Of a DNA stretch of 64,000 nucleotides, positions 1 to 64,000 are shown in pieces (the first letter of the stretch is position 1; each line of letters starts with the position of its first letter). Source of the DNA: Mermis nigrescens (taxonomy: Eukaryota; Nematoda; Enoplea; Mermithida; Mermithidae). The stretch covers positions 4,977,893 to 5,041,892 of the forward strand of contig JAVLUZ010000223.1 of assembly GCA_036768485.1 (NCBI GenBank), in the 5' to 3' direction. The notes beneath the pieces are model-generated. The model was given only the letters and a program-made list of their open reading frames with translations. It did no database searches and was not told where the DNA came from. The translations under genes and the position numbers were made by a program.

Positions 1-367
1 TTGTATTGGTAGGATTGATTTGCGCAATAGGATTATTATTTTGCGCATTTGGATGATTAATTGGTGCAGTAGGCGCATTATCGCGCAATCGGTCAGGTGG
101 AAACGATTCATCATCTGACTCAGAGTCTTCAGATTCTAAATTTGCGATGTTAACAACATTTTTGCGCTCGAGTTTATATTTTCGTTCTGCATGATCATAT
201 TTAGGGTGTCGTGAAAGAAGATCAGCTGCGCAGTTATATGCACCAGGAACATAAACGATGTCATATTCATATTCTTGTAATTTGAGACTCCAACGACGTA
301 AATGACTCAATGGGTCTCTAACGTTTACTAGCCAAGTTAATGCTTGATGATCAGTTTGACAATGAAT
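1..367 (-). pseudogene. Gypsy pol remnant, end of RNase H and downstream linker
   Basis: On the minus strand this continues the RNase H reading of the neighbouring pol fragment after a one-base shift near 365, beside a run of T. In the shifted frame I read TDHQAL followed by WL and a segment with DLLSRHP, which is the usual end of the Ty3/Gypsy RNase H domain and the entry to the linker before integrase. The part near the window edge is rich in Asn, Pro and acidic residues. Integrase and the second LTR would lie beyond position 1. The frame break marks this as a dead copy. Seen: motif order and the shift. Known: RNase H precedes integrase in this superfamily. Confidence 0.75.
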
Positions 368-1356
368 TTTTTACCGTAAAGATAATGTCGATAATGCTTT
401 ATGGCCCACACTACCGCTAATGCTTCTTTTTCCGAAGTAGCATAGTTACATTTGGCAGAATTTAGCACGCGACTAGCGTAGCTAAGAATAAAACGATTTT
501 TGGATGGTAAATGTTTTTGTGTCAAAATAGCACCTAACGCATAATTACTTGCGTCAGTTGTTAAAATAAATTGGTGCTCATCATCGAATTTTGGTAGTTG
601 CAAAATAGGTGGGGACATAAATGCTCTCTTCAGAAGCTCAAAGGCGGTTTGGTGTTCGGCCTTCCAGCAAAATTCGACATCTTTACGAAGAAGATGGAAT
701 AACGGTTTAGCGATTTTAGCAAGATCTTTAACGAATTTCTTAAACCATTGGACTAAGCCAAGGAATTTCTGCAAGGATTTCACGGTTTTTGGTACAGGAA
801 ACGACAATAAATCTGCAACTTTGGACATGTCAGGAGCAATGCCCATTGCACTTATGCTGTGGCCAAGAAATTTTACCTCTTCATGCGCAAGATGGCATTT
901 ATCCGGCTTTACACGTAAGTTTGCTTTTTTAAGAGCAATAAAGACATTTTCAAGATCTTTTAAATGTTCTTTAAAAGTGCGTGAAAAAATAATTATGTCA
1001 TTGATGTAAACGAGACTAGATTTCCAATTTAGACCTGCGAGCACAAGCTCCATTAGCCTTTGGAAATCTGCGAGCGCATTTTTTAAACCAAAAGGTAAAA
1101 CTTCAAATTCGTAATGACCAACAGGACATATGAATGCCGTTTTTTCATGAGATTTATTATTGAGTGGGATTTGCCAGAATCCAGATTTTAAATCTAGTGT
1201 GCTGAAATATGCAGCATTGCCTAAAGTATCAAAATAATTGTCTAATTGTGGAAGAGGATAAACTTGCGTTTTAGTAACATCATTTAACCGTCGATAATCA
1301 ACGACCGGCCTAAGGGAACCGTCCTTTTTCCTATGAGAAATAATGGACTTGCCCAT
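337..1356 (-). pseudogene. Gypsy pol: reverse transcriptase and RNase H
   Basis: A 339-codon open stretch carries the RT core in the expected order: KKDGSLRPVVDYRRLN, VYPLPQ, FSTLDLKSGFWQIP, TAFICPVGHYEFEVLPFGLKNA and a YxDD-box region, then the RNase H start (TTDASNYALGAIL, YATSEKEALAVVWA). The catalytic YxDD box reads YIND at about residue 117, so the first of the paired aspartates is Asn, which should abolish polymerase activity. The PAxFQ motif also reads LADFQ. The start Met is only the first one in the open stretch; the real polyprotein enters from 1284-1709 through a frame change near 1350. The next frame break is near 365. Superfamily Ty3/Gypsy is clear; the clade is not assigned. Confidence 0.9.
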
Positions 1357-1673
1357 TGGCTGGTTGTAGGTCGAATAATTTTATCCGCAAGCATTTCATT
1401 TATAATTTTCTGCATAGATTCTCTTCTAGAATGTTCAACACAATAGGTTTTTCCAACAACGGGCGGATTATCCCCTGTATCAATATGATGTTTCATCAAG
1501 GGGGTACGTCCGAGAGGTTCGTTTTTTAATGCAAAAATTGAGTCGTATTTTAAACAAAGTTCACAAATTTGTTGCTGTTGTCGAGAATCAACAGCGGAGC
1601 CAATTAAAGCTTTATTTATTGATGCAAAAAGTTCTGGTGTCCTATCATCAAAAGATGAAACATGCGACACAAC
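1284..1673 (-). pseudogene. Gypsy pol, N-terminal part before RT
   Basis: This minus-strand segment reads HHIDTGDNPPV, then a block ending in MLADKIIRPTTSQWASP, which is the conserved lead-in to the Ty3/Gypsy reverse transcriptase. The frame then shifts near 1350 into the RT segment. Upstream it is interrupted at 1674 by a 248-bp MITE. The first residues of the open stretch, reading towards lower coordinates (MDPPEF...), therefore come from the MITE and not from pol. Pol resumes beyond the MITE at about 1930. Confidence 0.85.
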
Positions 1674-1921
1674 CATACGTGGGCAGCAAGAAAATTCTGG
1701 GGGGTCCAAGATTTTTTGAAGGTCAAAAAATGGCCTTAAAAATGGTGATATGGCGATAAAAACACCATTTTTCGACGTTTCTCATCAAGCACTATCCATT
1801 GGCATCAAAAAATTGTGAAAAAAACGAAAAAATTTTCAAAAATTGATTTCTGGGGGGTCGTTTGATTTCTGGGGGGGTCTTTTGGTTTCTGGGGGGTCCA
1901 GACCCCCCACGCCCATGTGTG
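1674..1921. mobile_element. hAT-like MITE (CATACGTGGGC family) inserted in Gypsy pol
   Basis: The 248-bp element is flanked by the exact 8-bp duplication GACACAAC (1666-1673 and 1922-1929). Its ends are CATACGTGGGC and GCCCATGTGTG, imperfect inverted repeats of 11 bp. The interior has the family's hallmarks: G-rich ctgggggg blocks and a stretch about fast-food-like runs of AAAA with the word CACTATCCATTGGCATC. Related copies lie at 10612, 37415, 55732, 59497, 59750 and (reversed) 62117. It encodes nothing recognisable. An 8-bp duplication is typical of hAT elements. Confidence 0.9.
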
Positions 1922-1929
1922 GACACAAC

Positions 1930-2203
1930 TTTGGCATCAGAGGTTAAAGAACCTATTATTTCACCAGAGTCAATGCGAATTGGCGCTTTGGAGATATTAC
2001 AAACGCTGAACAGCTATTAAAGGTTGTGAAGCATCGACTATAGACGGAGCAACAAAAAGTGAGGTTTTTTCCATAAAATCGGGATTTGGTTCGAATAATG
2101 CGAAATCAAAATTGCAAGAACCATGACTTATATAACCTGGTGTGATTACTTCGTGTCTAGGTTGTAATATAACAGGCTCAGGTAACGAAACATGCACACA
2201 CAC
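1930..2203 (-). pseudogene. Gypsy pol linker between protease and RT
   Basis: A 68-codon minus-strand open stretch reads VSLPEPVILQPRHEVITPGY and then a segment containing FALFEPNPDFMEKTSLFVAPSIV. The position, between the gag-protease ORF and the RT lead-in, fits the variable region that joins them in Gypsy polyproteins. It overlaps the end of the gag-protease ORF by a few codons in another frame, as expected for a frameshift junction, and it is cut from the rest of pol by the MITE at 1674-1921. Confidence 0.7.
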
Positions 2204-5200
2204 AACACCAGAGGTAGTTGTGTTGGGTTTCTGCGCGAAATTGCAATTTTTCGTGAGATGAGAGTAAATTAATCTTTATGCCGTTTATAAAAGCACAGCG
2301 CTCAATAGGATTAACCCACATGAGTGCGGATTCGCAAAAATCATATCCTAAGAGCATGTCTTCCGGCAAGTGATCAATTATAGATACTGAGGTAGAAATA
2401 GATTGTTCCGCGATAGCTAAAGTCATGTTTACTTTATACCAAACTACTGCGGTGATTTCGCCTACACCATGTACGACTTGTGAGACTTGTTTAGGTGGTA
2501 AATTAAAACCAAGACGTAAGAATGCTGACGTGGTCATCATGGTGACCTGTGAACCCGTATCTATAAGAGCAGGTACGTCAACGCCATGAACTTTAACGAG
2601 AATGGTGGGTAAATTTGTCCCAGCATGGCTTACAATAGGGATATTAGGATCTAAAGTCTTAGACGCAGGTAGATTGATTTTTTCATAAGTTGCGAGACGA
2701 CGTTGTAAACGTTCGTACTCTTTGAGAAATTCTTGCGACGCGAATAAGTTAGGACGCGCGCTAGATTCTGGCCCTTTCGCAGTAACCGTGTTTACATCAT
2801 GAGGAGATGTAAGGGTTGGCTGCGGTGGGGGCACATTCATGGTGGGTTGGTTATCCGCAGTGTATGTGACATAAGGGCGATTAAAATTGTTGTCGTTGTG
2901 GTAGTTTGAGTTATAGTATATACCACGCTGTTCATTTGGGAATTGCACAAAAGGTGTATTTTGTCGCGGTTGATTATTATAACGATTATCGTAACGCGAA
3001 TTTTGATAATTAGCACGCGAATTTTGGTAATAATCATTACGATTTTGCCTAAAATTCGATCGTGTTTGCTTAGATTCCAAGCGATTATCATTATTCGCAT
3101 AGCTAGATGAACGATGTTGACTAGAGTTACGATATCGTGATTGAGATCGATGTCTATTTTGCGAATTCGAACGCGATGGCGAACGATTTCGGCGCGAAAA
3201 AGAACGCGACTGGCTGCGATTGCGAGCCATAGAATTATTATTTCGATCAGATTGGGTATTATGATTAGCATTATTAGACGCTTCTTGCCTCTGACGCGTG
3301 AAACATTCCTCATAAATGTGACCTATGCGTTTGCAAAAGGTGCAATATTTACGAGAGGAACTTTCTGGCTTTTCAGCACGCGACGAGCGATGAAACGTTC
3401 TATGACGCGAACGATTTGAATCATTTTGGTTAGATGCGCGAGGAGTATCTTTAGGTACTGCGCTGCCTACGGGAGCAGCTGTTACCAATACATAAGGTGT
3501 TACTGCCTTTTTATCCTCAAATTCTTTATTAGCAAATTCAGCGCTTAGCGCATTGTCCAAAAATTCAGCTAACGATGCTCTAGGCTTTTTATGATATGCC
3601 TCTTTCGAAATGTGTGGTAATAAACCTTCCTTTAATTGATGTCGCATTAAATTATTGAAATGATGCGAATCAACTTCAAGATAAGGATCAGATTTAATTA
3701 ACTCTTTGCGAAGCGAGAGATAATAAGCTTTAACCGATTCGTTAGGCTGCTGTTTATGATTCAAAAAACGATTAAAGAGCGCACCGGTGTCCATTGGACA
3801 AAATTCGGTTATTAGCGCTTGTTTCATTTTCGAATAAGATTGTTGTATATCAGCAGGTAACAAACGGTATAAACGCATAGCATAGGGATCAAGAAATCCA
3901 GTTGCGAATTTTAAACGATCAGCTTTGTCGATATCATAGGTATCGGCAAGCGATTCAAATTCTGCAAAATATGCTTTTATATCCGTTTTATCTCCATCAA
4001 AAAATTTTTTGTTAGCAATTGCAATTTGCATTTGTGTCAAAAATGGTCCGCGATTCAAGGAATCAGCGAGACGCGATCCACCACGCGAGCCTTCAGATGA
4101 AGAATCTGAACTATAGCGATGACGACGTCTGCGCGATCTACTTTTGCGACGCGAGCGACGGCTGCGCGGGCGATCATAACTATTAGATGAACTTTCATCA
4201 GAAAATTTGACATGTCTTCTCCTACTAGATGATTCAGGTAGAGGCGCAGATTCATTTTGTAAATTTGCAGGTTCGTTGTTAATGCCAGATAAATTTATCT
4301 CAACAGGTTGCATTTCGATATTAGAAGAATGCAAAATAGGATTATTAGGTGGTATTTCCACATTTATGGGATTAGGTACGTAATTATTTGGAAGAATTTC
4401 TCCTTGTGGTGGAAAGTATTGCAGCGGTGGTGGATTTAATTGCTGCTGCGAGTTCACATTCAAAGAATTAGGTACAAAGGAAGGCGCATTACGATTTAAG
4501 GACAGCGAAGGCCGAGATCGCGACGTCTGCGAAATCGGTACCGACGGCTGCGAAATCGTAGGTATGTTATCCGAAAAACCCGAGTTTTGCACTGGTTGCA
4601 AACCCGTGTTTAAAGGATTCTGTGACAAATTAGATATCTCAGGCGCGCGATTCGTACAATTTTGAGCGATATTTTCAGGAACAGTTTCCGAAGGTGAGCG
4701 TGAATTTGACGCGCTGTTGCCAGTGGACAACAGTGAAGATGCACGATGCGTACTTTGCGCACGATTCGCACTTTGCGCATTAAATTCAGAAAAATTTGCG
4801 CTGTCAATTGAGTGGTTAACGCGCTCAGATGAATTATTCTCTATGCGATTCAAAACTGGTTGGGGTTTAAGCATAGTGCTTAGCTCCAGACGCAGTTTAC
4901 GCATTTCATCCGCATTTTCCTTTTTATCTTGATCAACGCGCGTAGAAAGGTCCGAAAATTGCAAATGAATAGCTTGTAGCGCTTTTAAAATAAGATCATT
5001 AGTCACATTAGCATTAGCACGCTCTTTGTCGGCATTTATGCTATGACTATGATTACTTTCTACGTCAGAATCGGGATTTTTGCGCTCCGAACTGGTTTCA
5101 GGATTATTTGCCGTATTAAGAGTAGTCGTATTATCAATCATTGTATGACTTGATGAATTATCGATATTAGGGTCCGATCTAGTTATCGAAGTTTGATTAA

Positions 5201-5450
5201 TGCGTGATCGCACGGTAGTCAATAACAGTTCATCTTCAGACTGTGTATTGCTCGCGGCATTTAGTGACGCGGGTAATTTATCATTATTCACCTTACTAGT
5301 TACGTCTTTCGTATTTGTGTCATTACTCGCAGAATTACTCGCGCTATTAGAGTCAACAGGCGCGGTGGGTAATTGGCGAGATGACGTAGGTGGCGTAGAA
5401 GGTTTTTTCAATTTAGCGGGCGGTGTCCGCAAAACCTTTTTTCCTGCCAT
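2178..5450 (-). CDS. Gypsy gag-protease polyprotein
   Basis: This is an uninterrupted 1090-codon ORF of the LTR element. The first 420 residues are Asn/Ser-rich and of low complexity. An Arg/Ser-rich basic block lies at about 428-455, followed by a more ordered capsid-like region (about 470-660, with FFDGDKTDIKAYFAEFE). A CX2CX4HX4C zinc knuckle (CTFCKRIGHIYEEC) sits at about 700-713, then a second Arg/Ser/Asn-rich block to about 850. A retropepsin motif ALIDTGSQVTMM is at about 961-972 with a distal LLGYDF-type segment. The catalytic Asp and Thr-Gly are intact. The start is the ATG at 5448-5450, conserved in the second copy at 8049-8051. Pol downstream is broken, so this copy is unlikely to move by itself. 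Confidence 0.9.
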   Translation of the reverse strand: MAGKKVLRTPPAKLKKPSTPPTSSRQLPTAPVDSNSASNSASNDTNTKDVTSKVNNDKLPASLNAASNTQSEDELLLTTVRSRINQTSITRSDPNIDNSSSHTMIDNTTTLNTANNPETSSERKNPDSDVESNHSHSINADKERANANVTNDLILKALQAIHLQFSDLSTRVDQDKKENADEMRKLRLELSTMLKPQPVLNRIENNSSERVNHSIDSANFSEFNAQSANRAQSTHRASSLLSTGNSASNSRSPSETVPENIAQNCTNRAPEISNLSQNPLNTGLQPVQNSGFSDNIPTISQPSVPISQTSRSRPSLSLNRNAPSFVPNSLNVNSQQQLNPPPLQYFPPQGEILPNNYVPNPINVEIPPNNPILHSSNIEMQPVEINLSGINNEPANLQNESAPLPESSSRRRHVKFSDESSSNSYDRPRSRRSRRKSRSRRRRHRYSSDSSSEGSRGGSRLADSLNRGPFLTQMQIAIANKKFFDGDKTDIKAYFAEFESLADTYDIDKADRLKFATGFLDPYAMRLYRLLPADIQQSYSKMKQALITEFCPMDTGALFNRFLNHKQQPNESVKAYYLSLRKELIKSDPYLEVDSHHFNNLMRHQLKEGLLPHISKEAYHKKPRASLAEFLDNALSAEFANKEFEDKKAVTPYVLVTAAPVGSAVPKDTPRASNQNDSNRSRHRTFHRSSRAEKPESSSRKYCTFCKRIGHIYEECFTRQRQEASNNANHNTQSDRNNNSMARNRSQSRSFSRRNRSPSRSNSQNRHRSQSRYRNSSQHRSSSYANNDNRLESKQTRSNFRQNRNDYYQNSRANYQNSRYDNRYNNQPRQNTPFVQFPNEQRGIYYNSNYHNDNNFNRPYVTYTADNQPTMNVPPPQPTLTSPHDVNTVTAKGPESSARPNLFASQEFLKEYERLQRRLATYEKINLPASKTLDPNIPIVSHAGTNLPTILVKVHGVDVPALIDTGSQVTMMTTSAFLRLGFNLPPKQVSQVVHGVGEITAVVWYKVNMTLAIAEQSISTSVSIIDHLPEDMLLGYDFCESALMWVNPIERCAFINGIKINLLSSHEKLQFRAETQHNYLWCCVCACFVT

Positions 5451-7100
5451 TTTTAGGTATCAAAAATGTCGAAAAATATGACCTTGGGTAAAATAAATTT
5501 CAGTACGTCGAAATTTTGCCCAAAATAAATGTTTCGAATTTGGCCTTTGTCGATCCGAAAAACAGGTTTTTTCACGTGAATAGTATTTGCTTACGTGAAG
5601 TAAGATATACGTGACGTGAAATGATCGAAAACAGGTAGGACTAAGCCTAAAGCGCAAGAAAGTGTACGTGGTTAGAAAAACAGGTAGGTAAAGACTTTAT
5701 GTCACCTAGAATCTTTACCGAGAGAGAGAAAAATGATGAATCGTCGCCTGAGGGTCGACGTTTATAGAAAAATGCAAGCGTGAGAGCTGCCTTCGTCGAT
5801 AGAGATCCGACGGAAATAGAAAAATAACAATGACTTTACCACAATACACAAAATCTTTACCACGGACGCTTACTTAAATTGCGCACTGCCACGATTGCGG
5901 TCGATACAACAACAAAGGTGAACGAAATGTTACACATTTTTAGATGGCCAAAATAATGATTTTTGGATCGAAAAATAATTTTACGATGATTGATCAGTTC
6001 GGCTGTAGCTAGCAGCCTAAAAGAGGGAACTATCCAGTGTAAATACAGTGGTGCCCTATGTGTACAAAGATCGACATAGAACGGCGTGTATTTGCCTTCG
6101 AGAGTTACTTAGGTACGTAGGTACTTAAGTCTACGCTTAGCGCTGGCCCCGATCGCGCAGCCCTGGGATAGCTTTCGATCTTTGGACCCTTACAGACCCT
6201 ACGGCTTCGATCCCCTCAGCCCTAATATTGCTGGCTGCTTCTGGTCGGGTGATCTCAGCAGCTACGCCCTAAGACCTAAGGCTACCTACCTAATCTCGGA
6301 ATTTGCCGCGGAGGTCAGTTGACCTATCTCAAAGCTCAAGTTGAATATTTAACTTCTTTTCCAATCAGTGCCTGATCCGAAATGTTTTTGGTTCCTAATA
6401 TGTGTAGCACAATAAACTTTGAAAACAACAACATTGAGCTCTACACTGATCAATCATCCCTAAAGATTAAATAATATTTTTGATTAATTTTTGGTTTAAG
6501 AAAAGATTTAAGACTTTCGAATAAAAGTAGCAATCATACGGAAATTACCTATCCTTCCACTCGGATGAGTTGAAATCCTCGACGTGGGCAATAACCGACC
6601 TAACCCTCGGTATAACCAAAAACCCCTGGGTAGGTTTTTCTCTATTTTATTTCGAACGAAGAATCCACGGCCTGTAGCCGGACAACCAAATAAAGCAAAA
6701 AGAAAAACGAAAACGTACGGACTATACACACGTACGGTGGCCAACAAGACTGCCAACAACACTACTCACAAGAACTCTAAGTACACTGGCCTCAAGGACC
6801 ATTACAGTAAAATAAACAAAGATCAAATCAACGTAATACTGATACACTTTTATCTCAGATCGAATGTTATCGATTACACAAGCGGTATGCATGAAACAAT
6901 TACTATTATCATACACTTAACTCTATGTTACCGGACAAGTATCTTAATGTTTTTTATTATTGAAAATTGGGGAAAAAGTGGGAAGACCGAAGGCATAGCC
7001 CACAGTACACTATCGTAGATAGCTACTAGTATTGGCTATGTGATGGCTATCGCGAACTGCTAAGGCAAGTTCGCCTATACGTGTAACTCTCGTAGTTACA
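5451..7100 (-). repeat. Leader and LTR of Gypsy copy 1
   Basis: This non-coding stretch lies upstream of gag and is repeated, at high similarity, at 8052-9330 and 11520-11758. On the minus strand the outer edge begins TGTAACTACGAG (7100), a TG start proper to an LTR, and the second copy ends in the same bases at 11758. The inner LTR edge and primer-binding site are uncertain. A TGGCAGTGCGC word on the minus strand near 5890 is a candidate for the latter. The short ORFs here are not conserved as proteins between the copies. Confidence 0.75.
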
Positions 7101-8051
7101 ACAGCAACGGCCGAGATCACGACATCTGTGAAATCGGTAACGACGGCTGCAAAATCATAGGTATATTTTCCGAAAAACCCGAGTTTTGCACTGATTGCAA
7201 ACCCGTGTTTAAAGGATTTTGTGATAAATTAGATAACTCAGGCGCGTGGTTTGTACAACTTTGAGTGCTATTTTCTGGAATAGCTTCCGAAGGTGAGCGT
7301 GAATTAGATGCGCTGTTGCCAGTGGACAACAATGAAGATGCACGATGCGTACTTTGCACACGATTCGCACTTTGCGCATTAAATTCAGAAAAATTTGCGC
7401 TATTGATTGAGTGGTTAACGCGCTCAGATGGATTATTTTTGATGCGATTCGAAACTGGTTGGGGTTTAAGCATAGTGCTTAGCTCCAGAAGCAGTTTACG
7501 CATTTCATCCGCGTTTTCCTTTTTATCTTGATTTACGCAGCGTAGAAAGGTCTGAAAATTGCAAATGAATAGCTTGTAGCGCTTTTAAGATAAGATCATT
7601 AGTCACATTAGCACTAGCACAAACTTTGTCGGCATTTCTGCTATGACTATGATTACTTTCTATGTCAGAATCGGGATTTTCGTGCTCCGAACTGGTGTCG
7701 GGTTGATTTGCCGTGTTAAGGGTAGTTGTATTATCAATCATTGTATTATTTGATGAATTATCAATGTTAGGGTCCGATCTAGTTAGCAAAGTTTGATTAA
7801 CGCGTGATTGCACGGTAGTCAATAACAGTTCCTCATCCGAATGTGTATTGCTCGCGGCATTTAGTGATGCGGGTAATTGATCATTATTCGCCTTACTAGT
7901 TACGTCTTTCTTATTTGTGTCATTACTTGCATGAATTACTCGCGCTATTAGAGTCAACAAGCGTGGTGGGTAATTGGCGAGATGAAGTAGGTGGCGTAGG
8001 AGGTTTTTTCAATTTAGCGGGCGGTGTCCGCAAAACCTTTTTTCCTGTCAT
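7101..8051 (-). pseudogene. Gypsy gag, second copy, truncated and frameshifted
   Basis: This matches the N-terminal 316 or so codons of the gag at 2178-5450, with the same start codon context. It has frame breaks near 7510-7530 and 7930. At its truncated edge the sequence passes directly from the LTR end of copy 1 (7100) into gag (7101), with the same bases that follow in the intact gag at about 4501. The simplest reading is that copy 1 inserted into this older copy's gag, and that the rest of this gag lies beyond the left edge of the window. Confidence 0.85.
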
Positions 8052-9763
8052 TATTAGATATCAAAAACGTCGAAAAATATGACCTTGGGTAAGAAAAATT
8101 TCAGTACGTCAAAATTTTGCCCAAAATAAATGTTTCGAATTTGGCCTTTGTCGTTTCGAAAAACAGGTTTCTTCACCTGAATAGGAATTGCTTACGTGAA
8201 GTAAGATATACCTGACCTGAAATGATCGAAAACAGGTAGGACTAAGCCTAAGGCACAAGAAAATGTACGTGGTTAGAAAAAGAGGTAGGTAAATAATTTT
8301 TGTCACCTAGGTATTTCGCCAAAAGAGAGAAAAATGATGAAACATTGCCTGAGGGTCGACGTTTATAGAAAAATGCGAGCGTGATAGCTGCCTTCGTTGA
8401 TAAAGATCCGACGGAAATAGAAAAATAACGATGACTTTACCACGATACACAAAATCTTTACTACGAACGCTTACTTAAATTGCGCACTGCCACGATCGCG
8501 GTCGATACAACAACAAAGGTGAACAAAACGTTACACATATTTAGATGGCCAAAATAATGATTTTTGGATCGAAAAATAAATTTACGATGATTGATCAGTT
8601 TGGCTGTAGCTAGCAGCCTAAAAGAGGGACTATCCAGTGTAAATACAGGGCCGCCCTATGTCTACAAAGAATCAACATAGGACGGGTGTATTTGCCTTCG
8701 AGACTTACTTAGGTACGTAGGTACATAGATCTGCTCTTAGCGCTGGTCCCAATCGCTTAGCCTGGGATCGCTTTGGTCTTTGGACCCTTACAGACCTTAC
8801 GGCTTCAATCCCCTTGGTCCTAATAGTGCTGACCGCTTCTGGTCGGGTGATCTCAGCAGCTACGCCCTAAGACCTAAGGCTACCTACCTAATTCTCGGAA
8901 TTGCATGCGGAGGTCAGTTGACCTATCTCAAAGCTCAAGTTGATTGTTTAACTTATTTTCTAGGTTCGACTCGATTAGAAATGTTTTTGGTTCCTAGTGT
9001 ACGTAGCACAATGAAATTTGAAAACAACACCAACGAGCTCTATACTGATCAATCATCACTAAAGATTAAATAATATTTTTGATCAATTTTGGATTTGAGA
9101 AATAAATTAAGATTTTTGAACGAGATAAATAATCATAAGGAATTTACCTATTCTTCCACACAGAGTTCCGAAATCCTCGACGTTGGGAACTTCCGACCTT
9201 ACCCTCGGTATATCCGAAACCCCTGGGTAGGTTTTTTTCTAATTTATTTTGACGCTAAATACATGGCCTAGCTGCCGGACAACAAACAACGCAAAAAGAA
9301 GAAAACGTACTCCAGTGTACAAGCGTACGACTGCCAGCAAGACTAACTACGATGGCCTCATGGGACCATTACAGTAAAAGAAACAAACGTGAAAATAGCA
9401 TAAAGGCCCTGCTATACTTCGCCGCGCGGCGCATGCGGCGGGGCGCCACGTGGCGAAGTAGCTGCTATACTTCCAACGCGGCGCCACGCGGCGCCACGCT
9501 GGATGCCGCGTGGCGCCGCGTGGCGCCGTGTGACATGGGTTGTGCTGTCTATACTTCCACGCGGCGCCGCGTGGCAGAAAAAATTTTATTGATGTTGTAA
9601 CTGTAGTAAAACAGCAAAAAAGTAAAACGTGTGTAAACTGTATACTGTATTCTGTGTCAAGAAAACAAGTGAAAAGAGTATAGGTCAACGATTGTGCACA
9701 TTAAAAACTGAACTCATTTTTGGTTTCAGCATCATGAAAACAAGTTTTGAAAGGCATAGAGAC

Positions 9764-11153
9764 TAGTGATGTAAAAGATCATCTGGATCTGATCTTTTTA
9801 TCCAGATTCAGATCCAGATCCAGATAATCTGGATCTGGATCTGGTTATTTTCTGATCTGGTTATCTGATCTGGATCTGTATCTGTTTAGTCAAGATATAT
9901 CTGGTTAAACAGATCAGGAAGTTATTTTTCAGCGATGGTATCCTTTCTGTTTTACGATTTAATGTAGGTAGGTTAGCCTTACATGCACGTGGGGGAGGGG
10001 CGTCTGCTGGAGGTTTTGACCTTTGACCCCCAGTTCCGTGCTACCCTCCTCAGAATGGCCAAAAAGTGCCGCCGACCCTCCATAATTTTTTGGTTTTAGA
10101 AAAATTTTTAAAGCTCTGCAGAAAAGTAACTTGAGTGATAAAAATGTATTAAAGGTTGTTTTTTCACATAAATGATCATCAGAATTGACCTTTGAGAGAC
10201 TTTTTTGCCTAAAAATGGGAAAATTTTGAATTTTTTTTGTCATGTTTAGGACGTCGGAACAGATTGAAAGACACCAATTAAAAAAATATTACCTTGTTTA
10301 AAATTAACCAACATTTTATTTAAATTTGAATTATTTGTTGATTAAAATTGTTGTTGATGTCTGTGAGACAGAAAGGAACTTTCAAATAGTTCGATAAGTA
10401 TTCATGAGTGATTATAATTTTAGCAGCAATGTTTAAAAAAATTGCATTCGTAATTTGGATTAATGTCGTTTTTGTAAAAAGCAGACTACACTGTCTTTTG
10501 GTTGACTCAAGAGTCTAAACTTGTGAGCTTTTACTTTTTAGACAATTTTTACTGATATCATTTTTATGTAAAAGCTCTAAAATGCAAATTTTCCTCGGCT
10601 CTGCCCCAGACCATACGTGGGCAGCAAGAAAATTCTGGGGGGTTCAAGATTTTTTTGAAGGTCGAAAAATGGCCTTAAAAATGGTGGTATGGCGATAAAA
10701 ACACCATTTTTCGACGTTTCTCATCAAGCACTATCCATTGGCATCAAAAATTGCGAAAAAGACGAAAAAAATTTTCAAAAATTGAATTCTGGGGGGGGGG
10801 TATTTTTGATTTCTGGGGGGGGGGTATTTTGGTTTCTGGGGGTGCATACCCCCACAAACCCCACGCCCAGGTGTGCCCCAGACCCCTCTGGGGGCTGTTA
10901 TATTAGTCCCGCCACCCGGGACCCCCCAATCACATGGGTTTGGGCGTTTTACGCCTTCCTTTTTAGCAATACAAATTGCTGCACAAAAAATATTTTTATC
11001 TGGATCTGGATCTTTTTAAATTTTGATCTGGCAAAACGATCTGAATCTGGATCTGGTTATTTTCTGATCTGGATCTGGATCTGCCAGAAAATCTGAACCC
11101 GATCTTAATCTGGATCTGGATCTGGGTAAAAATCTGGATCTTTTACATCACTA
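9764..11153. mobile_element. hAT element, ATCTGG subterminal family
   Basis: The 1390-bp element has ends TAGTGATGTAAAAGATC and its inverse, and an exact 8-bp duplication ATAGAGAC at 9756-9763 and 11154-11161. The first 150 bases and last 160 bases are filled with ATCTGG repeats, mostly on the same strand in both arms, with one reversed block near 9805-9825. The interior has no convincing transposase frame, and a MITE sits at 10612-10875. It belongs to the TAGNGATG-ended group described under findings. Confidence 0.93.
10612..10875. mobile_element. hAT-like MITE, CATACGTGGGC family
   Basis: It starts CATACGTGGGC and ends GCCCAGGTGTG, with an exact 8-bp duplication CCCCAGAC (10604-10611, 10876-10883). 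It is the same family as 1674-1921 and is nested inside the ATCTGG hAT. Long G runs near 10790-10830 are part of the family consensus. Confidence 0.9.
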
Positions 11154-11758
11154 ATAGAGACACACATTTTTGCACACAGACATCTTAAAAATCGATTATA
11201 TATTCAATTTTCACGCTTTCACGTATGCATAAACATCAGTGCATCATAAAAAATGCTAAAATCAAGCTTTCCCTCATAAATAAATGATAAATATAGGCCG
11301 CCGCGTCCCACCGCGTGGCAAAAGTTTGAACAGTGTTCAAACTTCAATTTATCTGCCACGCGGTGCCGCGTGGTGCCGCGGGGCGGTGCTGCTATACTTC
11401 CACGCGGCGCCGCGTTTGGAATTATAGCAGCACATTTTGTCAACGCAGCGCCGCGCGGCGCCGCGCGGCGGGAAGTATAGCAGGGCCTCAATACTGGAAT
11501 TCTTTTAAATCACAACGAATGTTCTAGATTACGATAAGCGGTTATGCATAAAATAATTACTATTATCATATACTTAACTCTATGTTACCGGACAAGTATC
11601 TTATTGTTTTTTAATATTGAAAATTAGGGAAAAGGTGGGAAGACCGAAGGCATAGCCCACAGTGCACTATCGTAGATAGCTACTAGTATTGGCTATGTAA
11701 GTGGCTACCGCGAACTGCTAAGGCAAGTTCGCCAAAACGTGTAACTCTCGTAGTTACA

Positions 11759-12470
11759 ATTAGCTAGGCAGCACTACTAAAGGCGGAAAAACTCAGTTTT
11801 AATATACATAACGTTAATCACATTCAGTGCAATAGAAGTCTTTAAAAATTTTCTGCATGCCTCCCCCGAACCAAAATCCTGGCTACGCCTCTGCGAGATG
11901 TAGACCAATTCTTGTTGTGTCCACCCAAATCTTGGCGGGGAAAAGTAAAATCCGTAAATGGAGATGGAAATGGAAAAAAGTAAGTGGGTAAAGGCTGGAA
12001 AATGGAAAATGGAAACGGAAAATAAAAAATTTTCCAATTTCCGGATATGGTACTCGCCTACATACACACATTCAGTTGCATCTATATTCTGTTTCACACA
12101 ACTTCGTTCTTAAATTTTAAAACTATCTCCGACAGTGAGATTATAGCACTGATCTGATATATGATTATCGTAACCCTCGGCTTACTGTCATTGGAAATTC
12201 TTAGAATTTATGCACGAAGTTATGTGAAACAGACTATGTATAGTCACATCGTTTTCCGATTGATTTTTTAAATCTGTGGGCCCCAGTCAAATAAACAAAG
12301 ACAGCTCAAAACATTACACATTTTGCAGCGGACGACGTAACAATCACACTAACTGGACGGATCACTTTGCACAAACTGCTTGGGTATAAATCAAGATTGC
12401 AATAGAATTATGCGAAGCTAAAGGGTTTAGGACGTGCCGCACACAGTATTTTTTCGTTTCGAGGATCTTT
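11759..12470. other. Intergenic, no gene seen; one lone transposon end
   Basis: I see no coding frame of note. At 11865-11893 the sequence reads ccgaaccaaaatcctggctacgcctctg, the inverse of a CAGAGGCGTAGCCAGG terminus that resembles hAT ends, but I could not find its partner. The segment 11940-12060 is A-rich with repeated ATGGAAA words. Confidence 0.4.
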
Positions 12471-12790
12471 GAAAAAATTGGTTGAAACTTACCTTTTCAA
12501 AACCTTCGTTGAAACTTACTTTTGATAAATTTGTTCGAAACTTACTATTTAAATCCCTTTGTCCAAACTTATCCTTGAATAACATGATTGAAAGTTAGGG
12601 TTTGAAAATTTTGAAATAAATGGTTGAAAAAACTAGTTTGAAAACTTTTATTGAAAATAAATTTTGAAAAAGTTGCTTGAAAATTGATTTTGAAAACCTT
12701 CATTGAAAGAAATTTTTGAAAAAATCGATTAAAACTTGTTCTTTGAAAACTTTCATTGAAAGTAAAATTTGAAAAAATTGGTTAAAATGT
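12470..12790. repeat. Degenerate tandem repeat, TTGAAAA units
   Basis: About 320 bases are built from diverged units of roughly 35 bp made of two half-units of the type TTGAAAANTTNNNTTGAAA. Spacing drifts and no unit is exact, so the array looks old. No ORF. Confidence 0.7.
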
Positions 12791-14064
12791 TACAGCAACA
12801 AGCTCAACAAGCGTTTTCAACCAAGTTTTCAAGCCAGAAAGCTCATAATTTTGAGTTTCCGAGCACATTAAAGTATTCATTTGTAGAATAAACGTACGAC
12901 TTATTTGAAAAACTTCACTCAAATTTTAGAGGGCAATTTGAGTAACAGTATGCATTTGGTCTGCATACATAAGTTCATTGAATAACCAAATTGTCTGGAG
13001 CTTGTAATGTTTTTTTCAAGCCGGACGGATCATTATATTGAAAAAATGGTTAATTGCATTTTGAATTCCGCCGTTGAAACTATCGCTTTATTTTAAAAGT
13101 TTGGTTGAAAGTCTTACTTTAGCGCTCGATTTTCTCTTGCTCGGCACGGAGTCGGTAGCGAATTTCTAATGGGTATAGCAGGTCGAGCGATAGAGGAATC
13201 GGCTGTTACCGTAATAAGCAAATTGGTTTACCACGCGAATCCATGCACTAGGTTAAAAAACGAACTGTGTCACCCGTGCTGATGGCAAGTATGAGGAAAA
13301 TTTTAGTAGAATTTCGCTACTAGTTTTTGCTAACAATGTTCACATTTGTGCCGAAGTAAATTTCCGTCAATGTTACTGTGGCAATTGTTTTTTTTAAAGA
13401 TCGTCGTAATCCTCAAAAGTGCGCTGCGCTTAGGGCTGGCAACAGGGTTGCCAACCGTGGGTTTTTACCTCAAATTTTGAGGTTATGTTTTACGTTTGAG
13501 GTTTTTTTGAGGTTTTTATCTTTTGGGGTTTTTGTTGAGGTTTTTGGAAATTTTTGAGCTTTTTTTTGGGGGTTTTGGTGAAAATTTGAGGTTTTCTAAA
13601 ATAAGCGAGCTAGATATCGATATCGATTACAGTTAAAATATTGCGTTAACTACTATTATCTAATTTTAACGTCGCTTTGCTCGTGACACAATTGATTGAA
13701 TTGGGGGAACTGACACTGAAGTGAACTGCCTAAAACCTGCTAGTGAGTTCCATGGTAACCCCTATAATCTCAAAGCAAGCTGGAGTAATTAATTTTCAAC
13801 CAACGAGAGTAATAACCTAAGCAGGAGTGCTACCACATGCATAAAACGTATGAAAAGCACAACAACAACAATAAATTTTATTACTAACCCCGAACTGAAG
13901 AAGTTCGAATTAAGCTTTTTTGCTTACTTTGTGGCTTGTTCAGGTGCACAGAGTAGGATTTAGTCATTTGTTTTAACGTCAATATTAGCTTTTATTTCCA
14001 ATTGAATAATGTTCATACACGCATGCGTTCTGATTCCGCATACCTACCTACGTCGCATATCTAT
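12791..14064. other. Repeat-derived intergenic DNA with GAGGTTTT blocks
   Basis: 13446-13605 begins CAGGGTTGCCAACC and continues with repeated (T)GAGGTTTTT words. A matching inverse end (GTTGGCAACACT) with AGGTTTT repeats lies at 19600-19690, so these may be the two ends of an old large element, though I found no clear target duplication. 13850-13920 (ending CCCCGAACTGAAGAAG) is a second copy of sequence inside the hAT at 14065 and serves as an empty site for the element at 14479. No gene seen. Confidence 0.5.
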
Positions 14065-14478
14065 TAGGGATGGACCGGGTCCACGGACCCGGACCCGGAC
14101 CCGGCACTACCCGATGATTTCCTTGGATCCGGACCCGGACCCGGACCCGAATTTTTTGAGATTGAAGACCCGGACCCGGACCCGAAATTTTTAAAATTGA
14201 AGACCCGGACCCGGACCCGGACCCGGACCCGATCTTTCTAATTATTTCGGACCCGAGTCAAATAGAATTTGACTTAGCAACAGTCTTTTGCCAATAATGA
14301 AAAACAATTGCCATTTCAAAAATTTTATTTGCCACTTCGAATAACACTCACATCAACATTCTGAGTTGTACTTCCGTTTTGAATTTCTTTGAAATTGTAC
14401 TTAACAACAACAACAACAACAACAAAGATTTATTGCAAAACGTACAAGACATGGTAAATTTTATTACTAACCCCGAAC

Positions 14479-15236
14479 CACTGTTTTTTTTTAGCGCGGC
14501 GCAAAGGAAACCCGCCCTGCGCTAATGGGACATTTTGTTCATTAGCGCCATGCGCAAAGGCTTTTTTGGGCAAAAAATTAGAAATTTAAACATTTTATAT
14601 TGCATTTTGATTTAAAAATTTTTAAAATTTTTTCGGCGCTTGGCGCCGACTTCTTAAGAATGAATTAATTGTGTTTGCCAACCACCGCTTTCCTGTTTCA
14701 TCATAAGCGAATCCCTGCTTTAGCATCTTTGCAGTAATGAATCCTTGTTTTTGTGGTGCATGGTGCCAAATCAATTGTTTTCATTTTAAATTTATCTTTG
14801 AAATAGCCCAGCCTTGAGATACACATTGAGAAGATGCCAAAATTTCGGGCGCTTTGCATCTAATTATTGGTTTCTGTATAGCGGTTGCATTTTGCAATAC
14901 ACGAAAATTGAGTGCAAACTGCAAAGACAGCTTGAAGAAATCGCTCAGTCTAGTATAGGCAAGGCAATGAGAAATCAGGTATCAAATTGATATTTTTACC
15001 ATTAGATTTCTTGTTCGAGTTGGAACCAGTAGTAAGAATTTTTTAAATTTCTTGCCAGAATTTATTGTCAGTCAGCAGTACATGGAGCGCATCAGAAGTT
15101 CAAAAATGCCCTTATTTTTGCCTATCGCCAAGCATTTAAAGGTTTTTTGGTGCGCTAATGAGAAGCTCCAGCGCAAACGCTCTATCCTGGCCATTAGCGG
15201 CCGCGCAAATGGGGGTGGCGCTAAAAAAAATCCCTG
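14479..15236. mobile_element. hAT-type element with T8-AGCGC ends
   Basis: The 758-bp element has ends CACTGTTTTTTTTTAGCGC and, inverted, CAGGGATTTTTTTTAGCGC. It is flanked by the exact 8-bp duplication CCCCGAAC (14471-14478, 15237-15244). The uninterrupted target, with one CCCCGAAC followed by TGAAGAAGTTCG, is present nearby at about 13890. The GCGCTAATG and GGCGC words near both ends are repeated inside. No ORF of known type. Confidence 0.9.
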
Positions 15237-15720
15237 CCCCGAACTGAAGAAGTTCGAATTAAGCTTTTCCGTCTTTCCATGCAAATGACGCCTGTTCGGC
15301 TGGTATATAAGTCCGGCTCCGCTAAACAGCTGTTCCGAAGGAACACTTGTTGCTGGTGATGAGAGAAACTTGCGTACGGCAGAGACCGGGTAATTTTGGT
15401 AATGTCTATAAACTAATTAAATTTTATCTTTTTTATTTGAAAATTAATTATGCACGGTCAAACTGATTAAAATGCTGAAACAAAACAATGCAGTGTAATT
15501 GTCAAGCATTGAAGTAACTGCTTGCCGTAATATGACATTGGGTAAAAAATGGCACATGGCCAATCACAAGTTTTCGTGAGTTAAAAGATTTACTCCCATT
15601 TCAATAACATCAAGCGAATCGTATAACAGTAAATAAAGCACTTTGAATGCACACAACCAATAAAAAATTATACAAATTGCACACTACATTCTTATGCTTT
15701 AACTCTTCTGTAGTTGTCCT

Positions 15721-15893
15721 CAGTGGCGGATCTAGGATTTTTCTAAGGGGGAGGGGCGGAACCCTGACTTAGGCGGAAAAATTAGCCGTTTTAACCCGAA
15801 AATTGCTAAAAATCGCTCAAAAATGCTTAATTTTGCGCACTATTTTAGGCCTATGGGGGGGGCGGCCGCCCCCGCCCCCTAAACCCGCCCCTG
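15721..15893. mobile_element. hAT MITE, CAGTGGCGGATCTAGG family
   Basis: 173 bp, starting CAGTGGCGGATCTAGG and ending CCCGCCCCTG, with exact 8-bp duplication GTTGTCCT (15713-15720, 15894-15901). It is nested in the GGACCC hAT. A longer relative is at 21245-22286 and further copies are near 17990-19032 and 37378-38256. Confidence 0.9.
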
Positions 15894-16478
15894 GTTGTCC
15901 TCGTCTTATCCGCGCATTTTGCTCACATAGTCTATCAGCTACAACTTGATCTAAATTATGTGTCTATTTAAATTGCCAAAAATTTTGTGTCAGTGCATTG
16001 TGGTTTTGGAAATGTGCACTTCTACAAGATGTGTTGGACCCGGACCCGGACCCGGACCCGGTCGGGTCTAGCTTTGTGGACCCGGACCCGGACCCAAAAA
16101 TTGGAAAGCTGCAGACCCGAACCTGGACCCGGACCCGGACCCGAAGTTTTAAAATGTTGAGACCCGGACCCGTACCCGGACCCGAAAAATCCAAAATTTT
16201 GGACCCGGTCCATCCCTAATATCTATATCTACTAAACATGTGTTGCGCTTCTTGTTTTAGTTAGGCCCATGTTCGCAATGTAAAACTTGATTTGAAAGAA
16301 TAAATAAATAAAACTGTTTTGTGAATTTCATCTTTCATCTGCCTATAAATAGAATGAATTTCTTTTTTGCATTGTCCCATTTGGTAAAACACTTACCGGA
16401 CTACAGAACGGTGCGCCAAACGTTATTATAATTAATTATGAATAACGAATTTATCTTCGATTTTCTAATCATACAAAG

Positions 16479-17549
16479 TAGAGATGTGCCGGGGCCGCTC
16501 TTTTTGCCGGGGCCGGGGCCGGGGCCGGGGCCGGAGCTGGAGCCTGGCCGGGGCCCGTACAAAACATATACCCTATACTTACTAAGCTATATCAAGCATC
16601 CACATTATTTCCATACTGACCTAACATCTTAGTGTTACTATTGTAAGCAATCACATATTGCTTTAATGAATTAAAGACTTAAAAATAAGCAGATAAAAGA
16701 GAAATAAACAAAAAATTAATAAATAATTGTGAATATAGCTGTTAGGCATAGAAAACAATAAGCTAAGCTGAACAGAATATGACTTTTCTATAGTATTTAT
16801 GCTGATTCGATGAAAGAAATAGACGAGCAAAACAGTACAATACAAAAGACTACGATTACATTGCACGAGAAATAAGTAACCCAGAGATTAACTACACGCT
16901 TGAAAAACTTATCTCTAGAATATCAACAAAATCATAGGGGCGAAAAATGCTTGTACGATGAAAAATCATTTACCAAGATTAGGGAAGATGCATAATGAAA
17001 TTAAAATAATATTTAAAAAATTAATTGAAAACCACACAAAAATGAAGACATTTGCTCTATTATTTGGCGCACAGCGCCCGAAATTAGTGAAAAATCGCAC
17101 ATATTAAAGCAAACGAATTCTATCTGGATGATAAAATAAGTTGCCATACCCTAGCATTTTTTAAGGTACATAAGTACATACATCGATTTATAAAACAATT
17201 TTACAGACACTGGTGAAAGTCCCTTGCATTTTAAACTTTATTGTCCAAGAATTATCGGTCAAACGTGCTTATTTCCGCAATAAAAATTGTTAATTGAGCT
17301 AAGCTATTAAAGCATGCATCGAATTGTTTCTATGCTCACTCAAATCTTGATTATTATATTACCTGAAGCGAAGCACAACAGTAGCCTAAGCTTAATTTTA
17401 ACGAAATTTAGGTTATTTTTGCGAATAAATAAATATTATGTTGCGTAATTCGGCAAAAACGATTAATTTTGTTCGATTTTCATTAATTTTTCATCGTTTT
17501 TACAGGCCCCGGCCCCGAGGGCCGGGCGGGCGGGCCTGGCACATCTCTA
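16479..17549. mobile_element. hAT element, GGGGCC subterminal family
   Basis: Ends TAGAGATGTGCCGGGGCC and an imperfect inverse finishing GGCACATCTCTA; exact 8-bp duplication ATACAAAG at 16471-16478 and 17550-17557. The GGGGCC array is at 16487-16550 and a shorter CCCCGG array is at 17503-17538. The 950-bp interior is AT-rich with no recognised protein. Confidence 0.92.
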
Positions 17550-17557
17550 ATACAAAG

Positions 17558-17985
17558 CATTTATTCTACGCAGCTTAGAATCTATAAATTCCTTTCACTG
17601 GAGTATTGTTTGTATTGACTAGGTAGGTATAGACCTGTTTGTCCAATAATCTAACAGTTGTAATCAGGCCCATATCCTGAGGGATAGGGGGGAACACGTG
17701 ACCCCGAAATGAAATATATGAATGATTTTTCCCTTATCTCCCCCTCGCTTTTTAGCCAAAATCGCTAAAAATTTTAAAATTATGATTAGAGTCTATTTAT
17801 TCCCAAGCGCTTGGTTTAAACGCTCGATTTTTAGTCTTTGTACAACCTAAAGCGTATTTTGCATCTATTTGCTCTGCTCTGCACAGGTTTTATGCAGAAA
17901 ATGGCCTTTATTTAAGTGGGTGTCTATTTGATTCTCACCATAATTTAGGCATATGAGTAGCAAAATTTACGAATTGCACAGCTCT
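17558..17985. other. Intergenic, nothing recognised
   Basis: AT-rich sequence with a short C/G-rich patch at 17668-17700. No coding frame and no clear repeat end. Confidence 0.4.
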
Positions 17986-19032
17986 AGTGGTCATATTGAC
18001 ACCCCCCATTGGCCAAACATATTTGGCGAGATAAAGAATGGATAAGCAATTTGCAATAATTTTTGGCCGTCAGTGACCATAACTTCTCAAATTTTTCCGG
18101 TGCTGCGCGCCGGATGATGCCTATTAATGACATGTATTTACTTTCTTGGCGACATGGAAGCACGTTTTTTGTATTCGGCAAAGATTTTTCCTGATGTACA
18201 AAGACTTTTCGAGACCGTCTCTGTAGATGTACAAAGATTTTCGGGAAGACAAAATCTGCAAAAAAGGTATGAAATTCGCGAAAATTTTCGAGGCTTGCGG
18301 CGAAATGAGTAATTTTGTGTCCTATATATTTTTATAATAGCAGAAATCGCATTTCGAAAGGAAACATGTCAAATTTTTCGGCACTTCGCGCCATTTTCAG
18401 ACAATTCTTAATGATTTTTGCCCTCATAAAACCAGGAGTTAGCCAAAATGCACACCAAAGGTCGAACATCTCTGTTTTTACGACACTAAAGTCGCTACCG
18501 TACTATATCATAGTACCCAAAAATTTGTGTGTACAAAATGTACAAAGACTTTTAGGGACCATCTTTGTATATGTACAAACGGACCTTGTACAAAAAAAAC
18601 AATGCGTTGAAGCCATTTTCTGTTCATGTAGGTTTCAAAACAATTTTAACAGCTATTTTTGCATAGTTTTCTTCTATTTTCAATCAAAAATTTCGATGTT
18701 TCGCATCAAATGATATAAATACAGGAAATCAAGCAGTAAATCATGCTTCTAGACGTCTATCCGCCTTGATTCCACAAATGTTCCGGCGCTTCGCGCCAGA
18801 GTTTTGTTAAAGTCAAAGAAATTTAATGGTTTTTCCGCACAAAATTGTCTAACATTCTAAAATTTTCAGAAAAAATATTGCGTCAAGTGATTTTATGTAA
18901 AAGTATACAATGTAAAGCACCGAAAAAACGCTATTTTGCGCGTTAAGGACAAATTTTTTGATCTATTTTTGATTGTTTTTGGAAAAGCTGGGATACCGCC
19001 CCCCTTAGGGAAATCCTAGATTCTCCACTGGT
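17986..19032. mobile_element. Diverged copy of the CAGTGGCGG family
   Basis: From about 17998 (CCCCCCATTGGCC) to 19032 (CCTAGATTCTCCACTG) this parallels 21270-22286 closely, including the words ATTTGGCGAGATAAAGAATGGAT, CTATTAATGACAT and the GATGTACAAAGACTTTT block. The right end is clear and the left end is eroded. An inner repeat (about 18165-18602) starts CACGTTTTTTGTATTCGGC and ends TTGTACAAAAAAAACAATG, like the T7-GTA MITE seen at 28691. Confidence 0.7.
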
Positions 19033-20014
19033 CCTATATATCTTTAAAATGGCAGAATTTGCATTTAGAATGGAAAAATGCCAAATTTTTCGGCGCTATG
19101 CGCCGTTTGAGTCAATTCTTAGTAATTTTTGGCGTGAGAAACCCAGAAATTAGCTGAAATACCCTACAAAAGATCGAAAACCCTCTTTTACCACACTAAA
19201 ATCGCTATTGTACTGTATTATAGGCTGAGAGAACTGCTATCAACAACTCGTTAGCATCATTGAAAAAGAAATTATGATCGTTCCAAAACGTTTCGTGTAG
19301 TATTTGCATTTGTTTGATTAAAAATTGCTTGTGCCTTACCCTTTTTCATGTTCTTATCATGACACTTCTGCGTGTATTGTGTGCGTTTAAAGCATGATTT
19401 AAAACCGGGAAATTATCCATAAATCACCTGAGAAACCCCGGGAAAAACCCGGGAATTTTATTTTAGGAAGCCAGTGGCCACCCTGAACTGAGTAAAAGCT
19501 ATAAAATTAGATCCACTTAAGCAGAACCACATAAATTTGGGCTAAGCTTAAATGAAAATAGCTACAAAGCCTGTAAAGCTTATTGTACACTGAATAGAAT
19601 TCATTTCTAAATTTTGAGGTTTTACCCTAATTTTGAGGTTTTTTGGCCAGTGATTTGAGGTTTTTGAAAATTTAAGTTGGCAACACTCAGTGCAAAAACC
19701 CAGACTTGAAATTTTGCGTTCTGGGTTTTCTGGGGGTTTTCCGTGGGTTTTTGAGGTTTTTAGTGTGTTTCTGGGTGTTTTGGTGGGTTTTCCTGATACA
19801 CACTGAGTTGTCTCTGTACTGTACACTGCTTACTTTTTGACATAAAAGGACCCAAAATGAAAATAGGACAAGTCTAAAACAAAGCTTTATTCGACTGTCG
19901 CTGTGCTGATCAATGATCACATATCTCAGGCAATTTTAGAGTACATCCATTTTGCAAATTTTAAAAAATGGCGTTTTTATGCGATTTCAAGCAGGTATCT
20001 TTAACATAAAAGGG
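19033..20014. other. Repeat fragments, no gene
   Basis: 19035-19160 copies the ATGGCAGAA...GGCGC hairpin segment found in other repeats. 19430-19490 holds CCCGGG words and ends GCCAGTGGCCACCCTG, which resembles an inverse hAT end. 19600-19800 is rich in GAGGTTTTT and GGGTTTT words with a GTTGGCAACACT end at about 19674-19686. Confidence 0.5.
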
Positions 20015-21091
20015 CTAAACTTAAGAATATTGTACTTTTAGAAAAGGAGCAAAACGAATGTGGCATGCCTAAGTTGTTTTGCCAAACTGGTAGAACATGA
20101 TAAATTGGAGCGTGGAAAAAAATTTGGTGAAAATCTGAGCTGTACTTGCAAAGTTGCAGGCAACTCTCGATTTTGAGTGTTGTGTGGGACGATTAAACGG
20201 CGCTGATCCAAGAACTTACACACTTGTCAGAAATAAATAATATGGGCTGAAATTACGGAAGGAAGCATAGCAATGAAGGAGAAAAAAGAAAAAAGGCGCG
20301 GAAACCTGTTCGAAATTTTAAAAAACTTGAAAAAATCATATTTTTCTGCATGTTTTTTCGGTTTTACATGATAAGATATACGAAAATCTAAGTTTTTGCT
20401 TCTATTATACTTGGGTTTAGGCGTAGTATATCTGGAAAGGTGTTTGAAGCTGCTTAGGTCGAGGTCGCTCCCGCCTCAGGTCGATGTATAGATGCTTAGA
20501 TCGATGTATAGATGCTTAGATCGATGTGGCTAAACTTTACTTTATGGTGTGAATGGAAAATTTGCAGATGTATGTGGAAAGGAACGATTGGCCAAAATGA
20601 GGAGGACAAGCAAAAGGAAGTGCGAAAAAAAATTTCATGGAAAACGGACATATATTGGTGAAGATGAAGTCACGGTACTTTACTTTGTCATAAATGCACT
20701 CAGATGGCAGGCAATGTGAGCGAGAATATGAATGTGGATCTGAGGTGTTTCAAAAAGTAGGGCATCAGGAAAAGTCTGTGGCGATGTGAGCAAAAACAAT
20801 TGAACAAGTTACTAGGGATGTGCCGGTTAACCGGAACCGGCTGGAACTGACCATTTTTTTGGAACCGGAACCGGAACCAAGAACCGACTTTTTGATTTTT
20901 CAAGAACCGGAACCGGAACCGGAACCGATTTTTTGATTTTCTAAGAACCGGAACCGGAACTGGAACCGATCTTTTTGGAGTCGGTTATCGGTTCTTTAAA
21001 AGTAGAGTTAAAAATCGAACTTCATAAAATTTAGTGAAGACATGAAGCAGCAATTCAATCTTTTATTACCCAAAAGTTTGCAGATTAAAAC

Positions 21092-22400
21092 TTAGTATGC
21101 AAATTTTGTTTCGGGTAAATTATATTTTAAAAATAACAGTCGTTCTGCTTTTTTGCCATGTAGCCTGTTTCTGAGAAGGTCGTAAATGATTCTAGCGCAA
21201 CTGAACAGCTGTTCCGATGGAACACTTGTAGCTGGCGCTGCAAGCAGAGGCGGATTCAAAAAGGGGCGGGGGCGGCCGCCCCCATTGGCCAAAAATATTT
21301 GGCGAGATAAAGAATGGATACCTATGCCATTTGCAATGATTTTTGGCCGTCAGTGACCATAATTTCTCAAATTTTTCCGGCGCTACGCGCCGTATGATAC
21401 CTATTAATGACATTTATTTACTTTCTTGGCGACCTGAAGCCATTTTCTGTTCATGTAGGTTTTAGAAGCAGCAGAAACATCCATTTTTGAATAGTTTTCT
21501 TCTATTTTCAATTAAAAAATTCGATCTTTCGCATCAAATGCTATAAATACAGGAAATCAAGCAGTAAATCATGCTTCTAGACGTCCGTCCGCCTTAATTT
21601 CACAAATTTTCCGGCGCTTTGCGCCACGGTCAAAGATTTTTCCCGATGTACAAAGACTTTTCGGGACCGTCTTTGTACATGTACAAAGATTTTGGAGAGA
21701 CAAAAATTACAAAAAAGGTTCAAAATTCGCAGAAATTTACGGCGCTTTGCGTTGAAATGAGTGATTGTGTGTTCTATTTATCTTTATAATGGCAGAAATT
21801 GCATTTCGAAAGGAAAAATGTCAAATTTTTCGGCGTTTCGCGCCGCTTTAAAACGATTCTTAGTGATTTTTGCCCTTAGAGACCCATAAATTGGCTAAAA
21901 TACACTACCAAAAGTCGGACAACTCTGTTTTAACCACACTAAAATCGCCACTGTACCATATTATAGTACCCGAAAGTTTGTGTGTACACAATGTATAAAG
22001 ACTTTTGGGGATCATCTTTGTTCATGTACAAACGGACCTTGTACAAAAAAAACACTGCTTCGCGCCAGATTTTTGTAAAAGTCAAAGAATTTTAGTGATT
22101 CTTTACGCACAAAGTTGTCGAAAATTTTAAAATTTTAAGAAAAAATATTGCGTCAAAAGTGATTTTATGTAAAAGTATACATTGTAAAACACCAAAAAAC
22201 GCTGTTTCGCGCTCTGGACCTATTTTTGACTGTTTTTGGAAAAGTTGGGATACCGCCCCCTTAGGAAAATCCTAGATCCGCCACTGGCTGCAAGATACTG
22301 CTTAGCTATAGACGCGAGAATCGGCAAATTCTTCGACTTCTCTTTCCACCATTGCAGCAGATCTTCGTCATGAATTAAGCATTTCGATTTAGTATAAGCC
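21092..22400 (-). pseudogene. hAT transposase C-terminal fragment, split
   Basis: The minus strand from about 22400 to 22295 reads DEDLLQWWKEKSKNLPILAS, the conserved D-L-WW-P-L-A stretch of hAT transposases. After the nested element, 21244-21092 continues [15 protein letters not shown] and on to [14 protein letters not shown], which is the hAT dimerisation domain (A-PATSxxSExxFSxA...). The rest of the transposase, including the catalytic DDE and BED regions, is absent. The second family copy (58246-58400) keeps the same fragment without the insertion and reads SGAG after LF, closer to the family consensus. Remnant of an autonomous ancestor; not functional. Confidence 0.88.
21245..22286. mobile_element. 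hAT-type element, CAGAGGCGG family, nested in transposase fragment
   Basis: 1042 bp, starting CAGAGGCGGATTCA and ending CTAGATCCGCCACTG, flanked by exact 8-bp duplication GCTGCAAG (21237-21244, 22287-22294). The paralogous hAT at 58360-58375 shows the empty site with one GCTGCAAG. It contains three GGCGC hairpin variants (near 21378, 21612, 21832) and the palindrome CTTTGTACATGTACAAAG (near 21680). Confidence 0.95.
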
Positions 22401-23351
22401 TCCAGTTAATAAACACATAGATAATATTCAGTGATTTAAAGTAAATTGTCAACTAGACATAAAAGTTGTTTGAACGTGCAGTTGCCAGATTGAAACAAAC
22501 GACTTTCTGAATAATTTATCTTTCGATTACATCGTCATACGTTCCGGTGAAGTCAGGCCATCAATAGCGTACATACTTTAACACAGGAACCGAGAACCGG
22601 AACCGGAACCGACGGTTCTCTAGTTGAAGAACCGGAACCGGAACCGACGGTTCCAACTTACGCAAGAACCGGAACCGGAACCGGAACCGAAGTTCTCGTT
22701 TTCCAAGAACCGGAACCGGAACCGATTTTTTCGAAAAACCTGGAACCGGAACATCCCTACAAGTTACTCCGGATATAGCTACATTAAAGTGGAGTATATT
22801 TGACAGTTTACCAAAGAATGTTCCGAATTTGGGCTAAAATCATATTCAACTGACATTTTCAAGTTGCTGATTACGAAAAAATGACTTTTTATTGTGCGGA
22901 AAAAAATTTTTGTTCTAAAATTTTTAAATTTGAAAAAACAATTTTTAGCATGTCATTTTACTTGATAAGATATGTAAAAATTCAAGTTTCTGCTAAAATG
23001 ACGCTTAAGCTTAGGCTTAGTGTATCTGAGAAGGTGATTTCGGCTGCTAAGGTCGAGATTGCTCCCGCTCAGATCGAGGTATAGATGCTTAGGTCGATGT
23101 ATAGATTAGTGATCGACCGGGGCGACTTTTTGGCCGGGGCGGGGCGGGGCGGTACCGGGGCTGAAAAAATTCGCCAGCCGGGGCTGGCCGGGGTCAGACA
23201 AGGAAAATATTATTGCATGACACATACTTGGGGTGGGCATGGGAAAAGAAATAATGAGTGACTGCTCCATTCAGTAGTAAATGGCAAGCGCAAAGTTAGG
23301 TGCGCCTTTTCATATCAAGTTTTATTACTATTTATGTCACAAGAAACAAAT

Positions 23352-23475
23352 TTAGTCCAGTGTTTTATTATCTGAATCATCAATAAAGTCTATGTCGCTG
23401 CTATTAGCACACACTATATCATTTAAATCTTCGCTACTGCTGCTGTAGTGGTTGGATGCAATAGGTATTGGATGT
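23352..23475 (-). pseudogene. Possible acidic C-terminal tail of a hAT transposase
   Basis: A short minus-strand frame inside the element reads NHYSSSSEDLNDIV then DIDFIDDSDNKTLD and a stop. It is acidic and Ser-rich and lies near the element end, where the transposase tail would be. No catalytic motif is seen, so this is a suggestion only. Confidence 0.3.
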
Positions 23476-23740
23476 AATAAATGATACATCACACATTCCC
23501 ATAAGGGGGAGGGGTATTACCCTCTCAGGGTCTGAGCACAAGTCACTGTCAGACGATTTTTGGTGTAAACCTTTAGAATTTTTTGAACTTAATTTTTTAG
23601 TATGGCAAAAGTGTACCTAACTATTAGAATTTCACGAAGTGATACATTATTTTAGAATGTGAGCTAGAGTACCTAAATAGATAAAGTATCACTAAAAAAC
23701 ATGCATGTAATCGCTTAAAATTTTATGATGGTCCATCAGT

Positions 23741-23963
23741 ATACATGTAACGGCTGGAAATCTAGGGTAGGGGTCCCTCGCGATTTTTAGAAGGAGGGGT
23801 GTGAGCGAATAAATCAAAAATAGTGAAAACACAGAAAAATAGCCAAAAAAGTGCAGTTTTTCGCCAAAAAATGGGGAAGGTGGTCAAATATTTTCTGACT
23901 TTCAAGGAAGTTCGGGGCTTCAAAGCGTCGATGGGGATGGCCTAAACCCCCTGTCACATGTAT
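23741..23963. mobile_element. MITE, ATACATGTAACGGCT family
   Basis: Starts ATACATGTAACGGCTGGAAAT and ends CTGTCACATGTAT. Other members: 29750-30187, about 33890-34110, 35586-35824, 36583-36799, 39054-39252, 49273-49503, 51110-51298, 52523-52746 and 57444-57675. Each has C-rich and G-rich halves and the words AAAAACACCTAAAA or GGCCGTTTTT. Length about 200-240 bp. Confidence 0.75.
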
Positions 23964-26334
23964 ATTTCTCGGCCATTTTCAGAAGTGGGGGGTAAGCGGC
24001 CCCACTTTGCAGCCGCAAGGAATTCTACACCTTTTTACAGTTTTTGTTCTTCAAAAATCTTTGTACATGTACAAAGAAGGTCCTCAAACATCTTTGTACA
24101 TCAGCAAAAATCTTCGCCGAATAGAAAAAGACCGTGCTTCTAAATGTGATAATTCGGCCTGAATTTAGTTGATAATATTAGTTCGGCGCGGAGTGCCGAA
24201 ATTTTTATGAGCTTTTGATGGAATTCACACTTAGAACTCGACTGAGAAGCTAAAATAACTTGTACTACAAAATCAGAAATATTACAAAAAATGTAATAAG
24301 CGAATTAAATTTTGTAACAAGCAACACTGCGCTTAGAATGGAAAAATGGAAAAATGTCAAATATACAGAAACCTAAAAATTAGCCAAATACACTACTAAA
24401 GGTTGAAAAACTATGTTCTACCACACTGAAATCGTTACTGTACCATATTAAAGTATACAAAAATTTGCATGTACAAAACAGTGTTTTTTTGTATTAGCCA
24501 AAGATATTTCTCGATGTACAAAGACTTCAGGACTATATTTGTACATGTACAAAGATTTTTGGGAAGATAAAAACTGTAAAAAGGTGTAAAATACCAAAAA
24601 TTTTTCGGCGCTTCGCTCCATGTGAAAAATTGTCTGTCCTATATATCTTTAAAATGGCAAAATTTGTATTTAGAATGGAAAAATGTCACAATTTTAGGCG
24701 CTTTGCGCCGTTTTGAGACAATTTTAGTAATTTTTGGCGTTAGAAACCCAGAAATTAGCTAAAATATACAATCAGAAGTCGAAAGACCCTGTTTTACCAC
24801 ACTAAAATCGCTACCGTACCATATTATAGTAACCACCAATTTGTGTGTACAAAATGTACAAACACTTTTGGGGACCATCTTTGTACATGCACAAACGTAC
24901 CGTGTACAAAAAAACACTGGTACAAAATGTACAAAGACTTTCGGGTATTATAATAAAAAGGTAAGTTGTACAAAAAAACACTGTCACATATTGATAGTAT
25001 GCGAAAATGTGTATGTTTAAAAATATATTTATATAATATAGCTACAAAAATTTGTTAGCTCATACACAGACCTTTTTGGAGATCGTAACAAGAAGCTCGT
25101 ACAACAAAATAGAGTCGGCCAATAATAGTCCTCCACTTGATTTTCTGGTCCTCCAAATTGGGATTTCACCCTCCCTTAACTCTGGACCTTAGGAAACTAT
25201 TTGAGACATATTTAGTTTATCGGATCGGACGCAATTCTGCAGCGTAGTTTACATTCGCCTATAATTAACCTCCGTCCTATTAACTATTACACAAGAAACG
25301 CGTTTTAAAGCATGCGGTTCCCATTCAATTGAATGTAAATGTGTTCTTTGTAAAAATAGTTTGTTGAAAACGTACAATTTCCAACTAGAAATATAACGTA
25401 TATGTCAACTCTAAATCTTTTAGCCATAGCTATGAATGAATGAGTTAAAAGTAGCATTTAGTTTAAATAAGTCAAGTGGAGGAATCGAAAACATGCAGAT
25501 TTTCCTGAAAATTTATTCAGTAAAAGCTCATTTATACACAGTAGCAAAGTTATAACAAGGACTAAGTAAGTATACATATGGTCTAATCAGTACAGTTCTA
25601 AGAATTAAGACTTGCTCATTAATAAATAAGTGCCATTATCACAGCCTGTACAAAACACGAATTACACTAAATTTTTCCCCGGCCCCGGCCATTTTTTGAC
25701 CTTGCCCCGGCCGGGGCTGGGAATGCTAAAAAATGGCCGGGGATTGCCGGGGCCGGGGCCCCGGTCGATCACTAGTATAGATGCTTAGGTCGATGTGTAG
25801 TTGCTCAGGTCGATGTATAGATGCTTGGGTCGACCTAAATTGGGTACATGTTATTCTGCATTCCACTGTTTGAATCTTCAAATGGATGGAACTATGAGAT
25901 AATCCAAATATGCTGTTTGAATCGTATTTAAGTAGAAATCTTTAAGTGGATGTAAAAAATGCTAAAAATAGTAAAATTAAAAAAAAATTTCTTGAAATTT
26001 GTGCAAAAAACACAAAAACTTTTTCTTCAATCTTGGTTTCCGTGCAGTATAACTTAATTTTTTGTAATCTGCGACCTTGAAAATGGTAGAAAAATATGTT
26101 TGTAGTAAAAATTGGAAACTTTTGATAACCTGCTAAAATTCCTAAAAGTGGCTCAATATGGTGAATGGTCGAAGTATGATGGTTGAAGTACCGTAACTGT
26201 GAGTTTTGTATGGATTTGGTTTATATCTTTTTTCCGCGTCTTTCAGTGATACAAAGTATCGTTTTTGCGCAATCGTATGGCAATTCTGCCGGAATGGCGC
26301 AAAATCGCTTCACACCATATTCTTCAAAAACTCC

Positions 26335-26470
26335 AATCGATGTATAGATGCTTAGGTCGATGTATAGATGCTTAGGTCAATGTATGTATAGATGCTTAGG
26401 TCGATGTATAGATGCTTAGGTCGATGTATAGATGCTTAGGTCGATGTATAGATGCTCAGGTCGACGTAAA
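26335..26470. repeat. 20-bp minisatellite GATGCTTAGGTCGATGTATA
   Basis: About seven tandem units. Shorter runs of the same unit are at 20485-20535, 23080-23106 and 25775-25845, and the inverse unit is at 27795-27985. It belongs to the TIR element spanning 20015-26712. Confidence 0.9.
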
Positions 26471-27544
26471 TTGGGTATCTACATGTGATCCTGCATTCAG
26501 CTGTTTGAATCTTTAAATACTTAGGTCGAGAAGATGCTTGCTTAGGTCGAGAAGAGGCTAATCAACGAAACCCATAGCTTTTGTAATATTGATCATAGAC
26601 GGATGAAATTTTTCCGCGCTTCCTTTCAACATGTTCTAAGTACCGAACAAAAAATCCGCTCTTCTGAAGTTAATTTTTGTAGTATTTCGAAAGTACCATA
26701 TTCTTAAGTTACTCCCATAAAAGTTAAAAAAACAGACGGAAAAGGGCAGTAATTATTTGCATTCAACTGCAGGTAATATAGAATACAATGTAAAATTATA
26801 TGCAGTCAAAAATCAGCGGCCTAGACGGCAGGTAGACCAGTGGCCTAGACTGCAGGTAATACAGCACACAATGTAAAATTATATGCAGTCAAAAACCAGT
26901 GACCTAGACTGCGGGTAATATAGCAAAAAATGTGATATTATTTGCAGTCAAGTTGAATGCATATTAGGGATGCAACGGGTACGCGAACCCGAACCCGAGT
27001 ACTCGGGTACCTGAACTTAATTCAGGACCCGAACCCGAACCCGAATAAACTGAACTTGACTACCCGAACCCGAACCCGAATAAAATTATTATGACTACAC
27101 AAACCCGAACCCGAACTCAAACCCAAATGTTTATGGATTTTATTCGGGTATTTTTAAGCTCTAAAATCCTACAATTGTATGTCAAAGATTCAAAAATTTT
27201 CGGCTTTTTGCGCTGTTTTCAGTTTGTTCGACCCTAAAACGCTGAATTTCATGTAGTTCTCAAGTACACATGAATGGCTATGTAATTAAGTGGTATATTT
27301 TGATCGATTCACGTGAATTTTTAATCTTTTTATTTCACAAGACAATTGCCAAATGATATCGTATAAAATGCTAAACAGTGCATCTTTGGTCATAATTAAA
27401 CTTGGTTTCTATAAAATTAATTTCACGAATAACAGTTTTTCGGTAGCACACATCCCTATAGGGGGTGAGGGGGGTTTAACCCTCCCCTTCCTTAGGGTTC
27501 AAGACTCAAGTCACTAACAGACAATATTTGTTGGAAAACTTTTG

Positions 27545-28441
27545 GAGTAACTCAAGGATATGGTACTTTTAAAATACAAAAAAATAATCTTCAGAAGAGC
27601 GGATTTTTTTGCTCATTACTTAGAGCATGTTGAAAGAAAGTGCGGAAAAAAGTTTCATCCGTCTATGGTCAATATTACAAAAGCTATGGGTTTCATTAAG
27701 TAGCCTCTTCTCGACTTAAGCAAGCATCTTCTCGACCTAAAGTATTTAGAGATTCAAACAGCTGAATGCAGAATCACATGTAGATACCCAATTTATGTCG
27801 ACCTAAGCATCTACACATCGACCTAAGCACCTATACATCGACCGAAGCATGTATACATCGACCTAAGCATCTACACATACATCGACCTAAGCATCTATAC
27901 ATTGACCTAAGCATCTATATATCGATCTAAGCATCTATACATCGACCTCAGCATCTATATATACATTGACCTGAGTGGGAGCGACCTAGACATAAGCAGC
28001 TTAAAACACCTTTTCAGATATACTAAGCCTAAGCCTGAGTATAATAGCGAAAACTTAGATTTTCGTATATCTTATCAAGTAAACCGAAAAAAGATGCAAA
28101 AAAAATGTGAAAATTTTTCAAGGTTTTAAAATTTCGAACAGGTTTCCGCGCCTTTTTTCTTTTTTCTCCTTCATTGCTATGCTTCCTTCCGTAATTTCAG
28201 CCCATATTATTTATTTCTGACAAATGTGTAAGTCCTTGGATCGAGCTGTTTAGTTGTCCCACCCAACACTCAAATCGAGAGTTGCCTGCAACTTTGAAAG
28301 TATGGCTCAGATTTTCACCAAATTTTTTTACCGCTCTCCAATTTATCATGTTCTAACAGTTTGGCAAAAAAATTTGGCATGCCGTATTTGTTTTGCTCCT
28401 TTTCTAAAAGTACCATATTTTTAAGTTTAGCCAACCGTTTG
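27545..28441. repeat. Inverse copy of the GATGCTTAGG TIR element
   Basis: Reads as the inverse complement of 20015-20530 plus 26340-26710, from GTAACTCAAGGATATGGTAC to CTAAAAGTACCATATTTTTAAG, with the 20-bp unit in inverse form at 27795-27985. About 900 bp. Confidence 0.85.
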
Positions 28442-28690
28442 AAATTTTTGAGCTTAGTCTCTACTAGTGATGCACCGGTACCTCATTTCCAGCCGGTACC
28501 GGTACCGTAACCGGTACCCTGGTACCGGCGCCGGTACTGGTACCGGTACCAATATGTATGTTATGTAATATGTATTGTGTACTTATATACTAGTGTTCCA
28601 TCTGATGTGTTTGGTCTGGATATTGTTCCTAGGAACAGTTTAAATACTTTTTACTACTATGTTACTTACTTAAAATCGGTTTTTACAGCA

Positions 28691-29073
28691 CCTCACCAGT
28701 ATTTTTTTTGTACAAGGTCCGTTTATACATGTACAAAGATGGTCCCCAAAAGTCTTTGTGCATTTTGTACATGAAAATTTTTGTGTAGTATAATATAGTA
28801 CAGTAGCGATTTTAATGTGGTTAAACAGGGATTTTGATCTTTGGTAGTGTATTCTAGCTAATTTCTGGGTCTCTGAGGGCAAAAATCACTGAGGATTGTC
28901 TTAAAACGGAGCGAAGCGCCGAAAAATTTGATATTTTTCTTTCGAAATGCAATTTCTGCCATTATAAAAATATATAGAACACACAATTACTTATTTTCGG
29001 CGCGGAGCGCCGGAAACTTGCGAATTTAAGTCTTTGTACAACGGGAAAAATCTTTGCCGATTACAAAAAAACA
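28691..29073. mobile_element. MITE with T7-GTA ends
   Basis: Starts CAGTATTTTTTTTGTACAAGG and ends GATTACAAAAAAACACTG; flanks CACCTCAC and CACCTTCC (6 of 8). It contains a GGCGC hairpin pair near 28905 and 28997 and GTACAAAG words. Related copies: about 18165-18602, 43747-44253 and 61395-61700. Confidence 0.65.
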
Positions 29074-29133
29074 CTGCACCTTCCTATTAATTCGGAGGAA
29101 TTTATTGGTGGTCACTGTTCATTATGTCGGTAA

Positions 29134-29364
29134 ATGAAGGAAAAGTCGTCACAGCTCTGGGAATTCTATAAGATAGATGATAAGGATGAATCAAAGGTAT
29201 TATGCAATTGTTGTGGAAAGTCAATTAGCAGAGGAGGCAAATATAGCAGCGGTTTTGGCTTGGATGGAATGAAAAAGCATTTTGTCTACCCATCCAACCA
29301 AATTTTGCCGGGAAATTTGGAAATGCTCGTGTTTTTGTCCAAAACATTACGAACTGTTGATTAG
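29134..29364 (+). pseudogene. BED-type zinc finger of a hAT transposase, frameshifted
   Basis: The frame begins MKEKSSQLWEFYKIDDKDES and continues KVLCNCCGKSISRGGKYSSG, then MKKHF. This matches the BED finger pattern: aromatic W9/F11, Cys24 and Cys27, a basic SRGG stretch and His49. The second histidine is lost in this frame but appears one base over (LSTHPTK from about 29280), so a single-base shift in a T run after His49 breaks the finger. In hAT elements the N-terminal BED finger binds the subterminal repeats; here the neighbours are GGTACC arrays 70-bp to 600-bp away. The catalytic domain is missing. Start chosen at the Met closest to the finger. Confidence 0.85.
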
Positions 29365-29749
29365 GATTGTTGAAATAAGTGAAATAAATGATCGAATAAA
29401 ATTTACAAAGAAATGCTTCTTTATTATTGCATTGTTATTTGCTACAGAGTGGGCTTTATTCTGAAACAGTTCCTCCTTCACTTTAAGCTCAAAAAAATTA
29501 AATCAATAAAAGTAGTACCGGCCGGTACCAGAGTGGTACCGGCACCGGTACCGGTACCCTGGTACCGGCACCGGTACCGGTACTGGTACCCGGTGCATCA
29601 CTAGTCTCTACTATGGAAATAGTGCACTTAACTATCTGAATTTCATGAAGTGATACAGTATTTTGGAGTGAAAGCAATAGTAAATAGACGAAATATTTCT
29701 ATGAAACATGCCTGTAACACCTCAAAATTTTGGAAGAGGATGTCATCGG

Positions 29750-30187
29750 CATACATGTAATGGCTGGAAATTTCGAGTGGGGGTCCCTGGCCATTTTTAA
29801 AAGAAGGGGGAGGTTTGCGACTCCAATTTTAGGCCAATAATGGCAAAAACACCTAAGAATAGCCAAAAAACGCAAGTTTTTGCCAAAAAATGGTGGAGGA
29901 AGGTCAAAAAGTTTCTGACTCTGGAGGGGGTGCGGGGCCTGAAAGCGTTGGTGGGGAATCGCCCGAAAACCTGTATCGTTTATGCCTCCAAGTCAGTTTT
30001 GAGGGGGGAGGGGTTAGCGGCTCCGATTTTTGGCCAAAAGTGGCAAAAACATCTAAAAATAGCCAAAAAGCGCAAGTTTTCGCCAAAAATGGGGGAGGGT
30101 GGGTCAAAATTTTCTGACGTTGGGGCTGTAGGGAGGACGTCCAACATTGGGTGGGGAATCCCCCAAAGCACCCTGTTACACGTCTGG
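29750..30187. mobile_element. ATACATGTAA MITE, tandemly duplicated
   Basis: Begins ATACATGTAATGGCTGGAAAT and ends CTGTTACACGTCTGG. The internal block (GGCCAA...AAAACACCTAAAAATAGCCAAAAA) occurs twice at about 29820-29910 and 30020-30110, so the element is roughly double the family length. Confidence 0.7.
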
Positions 30188-31013
30188 TTTTCGGCCATTT
30201 TAGAGATGGGGTGTAAATGACAAATGTTTGGCCGCAAATCGCAAAAAAGGCACCTGAAAATGCCCGAAAATGCGGGTTTTCGCCAAAAATCGATTTCGGC
30301 TCATGCATTTATTTCTGGAGCCATCTTTATACAATGTTAAAATATTTCCTGGGGCAATGTGATAGTACATAATTTTAACCTTTTTTCAGTATTTTTAGAA
30401 ATTTCAAAAATTTCGGGCGCTTCGCGCAAAATATCACTAATATATATACTGTATTTAGCTTCAAAGGGGCATTAAATACTCCAAAATCAATCTTTGTGTA
30501 ATATAGGCATCTTTAGGCAGATTCAAATATCTTTTGTATCTATTTCTTCTGTTTTTAAAAATTTTATGCAAAAATAAGTACTGTTTAATATTTTTGCACC
30601 TTTTTCCCTTCAATGATAAAATTGACTAATTTATCTCAATATTACGTTGGATTTATAAGCACAGTGGTGCTTATTACAAGATTTGATTGGCACATTACAA
30701 TTTCTTTAATATTCATGATTTTGTAGTACAAGTTTTTTTAGCTTTTCCAGTCGAGTTTTATGTGTAAATTCCATCAAAAGCTCATAAAAATATCGGCGCT
30801 TCGTGCCGAACTAATATTATCAACTAAATTCAGGCCAAATTGTCATATTTAGGACTGCATGTGGATCGCACTGGTAGTGTGTAAAAATTTGTATATTTAA
30901 TAATATATTTATATAATACATCTACAAAAATTTGTCCGCTCATTCAAAGACTTTTTCGGAGATCTTTATACATGCACAAAGAAGCTCATGCAAAAAAATC
31001 GTGTCGGCTAATA

Positions 31014-31191
31014 CAGTGCTTGCCACGATTGTTTACGTTTTAATATGCTCCCTAGGATGATAGAGCCTGTTAAGGCTTATATATTTAACACGTCAGTCGT
31101 GTAGAGGCGGAAATAGGACCAACGTGTTAAAGATATAACCCTAACATGCTCTAGAAGCTTATTAAAGCGTAAACATTTGTGGCGAGTAGTG
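31014..31191. mobile_element. Tc1/mariner-type MITE, copy A
   Basis: Flanked by TA (31012-31013, 31192-31193). Ends CAGTGCTTGCCACGATTG and inverse; the whole 178 bp is nearly palindromic, with arms containing ATGCTCCCTAGGATGATAGAG and AACACGT. Two more copies lie in mitofusin introns (42645-42826, 48255-48446). Confidence 0.85.
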
Positions 31192-31639
31192 TAATAATAC
31201 ACTATGAGCTCTGGACCTTGGGAAACTATGTTCGGCTGTTTCTCCAAGCAAGCGATTTTGCGTGGGCTCATATATCAAAAGTAGTTGTTAATCTTATTTG
31301 TAGGTGTATATCAGACACAATATACACAGCGCTACCCCTCATTTACATTAGCATTTTTGCACACTGAGAGGTGGAAGGAAAATCACTGGATACTTGAGTG
31401 AAACATATTAAAAAATTAGGCACAAGGCATCTAATAATAAGAGAAATTGTAACATCTGGCTTACATGTACCTAAGAAATTCGCCATACACTGGTATTCTT
31501 ATCTACTTACTGAAATACCCGAACCCGATCGGGTATTGATTTTGATACCCGAACCCGAAGCCAAACCCGGATAAACTTGGATGAATTACCCGAACCCGAA
31601 CCCAAATACACCAAAATTCACTACCCATTGCATCCCTAA

Positions 31640-32165
31640 TGCATTTTGATATGGGAAGCTGGCGCTTCGCTTGCATTTTAATTGGTAGTAGATGGCTTAG
31701 AAGGCACTTTTATTTAAGATGGTCTGGCCGATTTGCTTCCTCACCAGGGAATGTTTTTTGCGCTGCATGGCTAGCAGCTTCAATGCTGCCCAGTCACCCA
31801 TTAGCGCAGCTTGATGGGCCAGCGTAAGCTCTGGTCCTGCATGATAGATATTGATTAGCTGTTGCTGTTCTTGTCTTCATTCTGGGAAATTGTTTTATTG
31901 TAGTGGAAATAAAATGCTTCAAAAAATGTTCGCACCAACAGAAAAGTATCATCATCAATCATGCAGGACCAGAGCTTATGCTGGCCTATCAAAATGCGCG
32001 AATGGGTGACTGGGCAGCTATTGAAGCCGCTACCCATGCAGCGCAGAAAACATTCTCTATCGAGCAAGCAGATATGCCAGACCATCTCAAATAAAAGGGC
32101 TTTCTGAAACCATCTATTACAGGTTGAAATGCGAGCAAAGCGCTAGCCTCCCAATTCAATAAGCA
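31640..32165. repeat. Inverted pair of gene-like fragments inside the foldback element
   Basis: 31640-31850 and 31940-32165 are inverse complements of each other with about 90 bases between. Both read outward from the centre as GPELxLAxQxAxMGDWAA (left arm on minus, right arm on plus), then diverge through an indel. AHQAALMGDWAALKLL is faintly ankyrin-like, but I do not claim the family. It looks like a captured host gene fragment, duplicated in both arms. Confidence 0.5.
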
Positions 32166-32318
32166 TTCAGATTGACTGCATATAATATCACATTGTGTGC
32201 TATATTACCTGCAGTCTAGGCCGCTGGTTTTTGACTGCACATAATTTTCTGCACATAATTTTAAATTGTGTGCTATCTTACCCGCAGTTGACTGTAAATA
32301 ATTACTGCCACAGAAAAG

Positions 32319-32738
32319 CCTTTGATTGAAATAAACTTTAAAAGAAATTATTTTCCAAGTTTCATTTCCGTCTGTTTTTTCAACTTTTATACTGAAAAAT
32401 CCTACTTAAATTCGCATAAAAATGCTATTTTCACCTTAATTGACGTTATCTTTGGGCTCTGTGCATCTTCAGATTGGTGCCAGGCATGATCTAAGCCTAA
32501 GGAAAATATAGGACGAAAATTGCTCCACACGCTTCACTCGCTCTGCTTGCTCCGCAATTTTTGTCCCATTTGTCTCAGGCTTAGACCATTCAGTATACCT
32601 ACGTTTAGTTGACACCTACCTTTTGTACATGTACACAAAACATAATCGACAGTAAACGCTCATTGTCATGTATGTATTTACGTAAGTAATACACCTGCGC
32701 AGTTTTTTGAGGGTTTTCATATACGCTGATTTCATTTT
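32319..32738. other. Intergenic, nothing recognised
   Basis: AT-rich. An inverse match to 26716-26741 (TTTCCGTCTGTTTTTT at about 32366) suggests an outer inverted repeat around the foldback element. No coding frame. Confidence 0.4.
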
Positions 32739-33182
32739 TTGCACTGCCGCACTGCTAAATTCAACACAAAAGAAATTATATCTTCGAACATTTTGACTTT
32801 CCCGATCTGGTTCGACATGCTGAAGGCGAATGCACTAATTAAATTGCATACAAATTTGGTGGTGAAAATAACGATGTTCTATGAATGGAGAGGATGGGAG
32901 TTTAACAAGGTAGAAATGACCCAATTTAGAAATGATAATTATTATGTTGTTGCTTGCGTGTCATTCATGCACATAATGTTGAATGGTTTAGCAGCTGAAG
33001 AGGAATATCCGTCGATTGCAAGTTGCGTATATGCTCCAGTTAATATCAACAGACAAGCTACTGCACCTAACTTAAGCTCGAAGGAAATTGTATCAGCTGA
33101 ACTGGATGAATCAAAAAGCAGAACGGCTGATGTATGTTTTGATGTAAAAGTCGAGTATTTGAGCATCACATTTTCAATCTAA
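32739..33182 (+). CDS. Hypothetical protein or exon, 147 codons
   Basis: This is the longest open frame between the transposon nest and the protease exon. It reads with balanced composition from about residue 25 onward (segments ALIKLHTNLVVKIT, EEEYPSIASCVYAPVNINR, SKSRTADVCFDVKVEYLSI) and has no low-complexity or repeat character. A possible splice donor GAT|gtaaaa lies near 33150. It is on the same strand as, and 2.7 kb before, the serine protease exon, so it could be an upstream exon of that gene or an unrelated gene, but I see no catalytic His or Asp motif. I do not recognise it. It could equally be chance. Confidence 0.25.
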   Translation: MHCRTAKFNTKEIISSNILTFPIWFDMLKANALIKLHTNLVVKITMFYEWRGWEFNKVEMTQFRNDNYYVVACVSFMHIMLNGLAAEEEYPSIASCVYAPVNINRQATAPNLSSKEIVSAELDESKSRTADVCFDVKVEYLSITFSI

Positions 33183-35585
33183 TAGTTTTGATCTATTTTA
33201 TATCAGTTGTAATTCATACCATTAAATGCACATAGGGTAAGCTAGATGAGCTTATTTATAGCCCTTAAGCAGGGTCAGCAGTAAGGTGCTGTCCGGTGAT
33301 TTTGAGTTGATGGAACATTTTATACATCAATATTGAGGGCAAAAGCAGTGATAATATGAAAAATTTGTCTATTTTTACGTGTTCATTACTTAGAAAGCGC
33401 CTAAAATTGTGTTAAACTTCTCAAAAAAGTCATAATTTCTCACCAAATAGATAAATTCCTATATTAATTGGTATTAAAAGCGACATAATACTGTTGAAAT
33501 CAGCTAAAAAAGCTAATAAAATGCCGCATTACCTGATAAAAGTGTTTTACATGGGCTATTTGAACAATCTTTATCATTTGAATGGCGAAAAAATCGTGAA
33601 TACTATATTTACTCATGGGAGTACGCAGTGGAGTGGGCGTGGGGAGGGGGGACGGTCTCCTCTTTTTTCCAAAAATAATGTGAAGCTCGGAGAATGCATG
33701 GAAAACAATGAAAATTGGCATCTTTTAATCGGAAAATCTCAACATTTAGGGCGCTCTGTGCCATCTGATCAATATTTTCCATAAGTTTGGCTTGAGCGCG
33801 GAGAAATAAAATGTCATACTCTATAGCCTATAGAGGGAGAATAAAATTTTTTCGAAAAGCTCGAATTCTACGAGCTTGATGGCTCGAGAATGTTCGGAAA
33901 TGTCAGAAAATGCGCTTCATTTTGTGAACCGCCCAACTCACCCCGAAATACAGGGTCAACAACTTTTGGACCGCCCCCTCCCCTTCAAAAATTCCTGCGT
34001 ACGCCCCCTTTTTCTGACCCTGATTATACCTGTAAACGATTTAAAGTTTTCGGTGAGGAGCCGGTCCGACTTTGGTGGAGGGATCCCTCATCCTCCTGTT
34101 GCATGTATACATAGTTGTTTCCTTATATTATATGATGTATTATAAATCGTATCAGCATAGTTAATGCACCCTTTTATATTTACTCATTCGTTTTCATTGG
34201 TTAAACAATGACAATACATAGTGCACTGCATACATAGTTGCTTTATCTTTGTATGTTACATGTAACTAAAGAGATGATATGTATATCATATGAGAAAGAA
34301 ATGCTAGCGGAAAAATCCCACTTATGTAACATCTTCTTTTTATGCGTTCTGTACTTTTCAAATTTTTATGAATCTGGCTTTACTCAAGATATGTTGATTT
34401 CTGCTTTGATTTGACAATTCCACTTAATAATTTTCTCCGGAAACTTGAGCTGGCTTTTCACATGCTTTCCCACCGCACATTAACTTCGGGGTTAGGAGGT
34501 CTAGGCTTTAGCCAGACCCCCAGTGTGGAAAAATGGGAACTTTCTTTGGGGTTAGGGAATAATGCAAAATGAAGTCATAAAATGGGTGAAAATAATTAGA
34601 AAATATGTTTTAACATACTGTATAGTTTATACGCTATTTTAGCATTTAGACCAGCCATTTTGGTTAAAAAAGTGGCTTCTATACCGACTAAGCTGTGCAT
34701 CTGTGTATTCTTACCACTGCTGTTATATAAAAACTTGAAGAGGCTTAACAAAATTCTAATTATGAATTATAACTTGCGATGAAAAAATGTCACATTTTAG
34801 GTGCATTTTGTGATTTTTGTTGACAAAACGAGATAAATCTTGAATCAGTATCCCGAGCTTCAAACGTGAAAATTTCGCATATGTATTGAGTTGGGTGCTC
34901 CCATATTCACTCTTTGACAGCATCTCGGAAGGTTTCGTTGAGTTCTCGAATTTATTTATAAGTCTATCGATAAAATATACTATAGTGTCATTTTCCACGT
35001 ATCACATTAGTGTTGTCAAGAGGACAGCCGTAAAAACGTGGCATGGTTTAGGGATTTCAGTATAGTGATTTGGCTATGAACGCCATTTCTGCACAAAATT
35101 TATATTTGGCGTCATATGTACATGCTGACCGTCAGAACTTCTAAGAGTGGATAAACCGAGTTCTCTTGGGGAGGGGTAAATGAATACTAATTTTGCTATT
35201 TATTGTCAAATTTTTACACTTAATTCGTTGTACTTTATTCTTCATGAATTTTTGTGTATAAATTTGCATGAAAACAAAAGTAAAGGCGATGGTATGGCCA
35301 ACAACATCAAATATATGCGAAATTGAAAAGTGCTGAATGCACGAATTGAAAAACCTGCCGCTCCAAAAATAAGTATTTTACTTAAAATCATCGAGCAATA
35401 GACTTGGTCCCAAAACGGCCTGAGGGGGTCCTGACGAGTTATTGTCAAATCTCTGACAAATTTAAAACATTGTTGCCTATTCCGACGGAAAAATCGCCTA
35501 AATAGCATTCAGAATTGTGCTGAAATCGTAAGACATTGTTTAATTTTGGGTCTTTCATCAGGATAATCAATAGGTAACGTTGGAA
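33183..35585. other. Intergenic, MITE fragment only
   Basis: 33600-33780 and 33890-34110 show G-rich and C-rich blocks of the MITE kinds seen elsewhere (the latter ends CTGTTGCATGTATAC). The remainder, 34120-35585, is AT-rich with no recognised exon. Upstream exons of the serine protease may be hidden here but I could not identify any. Confidence 0.4.
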
Positions 35586-35824
35586 CCATAGATGTGACAA
35601 GGGAGGATTAAGGGATTTTTGTCACCCATAGATGGATGTCTTCATCTCCTAAAGTCAGAAAAATTTTGAACCCTCGCCCGATTTTTTTGGGAAAAAATGA
35701 ATTTTCTGGCTGGGATTAGGTTTTTGGCCGTTTTTGGCAGAAAAAAACACCTGCGGTCATTTCCCCCTCCCGAAAAAAGATGGCCGGAGACCCCCACTCA
35801 AATTTTCGAGCCGTTACGTGTATG
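35586..35824. mobile_element. MITE, ATACATGTAACGGCT family
   Basis: Ends with CGAGCCGTTACGTGTATG and has the C-rich/G-rich halves and GGCCGTTTTTGGC words of the family. It ends about 25 bases before the splice acceptor of the protease exon. Confidence 0.6.
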
Positions 35825-35849
35825 ACTGGATTATTTTTTATTGCTTTAG

Positions 35850-36101
35850 GGCGATTCTGGTAGTCCAATAGTTTGTCAAGAAAAAGAAGACCGTTATACA
35901 GTATACGCGCTGGTTACTGGTCGCAAAGATGATGGGCTGACACATGGGAAAGCAACTGTTTTCAAGTACGTGCCGCATCAAGTAGATTGGATCAACAAAA
36001 CGATTAAGGAGCCGCGTTATATGGATTCATCTCCTGCCCACACTCAAATTTGCTCGTTTGTTCGATGGCCGTCTTGCATAGATATTGGAGCCCGGCCATG
36101 A
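35850..36101 (+). CDS. Trypsin-like serine protease, last exon
   Basis: After a good acceptor (tttttattgctttag) the exon opens with GDSGSPIVCQ, the S1 family active-site block with the catalytic Ser, followed by YALVTGRKD and FKYVPHQVDWINKTI, the usual C-terminal strand and helix of the chymotrypsin fold. It reads 83 residues to a TGA at 36099-36101. The third residue after the catalytic Ser is Ser-Pro where most members have Gly-Pro. About 30 residues extend beyond the WI helix and include two Cys, so there may be a disulphide-bonded tail. Phase 0 entry. The His and Asp exons must lie upstream but were not found. AATAAA words at about 36181-36195 give a plausible polyadenylation signal. Confidence 0.85.
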   Translation, partial: GDSGSPIVCQEKEDRYTVYALVTGRKDDGLTHGKATVFKYVPHQVDWINKTIKEPRYMDSSPAHTQICSFVRWPSCIDIGARP

Positions 36102-36180
36102 AACATTGATGATAACTTTTCCTTATTGTTTATTTCAGATGATTCAATTTTTTTAGAACAAATTCCAAGTGAAAATGAAT

Positions 36181-36198
36181 GAATAAATAAATAAACAA
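36181..36198 (+). terminator. Likely polyadenylation signal of the protease gene
   Basis: Overlapping AATAAA words (gaataaataaataaac) 80 bases after the stop codon, on the coding strand. Confidence 0.6.
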
Positions 36199-37377
36199 TT
36201 CCACGGAAAACTTACTTTTTTCAACCAATTTCAATTTTTCGCTTTTCGATTCAATTCACTTCATACGCTTTGTGGTTGTAGGTTTATATTGCGATTTCGC
36301 AGTAAGGCGAATGCTTTTCGCAAGCTTATTCCGCCTTAGTCAATCTTTAGCATTACATGGGCTGGATCGGAATTATGGAAAGGGGATCGAAAACATAGTA
36401 AAGGTCAAAAGGGGGCCGAAAGATTGACGGTAGAGCCAAAAAACGTAATGTTTTCCGTGATCTATCCATCAGCATTAAAAACTGGCGATGAATAACGGAA
36501 TTTTTACGAAAATTGAATTTTGGGGGTTCATGGAAGAGTTTTTGGCTTATGAGGTTCCATACAAGAGCATTAGGGGTGAGGACATACAGTCACGGCTCGA
36601 AATTAGGGGGTGGTGCGATTTTTAATGGGGAGGGGTAAATGACCTCCAATTTTTGGTCATCAAAAAACGCCTATGAACGGCCAGAAAATTCGATTTTTCC
36701 TGAAATCGGGAGGGGTGTCAAAAATTTTCTGGCTTTGGGGGATGGAGGGGATGTCCGACTTTGTGTGAGGGATCCCCTTTTATCCTCTTACATGTATGGG
36801 TGAGGGGGTATTACCCCCATGAGGTTTAAAAAACTTATAAGCTATTCAGCCATTTTTGCAGGAAAAGGTTACTGTATAGTCTTTTTGGGCTCAGAAAATT
36901 ACCTATAATACCTTTTTAGGCTAAAAAACTAGCTATATAGCTTTTCTGGACTCGGAAACATACCGCATGAGCTTATAAATGCTACTATATACTTGTCTTT
37001 TCTGACTTTCGGAAGGATATATAGCTATTTTCGTGACTCCAGAAAGGGCTAAATTGCTGTTTTTAGTCCAAAAGATATATAGGTAGCTATGTTTGTGAGT
37101 TCAAAAAGGCTATTTATTTGCCAGAAACGCTCGAAACGATTATTTCAAAGCGATATCATCGTTTTTGCTATGGAATAGTTGTTTACGAAGCACATAGCTA
37201 TCTACCAGTATTCGTTTTTCACCACCCCTTGGAAGTTTGACCTTGTGCACCTTTTAGGGTCCGTCTTACCGCTGTCGGTAACTGAGCGAAAAAATTGGAA
37301 AGCGTCTGATTTCTGAATACAAATGGAAAATGTTACTATTTTTAGCCTGATATGTCGATAAAGCAATAATGATCTTC
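36199..37377. other. Intergenic with one MITE
   Basis: 36583-36799 is an ATACATGTAA-family MITE (inner CACGGCTCGAAATTAGG, end CTTACATGTATGG). Between 36840 and 37120 a GGCTATTTT/AGCTATAT word recurs loosely. No exon seen. Confidence 0.5.
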
Positions 37378-38256
37378 AGTGGTGAATCTAGGATTTTCCT
37401 AAGGGGGATAGTACCATAGGTGGGCGGCACTAAAATTCTGGGGTGCAAGATTTTTGAAAGATCTAAAAATGGTCCTTAAAATGGTGGTATGACGAAAAAA
37501 TACCATTTTTCAACGTTTCTCATCGAGCACTATCCATTGGCATGGAAAATTGCGAGAAAAACAAAAAATTTCCAAAAATTGAATTCTGAGGGGTTATTTT
37601 GATTTCTGGGGTGTATTTTGGTTTCTCGGGGGGGGGGAGCGAGATGGATACCCTCTCAAACCCCCACGCCCAGGTATAAACGGTACCCCAACTTTTCCAA
37701 AAAATAGTCAAAAATCGGTCCAAAAATTTGCCCTTTACGCGCGAAAGAGCTGTTTTCGGCGTTTTACATTGTACACTTTTACTTAAATCACTTTTGACGC
37801 AATATTTTTCGGAAAATTTTGAAATTTCCGAGAATTTAATACAGAAAAAGTCAATAATTTCTTCGACTTTAGCGAAAATCTGGCACGAAGCGCTGGAAAA
37901 TTTGTCAAATTTAGGCGGATGGACGTGTAGAAGCTTCATTTACTGCTTGATTTACTGAATTTGTAGCTTTTGACGCGAAACGTCGAAAAATTTTCATCGA
38001 AAATAGAAGAAAACTGCTAAAATAGCCGTTTCTGCCGTTGAAATAAATTTGAAACCTATTCCATGGGCAAAAAATGACTTCCTGTCGCCAAGGAAGTGAA
38101 TAAATGTCATTCGTGCCGGAAAAAATTGAGAAATTATAATCAGTGACGGCCAAAAATCATTGAAAATTACATATTCATACCTTATCCCGCCAATTATTTT
38201 TGGCCAATGGGGGCGGCGGCTGCCCCCTCCACCCGCCCCCGCTTAAGTCCACCTCT
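37378..38256. mobile_element. CAGTGGCGG-family element with nested MITE
   Basis: Begins CAGTGGTGAATCTAGG and ends AAGTCCACCTCTG; flanks ATGATCTT and ATGATGTC agree at 6 of 8. A CATACGTGGGC-family MITE sits at 37415-37678 (start CATAGGTGGGC). The outer part is the inverse of the 21245-22286 type, with TTGGCCAATGGGGGCGG near 38200. Confidence 0.7.
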
Positions 38257-39960
38257 GATGATGTCTACTTTGAGACGAAGATTAGCTCAACCAGTTGTAA
38301 ACCATGTGAAAATTCAGAAACGTATTTTCAATTTCTTGAAAACCAACAAAAAGCTATGCAGTTGATTTCTTTTCATATTGTGTATTACGATTTGATCTAG
38401 GTTGCCCTCCTTGCTTTCTTTGGTGATAAAATTTAAATCAAATGTGTAATATTTCGTATGTCTTTTATTTGCTTTTCATAAGCTCATATGAATAAGCATA
38501 TACATATCTATTTCCGCCTCTGTCGTCCGTTTGTCATGTTTATCATTTGGAAGAAATAAAATATTCCAGCTGAATTTCGCATAGGTATGTAGAATCGCAG
38601 GCGCATAAGTTATGCAAACTTATACTTAGCGATACATAGTTTCGACATTTCTACGATCCTGCTTATTTATAGAAAAGCTGCATATTAATGATACTTCAAA
38701 ATTCAAAAGTTAAGTAAAGCATTTCACAATATGAAAAATTACGAGTTGAATATCAAAAGAATGTAATAAAATTGCGGGCGGAAAATGCACGAATTTTAAT
38801 TATTTTTTAGATTTTATTATTTTGAAAATTGGCAGAATTGGTGAAAAATTGGTGAATTTCAATTTTAATAACTGATTCTAGAACTGCTGTCTGTTTCTCA
38901 CAAAGCATCGGGCTACTGTAATTGAATGAGCACTGAGCAAGGTCATATTTTTGGGGATGTTGATTTTTCAAAGGTCAGGAAAGGTCAAGAAATTGATAGA
39001 GATAGCAAAAATATGCTCTATCTATGGGCATAAAGAAGCGGACACGTTATTATCATACATGTAAGGGGATGGGGAAACTCCCCTTTCAAGGTCGGACGTC
39101 CCCCATCCCCCTAGAGCCAGAAATTTTTGACTCCCCCTGGTTTTTGGAAAAAATTGAATTGCTTGGTCATTTTGGCCAAAAATTGGAGATCAATAATCCC
39201 CTTCCCAATATAACCGGGACCTCCCCTAAATTTCGAGGCGTTACATGTATGGCTATTATGGTTATTGTCGGTATAGCAGACATGCATGCGAAGGAAGGAA
39301 GTTTTGGGGTTTGATCTGGAGATCTACTAAAAGGGCAAAAGGAAACATCTTTTCAGGAGAAAAGTTTAACTTCAAAACGTATTGAAAGACATGAATTGAT
39401 CAGAAAGTGAATAAAAATTTTTTTTCACTGTTTTAACGTTCATACCAATTTTTATGGCCATTATAGCTCGGCTTCTTTTCAATTTCAAGCGCTTCTCTCA
39501 AAAATGTCAAGTTTATGCGTTTAAATTTCGTTTCTAGTTTATTCTACTTTAGCATGACTTTTCTTTAAAACTTTTTACCAGACATGCTGTGCACTAGACC
39601 ACAACCCCCTTGCGCATGTCTGTGCCCTATTGATATGCTTCTGTGATTATTGTTGTTCTTCATGTGCGATGTAAATGATTTGCATTCGTCATATAATCAA
39701 AAATAACTTTGAAGTAATTATCTCGATACGGTATGCAGATTCCGAACGCGTTTTCTATTGCCTCATATAAGAAAGATAGTTCAGGATTCTTAGTAATTTG
39801 CGTTTTAGTTATTCATTTTTTGGATATTTTTGTCGTTTAGTACAGACGTTTTGGATATTCAGAACGAGAAAAATTTCTTCTTGACAGCATTAGTTTCTCT
39901 AAACTCGGTAAATTATTTCTTCAGATGCTTGCGTGATTCAGCTGGAGCTTTAGTTTTAGC
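38257..39960. other. Upstream of mitofusin, MITE and unassigned DNA
   Basis: 39054-39252 is an ATACATGTAA-family MITE. The last 120 bases before the mitofusin ATG contain an acceptor-like tttttgtcgtttag at 39826-39839, so a 5' untranslated exon may start near 39840. No promoter motif is evident. Confidence 0.45.
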
Positions 39961-40081
39961 ATGGCAAGTAGACAAATGTCGACTTCCCCTTTGCGGAAAT
40001 TCGTCGACGCGAAAAACCGAATAAATGTCATATTTGGGGAAATAGAAAAATACGTTCAGGATGCGGTCAAGCTGTTACGTG
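39961..40081 (+). CDS. Mfn: Mitofusin exon 1
   Basis: Encodes [20 protein letters not shown] and on to [10 protein letters not shown], matching the family N-terminus (SPLKxFVxAKKxIN...). Ends phase 1 at a G|gtgagc donor. Confidence 0.9.
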
Positions 40082-43000
40082 GTGAGCAAATTTTGCGAAA
40101 CGCCACGTTTGGTCATTTTGGATTATATACATGTTATTTACCAGCATTCTGATAAGTTAAGTGTACATCGACACGATCATTTAAGATTTTGAATTTCAGA
40201 AAGTTAAAAACTCGACATGCACAGAATGGAATTCTGTGGGGAGGGTTGAAATTTTAAGGTTCCTTTTTGGGGCTGAAAAACAGTGGATATGCGTCAAAAT
40301 CATGTTTTTTGGCGTTTCAGGCGATACTCCTTATTTCTAGAGCATAAAAAACAAAAATTGTGGAACAAATATCAAAACATTCGATTAAATTGAATAAAAA
40401 ATAGTCAAAAATGAGTATATGGCGCGAAGCGCCGTAAATTTCTCACTTTCGAGCAAACAGATAGCGAAAAACGCTTAAAATAGCACCTTTATTACAAATT
40501 TTTGGAAAATTGTGAATTCGGGAGGGGGTGAGAAATTTTCTGCTCCTCTAAGATTACATATGATTATATGGTTTTTAAGCAGCAAAATAAGATTTTTTAT
40601 ATTCGACAAAGATTTTTTTCGGAATGTCCAAAGACTCTTCGTGGCCGTCTTTGTAGAATGGGAGAATACAAACTGTAAATATGTCTGAAATTCTCGGAAA
40701 TTTTCGGGGCTTCGGGCCGAAATTAATAATTGTCTGTTCTACCTATATGTCTTTTTCAGAACACGGCGCAGCGCGGTCACTTTAGGGAAAATGTATGCTC
40801 TTTCAGTGCTTGCAGAAAAATTGTAAAAACTACTTTATTTTAATTAAAAAGGAAAACACCATCAAATTATTAGTTTTCTATAGAGAAATTTGTTTAAATT
40901 CGAGGAAGTCGTGGAAAATGTTGATTTAAAGAAGAAGAGTTCGTTGGGATATCAATTTCTTCATGTAGTTACTTACATATATGCATGATTTGCATACATA
41001 CGCATTTGCAATTTATGTATTTAATATTTATGCGTGTTATGCGTGTATTATGCTTGCCTATACATACATATGTCGGCTTGTTGACATGCATTCTTTACTT
41101 TTTGATAACATTTTTTCGGGGTGATTGTTGTAGTTGGAATTTTAAATTTTTATTCAGAGCTTCAAGCCGAACAAATGGCTATTTCGCAACAAAGCTTGCA
41201 AGAAGTTGAACAATTTTCATTTTCAATCAGCACGATGAAGGATGTGCTTCTGAGGGACAAAATGAAGGTTGCTTTCTTTGGCAGGTAAAGAACTTCTTCG
41301 AATTACTTACTTCGTTTTAGTAGCATTTGAACGTCTTTGAAAGGCCATTGAAATTTAAACGGCGAATGCTGAAAAATCCAGCTGAGCAAGGAAGTCATCC
41401 GAGAATAGTTGGCAAAAATAATAAAAGTTACTATTTGTTTATTCAATTTTTTAACTCTTTCGAATTTATTTTCCCTATTATCCTGAGGAGCAAGTCTAAG
41501 ATGCACTTATTGAGTATATTTTACAGCGAAAATACACGATAACTTGTAAGTTACTCAGACTGGGCTTTCGACATGATTTAAAATTTTCGGAATAAATTCA
41601 AGAATTGCCTATAGTAGATTCAAGAGTAACTTTGAGCTACATAGTTTCAAAATGAATATTTTAGTTTAAAAAATATTAGTTCTTGTTATTTATTTTTTAA
41701 ATTGATTTAAACGGGAATTTGAAAATTAAGCGTTTAGTGGAACAACGAAATTAGTAGCTTTTTATTTTATTTTTCAAGCTTTCATTTGCTGAAATGCATT
41801 GTATTGACAAAGATTTTCTTATACATGTTTGTTTTGGCGTAAAAAAGGAAATTTTATGTTTAAAACGATTGTAGGAAAACTTGAACCGTAAATTAATGAG
41901 CAAGAAATCATAGGTACATCGAGGAGTTTTATTTTGGCCTAGTTTACAATTTATTATCATTTTATGAAAAATGAGCCATTAGAAGTTATTGGTCGACAAG
42001 GCAGGCAATGAATTTGAATCGTGTCGACTGACAAAGGCTAACCTTACCGAAATAATGACCTGGAAATTAGGGATCGGACGTATTAAAAAACTGTTCTGTA
42101 GGATTAACGTAATTCTGGCTGGTTTGTCACACCTTGATTCGTGTTACCAGATTTATTATTTAGGCGAAACCACCCTGTTTTCTTGCGCATGTCCATTTGC
42201 ACATAAACAAACATCTTCGGAAAAGTCTTTGTACGTTCGAAATTTTTTTGTACATTCTACATATATGTAGGTAAAGTGTTTTCTTTTTTTGTACAAAAAC
42301 TTCCATTTTATTTGTACAATCGAAAATCGACCAGAAACTGCCTATACTTTGTGTACACATATGTACAAAGATCGCTCCAAAAATCATTGTACGAGCCTCA
42401 AAATCTTTGTCCCGTACAAAAATAAAAAACATTGTGTAGGTATACTGCAAGCAAATATGCACTTTTTTACATGTTACCAGCCTGTTAATTGCGTCCAATT
42501 GCTGTAAATTCAGTAGACAATATTTGTTAGGCGTGAAGCGTCAAAATTGTCGTGAGTTTTCAGCGTATTTTACTTATAAAATTGTGCTTGGAGAGCTTTG
42601 GAAATAATACTACGATTGCAATATGCTGATTGAATCTTGCAATATACACTACTCGCCATGAATGTTTACGCTTTAATAAGCTTCTAGAGCTTGTTAGGGT
42701 TATATCTTTAACACGTCGGTCCTATTTCCGCCCACGCACGACCGACGTGTTAAACATATATCCCTTAACAAGCTCTATCATCCTATGGAGCATATTAACA
42801 CGTAAACATTCCTGTCGAGCACTTTACATCATTTCATCTCAAACAACAAAAACAGTGCTAAGTTGTCAAATAATTATTTTATTGCGCATAAAATGAAAAA
42901 AGAGAAGAGATAGATACATATATGTATGCAAAAGAGGTTTGAGATCGCATAAACATTGATTTGTAGAGTAGAGTGTTGATGCACGCGCTTAGGCCTACAT

Positions 43001-46000
43001 AAATAGACTGTAATGTCGATATTTGGCACGAAGCGTCGGAAATATTTCAAATTTTTGTTGAAAAATGCGCAAAAAGCGTTATAATTACTATCATTTTGCC
43101 CAAAAACGGCTTTGTACGCTGTGCAAAGATGGATCCAAAATCTTAGTACAGGCCTCAATATCTTTGTCCCACAATCTTCGTACCTATTCGTAATTCATTT
43201 TCCTTCGAAGAAACAATGTATGTAACTTAATACTGTAACTGCGCATGCAACTTAAATCCAGGTAGTGTAAAATATACATAGTAGGTATGCTGTTTTTTCA
43301 AGAACAAGCAATGGAAAAAGCACGGTGATAAATGCAATGCTGCATAGTAAGATTCTGCCGTCTGGCATGGGGCATACGACGCGTTGCTTTGTTCAAGTGG
43401 AAGGGTCGCTAGACAACTCAAAAGCAGTATTGACCGAAGATTCGGATGAAATGAAAAGCATTGAAGTAAATTGACTTTTTTTATAAGTTCTTTATTCTAT
43501 TTATGCAGAAGAAGCAAGATACGTATGTTTAAGGGCAAGGTCACGTATTATAAATCTAGGATCAAACATTTCTTTATCTCAAGCTTATTCGCAGCGAACG
43601 TGATTTTCAACTTGGTCTTTTTTGAATTTTTTGATTTTTCCATTCTATCTTCTAGCCATTTTTCGCTGCGATGTGTGTCCTACTATCCCCTTCAATAGAC
43701 CCAACCACTCCCAAAATTTTACAACAGCTAAGTGCGACATAAATCATGCTTTTTTGGTTGTACTACTAGGTATCTTGCTTGTTTGTACATGTAAAAGTTT
43801 TTGTAAAAGTTATGTAATGTACAAATTTTTTGTAAAAATGTACAAAACCTAAAAGTCTTTGTACATTTTGTACACACAAATTTTTGGGTACTATAATATG
43901 GTACAGTAGCGATTTTGGTGTGGTAAAAACAGTTGTTCGATTAGTAGTAGTGCATTTTAGCTAATTTCTAGGTTTCTGAGGGCAAAAATCATTAGGAGTC
44001 GTCTTAAAACGGCGCGAAGCGCCGAAAAATTTGACATTTTTCCTTTCAAAATGCAATCTCTGCTATTAGAAGGATATATAGGACACAAAATTACTCATTT
44101 CGGCGCGAAGCCCCGAAAATCTTTGCGAATTTTAGACCCTTTTTCCAGTTTTTGTCTTCTCAAAAATCTTTAAAGATGTACAAAGACGGTCCTGAAAAGT
44201 CTTTGTACATCGTAAAAAATCTTTGCCGAATACAAAAAAACCGTGATTCACATCTGGCAATGCTTCCTCAATTTTAGATGTTGGATGGAGCGAACGAGTT
44301 GTATCTTCTGCTTCTGTATGTTATGTTTTTTGCTTATTATGTTCTTATACATTTTTATGCAGATATCTTTTAAATAAGTTTACAATTTTTCATTCCAAAA
44401 GTCAGAAGTTAGACGGGACGCAAACAGGTCGTTTGAACAGGACACTGAAAAATCTAACTTTTAAAGCCGGGAACAGTGACTGTACAAGAACATTAGGCTA
44501 GGAAAAACCATCCTTCAAAGCTGGAAACCCATTTTTTCGATTAGGACGATCACTTTTCTAAGATGAACAACCACTTTTTGAAGCAGAAATATTTTCGAAC
44601 CCGGGCAGCCATTTTCGAGCTAGACATTAAGCAATTATTTTTGAACCAGAGCACCCAAGCTTCTTTATTTGGAGGTTGGATCTGGGCAAATCACTAACCA
44701 TTGCCTAGATCCAGATACATTTGTATTATTGAAGAAAATTCAGAAAACAAGCTTGAATAAAGCTGAGAAAACTCGGAAGTTGATCCCGTATTGTTTTTCA
44801 TTTCATTTAATCAACGCCTTTTTAAGTCACTCGATAGCCTGGCGCACGCATTACGCTCAAAAGAAATGGGCGAAGACAGTTTGGTACGCATTCTGTGGCC
44901 CAAAACCGATTCAAAATTACTTCAAAATGAAGTCGTTTTACTTGATAGGTAAAATTTGTAAGTTTCGCCCTAATTTTAATTTTCAATTCTAAATTTTTAT
45001 TATGTCCAACCAATGGGCTAATAATTTTTTTGACTGGAGACATTGTCAAAAAGGGTACATAAAAAACACAGTAATGAAACGCAATGCATATACTACTAGG
45101 TTTAAACAATATCAAAGTGGGGTGTGAACAGATTGTTATAGCGCATGAACTGCAGGCCAAAATTTTTTACATGGTTCGGACAAGCGTGTCCGGAGAATTG
45201 CTCGCCAGCAATTGCTCGACAGCAATTGCTCGGCAACGATTGCTCTCCAATAATTGCTCGCTTAGCAATTGCTCGCCGTACCATTGCTCGCCCAACAATT
45301 GCTCGCGGAACAATTGCTCGCCGAAAAATTGCTCGCTTAACAATTGTTCGCCTAGCAATTGCTTGCCGGACGATTGCTCGCGGAACAATTGCTAGCCGAA
45401 AAATTGCTCGCTGAACAATTGCTCGACTAGCAATGGCTCGCCAGATAATTGTTCGCGGAACAATTGCTCGCCGAGCAATTGCTCGCCTAGCAATTGCTCG
45501 CCCAGCAATTGCTCGTCAGACAATTGCTCGCGGAACAATTGCTCGCCTAACAGTTGCTCGCCAATCAATTGCTCGTCCAACAAATGCTCGCTAATTACTT
45601 GTCAAGCTTAACTCGGTTTAGTTACGCTTGCTTTCCAAAAAGTGTTATTCTATTTATTTAAATCATTAGCGTTACAGGGGAGATTGGGTGATGGATTCCG
45701 CAACCAGAGTCAGCCCCCGATCTCGCCCCATCACAAGATTTAGGCGGCAAATTGCATTTTCAGATTATTTGTAGATGATGTTTGTTGTTTTTGAGCAAAA
45801 ATTTGCGGCTACACTATGTATATAATTTTGAGCCATTACATTTATGATCTAATTGTCCGCAAGGAATTTTATTGCACTTAGCGGCTCATAAATGTAATGG
45901 CTCAAAGTTATGGATGCTGGAGACAGCTGCCTATCTACGGTGAAGGGTAAATGGCCTTCAATTTTGGCTCAAAAATACGAAGAAGAGTCATCTAAAAATG

Positions 46001-49000
46001 GCCTAAAAGTGCAATGTTTCGCCTTTTGTGGTGAGGCGAGATCGATGGACGGCTGACTTTGACTGAAGAATCCGGCACTCAATCTCCCCTGTAACGCGCA
46101 CGATTTTAAATAAATAGAATAACACATGATGAATAGCGAGCATGTTAATTCATGTAAGTGAGTTAAGCTTGACAAGTAATTGGCGAACAATTGCTGGGAA
46201 GCAATGTTGTGGCGAAGCGATTGTTCGGCGAGCAATTGTTTGGCGAGCAGTAGTTCGGCGAGCAATAGCTAGGCGAGTAATTGATAGGCGAGTAATTGTT
46301 CGGCGAGTAATTGTGCTAGGCGAGCAATTGCTTAGGCGAGCAATTGCTAGGCGAGCAATTGCTAGGCGAGTAATTTTTCGGCGAGCAATTGTTTGGCGAG
46401 CAATAGTTCGGCGAGCAATTTCTAGGCGAGCAATTGCTAGGCGAGTAATTGTTCGGCGAGCAATTGTTTTGCGAGCAATTAGCTCGGCGAGCAATTGCTA
46501 GGCGAGTAATTGTTCGGCGAGTAATTGTTCGGCGAGCAATTGCTAGGCGAGCAATTGTTTGGCGAGAAATAGCTAGGCGAGCAATTGATACGGCGAGTAA
46601 TTGATCGGTGAGCAATTGTTCGGCGAGCAATTCTTTGGCGAGCAATATTCGGCGAGCAATTGCTAGGCGAGCAATTGATAGGCGTGTAATTGTTCGGCGA
46701 GTAATACTGCGGCGAGCAATTGTGCGGCGAGCAATTGTTTGGCGAGCAATTGATAGGCGAGTAATTTTTCCGCGATTACTTGTTCGGTGAGCAATTGTTT
46801 GGCGAGCAATTGCTTGGCGAGCAATTGCTAGGCGAGCAATTGTTAGGGAGCAATTGTTGGCGAGCAACTTTCCAGTGATCTCAAACAAGGACATTTTCAT
46901 CTATTTTTTTGAATGGCTCTAATAAGGAGATTTTTGTCTATCTACTGAAACTCGTTTCAAAGTTTTTGTTCGCATTAGCTCATTTTATGGTTTAATATCA
47001 GGTGTAGACTTATTTATGGCCCACCCTGTACATTGTGGAATAAATTAAAAATTCGGTTGTTTTTCTGTTAGACTGGATTGAAGGTACAGCATTGGGTTTT
47101 TTGCTTGGTGGGCATTTAAAGTTTTAAGACGTTTTTTTAAACGTCATCAATGCCTCCGCACTTTACTGCTGTTTTTTGTGATTGTGAAATTTTTAAAAGA
47201 TTTTTATCTGAATTCACCAATCAGAATTTTATATTCTCTGGTGACGATTATACACGATCTGGAGGGGATGGGAGTTAATTGTCCCAGAAAAATTTCACAG
47301 CCCCTCCAGAAATTCCCGCTCCAGAATTCGCGATTTTTCGAAAGTTTTTATAAAATTTGCTGAAAATTCGTAGAACAGGTGCTTTTTAAAGCGTTTTTAG
47401 CTAGGTATCTATTTGTTCAAAAGTGTCAAATTTCCGGCGCTTCGCGCCATACTCTTATGTATTGACTATATTTGTTCAAGTTATTCGACTTTTTGAATCT
47501 TTTTAAAATGTGTTTATGCTCTAGAAAGATAGAGGATCGTCAGAAACGCCGAAAAGATGTTTTTGACGCGTAACCACCATTTTTTGGCCCTAAAAAGGCT
47601 CTTTAAAATTTCACATCCCCCAGAATTCCCATGCTGTGCATGTCTGGTGACGATGGACTGTTATATTTTGAATTGCTTTTGGACTTTATTATGCCTTCTG
47701 GAGCGAAATTATAAAACACGATGCCTCTCAGATTTAGAATCTGCTCTAGCTATTTTTTAAAGTGCTCCATCATTTTTTATAGCCCTGGCATAGATGTATC
47801 TCCTCAGTTCGACATTTGGATAGATAAACATTGCTTAGATGCCGACGTTTTCGTCTTAGTTTCCAATGCAGAATCTACTTTGACGCAAACGGTAAGCGAT
47901 CGAATTGTTTGTAAAACTTGTATGACTCTGTGCATAGGTATTTTTATATATTATATGAGACGTATTTTCAACTTTCCGATTATTCGATTATAAAAGCTAC
48001 CTATTTCATAATGTTTTCGTCTATTTCGTCATCTGTTTTTTCTGCTTTTTCATGACCCTTATGATATATTTCGAAGCGTTGTCTTTAGCCAGTGACGACA
48101 ACGGTACATATTTCTATCAGAAGCTCTTATACAAATGCATCATTTTACGTACATACAAGAAGTACTGAATTCCGAAATTAAGTTTAGCTAGGTTTCTAAT
48201 TATGTATAATAGCGGGCAAGAACTAAGACAAATTGAAAGGAAAGCATATATACATACAGTGCTCGCCACGAATGTTGACGCTCTAATATGCTTCACAGGA
48301 TGATAGAGCTTGTTAAAGGATGTATGGTTAACACATGTGTCATGCGTGGGCGGAAATAGGACCGACGTGTTAAAGATACATCTTGTAACAAGCGCTATCA
48401 TCCTCTGAAGCATATTAAAGCGTCAACTTTCGCGGCGAGTAGTGTAGGTCTCGTACCCGTGTCTACGACACTTATGTATGTTGGTACATTTAAATTTTGG
48501 AAGGAGAAAAGTAGAAACTTTAGTTTGGCGACCGTTCGTCTCCTTGTTAAACGTGCGGTTATATGCATAATGTGACAGTTCGTTAACTACGTTTACAATT
48601 TATCGGACAATTTAAATTTTTTGTCGTTTACACTGAATGGTACGGAGTATACATAGGAATGCAGTGAACCCTACTTCTTATAAGCTATCAAAAATAGGTT
48701 GAACAAAACTTGCATTACACGTTTTGCGTCGTTCATATGTATAATAGTTGAGCAACCAATTTCCTCGAAGTAACGAATTAATTACATAAGTCCGAAATCT
48801 CCAAAAGAATACGCATAATTTTTATAGTGAAAGTAGAATAAGTGGCTAATAATGGTTAAAGGTACATAAATTATTTTTTCAAAGAAAGTGTTGTATTATG
48901 ATTCTGTTACAATGTGCAGATCGAAAAAACAAGATGCGCTTAGTTCGCTTGGTATGGTCCATCTGCTGACATATACATATAATATTCATATGCATGGTGT

Positions 49001-52000
49001 TTCGAAATGATCTGCTCCCTCAGATAACATACTTCTAGACTAGATATAAAAAACTAGATATATGATCTTGTAGAGAATTTAATTCTGCGTTCAGCAATAT
49101 CTTTCTAAATTTTTCTGTTTACAACGTAGCATAAGCTTTGAGAACGTTTTCATAATAAATTAAAAATTGTATTAAAGCTAATGAACGTCTCAATTCTCAG
49201 ACCCCGTCCCTGTATAGGCCAAACATTTATATTTTATTGTGCGTGATTAAAGAAGCGTTAGTGTATCAGATGCATACATGTAATAGGGGAGATGAGGGAT
49301 CACCCACTCAAAGTCGGCCATCCCTCATCCCTCCCGAAGTCTGAAAATTTTTGCCCTTCCCCCAGATTTTTAATTTTTGGCCGTTTTTAAGTGTTTTTTC
49401 GGCCGTTTTTGGTCAAAAATTGGAGATCATCGACCCCCTCCCCATTCCCCAATCCTAAAATGGCCGGGAACCCCCACCCATAATTTTGAGCCGCTACATG
49501 AATGATCAAATGAGTTTTATAGATTCCGAATTTTAAATACTTTAGGAGAAAAATTTCTTCCACAGAGTCAATGACAAGCTGTCTAGGCCAAACATATTTA
49601 TTTTGAATAATCGATGGGACGCCAGCGCCATCGAATCAGATATGGTTGAACAAGTAAGTAATACGCTCATGTTATTCTGCTTCTTTTTCCTCTTTTCTTA
49701 TTTTAAAAATACACCTTGAGGTCAGAGAGCAGCATGTGAAGACGCTGATAAATTTTCTAGTCAATGACTTGGCCGTTTACTCGTCAGAAGACGTTAAACA
49801 AAGAATCTTTTTCGTATCCGCCAAGGAAGCGCTATGGCATAGGCTCAAGCTCAAGGGCGCCAGTGTGACACCTGGTTTGTTCCAAATATTCAGAGTTTAC
49901 GAATGGGAAAAATTTACATATTCTTCATTTCTAATTTATAAAATTTATATTTTTGCTTAAATGCAGTCTTATATAGGGCCAGAGAGCATAACATGTTTTT
50001 AAATTTTTGATGCGGATATTGAATTTTTTGTTAGCGATTAAACTTTTCTGCCCTTTCTACTTTTAGGTACACAAATAAGTAAGCGTACTCTAGCCGTTGT
50101 GATGAAAACCTCAAGATTATATTTAGAAGGCTTTGCAATTATTATCTATTGTTTTCCGATCTCAGTGTGCCATATGTGCACAAAGTCATGGTCGGCAGGG
50201 AAAGGGGTAAAATCCTAGAACTCCAAACTAGTAAATTAAGTGTTCACGATTTTTGTCTATTCAGACGACGCAAATTATCAAAATACCATTAAAATGCTGT
50301 TTTTTGGTGATATTGCATTTTTCAAGCCTTTTTAGTCCGTTTTGATTGCATTATGCCGTTTCTAACACTAAATATACAAAAATTGGTCAATTTTTGATGT
50401 TTTTGACTAAAAAGCAGATAAAAGTATTAATCCAGCGCGAAGCACCGAAGAATTGATATTATTACTGCTTTTGTCTTCAAATAATGATTGCAGAAAACGT
50501 TCCGTCAGCTCAAAATCGCCGTCTCTTCGGGGGGAGGGCGGGTGGTAATACCCCTCTCCCCTTCCTTATGTGTTTGTTTGACAAGTATAGCCCCGAAAAT
50601 AGTTGTAGGCTAAAATTGTCCTTTTCTCACTGTCAGTATCTGGGATGCAATTCAATTTTGATAGCATTTTTTAAAATTTTCTTAGGCTTTTATTTTCAGC
50701 TTATGTCCCGACTGATGGCTTTCAGGCAAGGCTGCTCGAGTTTGATGATTTTGAAAGACAATTCGAGGTTAGGCTTGCAGGCACATTACTACACATGCGT
50801 AATTTAGATTCAATGATTTTTACAATTTTTTACTGGCGTAACTATTTTTATATCAAAATGCCTTCATAGAGTATGATACAAAATAAATTAAGCACTGTAA
50901 AAGATATTGAATTGTATTAAATATATAAATTCAATTATTAAACATAAAAACGTAAGATTTAATATATGTACATTTTATATGAAATTTATAGTTACATAAG
51001 GTAAGTGGACGTTGAACATGAAAACAAAAGAAGGACTTGTTCGTCATATGTATGAGCATCTTGAATTAAGAACTGGAAAAATAATCAAGGAAAATGTTGC
51101 TGGTGTTAGCATACATGTAAGAGCTTCAAGGGGGTAAATGACCTCCCATTTTTGGCCAGAACGGCCAAAAACACCTAAAACGAGCAAAGAATTTAATTTT
51201 TCTTAAAATTGTTGGAGGTCAATTATTTTCAGGCTTTGAGGAGATAGGGGACGACCAACTTTGGGTGGGGGATTCCTATCCCTCTGTTACATGTATGGTT
51301 ATTAGTGAGTGATAGTATATGTATCCTGTCACATTTGTGTCCTGGCATACATACATGTACGTGGGATGCAATCAGTCAAAGACTAGTCTGTGGTGATCCC
51401 TTTGCTGTGTAAGGGTTCAGACTAAGTTGGAAAGGCTCTACGCTTAAGTTAAAAGAATGAGTAAATCCTGAATTTTGATTGAAAACGATAGTGTTTAATT
51501 TTTGATTAGACCTTGGAAAAACCTGCAAAAAGCTGGAAATGTAACTTTTAGTCGATTGCTTTTCGACTAAATGCGGATGAAAATTGATTGTCATCCTGAC
51601 ATACACAGCCTGGGAGTTCTGGGGGATCAATTTTTAAAGTGTCCATTTTGGGCTCAAAAAGCGGTGGATACGCGTCAAAAAGATCAAAACATTTTTGGCG
51701 ATTTACCCCATCCTGACCCCCCTCCGGAATTTTGGTGCTGCCCATGTATGTAAGGTTCTTGATATTTTCAGCTTTGCATATCTCAATCTGCGATACAGAC
51801 CAAATTCGAGTCGCATTTGGCCAAGGCTAAGCATTTAGCTACTAGAGTGTTTGAAGTCATGGAAGATGTATACCTTACTTTGATGAGGAGAAAGTAGGGT
51901 GATCGAAATGAGCTTTATTCCTTTTTCACTTTCGTGTACGTTTGTGTTCTGTAAATTGATCAATAAGTGAATCGACAATCGGTTCAATAATATCTTAAAC

Positions 52001-55000
52001 TGTTATGCCATGTATTTGTTGGTTTTTAAACTTTCAGCTGCTTTTTGTGAAGTGAGGTTAGAACGAACGAAGATAATCCAGCTTATTCAAACATTAAATC
52101 GACTATTTAATTTAAAAGCTGTATGGGGAAATCGCATTGCAGTGCACGTAAATAATTTTAATAGTTGTTGAATAGTTTCTCAACCTTCAGTTCGTGCTAT
52201 TTATTCTTTATTACGTACATAGTCATTTTAGAATAGTACCGAGTTTAAAATTTTTCATTGAGTAATCAGAGTGAATATGATTTGGGCAGAAGGGAAGGGC
52301 GCATTTGCTTCTGCAAAGAAGATACTCACTTAGACACATTTGCTTTTTTACGACGTTTAAATGTGGTTTTCGTTCAGTGTATGAATAATAAATTTTTGGT
52401 TGTTCGCATCGTGTTACTTTTTCCATTCATAGAAAATGCATATAAACAAATTATTTGCTTTACGAGAAGGGACTTATAAAACCAGTGCAATGGTTTCCCT
52501 AATTCGACGTCACATTTATGTCCATACATGTTACGGTTGGGTGGGGGTCCCCGGTAAATTTAAGAAGGGGATGTCCTCCATTTTCGGCCAAAAACGGCCC
52601 AAATGCATCTAAAAACGGCCAAAAAATTCAACTTTTTCCAAAAATCGGGGAGAAAAGAGGTCAAAAATTTTCTGGCTTTAGGGTGATGGGGGACGGCCGA
52701 CTTTGGGTGGGGGATCCCCTTGCCTCCCTCTTACACGTACATATGGTCATGCTAGATATGCTATTTTGACTTATAATGCGTATTGTCATTTCTAAAGAAT
52801 TTTCGAATATTACTCGCCGGCTCTGCCTTGCTTTTTCTACTTATTTGGACGTATGTTGCATTTTAAATACGTACACATGTAATGCATTTCTAATTCTAAT
52901 AAGCTGCAGCATTCAAAACTTCGAACATGCGCGAGCAAATGACGAAAGCTCCTCGAAAAATTTGTAAAAAATGACGGCAAATATTTTTACGCTTAAAGAC
53001 TGCTCCTGTCAATTCATGTCAATATAATCCTTTACTTTAAATCGGTAAATAAAATGAGAAAAATAAAAATAAAAGGATGAATAATGAGATAATTTAAATG
53101 CTTATATATTACTACAACTAGATTCATAATATAGATTACTCATTACTTCCCTACCTGTTCAAATACGTTGTCAAATTAAGGGATGAATGTTGCAACGCGA
53201 TCGAAGGCAAATCAGTTGATTTAGCAATTTGCAAAAAGAGCTTCAACACTTTTGTTGATGAAGCGAGCACTAGCATACGGCAGCTGGCGGCTGAAGTTCG
53301 ACTGCAAGTATTTTTATGGGCATTTATGCGCACTGCGTTTTTTCTAAACATGCAAGTCTTTGTTTTACATACAAATAAGTATCTGCTGCTCATTAAGACG
53401 TCATAGTAGCAATTATTATTTTTCGTTTGACTGGCTTAGGGTCATTAGCTGATTAGTCGGCTCTATTAATACTTCAGTGGAGGAGCCGCTTCCTCTGATG
53501 TTTCATTACTTTTACATTTTTCTTATGTAGTTTCTTCTTTAATCTTGCTCACTGCTGTTTATTTGTAATTTCATTCTAATATTTTTCAAACCACCGGGCT
53601 TCTCCACCATTTTACAACTTTAGCATAACAAAATTGTTATTATCAACAATTCACGCATATATTTTCTCGGTTATTTGTTGTATTTCCGCAAATAACTTTC
53701 TGAGCTGAATTATAACATACTTAAATTACTGCTTGTAGGCTTGGAAGTTTCCATCATATTTGACTGTCTGATGTTCTGCTTTGAGATGAGCTTCTTACAC
53801 GATTAAAATGGGATTTACCTGATATGTAGTCCCTTATTCGAAGCGTTCATCTGCAAGCTTCGGTCATAAGATGAGGGCAGAGTCAGAAAAATGTTCAGAA
53901 ATTCTTCTGCTATTAGTTTTGTTTCATAAAATTTTCTATCTACACCTGTGAGAAGTTTTTTAGTTGAAGTTAAATGACATTTGCATAAAAAAGCAGCACC
54001 TAATCATCCACAATCAGGTAAGTTCTTCAATGAAGAAACGGAATTAAAATACCGTAATTCAAGAACGATTCTCGCGAATTTCTGTCCAGGATTTGCGCCG
54101 GGGGCTCAATCACCTATACTTTGTTCATATCCAAGAAACTATGCCAGAATTAGCTATGATAAATTGCATTTTTTTATCATTTTAATGACCTATCCATTTG
54201 AATCGTGAAAATTTGAGGTCTTTTAAAAAATAAATGCCTTTCTAACAAGTTAATATTATTTATTAATCACATACTGTAGCTAAACGCGAAGCACAAAAAT
54301 CTATGACAACCATACGTGTTCTTGGGGAGAGGGGGTTAGGGAGGTTTGACCCCTTTAGAATGGCTACTGACTTTCCCGCAAAATGGCTGCGACCCCCCAG
54401 AATTATAGATTTTTCGTAAAAATTGTAGAAAGTGCCTTTTTACGCGTTTCTAGCTCATTTTGGCTCAAAGGTCTTGAATTTTCGGCGCTTCACGCCATAT
54501 ACACATTTTTTGACTATATTTAGTTCAACTTACTAGATTTTTTAAAATTTTTTCGATTTTTTTGTTTTTATGTTCTAGAAAGAACGAGAATTGTCCGAAA
54601 CGTCAAAACACAGTGTTTTTGACATGTATCCATTGTTTTTAGCCCAAAAAAGCACTATATAAAAATTCTTCGGGCCTGACCTCCAGAATTCCCATTTTGT
54701 ACATGTACGATGACGACAACTGTAGAAGGAAACGCGCTTTGATGCTTATATTTTGCGTTGCCTCAAACAGTTAGCATATTTAAAGCGAGCCCTGATTTCT
54801 CCCTTAGGTTTCTGCTGAATGTTACGAAGAAATCACCCGTCTCCAGAATGTTATTAATAGCTTTCATAAGCCATTTATGGACGACGCAGTACAGGTTCAT
54901 CTTTACAAACAGGTGAATAATTTGCATATATGTATATGCAATGCGCATAGAGGCTAGAGATATTAACCCTGAAGAGTCAGCATGAGCAGGTACTGTCCGG

Positions 55001-58000
55001 CGATTAAATGCTGACGGAACGTTTTCTGCATTATTTTTGAGGACAAAATGTCGAAATTTTTCCACTTTTAAGTAATTTACATATATCAATTGACATCAAA
55101 AAATTGCGAAAATAACAAAAAAAATTTCAAAAATTGAATTGGGGGGGTGGTATTTTGGTTTCTGGGGGTGTTTTAATTTCTCGGGGAGGAGGGGTGCATA
55201 TCCCAACCCCCCCCCCCCGGCCGACACTGACTTTGTGCATGTGTGATTTGCATCGAGGCTAATGACTTTGTCTGAAAATCTTTAGGTATTCTAATTTGGT
55301 TCTTTGACGATTTCGAAAGTAGTTTTAAAAGGGTAATGAAATAAATAAATTAGATCGAAAATTTTCAATTAAAAACTAATTCATAACAAAATATTGCCTT
55401 TTTCGATATTTTTTGTCGAAAATAAATTTCTCGCCCTCCAGACAAAAAGAACTTGAAACGCTCAAGGCCTGAATTTTTCAGTTGCGAACAAAATGCTGTG
55501 ATCATTATTTCAGGAGCTCTTAAGTCACGTGGATCAAGTTCTAACTGACGAATTGCAGCTCAGATGCACGGGTGGTTTGCTGCAGGGAATAACGGGAAAA
55601 GAGAAAGAAATGGTGGGTAAGTAAATTATATGCTGATATTTCTTTTTTTTCAAATGCATAATTTGTAATCATTGAAAATGCTTGATGAGAAGACATTATT
55701 TTGTCAGCGCATCAATAGACTCAGCCGTATCCATAGGTGGGCAGCACCGAAATTCTGAGGGAGGGGGGTGAAAAAATTTTCAAAGGTCAAAAAATGGTCT
55801 TAAAAGTGGTTGTATGGCGAAAAAACACCATTCTTCGACGTTTCTCATCGAGCACTATTCAATGGCATCAAAAAATTGCTAAAAAAGCAAAAAAATTCAA
55901 AATTTGAATTTTGGGGGGTATTTTGATTTCTGGGGGGGTATTTAATCTTATGGGGGTGCATACCCCCTCCCCAAACCCCCACGCCCACGAGTAGTCGTAT
56001 CCATAATAAGATCGTTGTTTTTTTTTCAAAAAACACCTTTGTAGTTAATTTGAATTTTTTAAAAACTGCGAATTTCAATGAAATGGATTATAACATTGGT
56101 TCAGTGTCCATGTGTCATATATGCAGGTGTGATATGATATTAATTTTATCGTTTTGCCTTGTAATTTTCAGCATACTTAAGCCGATTTGATTTCAAGCCA
56201 AGGCTAAGGCTGCTAATTAAATTGCATTAATTAACTTCTTAGTTGATGAAGCATTGCATTGAAACTTTAGAAAATCGAACGAAATTAATTCAATAAATTT
56301 GAATGGTGCACCGCACCGTACGCAGGAATATCTCATATATCGATGTCTCGCGTTTTTACCTGTTAGCTTATCTATGTACTTAGTCGGAGGTTTAAAATCG
56401 GCCGTCTGCTTTTTCTAAAGTTTATTTGGTCGGAGTACAAACATAAAACACTTCTAGTCTATAAAAACGAAAGAAAAAGTGCATAAATATATACATAACG
56501 AGCTAACTCGCAAAACTATGAATGAGCATTACATATGTACGAGTATGTACAAGTTATGATATACACTTTACGTGTGTATAAGTTGTCCGAAATCAGCGTC
56601 TATTTTTTCGAAAAATTTTAATATTCAAGAATCAATGATACATTAAGGTGTTTTGACTGCTACTTAAGTTATTAAAATTCTTTTGATCTTGATTGGATTC
56701 GAGTTTTGATGCAGGATTTTATCTTTTTTTGAACGACAGCTTAAAATTATTAATTTTTTTAAATGAAAATTGTGCCATCAACTTTTCTTTAGGCCAAAAG
56801 TAGAGCTTAAACTAGAATCATATGTGTAGCTAAGTACCTACATAGTTATGGATATATATTCTTATAAAAAAGAAAAATTGAGTAATTTTGCGAAACTTGT
56901 CTAGCACCTACACGCAGACATGCACAGCATGGGAACTTTGCGGGGGTGATGAAATTTTAAAGTGCCTCTTTTGGACCCAAAAAATGGTGGGTACTAGGGA
57001 TGTGCCAGTGTCGAACCTTTAACTGTCCGTGCCTTAAAGTGTCCGGCCGGACATTTTAAGGCACCTCAAAGTGTCCGGCTCTGCCTTAAAGTGTCCGGGT
57101 TACGCTGAGTATACGTACGCATATACGCCCACGCATATCACTCGCTGTACAATTAGGTAAGTAGGCATGTACATATATGCGTACCTTGTACAATGTATTG
57201 AGGTACATAAATACAAGCAAGCCGATGCATTACGAAGAATTCGTTGCATCGTCAGTGGCGTCGTTTAGCGAACTTGGAGATAAAATCGATTATAAAAATA
57301 ACTTTCGTGAGGAACAATCGGCGATATTTACGAATTTCAGTCATAAATGTTGTGAATTTAAACTGCACACGGTTCCATTCACTCATGATTCTAAAAAGAC
57401 ATGCTAAGACTTCATTTTATATATTGCCTACCATGCTACCATTCATACATGTAACAAGGGGGTGGAGATTCCCATAACCGAAGTCGTAAATGTAAAAATA
57501 TAAATTTAAATAAACATAAATTGTTTATTCCCCTCTCCCCGATTTTGTGCAAAAACTTGCGATTTCTAGCCACTTTAGGTGTATTCTTTCAATTTTTGAA
57601 TAAAAATTGAAGTTCGCGCACTCCCCCTAATGGTCGGCGAACCCCCACCCAACACTTTGGGCTGTTAAATGCCTGCTACTTTACATGGGCAGTGGGCCAA
57701 ATTCTGGCAGTCAGATGGAGCATAACTGCAAAAAACGCTAAATTATTCAATTCTACGGATCTACCAATTTGGAGAGACTTTGGATTTTGGGTGTTCAAAC
57801 CCTATCCTTTTACGTCTACGTATGATGCCCACTCTATCCCAATGTTTAAATACATTTTTTTCTCGCTTTTAAGCACGTTATTGTGGCCCGGACACTTTAA
57901 GGTAAACCTGGACACTTTAAGGTACCTTAAAGTGTCCGGCCGGACACTTTAAGGTGCCGGACACTTTAAGGTGTGACACTGGTTAACCGGAAACGGAACC

Positions 58001-61000
58001 GGCTGGAACCGACCATTTTTGGAACCGAGAACCGATTTCTTGATTGTCTCAGAACCGGAACCGATTTCTTGATTTTCAAAGAACCGGAACCGGAACCGAT
58101 CTTTTTTGGAGTCGGTTATCGGTTTTTTAAAAGTAGAGTCAAAAATCGAACTTCATAAAATTTAGTGAAGACATGAAGCAGCGATTCAATCTTTTATTAT
58201 TACCTAAAAGTTTACAGATTAAAACTTAGTATGCAAATTTTGTTCCGGGTAAATTATATTTTAAAAATAACAGTCGTTCAGCTTTTTCGCCATGTAGCCT
58301 GTTTCTGAGAGGGTCGTAAATGATTCCAGCGCCACTGAATAGCTGTTCCGATGGAACGCTTGTAGCTGGCGCTGCAAGATTCTGCTGAGCTATAGACGCG
58401 AAAATGATATAATATTTTATTCAAGAAACACATAGATAATATTCAGTGATTTATGAGTAAATTGTCAACTAGACGTAAAACTTGTTTGTACGTGCAGTTG
58501 CCAGATTGAAACGACTTACTGAATAATTTATCTTTCGATTATATCGTCATATGTTACCGTGAAGTCAGGCTATCAAGAGCGTACATACTTTAACACAGGA
58601 ACCGAGAACCGGAACTGGAACTGGCGGCACTCTAGTTGAAGAACTGGAACCGGAACCGGCGGTTCCAATTTACGCAAGGACCGGAATCGGAACCGAAGTT
58701 CTTGTTTTTCAAGAACCGGTACCAAATTTTTTGAAAAACCTGGAATTGGAACATCCCTAGTGGGTACGCGTCAAAAACATCGTTTTTTGGCGTTTCTAAC
58801 GATGCTCTATCTTTTAAGAGCATTATAAGGCTAAACAAATTTTAAAAAAATCGATAAGTCGAACAAATTGAACGAAATATACATGGTCAAAACCTGAGTA
58901 TATGGCGCGAAGCGCCGAAAAGTTGACACTTTTGAGCAATTATATAGCTAAAACGCTTAAAAACCACCCTTTCTACGAATTTAGAGGGAAATTTGAAAAA
59001 TCGTGAATTCTGGGGGATGAAGAAATTTCTGGTGGTGAAAATTGGGGGTGGGTGGAAACCCCGCAAAAACACCCCTTCACCAAAGATCATGTTTGCCTAT
59101 ATGTAACGTTCTTTCACTTTTGCATTATCATTTTCGGTCGTTTGTTTTTACTTCGCAGGCCATGCAGCTGCTTTTTTACCACCAAAGTACGACGCACTCC
59201 GCCTGTCACTCTTGCAACACCGCGAACCGTTTAAATTCGCCTTTGCTTTACATTGTCATTCTTTGTTGAGCGATTTTCAAGAAGATCTGCGATTCAGTTT
59301 TTCATTAGGGTTGCATCGCCTTGTGTCCAAATTTATGCAAGTCAAATATCCTGCGCCGAACGATGTTTCTCAACGCATCTCTAAAAACGAGCCGGATTTG
59401 TTTAGTTCAGCATCATTGGTTAATTTTTTAGCTTTACTGTAGTCAGACAAATACATGTTCATAGGGAATGGTTGACCCCCAATAATGGCTGCCGACCATA
59501 TAGGTGGGCGACACCAAAGTTCTGGGGGAGGGTGCAAGATTTTTCAAAGGTCAAAAAATGGCCTTTAAAATGGTGGTATGGCGAAAAAACACCATTTTTC
59601 AACGTTTCTCATCGAGCACTATCCATTGGCATTAAAAAATTGCGAAAAACGAAAACAATTTTCAAAAATTGAATTCTGGGGGAGAGATATTCTGGTTTCT
59701 GGGGGTATTTTGGTTTGTGCATACCCCCACGCCCACGTATGCTGCTGACCATACATGGGCAACAACAAAATTCTAAGGGGAGGGGTGTCGATGGGGCCTA
59801 AATTGCCAAAAATTGCGCTATAAATTCAATTCTGGGGATCTTCGATTTTTGTGGGTCTTTAGGATTTTGGGGACCAGACCCCTCAGACCCCCACGCTCAT
59901 GTTTGCTGCTGACCCCACCCCCGAAACTGTCGATTCTCCGAAAAAAATTGTAGAAAATATGTTTTTTGAGCGTTGGCTCAAAAGCATCTAGTTAATACTC
60001 ATTTTTTTACAATATTTTGTTGAATTTACTAAAAAGTCTTTTCGAATTTTTCTAGTTTATTAATGTTTACATGTTTTAGAAAGAACGAGCACTTTTTGAA
60101 ACGTCCAAAAACATTTGACGTGTGCAAACGTCAGATTATAACCGATTTTTACTCTTTTGTTTCGTGTTCCTAATCGTCTAACGTGAGCAATACCCCATTT
60201 CGGCCTGTCTGCGGAAAGTACCGAGCCAAAAATTTGACGGGGTTATGTTTTGTGCCGTAAAATATGAAAATCGCACTTCTGCACTTGGACAACGACTTTT
60301 TAATGCTAGACAATCATTTTCCAGACTAGTATTTGAGCCTGGAAATCGGACAACAAGGGCCAGGACGACTATCCTACAAAGCTGGGAAATCTTTTGCTGG
60401 ACCATCACACTTGCACACGGTCCAAAGTTCTGGAAGGGGTCAACCGAATTTCCTTGGGAGGGGGTATGATTAATTTTAGCGGCTTAACGCTGAAGTGATG
60501 ACTTAATGTTGATTTTTTAATATTTTTGACGTCCTTTATCCCCACTTCCCTCATAATGGGTAAAAACTCTCTAATTCGTTGCATGTAAATTACTCTTCTT
60601 GAATATTCGTGATTTAGTTTGCATGAAAACAAATGCTAATAAGAACGATGGAATGACAAATAAATATGTGCAAAAGAATGAACAAGTGTCTTAATGAATG
60701 AATGAACGAAGAGTGTACTACTCGAAATGCAATCCAGATCAAACTACTGGGCATCGTTTGACGCTATTTAGTAATTGCATGCAAGAATAGGTTTTTGTCT
60801 GAATATGTATGCCTTTAAAAAATGCTGGAAGGAGATCCCTATACCCCCAGTGTGCACGTGCTTGGATCATGAAGCGAGTCTTCAAAGCTGGACAGTCACA
60901 TTTTCGACCGGGAAAAGTACCTGTCGAAGCTGGGCAATCGGTTGTTGAACCTAAACAACCATTTTCAATCTGGACATTGGAGGGCAACCACTCTTTGACC

Positions 61001-62329
61001 AGGGCAACCAACCTTTTTCATTTAAAGTCTGAAGGGGCGAACAACTGACCATTGCCTAAATATTTGTTTTGGCAATCTATTACAATCGTATTCGGCTGTC
61101 TAATTCTGTGATTAGCTTATTGGCATTTTCTGAGGTGAAAAATCGAAGCATCGTATTTATTTTCTGCTAAAATAAGTTCTTTAAGCGCAAAAGGGCAAGA
61201 TAAAATTTAATCTTGCCGACAAAAAAGCGTTATGTGGAAGAATAAAAAATTTACTAGTTTACACAAAAGTAACAATTATTGTTCTCTGTCTGCTAGGCAA
61301 AAATACAAATAAAAATGTTCAACCCTGGGGGACATGAACCCATTTCAGTATCGTTTGCTTTTGATGCATTGATATTAGACGTTTGGTTTCCGTCCTTGGT
61401 ACACGGTTTTTTCGTTCGGCAAAGATTTTTCCCGATGTTTGAATACTTTTCGGAACCGTCTTTGTACATGTACAAAGATGTTTGGGAAGGCAAAAATTGC
61501 AAAAAAGGTCTAAAATTCGTAGAAATTTTTGGCGCTTCGCGCCGAAATGAGTAATTGTGTGTTTTATATATCTTTATAATGGCAGAAATTGCATTTCGAT
61601 AGGAAAAAATGTCAAATTTTTCGGCGCTTCGCGTCGTTTTAAGACGATTCATAGTGATTATTGCCCTAAGAAACCCAGAAATTAGCTAAAATACACTACC
61701 AAAGGTCGACCTTGCGTATATTTTTTAATATTTTTGATAAAATATTTCTAGAATGTGCGTTTTATGAAATAAACATTTATTAAGGTAGACTTTTATGCAA
61801 AATCGAAATTTATCAAGATAAACTTCCATGTAAAATCACTTTATGTGTACGTTAAAAACAAAGCTAATGAAAGTTTGAAAGTCCTTTGAGTCTGAAAGAG
61901 GAAAAAATGATGCTCTTTGTACAAATGCTTCTACAGGGTACTGCTGATGCAAAAGGTGGTCCTACTCGCTTCTAAACTACATAAGTGCATGAAATTATTT
62001 CCGGAATTAAAATGTGAAGTGTGTCAACTTCATCAGTGTAGCAAAAAATATCAAATGCTCAAATGCGATTTTGTAAAAAGGGGTAATAAACTTTTGAGCA
62101 GCACTCTACATATATCACACGCGGGCGTGGGGGAGGGGTGATTTGGGGGTATGCACCTCTCAGAAGGCCATTACCCCCTCCAGAAACCAAAATACCGCCC
62201 CCAGAATTCAATTTTTGGTATTTTTTGTTTTTTTCGCGATTTTCTGATGCCAATGGATAGTGCTCGATGAGAAACGTTGAAAAATGGTGTTTTTCGCCAT
62301 AACCACCATTTTTTGCACACACACACACA

Positions 62330-62428
<99 letters not shown>

Positions 62429-64000
62429 ACACCCTCCAAATTATGGTGTTGCCCACCTATACCGTATATTCCTTGATGATTATCGCGGAAAATGTCGACG
62501 ACGAATGTCGTTCTGGGATTCAGTGAATTCTTTTTCCCCATCTTGTATGATTTTGAAATAAAACCCGTCAAGCTTAAACTGAATAGTAATGCAGAGATAA
62601 CACAGAAAGAGCAGCTTGCTGCTTTTTGCTAATGTCGTAACAAGGTCTTCGATTTCGATCAGCGTATTTCTTCTCGTGTTTAACTTTAATCAACACTTAA
62701 TTTTTTACTTTTTTATTTCACTTCCTTTCTTTGTCGTTGTCAACTATAGATACACTCATGTAGTGTATCAATTCCTCACTAAACACGATACTCGAGCACA
62801 AATGGGCAGCAATAAAATTCTGGGATGTCCGGTTGTGTGAAATTGTCAAAAATTGCCAAAAATGTTAGGTACTAAAAATAGAATTCTGGGGTCTACACTA
62901 ATCTGCGGGGGTTTTTTAAACTTCTGAGGGGGTCGTTAACCAGACATGTACAGCATAGAAATTCTGGAATGGGTTAAATTTTAAAGTACATTTTTTGGCC
63001 TAAAAACGGTGGGTATGCGTCAGAAACATCGTTTTCGGCGCTTCTAACAATGCTCTATCTTTCTATAGCATAAAAACAAAACAAATTGAATGAAATATGG
63101 TCAAAACATGAGTATATGGCGCGAAGCGCCGAACGTTTGACACTTTTGAGCAAACAGATAGCTAAAAACGCTTAAAAAGCACCTTTTCTACGAATATTTT
63201 CCGAAATTTTAGGGAACTTTCGAAAAATCGCCAATTCTAGAATTGCTGAAAATTTTTCTGGGCAGAAACCCACAAAGCTCCCAAAATCATGTATGGTGTA
63301 ACCCCCTCCTCCCACGCCAACGTGTGTACTCGAGCAACCTGGTTCTGCTTCGATGACCTCGCCTATTTGTATCGCGTTTTCTTTATTTTGTATTTATTTG
63401 AAATTTTGTTTTATGGTCTGTTGTAATCTATGTACAGCATAGAATTCCGGGGGTCAGTCCTAAAAACTTTCCCTTATGTGCGCTTTTGGGCTTAAAAACG
63501 ATGGGTACACGTTAACAAAACATCCTCCGCCCGCCCAAAAAAGTATTGGTGTATTCCTTTTCTGTTTTAATTTTTAATTCATTTTTTGTTAATTCTTTAA
63601 AACTCTTGCTTTTTGTAAAAAATTACGATTCAATTAACGCGCCCCTTCTCATATTTCGTTACTGTTTACATTCCTTCGCACTATAAATCGCGTCATGCTG
63701 CTATTATTATTCATTATGATTGCTCATATTTACATACATCTTTTATTTATCTTTTAAAACATTTTCAATTTATATTTGTATTCGATCATAATTTCTGCTC
63801 ATGTTTTCATTTATAATTTCTTTGACCATTTTTGTTTCTTTCCCGTTTTATCATTATAATCATATTCTGACATTTTACGTTAGATTCCGAAGCCCGTTTC
63901 CACGAGTAGTCCAGTAGATCGGCTCACCGCTTCGAGCGCAGATCAAGATGTTGTGCATTCGATTGTTTATACGAGCGCCATGTATGTCGCTAATGGCGGC
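39961..64000 (+). CDS. Mfn: Mitofusin gene, 14 coding exons, 3' end outside window
   Basis: Joined exons: 39961-40081, 41158-41284, 43303-43465, 44827-44948, 47783-47891, 49546-49653, 49721-49874, 50700-50767, 51772-51893, 53181-53307, 54808-54912, 55514-55616, 59159-59418, 63884-64000+. All have GT-AG borders and compatible phases, and sum to 1806 bases or 602 codons with no stop. The product is the dynamin-type GTPase of the outer mitochondrial membrane that tethers and fuses mitochondria. Visible GTPase motifs: G1 [10 protein letters not shown]2 GHTT, G3 DSPG, G4 NNRWD, G5 SAKE. The HR1 coiled-coil region follows. The paired membrane segments and HR2 lie past the window. Against the vertebrate family as I remember it, several exons align without gaps. 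The start Met gives [14 protein letters not shown] near the N-terminus, as in the family. Introns hold many transposons. Confidence 0.92.
40082..41157. other. Mitofusin intron 1, MITE
   Basis: About 40212-40560 is a MITE starting near ACATGCACAGAATGG with a GGCGCGAAGCGCC hairpin at 40422. Relatives: 56928-59100 (interrupted), 62940-63330, and reversed 47240-47650 and 54305-54715. A second hairpin variant is at 40753. The rest is AT-rich. Confidence 0.6.
41158..41284 (+). CDS. Mfn: Mitofusin exon 2, start of GTPase domain
   Basis: Acceptor ttttattcag; the first codon completes Glu from exon 1. Helical segment [20 protein letters not shown], then MKVAFFG and the first two bases of the Arg codon of GRTSNGKS. 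Ends phase 2 at gtaaag. Confidence 0.92.
41285..43302. other. Mitofusin intron 2
   Basis: Mostly AT-rich unassigned sequence. 42175-42440 has repeated TTTGTAC words of the T7-GTA MITE type, and a mariner-type MITE is at 42645-42826. 43020-43190 is another TTTGTAC repeat fragment. No extra exon recognised. Confidence 0.5.
42645..42826. mobile_element. Tc1/mariner-type MITE, copy B
   Basis: TA-flanked, ends ACTACTCGCCATGAATG and inverse, nearly palindromic; two AACACGTCGGT/ACCGACGTGTT words face each other at the centre. Best-preserved hairpin of the three copies. Confidence 0.85.
43303..43465 (+). CDS. Mfn: Mitofusin exon 3, P-loop and switch I
   Basis: After ttttttcaag one base completes Arg, then [20 protein letters not shown] and [15 protein letters not shown]1 Lys-Ser and G2 Thr are intact. 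It ends SDEMKSIE in phase 0 at gtaaat. Confidence 0.95.
43747..44253. mobile_element. T7-GTA MITE relative in mitofusin intron 3
   Basis: Right end GAATACAAAAAAACCGTG; interior GTACAAAG words, TGTGGTAAAAACAG, and two GGCGCGAAGCGCC hairpins (44010 and, imperfect, 44103). The left end is approximate. Confidence 0.6.
44395..44735. repeat. Quasi-periodic GGACAACCATTTTTGAA repeat
   Basis: Diverged units of about 22 bases with the theme GCTGGACAACCACTTTTTGAA, ending CACTAACCATTGCCTAGATC. A second copy of the same structure is at 60245-61055, ending AACTGACCATTGCCTAAATA. Function unknown; the shared ending shows it is one dispersed repeat family. Confidence 0.6.
44827..44948 (+). CDS. Mfn: Mitofusin exon 4
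   Basis: Acceptor cgcctttttaag. Reads [40 protein letters not shown] and two bases of the Ser of DSPG. This matches the family QLAHAL...LVxVxWP...LLxDDxVLxDSPG. Ends phase 2 at gtaaaa. Confidence 0.93.
45187..46870. mobile_element. Foldback element with inverted 15-bp minisatellite arms
   Basis: Left arm (45187-45595, about 27 units) repeats CAATTGCTCGCCNNN; right arm (46176-46870, about 46 units) repeats the inverse, NNNGGCGAGCAATTG. Inside them the inverted pairing continues: TGTCAAGCTTAACTC with GAGTTAAGCTTGACA, GTGTTATTCTATTTATTTAAA with its inverse, and CGTTACAGGGGAGATTG with its inverse, leaving a centre of about 400 bp. Drosophila FB elements are built like this. No target duplication was clear and no ORF other than repeat-coded ones is present. 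It sits in mitofusin intron 4. Confidence 0.85.
46871..47782. other. Mitofusin intron 4, distal part
   Basis: 47003-47031 ends GACTTATTTATGGCCCACCCTGTA, a lone mariner-like terminus without a partner. 47240-47650 is a reversed MITE of the ACATGCACAGCATGG family with a GGCGCTTCGCGCC hairpin at 47437. Confidence 0.5.
47783..47891 (+). CDS. Mfn: Mitofusin exon 5, G3
   Basis: One base completes Ser, then [20 protein letters not shown] and [16 protein letters not shown], near identical to the family. Ends phase 0 at gtaagc. Confidence 0.96.
47892..49545. other. Mitofusin intron 5
   Basis: Contains a mariner-type MITE (48255-48446) and an ATACATGTAA MITE (49273-49503) that ends about 40 bases before the exon 6 acceptor. 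48450-49190 is unassigned AT-rich DNA. Confidence 0.6.
48255..48446. mobile_element. Tc1/mariner-type MITE, copy C
   Basis: TACAGTGCTCGCCACGAATG at the left and the inverse, GGCGAGTAGTGTA, at the right, TA at both edges. Near-palindromic over 192 bp. Confidence 0.85.
49546..49653 (+). CDS. Mfn: Mitofusin exon 6, G4
   Basis: After aatactttag: [20 protein letters not shown] then [21 protein letters not shown] is the G4 motif. Phase 0 at both ends, donor gtaagt. Confidence 0.96.
49721..49874 (+). CDS. Mfn: Mitofusin exon 7, G5 region
   Basis: Starts [20 protein letters not shown], continues [19 protein letters not shown], which carries the FVSAKE G5 element, and ends ASVTP plus one base at a gtttgt donor (phase 1). 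The intron before it is only 67 bp. Confidence 0.94.
49875..51771. other. Mitofusin introns 7 and 8
   Basis: 50160-50580 contains a repeat with an AGCGCGAAGCACCG hairpin variant (50435) and a G-rich block. 51110-51298 is an ATACATGTAA MITE. 51590-51750 is a short fragment of the ACATGCACAGCATGG MITE type in reverse. Exon 8 (50700-50767) lies between. Confidence 0.55.
50700..50767 (+). CDS. Mfn: Mitofusin exon 8
   Basis: Short exon after ttttattttcag; two bases complete Ala, then [22 protein letters not shown]. Family pattern GFQxRxxEFxxFExxFE. Ends phase 0 at gttagg. Confidence 0.92.
51772..51893 (+). CDS. Mfn: Mitofusin exon 9
   Basis: After gatattttcag: [20 protein letters not shown] then [20 protein letters not shown]. 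Family CISxSAxxTKFxxH. Ends phase 2 (AA|gtaggg). Confidence 0.92.
51894..54807. other. Mitofusin introns 9 and 10
   Basis: 52523-52746 is an ATACATGTAA MITE; 54305-54715 is a reversed ACATGCACAGCATGG MITE with hairpin variant at 54482. Two exon-like stretches in intron 9 (52038-52147 and 52798-52850) were considered and set aside. The remainder is AT-rich. Confidence 0.55.
53181..53307 (+). CDS. Mfn: Mitofusin exon 10, coiled-coil region
   Basis: Acceptor gtcaaattaag; one base completes Lys, then [20 protein letters not shown] and [22 protein letters not shown]. It joins exon 9 and exon 11 in phase, and the joined protein matches the family length exactly here. Conservation is low but [12 protein letters not shown] fits RIKQITEEVERQ. 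The polypyrimidine tract is poor; the frame is open further upstream to about 53122, so the acceptor could be slightly different. Confidence 0.75.
54808..54912 (+). CDS. Mfn: Mitofusin exon 11
   Basis: After tttctcccttag: [20 protein letters not shown] then [15 protein letters not shown]. Aligns without gaps to the family VSTAMAEEIRRL...VLKVYKN. Phase 0 both ends; donor gtgaat. Confidence 0.9.
55514..55616 (+). CDS. Mfn: Mitofusin exon 12
   Basis: After catttatttcag-type acceptor: [20 protein letters not shown] then [14 protein letters not shown] plus one base. Family ELHRHIEExLxxxxxxRC. The strong donor G|gtaagt sets phase 1. Confidence 0.92.
55732..55993. mobile_element. hAT-like MITE, CATAGGTGGGC family
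   Basis: Starts CATAGGTGGGCAGCACC and ends GCCCACGAGTA; flanks GCCGTATC and GTCGTATC (7 of 8). Same family as 1674-1921. Confidence 0.88.
56995..58759. mobile_element. Composite hAT: GTGTCCGG-type left half fused to GGAACC copy 2
   Basis: Outer ends TAGGGATGTGCCAGTGTCG and ...GGAACATCCCTA; exact 8-bp duplication GTGGGTAC at 56987-56994 and 58760-58767. The left part (to about 57980) has CTTAAAGTGTCCGG repeats at both its ends; the right part matches the GGAACC hAT at 20813 from GGTTAACCGG onward, lacking only its own first 12 bases. An ATACATGTAA MITE lies inside at 57444-57675. Confidence 0.85.
58246..58400 (-). pseudogene. hAT transposase C-terminal fragment, second copy
   Basis: The minus strand reads [20 protein letters not shown] then [17 protein letters not shown] and [11 protein letters not shown], the hAT dimerisation domain. 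It is the paralogue of 21092-22400 without the nested insertion, and keeps the SGAG consensus. Upstream domains are missing. Confidence 0.88.
59159..59418 (+). CDS. Mfn: Mitofusin exon 13
   Basis: After ttttacttcgcag two bases complete Gly, then [40 protein letters not shown] and [18 protein letters not shown]. DFQEDxxFxFSLG is a family hallmark. The frame stays open to a TAG at 59439-59441. I chose the donor TTG|gttaat because it joins exon 14 in phase 0; a donor at 59439 (phase 2) would put a stop in exon 14. Confidence 0.88.
59497..59741. mobile_element. hAT-like MITE A of a serial pair
   Basis: Starts CATATAGGTGGGC, ends GCCCACGTATG; left flank CTGCCGAC, right flank CTGCTGAC (7 of 8). 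Confidence 0.85.
59750..59905. mobile_element. hAT-like MITE B of a serial pair
   Basis: Starts CATACATGGGCAACAAC, ends GCTCATGTTTG; flanked by CTGCTGAC on both sides (59742-59749, 59906-59913), so it shares one duplication with MITE A. Confidence 0.85.
60245..61055. repeat. Quasi-periodic GGACAACCATTTTTGAA repeat, second copy
   Basis: Same theme as 44395-44735, with units such as CTAGACAATCATTTTCCAGAC and CTGGGCAATCGGTTGTTGAAC, and the shared end AACTGACCATTGCCTAAATA. A non-repeat stretch lies in the middle (60470-60830). Confidence 0.55.
61395..61700. repeat. Hairpin-bearing repeat of T7-GTA type
   Basis: Begins near GTACACGGTTTTTTCGTTCGGC and includes CTTTGTACATGTACAAAG at about 61459, GGCGCTTCGCGCC at 61531 and a one-base variant at 61623. 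Right side truncated. Confidence 0.7.
62117..62461. mobile_element. Reversed CATAGGTGGGC MITE with internal microsatellite
   Basis: Reads CACACGCGGGCGTGGGGG at the left and TTGCCCACCTATA at the right, inverse to the family. It has been expanded by a CA repeat. Confidence 0.75.
62317..62426. repeat. CA dinucleotide microsatellite
   Basis: About 55 CA units with one TA interruption at about 62336. The Cys-Val and Thr-His open frames across it are artefacts. Confidence 0.98.
62940..63330. mobile_element. ACATGCACAGCATGG-family MITE
   Basis: Starts CAGACATGTACAGCATAG; includes GGTGGGTATGCGTCAGAAACATCG and the hairpin GGCGCGAAGCGCC at 63118. It is the uninterrupted relative of 56928-59100. Confidence 0.7.
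63884..64000 (+). CDS. Mfn: Mitofusin exon 14, partial
   Basis: After tgacattttacgttag: [20 protein letters not shown] then [19 protein letters not shown] to the window edge. It fits the linker PIPLTP... and the helix leading into the membrane segments. Runs off the window. Confidence 0.8.
   Translation, partial: MPKPVSTSSPVDRLTASSADQDVVHSIVYTSAMYVANGG

Follow-up and report, generated by a model that had tools for sequence, protein, structure and literature searches.

Six subterminal hexamer classes behind one shared tip in hAT insertions of Mermis nigrescens

The window analysed here, a 64,000-nt stretch of the Mermis nigrescens contig JAVLUZ010000223.1, holds eight insertions (E1–E8) with hAT-like 8-bp target duplications and near-identical tips, behind which lie arrays of tandem hexamers. 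These hexamers fall into six classes, each shared by the two ends of an element and nearly exclusive to its family, and the insertions retain relics of hAT transposase and of a BED zinc finger. We consider it likely that each family's transposase docks at its hexamers through its BED finger and that it would gather mainly its own family. It is not settled what keeps families of transposons that share their cutting ends from moving each other's copies, and this lineage, with six putative docking words next to one another, offers a natural experiment: across the whole genome, matching each hexamer to the finger of its autonomous copy would reveal whether a recognition code governs BED fingers. 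Such a code would be relevant to the way hAT-derived transcription factors acquire new targets and to making hAT gene-delivery tools orthogonal.

Screening the window for TAGNG[AT]T[GC] tips 100–5000 bp apart yielded 37 candidate pairs. Their 8-bp flanks had no mismatch in seven pairs, one in one, two in none, three in two, four in one and 5–8 in 26, confirming the original prediction of eight insertions with 8-bp duplications, seven exact and one matching at 7 of 8 positions. The insertions, to which no strand is assigned, are E1 (9764..11153; duplication ATAGAGAC; class ATCTGG at both ends), E2 (14065..16218; ATATCTAT; GGACCC at both ends), E3 (16479..17549; ATACAAAG; GGGGCC, short at the right end), E4 (20813..22759; CAAGTTAC; GGAACC at both ends), E5 (23107..25774; GTATAGAT; GGGGCC plus a GGGGC stretch of 5-bp period), E6 (26965..31638; 7/8, ATGCATAT/ATGCATTT; GAACCC at both ends), E7, which is nested in E6 (28465..29603; GTCTCTAC; the palindromic GGTACC at both ends), and E8, a member of the E4 family (56995..58759; GTGGGTAC; GGAACC from 57981 on, partly degraded). 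E4 is itself interrupted by a CAGNG-ended hAT-like insertion at 21245–22286.

The tip sequence TAGNGATG occurs 21 times in the window, as compared to a mean of 4.82 and a maximum of 10 in 100 dinucleotide shuffles, and either this sequence or TAGTGATC (the tips of E5) is common to both ends of all eight pairs as short terminal inverted repeats. Over the first 16 bp, left and right ends match at 13–16 positions in the seven elements with an exact duplication, that is, all except E6. The ends of Ac read TAGGGATG, and hAT elements prefer targets of the form nTnnnnAn. The predicted position preference stands for T at position 2 (7/8 duplications) and for A at position 7 in the left copies (8/8); the right copy of E6 departs from it, its single mismatch falling on position 7, where it carries T.

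Pfam domains, together with the ends and duplications, support the claimed hAT identity. Remnants of the hAT C-terminal dimerisation region (PF05699, cut-off 21.4 bits) lie on the minus strand in E2 (15261..15416, 25.4 bits), in E4 as a first and a second piece (22289..22405, 27.9 bits; 21095..21244, 23.5 bits) and in E8 (58229..58411, 33.3 bits). On the plus strand, E7 carries a BED zinc finger relic (29134..29361; PF02892, 27.6 bits, cut-off 20.6) that spans profile positions 1–38 of 44, lacks the fourth zinc ligand, with serine where relatives have the last histidine, and is the only BED finger found in the window. Searched alone, this finger had no homologue among proteins and none among solved structures; a profile built from eight related transposases hits PDB entries for Hermes. 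With 14 transposases as queries and E up to 1, tblastn found no transposase remnant in E1, E3 or E5, no dimerisation-domain remnant in E7, and no intact catalytic DDE domain or autonomous copy in any of the eight elements, which hold C-terminal and BED remnants only; E6 gave just a weak transposase-like stretch (31231–31278, E 0.22–0.65). The missing DDE domain bears on activity and not on descent. E1–E8 are Ac-like hAT transposons of the cut-and-paste type, in copies that have decayed or are non-autonomous.

Arrays with a period of six belong to the ends of these elements: 34 of 39 lie within the ends, which make up 6.5% of the window, and periods 4, 5 and 7–12 contribute at most one array each there. 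When each end (260 bp; the left end of E8 taken from 57983) was compared with 200 dinucleotide shuffles, the commonest hexamer class exceeded all of them in 15 of 16 ends, the exception being the right end of E3. Commonest-class counts of at least 25 were reached in 14 of 16 ends; of 423 control stretches three did so, and each of these was a microsatellite or minisatellite. Left and right ends agree in class, in all eight elements over the outer 80, 100, 120 and 150 bp and in seven of eight at 200–260 bp; in the short array at the right end of E3, the class leads over the outer 80–150 bp and not over 200–260 bp. A class matrix gave 11–76 matches in a class's own ends as compared to 0–9 in the ends of other classes, which upholds the claim of one nearly exclusive class per family.

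The further claim that each element carries a different array is right in that arrays lie behind the tips and most elements differ in theirs; the eight insertions hold six classes, because E3 and E5 share GGGGCC and E8 is of the E4 type (GGAACC). The commonest class is the same in three of the four ends of E3 and E5, the left end of E5 being mixed by its additional 5-bp-period stretch, and GGGGC thus loses the standing of a separate class. The 14-mer CTTAAAGTGTCCGG, proposed as the array of a family of its own, has all six of its window copies (either strand) inside a foreign insert in the left end of E8 (about 57007..57980, no strand assigned), whose inverted ends of ~95 bp (57005–57099 with 57887–57982, 85%) hold it; from 57981 on, E8 matches E4 at 86.0% over 421 bp and 87.5% over 353 bp and carries GGAACC arrays. 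Eight separate hexamer families are ruled out on both counts. No family showed many unrelated hexamers in E4/E8 or E3/E5, the sole pairs that can be examined, in keeping with the original prediction.

Five of the six classes contain CGG, with a post hoc chance of 5.6e-4 for equal bases and 1.2e-5 for the window's composition; E1 (ATCTGG) does not. The proposal that the last two bases of the hexamer form the address is therefore too specific, since CGG plus three variable bases fits equally well and E1 lacks CGG. An origin of ATCTGG by CpG decay of ATCCGG within the same copy is unlikely, as the ends of E1 retain 0 occurrences of ATCCGG or CCGGAT. AAACGG is not among the six commonest classes of the element ends. 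The classes of E2 and E4 differ by a single base, uniformly at both ends: E2 has 26 GGACCC and 0 GGAACC, E4 20 GGAACC and 0 GGACCC. Near-variants such as GGCACC and GGAACT occur in E7 and E8, and the number of hexamers per block differs between E4 and E8.

Between the blocks of E2, E4, E6 and E8, 16 of the 26 gaps of at least 12 bp are 16–18 bp long. Sixteen spacers chosen by eye from these 26 gaps, one of them trimmed from 21 to 16 bases, are 76–83% AT as compared to 62% for the window. In a test for shared ancestry of the spacers within this chosen set, identity exceeded that of single-base shuffles for E4–E8 (0.65 versus 0.42; reached by 0/2000 shuffles), E2–E4 (0.49 versus 0.40; 4/2000) and E2–E8 (0.47 versus 0.40; 72/2000), and no likeness was detected for E2–E6 or E4–E6 (1622 and 1912 of 2000 shuffles reach the observed value). 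The repeats run in one direction along the element in E1, E2, E4, E6 and E8.

In the available excerpts of PMC3260210, Ac transposase binds multiple AAACGG hexamers cooperatively in the terminal 200 bp of either end, which supports the predicted likeness to Ac. The string TAGGGATG occurs once in that paper. Elements of the window share with Ac/Ds the 8-bp duplication, multiple hexamers near both ends, in the window as putative binding sites, and CGG, which AAACGG contains as do five of the six classes; they differ in having pure tandem blocks and six classes side by side, none of them AAACGG. On this model, the near-identical tips (TAGNGATG) would be the place of strand cleavage, and the tandem hexamer blocks, with AT-rich spacers in four elements, would permit cooperative binding of a multimeric transposase at both ends. 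A family-specific address is plausible because the layout fits the docking sites of the Ac and Hermes transposases. From the near absence of each class from other families' ends it would follow that each transposase gathers mainly its own family, and we infer that BED fingers bind these hexamers with a preference that differs between families. The address may comprise more than the hexamers, because maize Ds1 elements that carry a single AAACGG hexamer, or none, are able to move (PMC3260210).

Hermes offers a second comparison; its chains were hit by transposases akin to the remnants in the window. The left end of Hermes is the upstream one. The left end is also the palindromic one in E2, E4 and E6, and it differs from that of Hermes in lying downstream of the gene, because the remnants, weak in E6, are on the minus strand. 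Within the 30 bp that follow TAGNGATG, palindromes were clearest at the left ends of E1, E2 and E4 and the right end of E2, where 0, 1, 2 and 0 of 200 shuffles, respectively, reached the observed arm, followed by E5 right (6), E4 right (10, an A/T palindrome) and E6 left (12); at the remaining nine tips, 21 to 200 of 200 shuffles did so, and the left palindrome of E8, read from 57983, is not that of the true tip. Excerpts of PMC10368747 place BED sites near the Hermes tips and a quasi-palindrome beside the left tip, require AT-rich DNA to follow the BED site, and describe repeats that are antisense at the left end and sense at the right (PMC10368747). Such an arrangement would amount to repeats that all point the same way along the element, which is also the case in E1, E2, E4, E6 and E8, and the AT-rich spacers beside the arrays of E2, E4, E6 and E8 (chosen by eye) may be a further likeness; by contrast, the Hermes motif AAG(T/C) is not in tandem hexamer blocks. 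Counted against docking were the relic state of the E7 finger, the lack of CGG in E1, the short right array of E3, the one mixed end of E5, and the clarity of Hermes-like palindromes at only some tips.

The docking sites might instead be read loosely, the CGG core being recognised, the other bases hardly mattering and families cross-mobilising one another, which we judge unlikely. The near-identical tips and the CGG common to five of six classes would suit such reading, as would the statements, in excerpts, that an interaction of Ac transposase with hexamer-related sequences is considered possible (PMC3260210) and that the Hermes BED finger binds two related motifs (PMC10368747). Loose reading does not, however, explain a one-base difference between E2 and E4 that is uniform over 46 copies (26 + 20), and E1 has no CGG to be read. 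Most of the 22 proteins for which excerpts of PMC8097297 give motifs each preferred 8-mers of their own, which also counts against loose reading. The same excerpts provide precedent for a family-specific address: proteins that combine BED and Hermes-type DNA-binding domains vary in specificity, mostly with CGG (or CGC) in the motif, and each of the four hAT proteins that yielded a motif has matches to it in the subterminal regions of its own element (PMC8097297). The hAT-19/CGGBP proteins would be alike in being BED-type, with diverse, usually CGG- or CGC-containing motifs that, for the four hAT proteins, match their own subterminal regions; as a difference, tandem hexamer arrays are not mentioned in those excerpts (PMC8097297).

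It is quite improbable that the arrays are by-products of replication slippage beside the tip and of end-to-end copying, with family differences left to drift. Array length does vary in steps of six, because E4 and E8 differ in hexamers per block, and left and right ends share 72–89% direct repeats, mostly the arrays themselves, as copying would leave; that copying could also make the ends agree was counted against docking. Against slippage, however, a period of six recurs in every one of the six classes, and among periods 4 to 12 it alone is enriched in the ends; slippage alone has no way to carry one word to an end 0.7–4 kb away. CGG is kept in five of six classes, and the hexamer is uniform at both ends though the spacers of E2 and E4 have diverged to about 49% identity. 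Sites for a host protein, or promoter, insulator or nucleosome-positioning sequence, are a highly improbable alternative to transposase docking: the arrays stand at both ends, one of which would be the promoter side, and GC is at least 0.44 in 13 of 16 ends (150 bp) as compared to 0.30–0.40 in the bodies, but six different words within a single lineage would not be expected if a host protein bound them, the presence of the same array at both ends is left unexplained by a promoter role, and the ends of E1 (0.35 and 0.37 versus 0.38) are not GC-rich.

Building on the proposed docking of each transposase at its own family's hexamers, we advance only tentatively a wider scenario: a hAT radiation in one genome in which the tip stayed constant while a docking word, made up of CGG and three further bases, may have been rewritten and re-homogenised at both ends and BED fingers may have co-diverged, giving a recognition code against cross-mobilisation of sister families.

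Among the literature matches listed, a scope outside which Repbase-type entries and most subscription papers fall, none described several hexamer classes behind one hAT tip, and Rfam returned 0 matches. For a reverse-transcriptase piece, the 120 matches listed out of 1156 are at 41–57% identity. Four pattern scans of viral contigs gave 0, 93, 1 and 0 stretches, the single-match locus having no array and no second tip; a protein-guided scan of viral contigs gave 0 relatives. No pair of TAGNGATG with 0–2 flank mismatches was present in 94 loci, namely the 93 pattern-scan stretches and one locus, L001, itself without TAGNGATG. A protein-guided scan of genome contigs recovered L001 as its one relative, a distant hAT whose contig is filed under a bacterial MAG.

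The window is repeat-rich (GC 38%), probably animal DNA to judge by the relatives of its proteins, and holds eight insertions bounded by TAGNGATG tips, those of E5 being TAGTGATC: E1 (9764–11153), E2 (14065–16218), E3 (16479–17549), E4 (20813–22759), E5 (23107–25774), E6 (26965–31638), E7 (28465–29603), which is nested inside E6, and E8 (56995–58759). TAGNGATG occurs 21 times as compared to 4.82 expected. Comparing the 8-bp flanks of 37 candidate end pairs bore out the eight target duplications originally predicted, with seven pairs perfect, one matching at 7 of 8 bp, none with two mismatches and 29 with at least three. Position 2 is T in 7/8 duplications and position 7 is A in all eight left copies, the single mismatch (E6) falling at position 7. 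Four minus-strand remnants, two in E4 and one each in E8 and E2, match the Pfam hAT dimerisation domain, and E7 contains a match to the BED finger; every score exceeds the curated cut-off. A tblastn search with 14 transposases gave a weak C-terminal-like stretch in E6 (E 0.22–0.65) and no transposase remnants in E1, E3 or E5. A composite query recovered 15 proteins at E ≤0.001 among 250 candidates, including five named ones that, from their species names, we take to come from three Lepidoptera, one scorpion and one nematode. A profile built from eight of the 15 matches six PDB sequences, namely four transposases, two of which are named Hermes in their entries, plus the BED domains of ZBED1 and ZBED2. 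Thus, from their Pfam domains, related transposases and PDB matches, the insertions are hATs. No autonomous copy was found within the window, and pattern and protein-guided scans of viral and genome contig collections returned no relatives with their ends.

Counting every hexamer in the 260-bp ends, with all rotations and both strands pooled into one class, revealed the commonest class to be ATCTGG in E1, GGACCC in E2, GGGGCC at the left end of E3 and both ends of E5, GGAACC in E4 and E8, GAACCC in E6 and GGTACC in E7. The exception is the right end of E3, where over 260 bp the top class is an AT-rich one (13 versus 11), at a count not above shuffle level. Left and right classes agree in 8/8 elements over the outer 80, 100, 120 or 150 bp and in 7/8 over 200 and 260 bp, and classes number 11–76 in their own ends versus 0–9 in the ends of others. 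A commonest-class count of at least 25 was reached by 14/16 ends as compared to 3/423 control stretches, of which two belong to an AC microsatellite and the third to a 15-bp minisatellite. TRF, run with periods up to 12, placed 34/39 period-6 arrays inside element ends, which make up 6.5% of the window; for the other periods between 4 and 12, no more than one array apiece lies there.

The original prediction gave every insertion a different array; arrays do differ between most, but two assignments fell away. All six copies of the 14-mer ending GTCCGG, ascribed to E8, lie inside a foreign insert (about 57007–57980, about 974 bp), and GGGGC, ascribed to E5, belongs mainly to the E3 class; six classes therefore serve eight insertions. 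The insert carries inverted ends, each about 95 bp long and 85% identical, that are built from a repeated CCGGACACTTTAAG-like unit, and it sits between the CC and GG of an E4-type CCGG with no target duplication visible beside it; with the insert removed, the left end of E8 would run like that of E4. E4 and E8, and likewise E3 and E5, whose first spacers are similar, appear to belong to one family or to sister families.

Hexamers in E2, E4, E6 and E8 come in blocks of about one to five with gaps between them, and 16 of the 26 gaps of at least 12 bp measure 16–18 bp (E2 6/7, E4 4/7, E6 3/6, E8 3/6). Between E4 and E8 the number of hexamers per block differs while the 17-bp spacers are kept. Sixteen spacers picked by eye (one 21-bp gap was trimmed, replacing an 18-bp one) are 76–83% AT versus 62% for the window; in this set E2/E4 identity is 0.49 versus 0.40 shuffled, a value reached in 4/2000 shuffles, and E6 spacers show no likeness to those of E2 or E4. 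Despite these similar spacers, E2 and E4 show a uniform one-base difference in the hexamer: E2 ends hold 26 GGACCC and 0 GGAACC, E4 ends 20 GGAACC and 0 GGACCC. Although the tips are inverted, the arrays at both ends of E1, E2, E4, E6 and E8 mostly point one way along the genome (73/76 and 65/66 at the two ends of E2), the left end of E1 being mixed (29 to 16). The two ends of E3 are opposed, the right end of E5 is mixed (16 to 17), and the E7 word is palindromic. In the published description of Hermes, repeats 2–7 are antisense at the left end and repeats 1–5 sense at the right (PMC10368747); by our own reading, these repeats, each end read tip inward, run in one direction along the element, like the arrays here.

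The best explanation, which we consider likely, is that the hexamers are putative docking sites for the BED finger of the transposase and differ by family. Published accounts describe cooperative binding of Ac transposase to AAACGG hexamers near both ends (PMC3260210), and a Hermes BED that recognizes a short motif, requires AT-rich DNA after it, and contacts bases through a few residues just ahead of the zinc-binding histidine (PMC10368747). In a further study, BED-type hAT proteins have diverse preferences, mostly with CGG, and for the four hAT proteins that yielded motifs, these match subterminal sequence of the element concerned (PMC8097297). CGG is present in 5/6 classes (post hoc chance 5.6e-4 under equal base use, 1.2e-5 under window composition). 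At positions equated with Hermes 64–67 and 70, counted back from the histidine without structural alignment, eight aligned relatives carry six residue sets, two of them twice, and the E7 finger carries a seventh. Together, diverse BED preferences, the recurrent CGG and the differing residue sets make family-specific reading plausible. The two bases after CCGG are at most a candidate address, as CGG plus three bases fits equally and E1 lacks CGG. Maize Ds1 elements are described as mobile with one or no hexamer (PMC3260210), so hexamers are perhaps not strictly needed. That each docking word is read by its own co-diverged finger is possible, if somewhat doubtful.

An unlikely alternative shares the first half of the best explanation, docking sites, and differs in the second, the words being loosely read. 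Copying from end to end could have given both ends one word: the ends share direct repeats of 72–89%, but these are mostly the arrays themselves, and the agreement could reflect either selection by a shared binding protein or such copying. Slippage probably set block length but is unable to place one word at both ends.

Other repeats accompany these docking-site candidates. Two hAT-like insertions of another kind, both with tips CAGNGGCGG, have exact 8-bp target duplications: one at 15721–15893 (GTTGTCCT) and the CAGNG-ended one inside E4 at 21245–22286 (GCTGCAAG); no period-6 arrays were found inside either. Within E5, 24479–24919 has CAGTGTTTTTTTGTAT-like inverted ends (15/16) and the exact 8-bp duplication GTACAAAA, and related copies are present elsewhere in the window. 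E5 itself landed in a copy of a 20-bp minisatellite, TCGATGTATAGATGCTTAGG (20481–20527, 25775–25833, 26337–26468, 27798–27972): the repeat unit includes the E5 duplication GTATAGAT. Two 15-bp minisatellites, AATTGCTCGCCGAAC (45196–45591) and GGCGAGCAATTGTTC (46211–46867), are mutual reverse complements; the sole ARAGORN tRNA call (46773–46863) lies inside the latter and is probably spurious. LTR-type retrotransposon open frames occupy 337–5459, where a 347-residue frame, whose matches include reverse transcriptase and RNase H domains, adjoins one of 1093 residues, and a second, similar fragment lies at 7117–8008. A dispersed repeat with TTTCTGGGGGGG runs recurs at 1672–1921, 10610–10875, 37413–37675, 55731–55987, 59500–59730 and 62128–62313, with 79–88% identity to the copy within E1.
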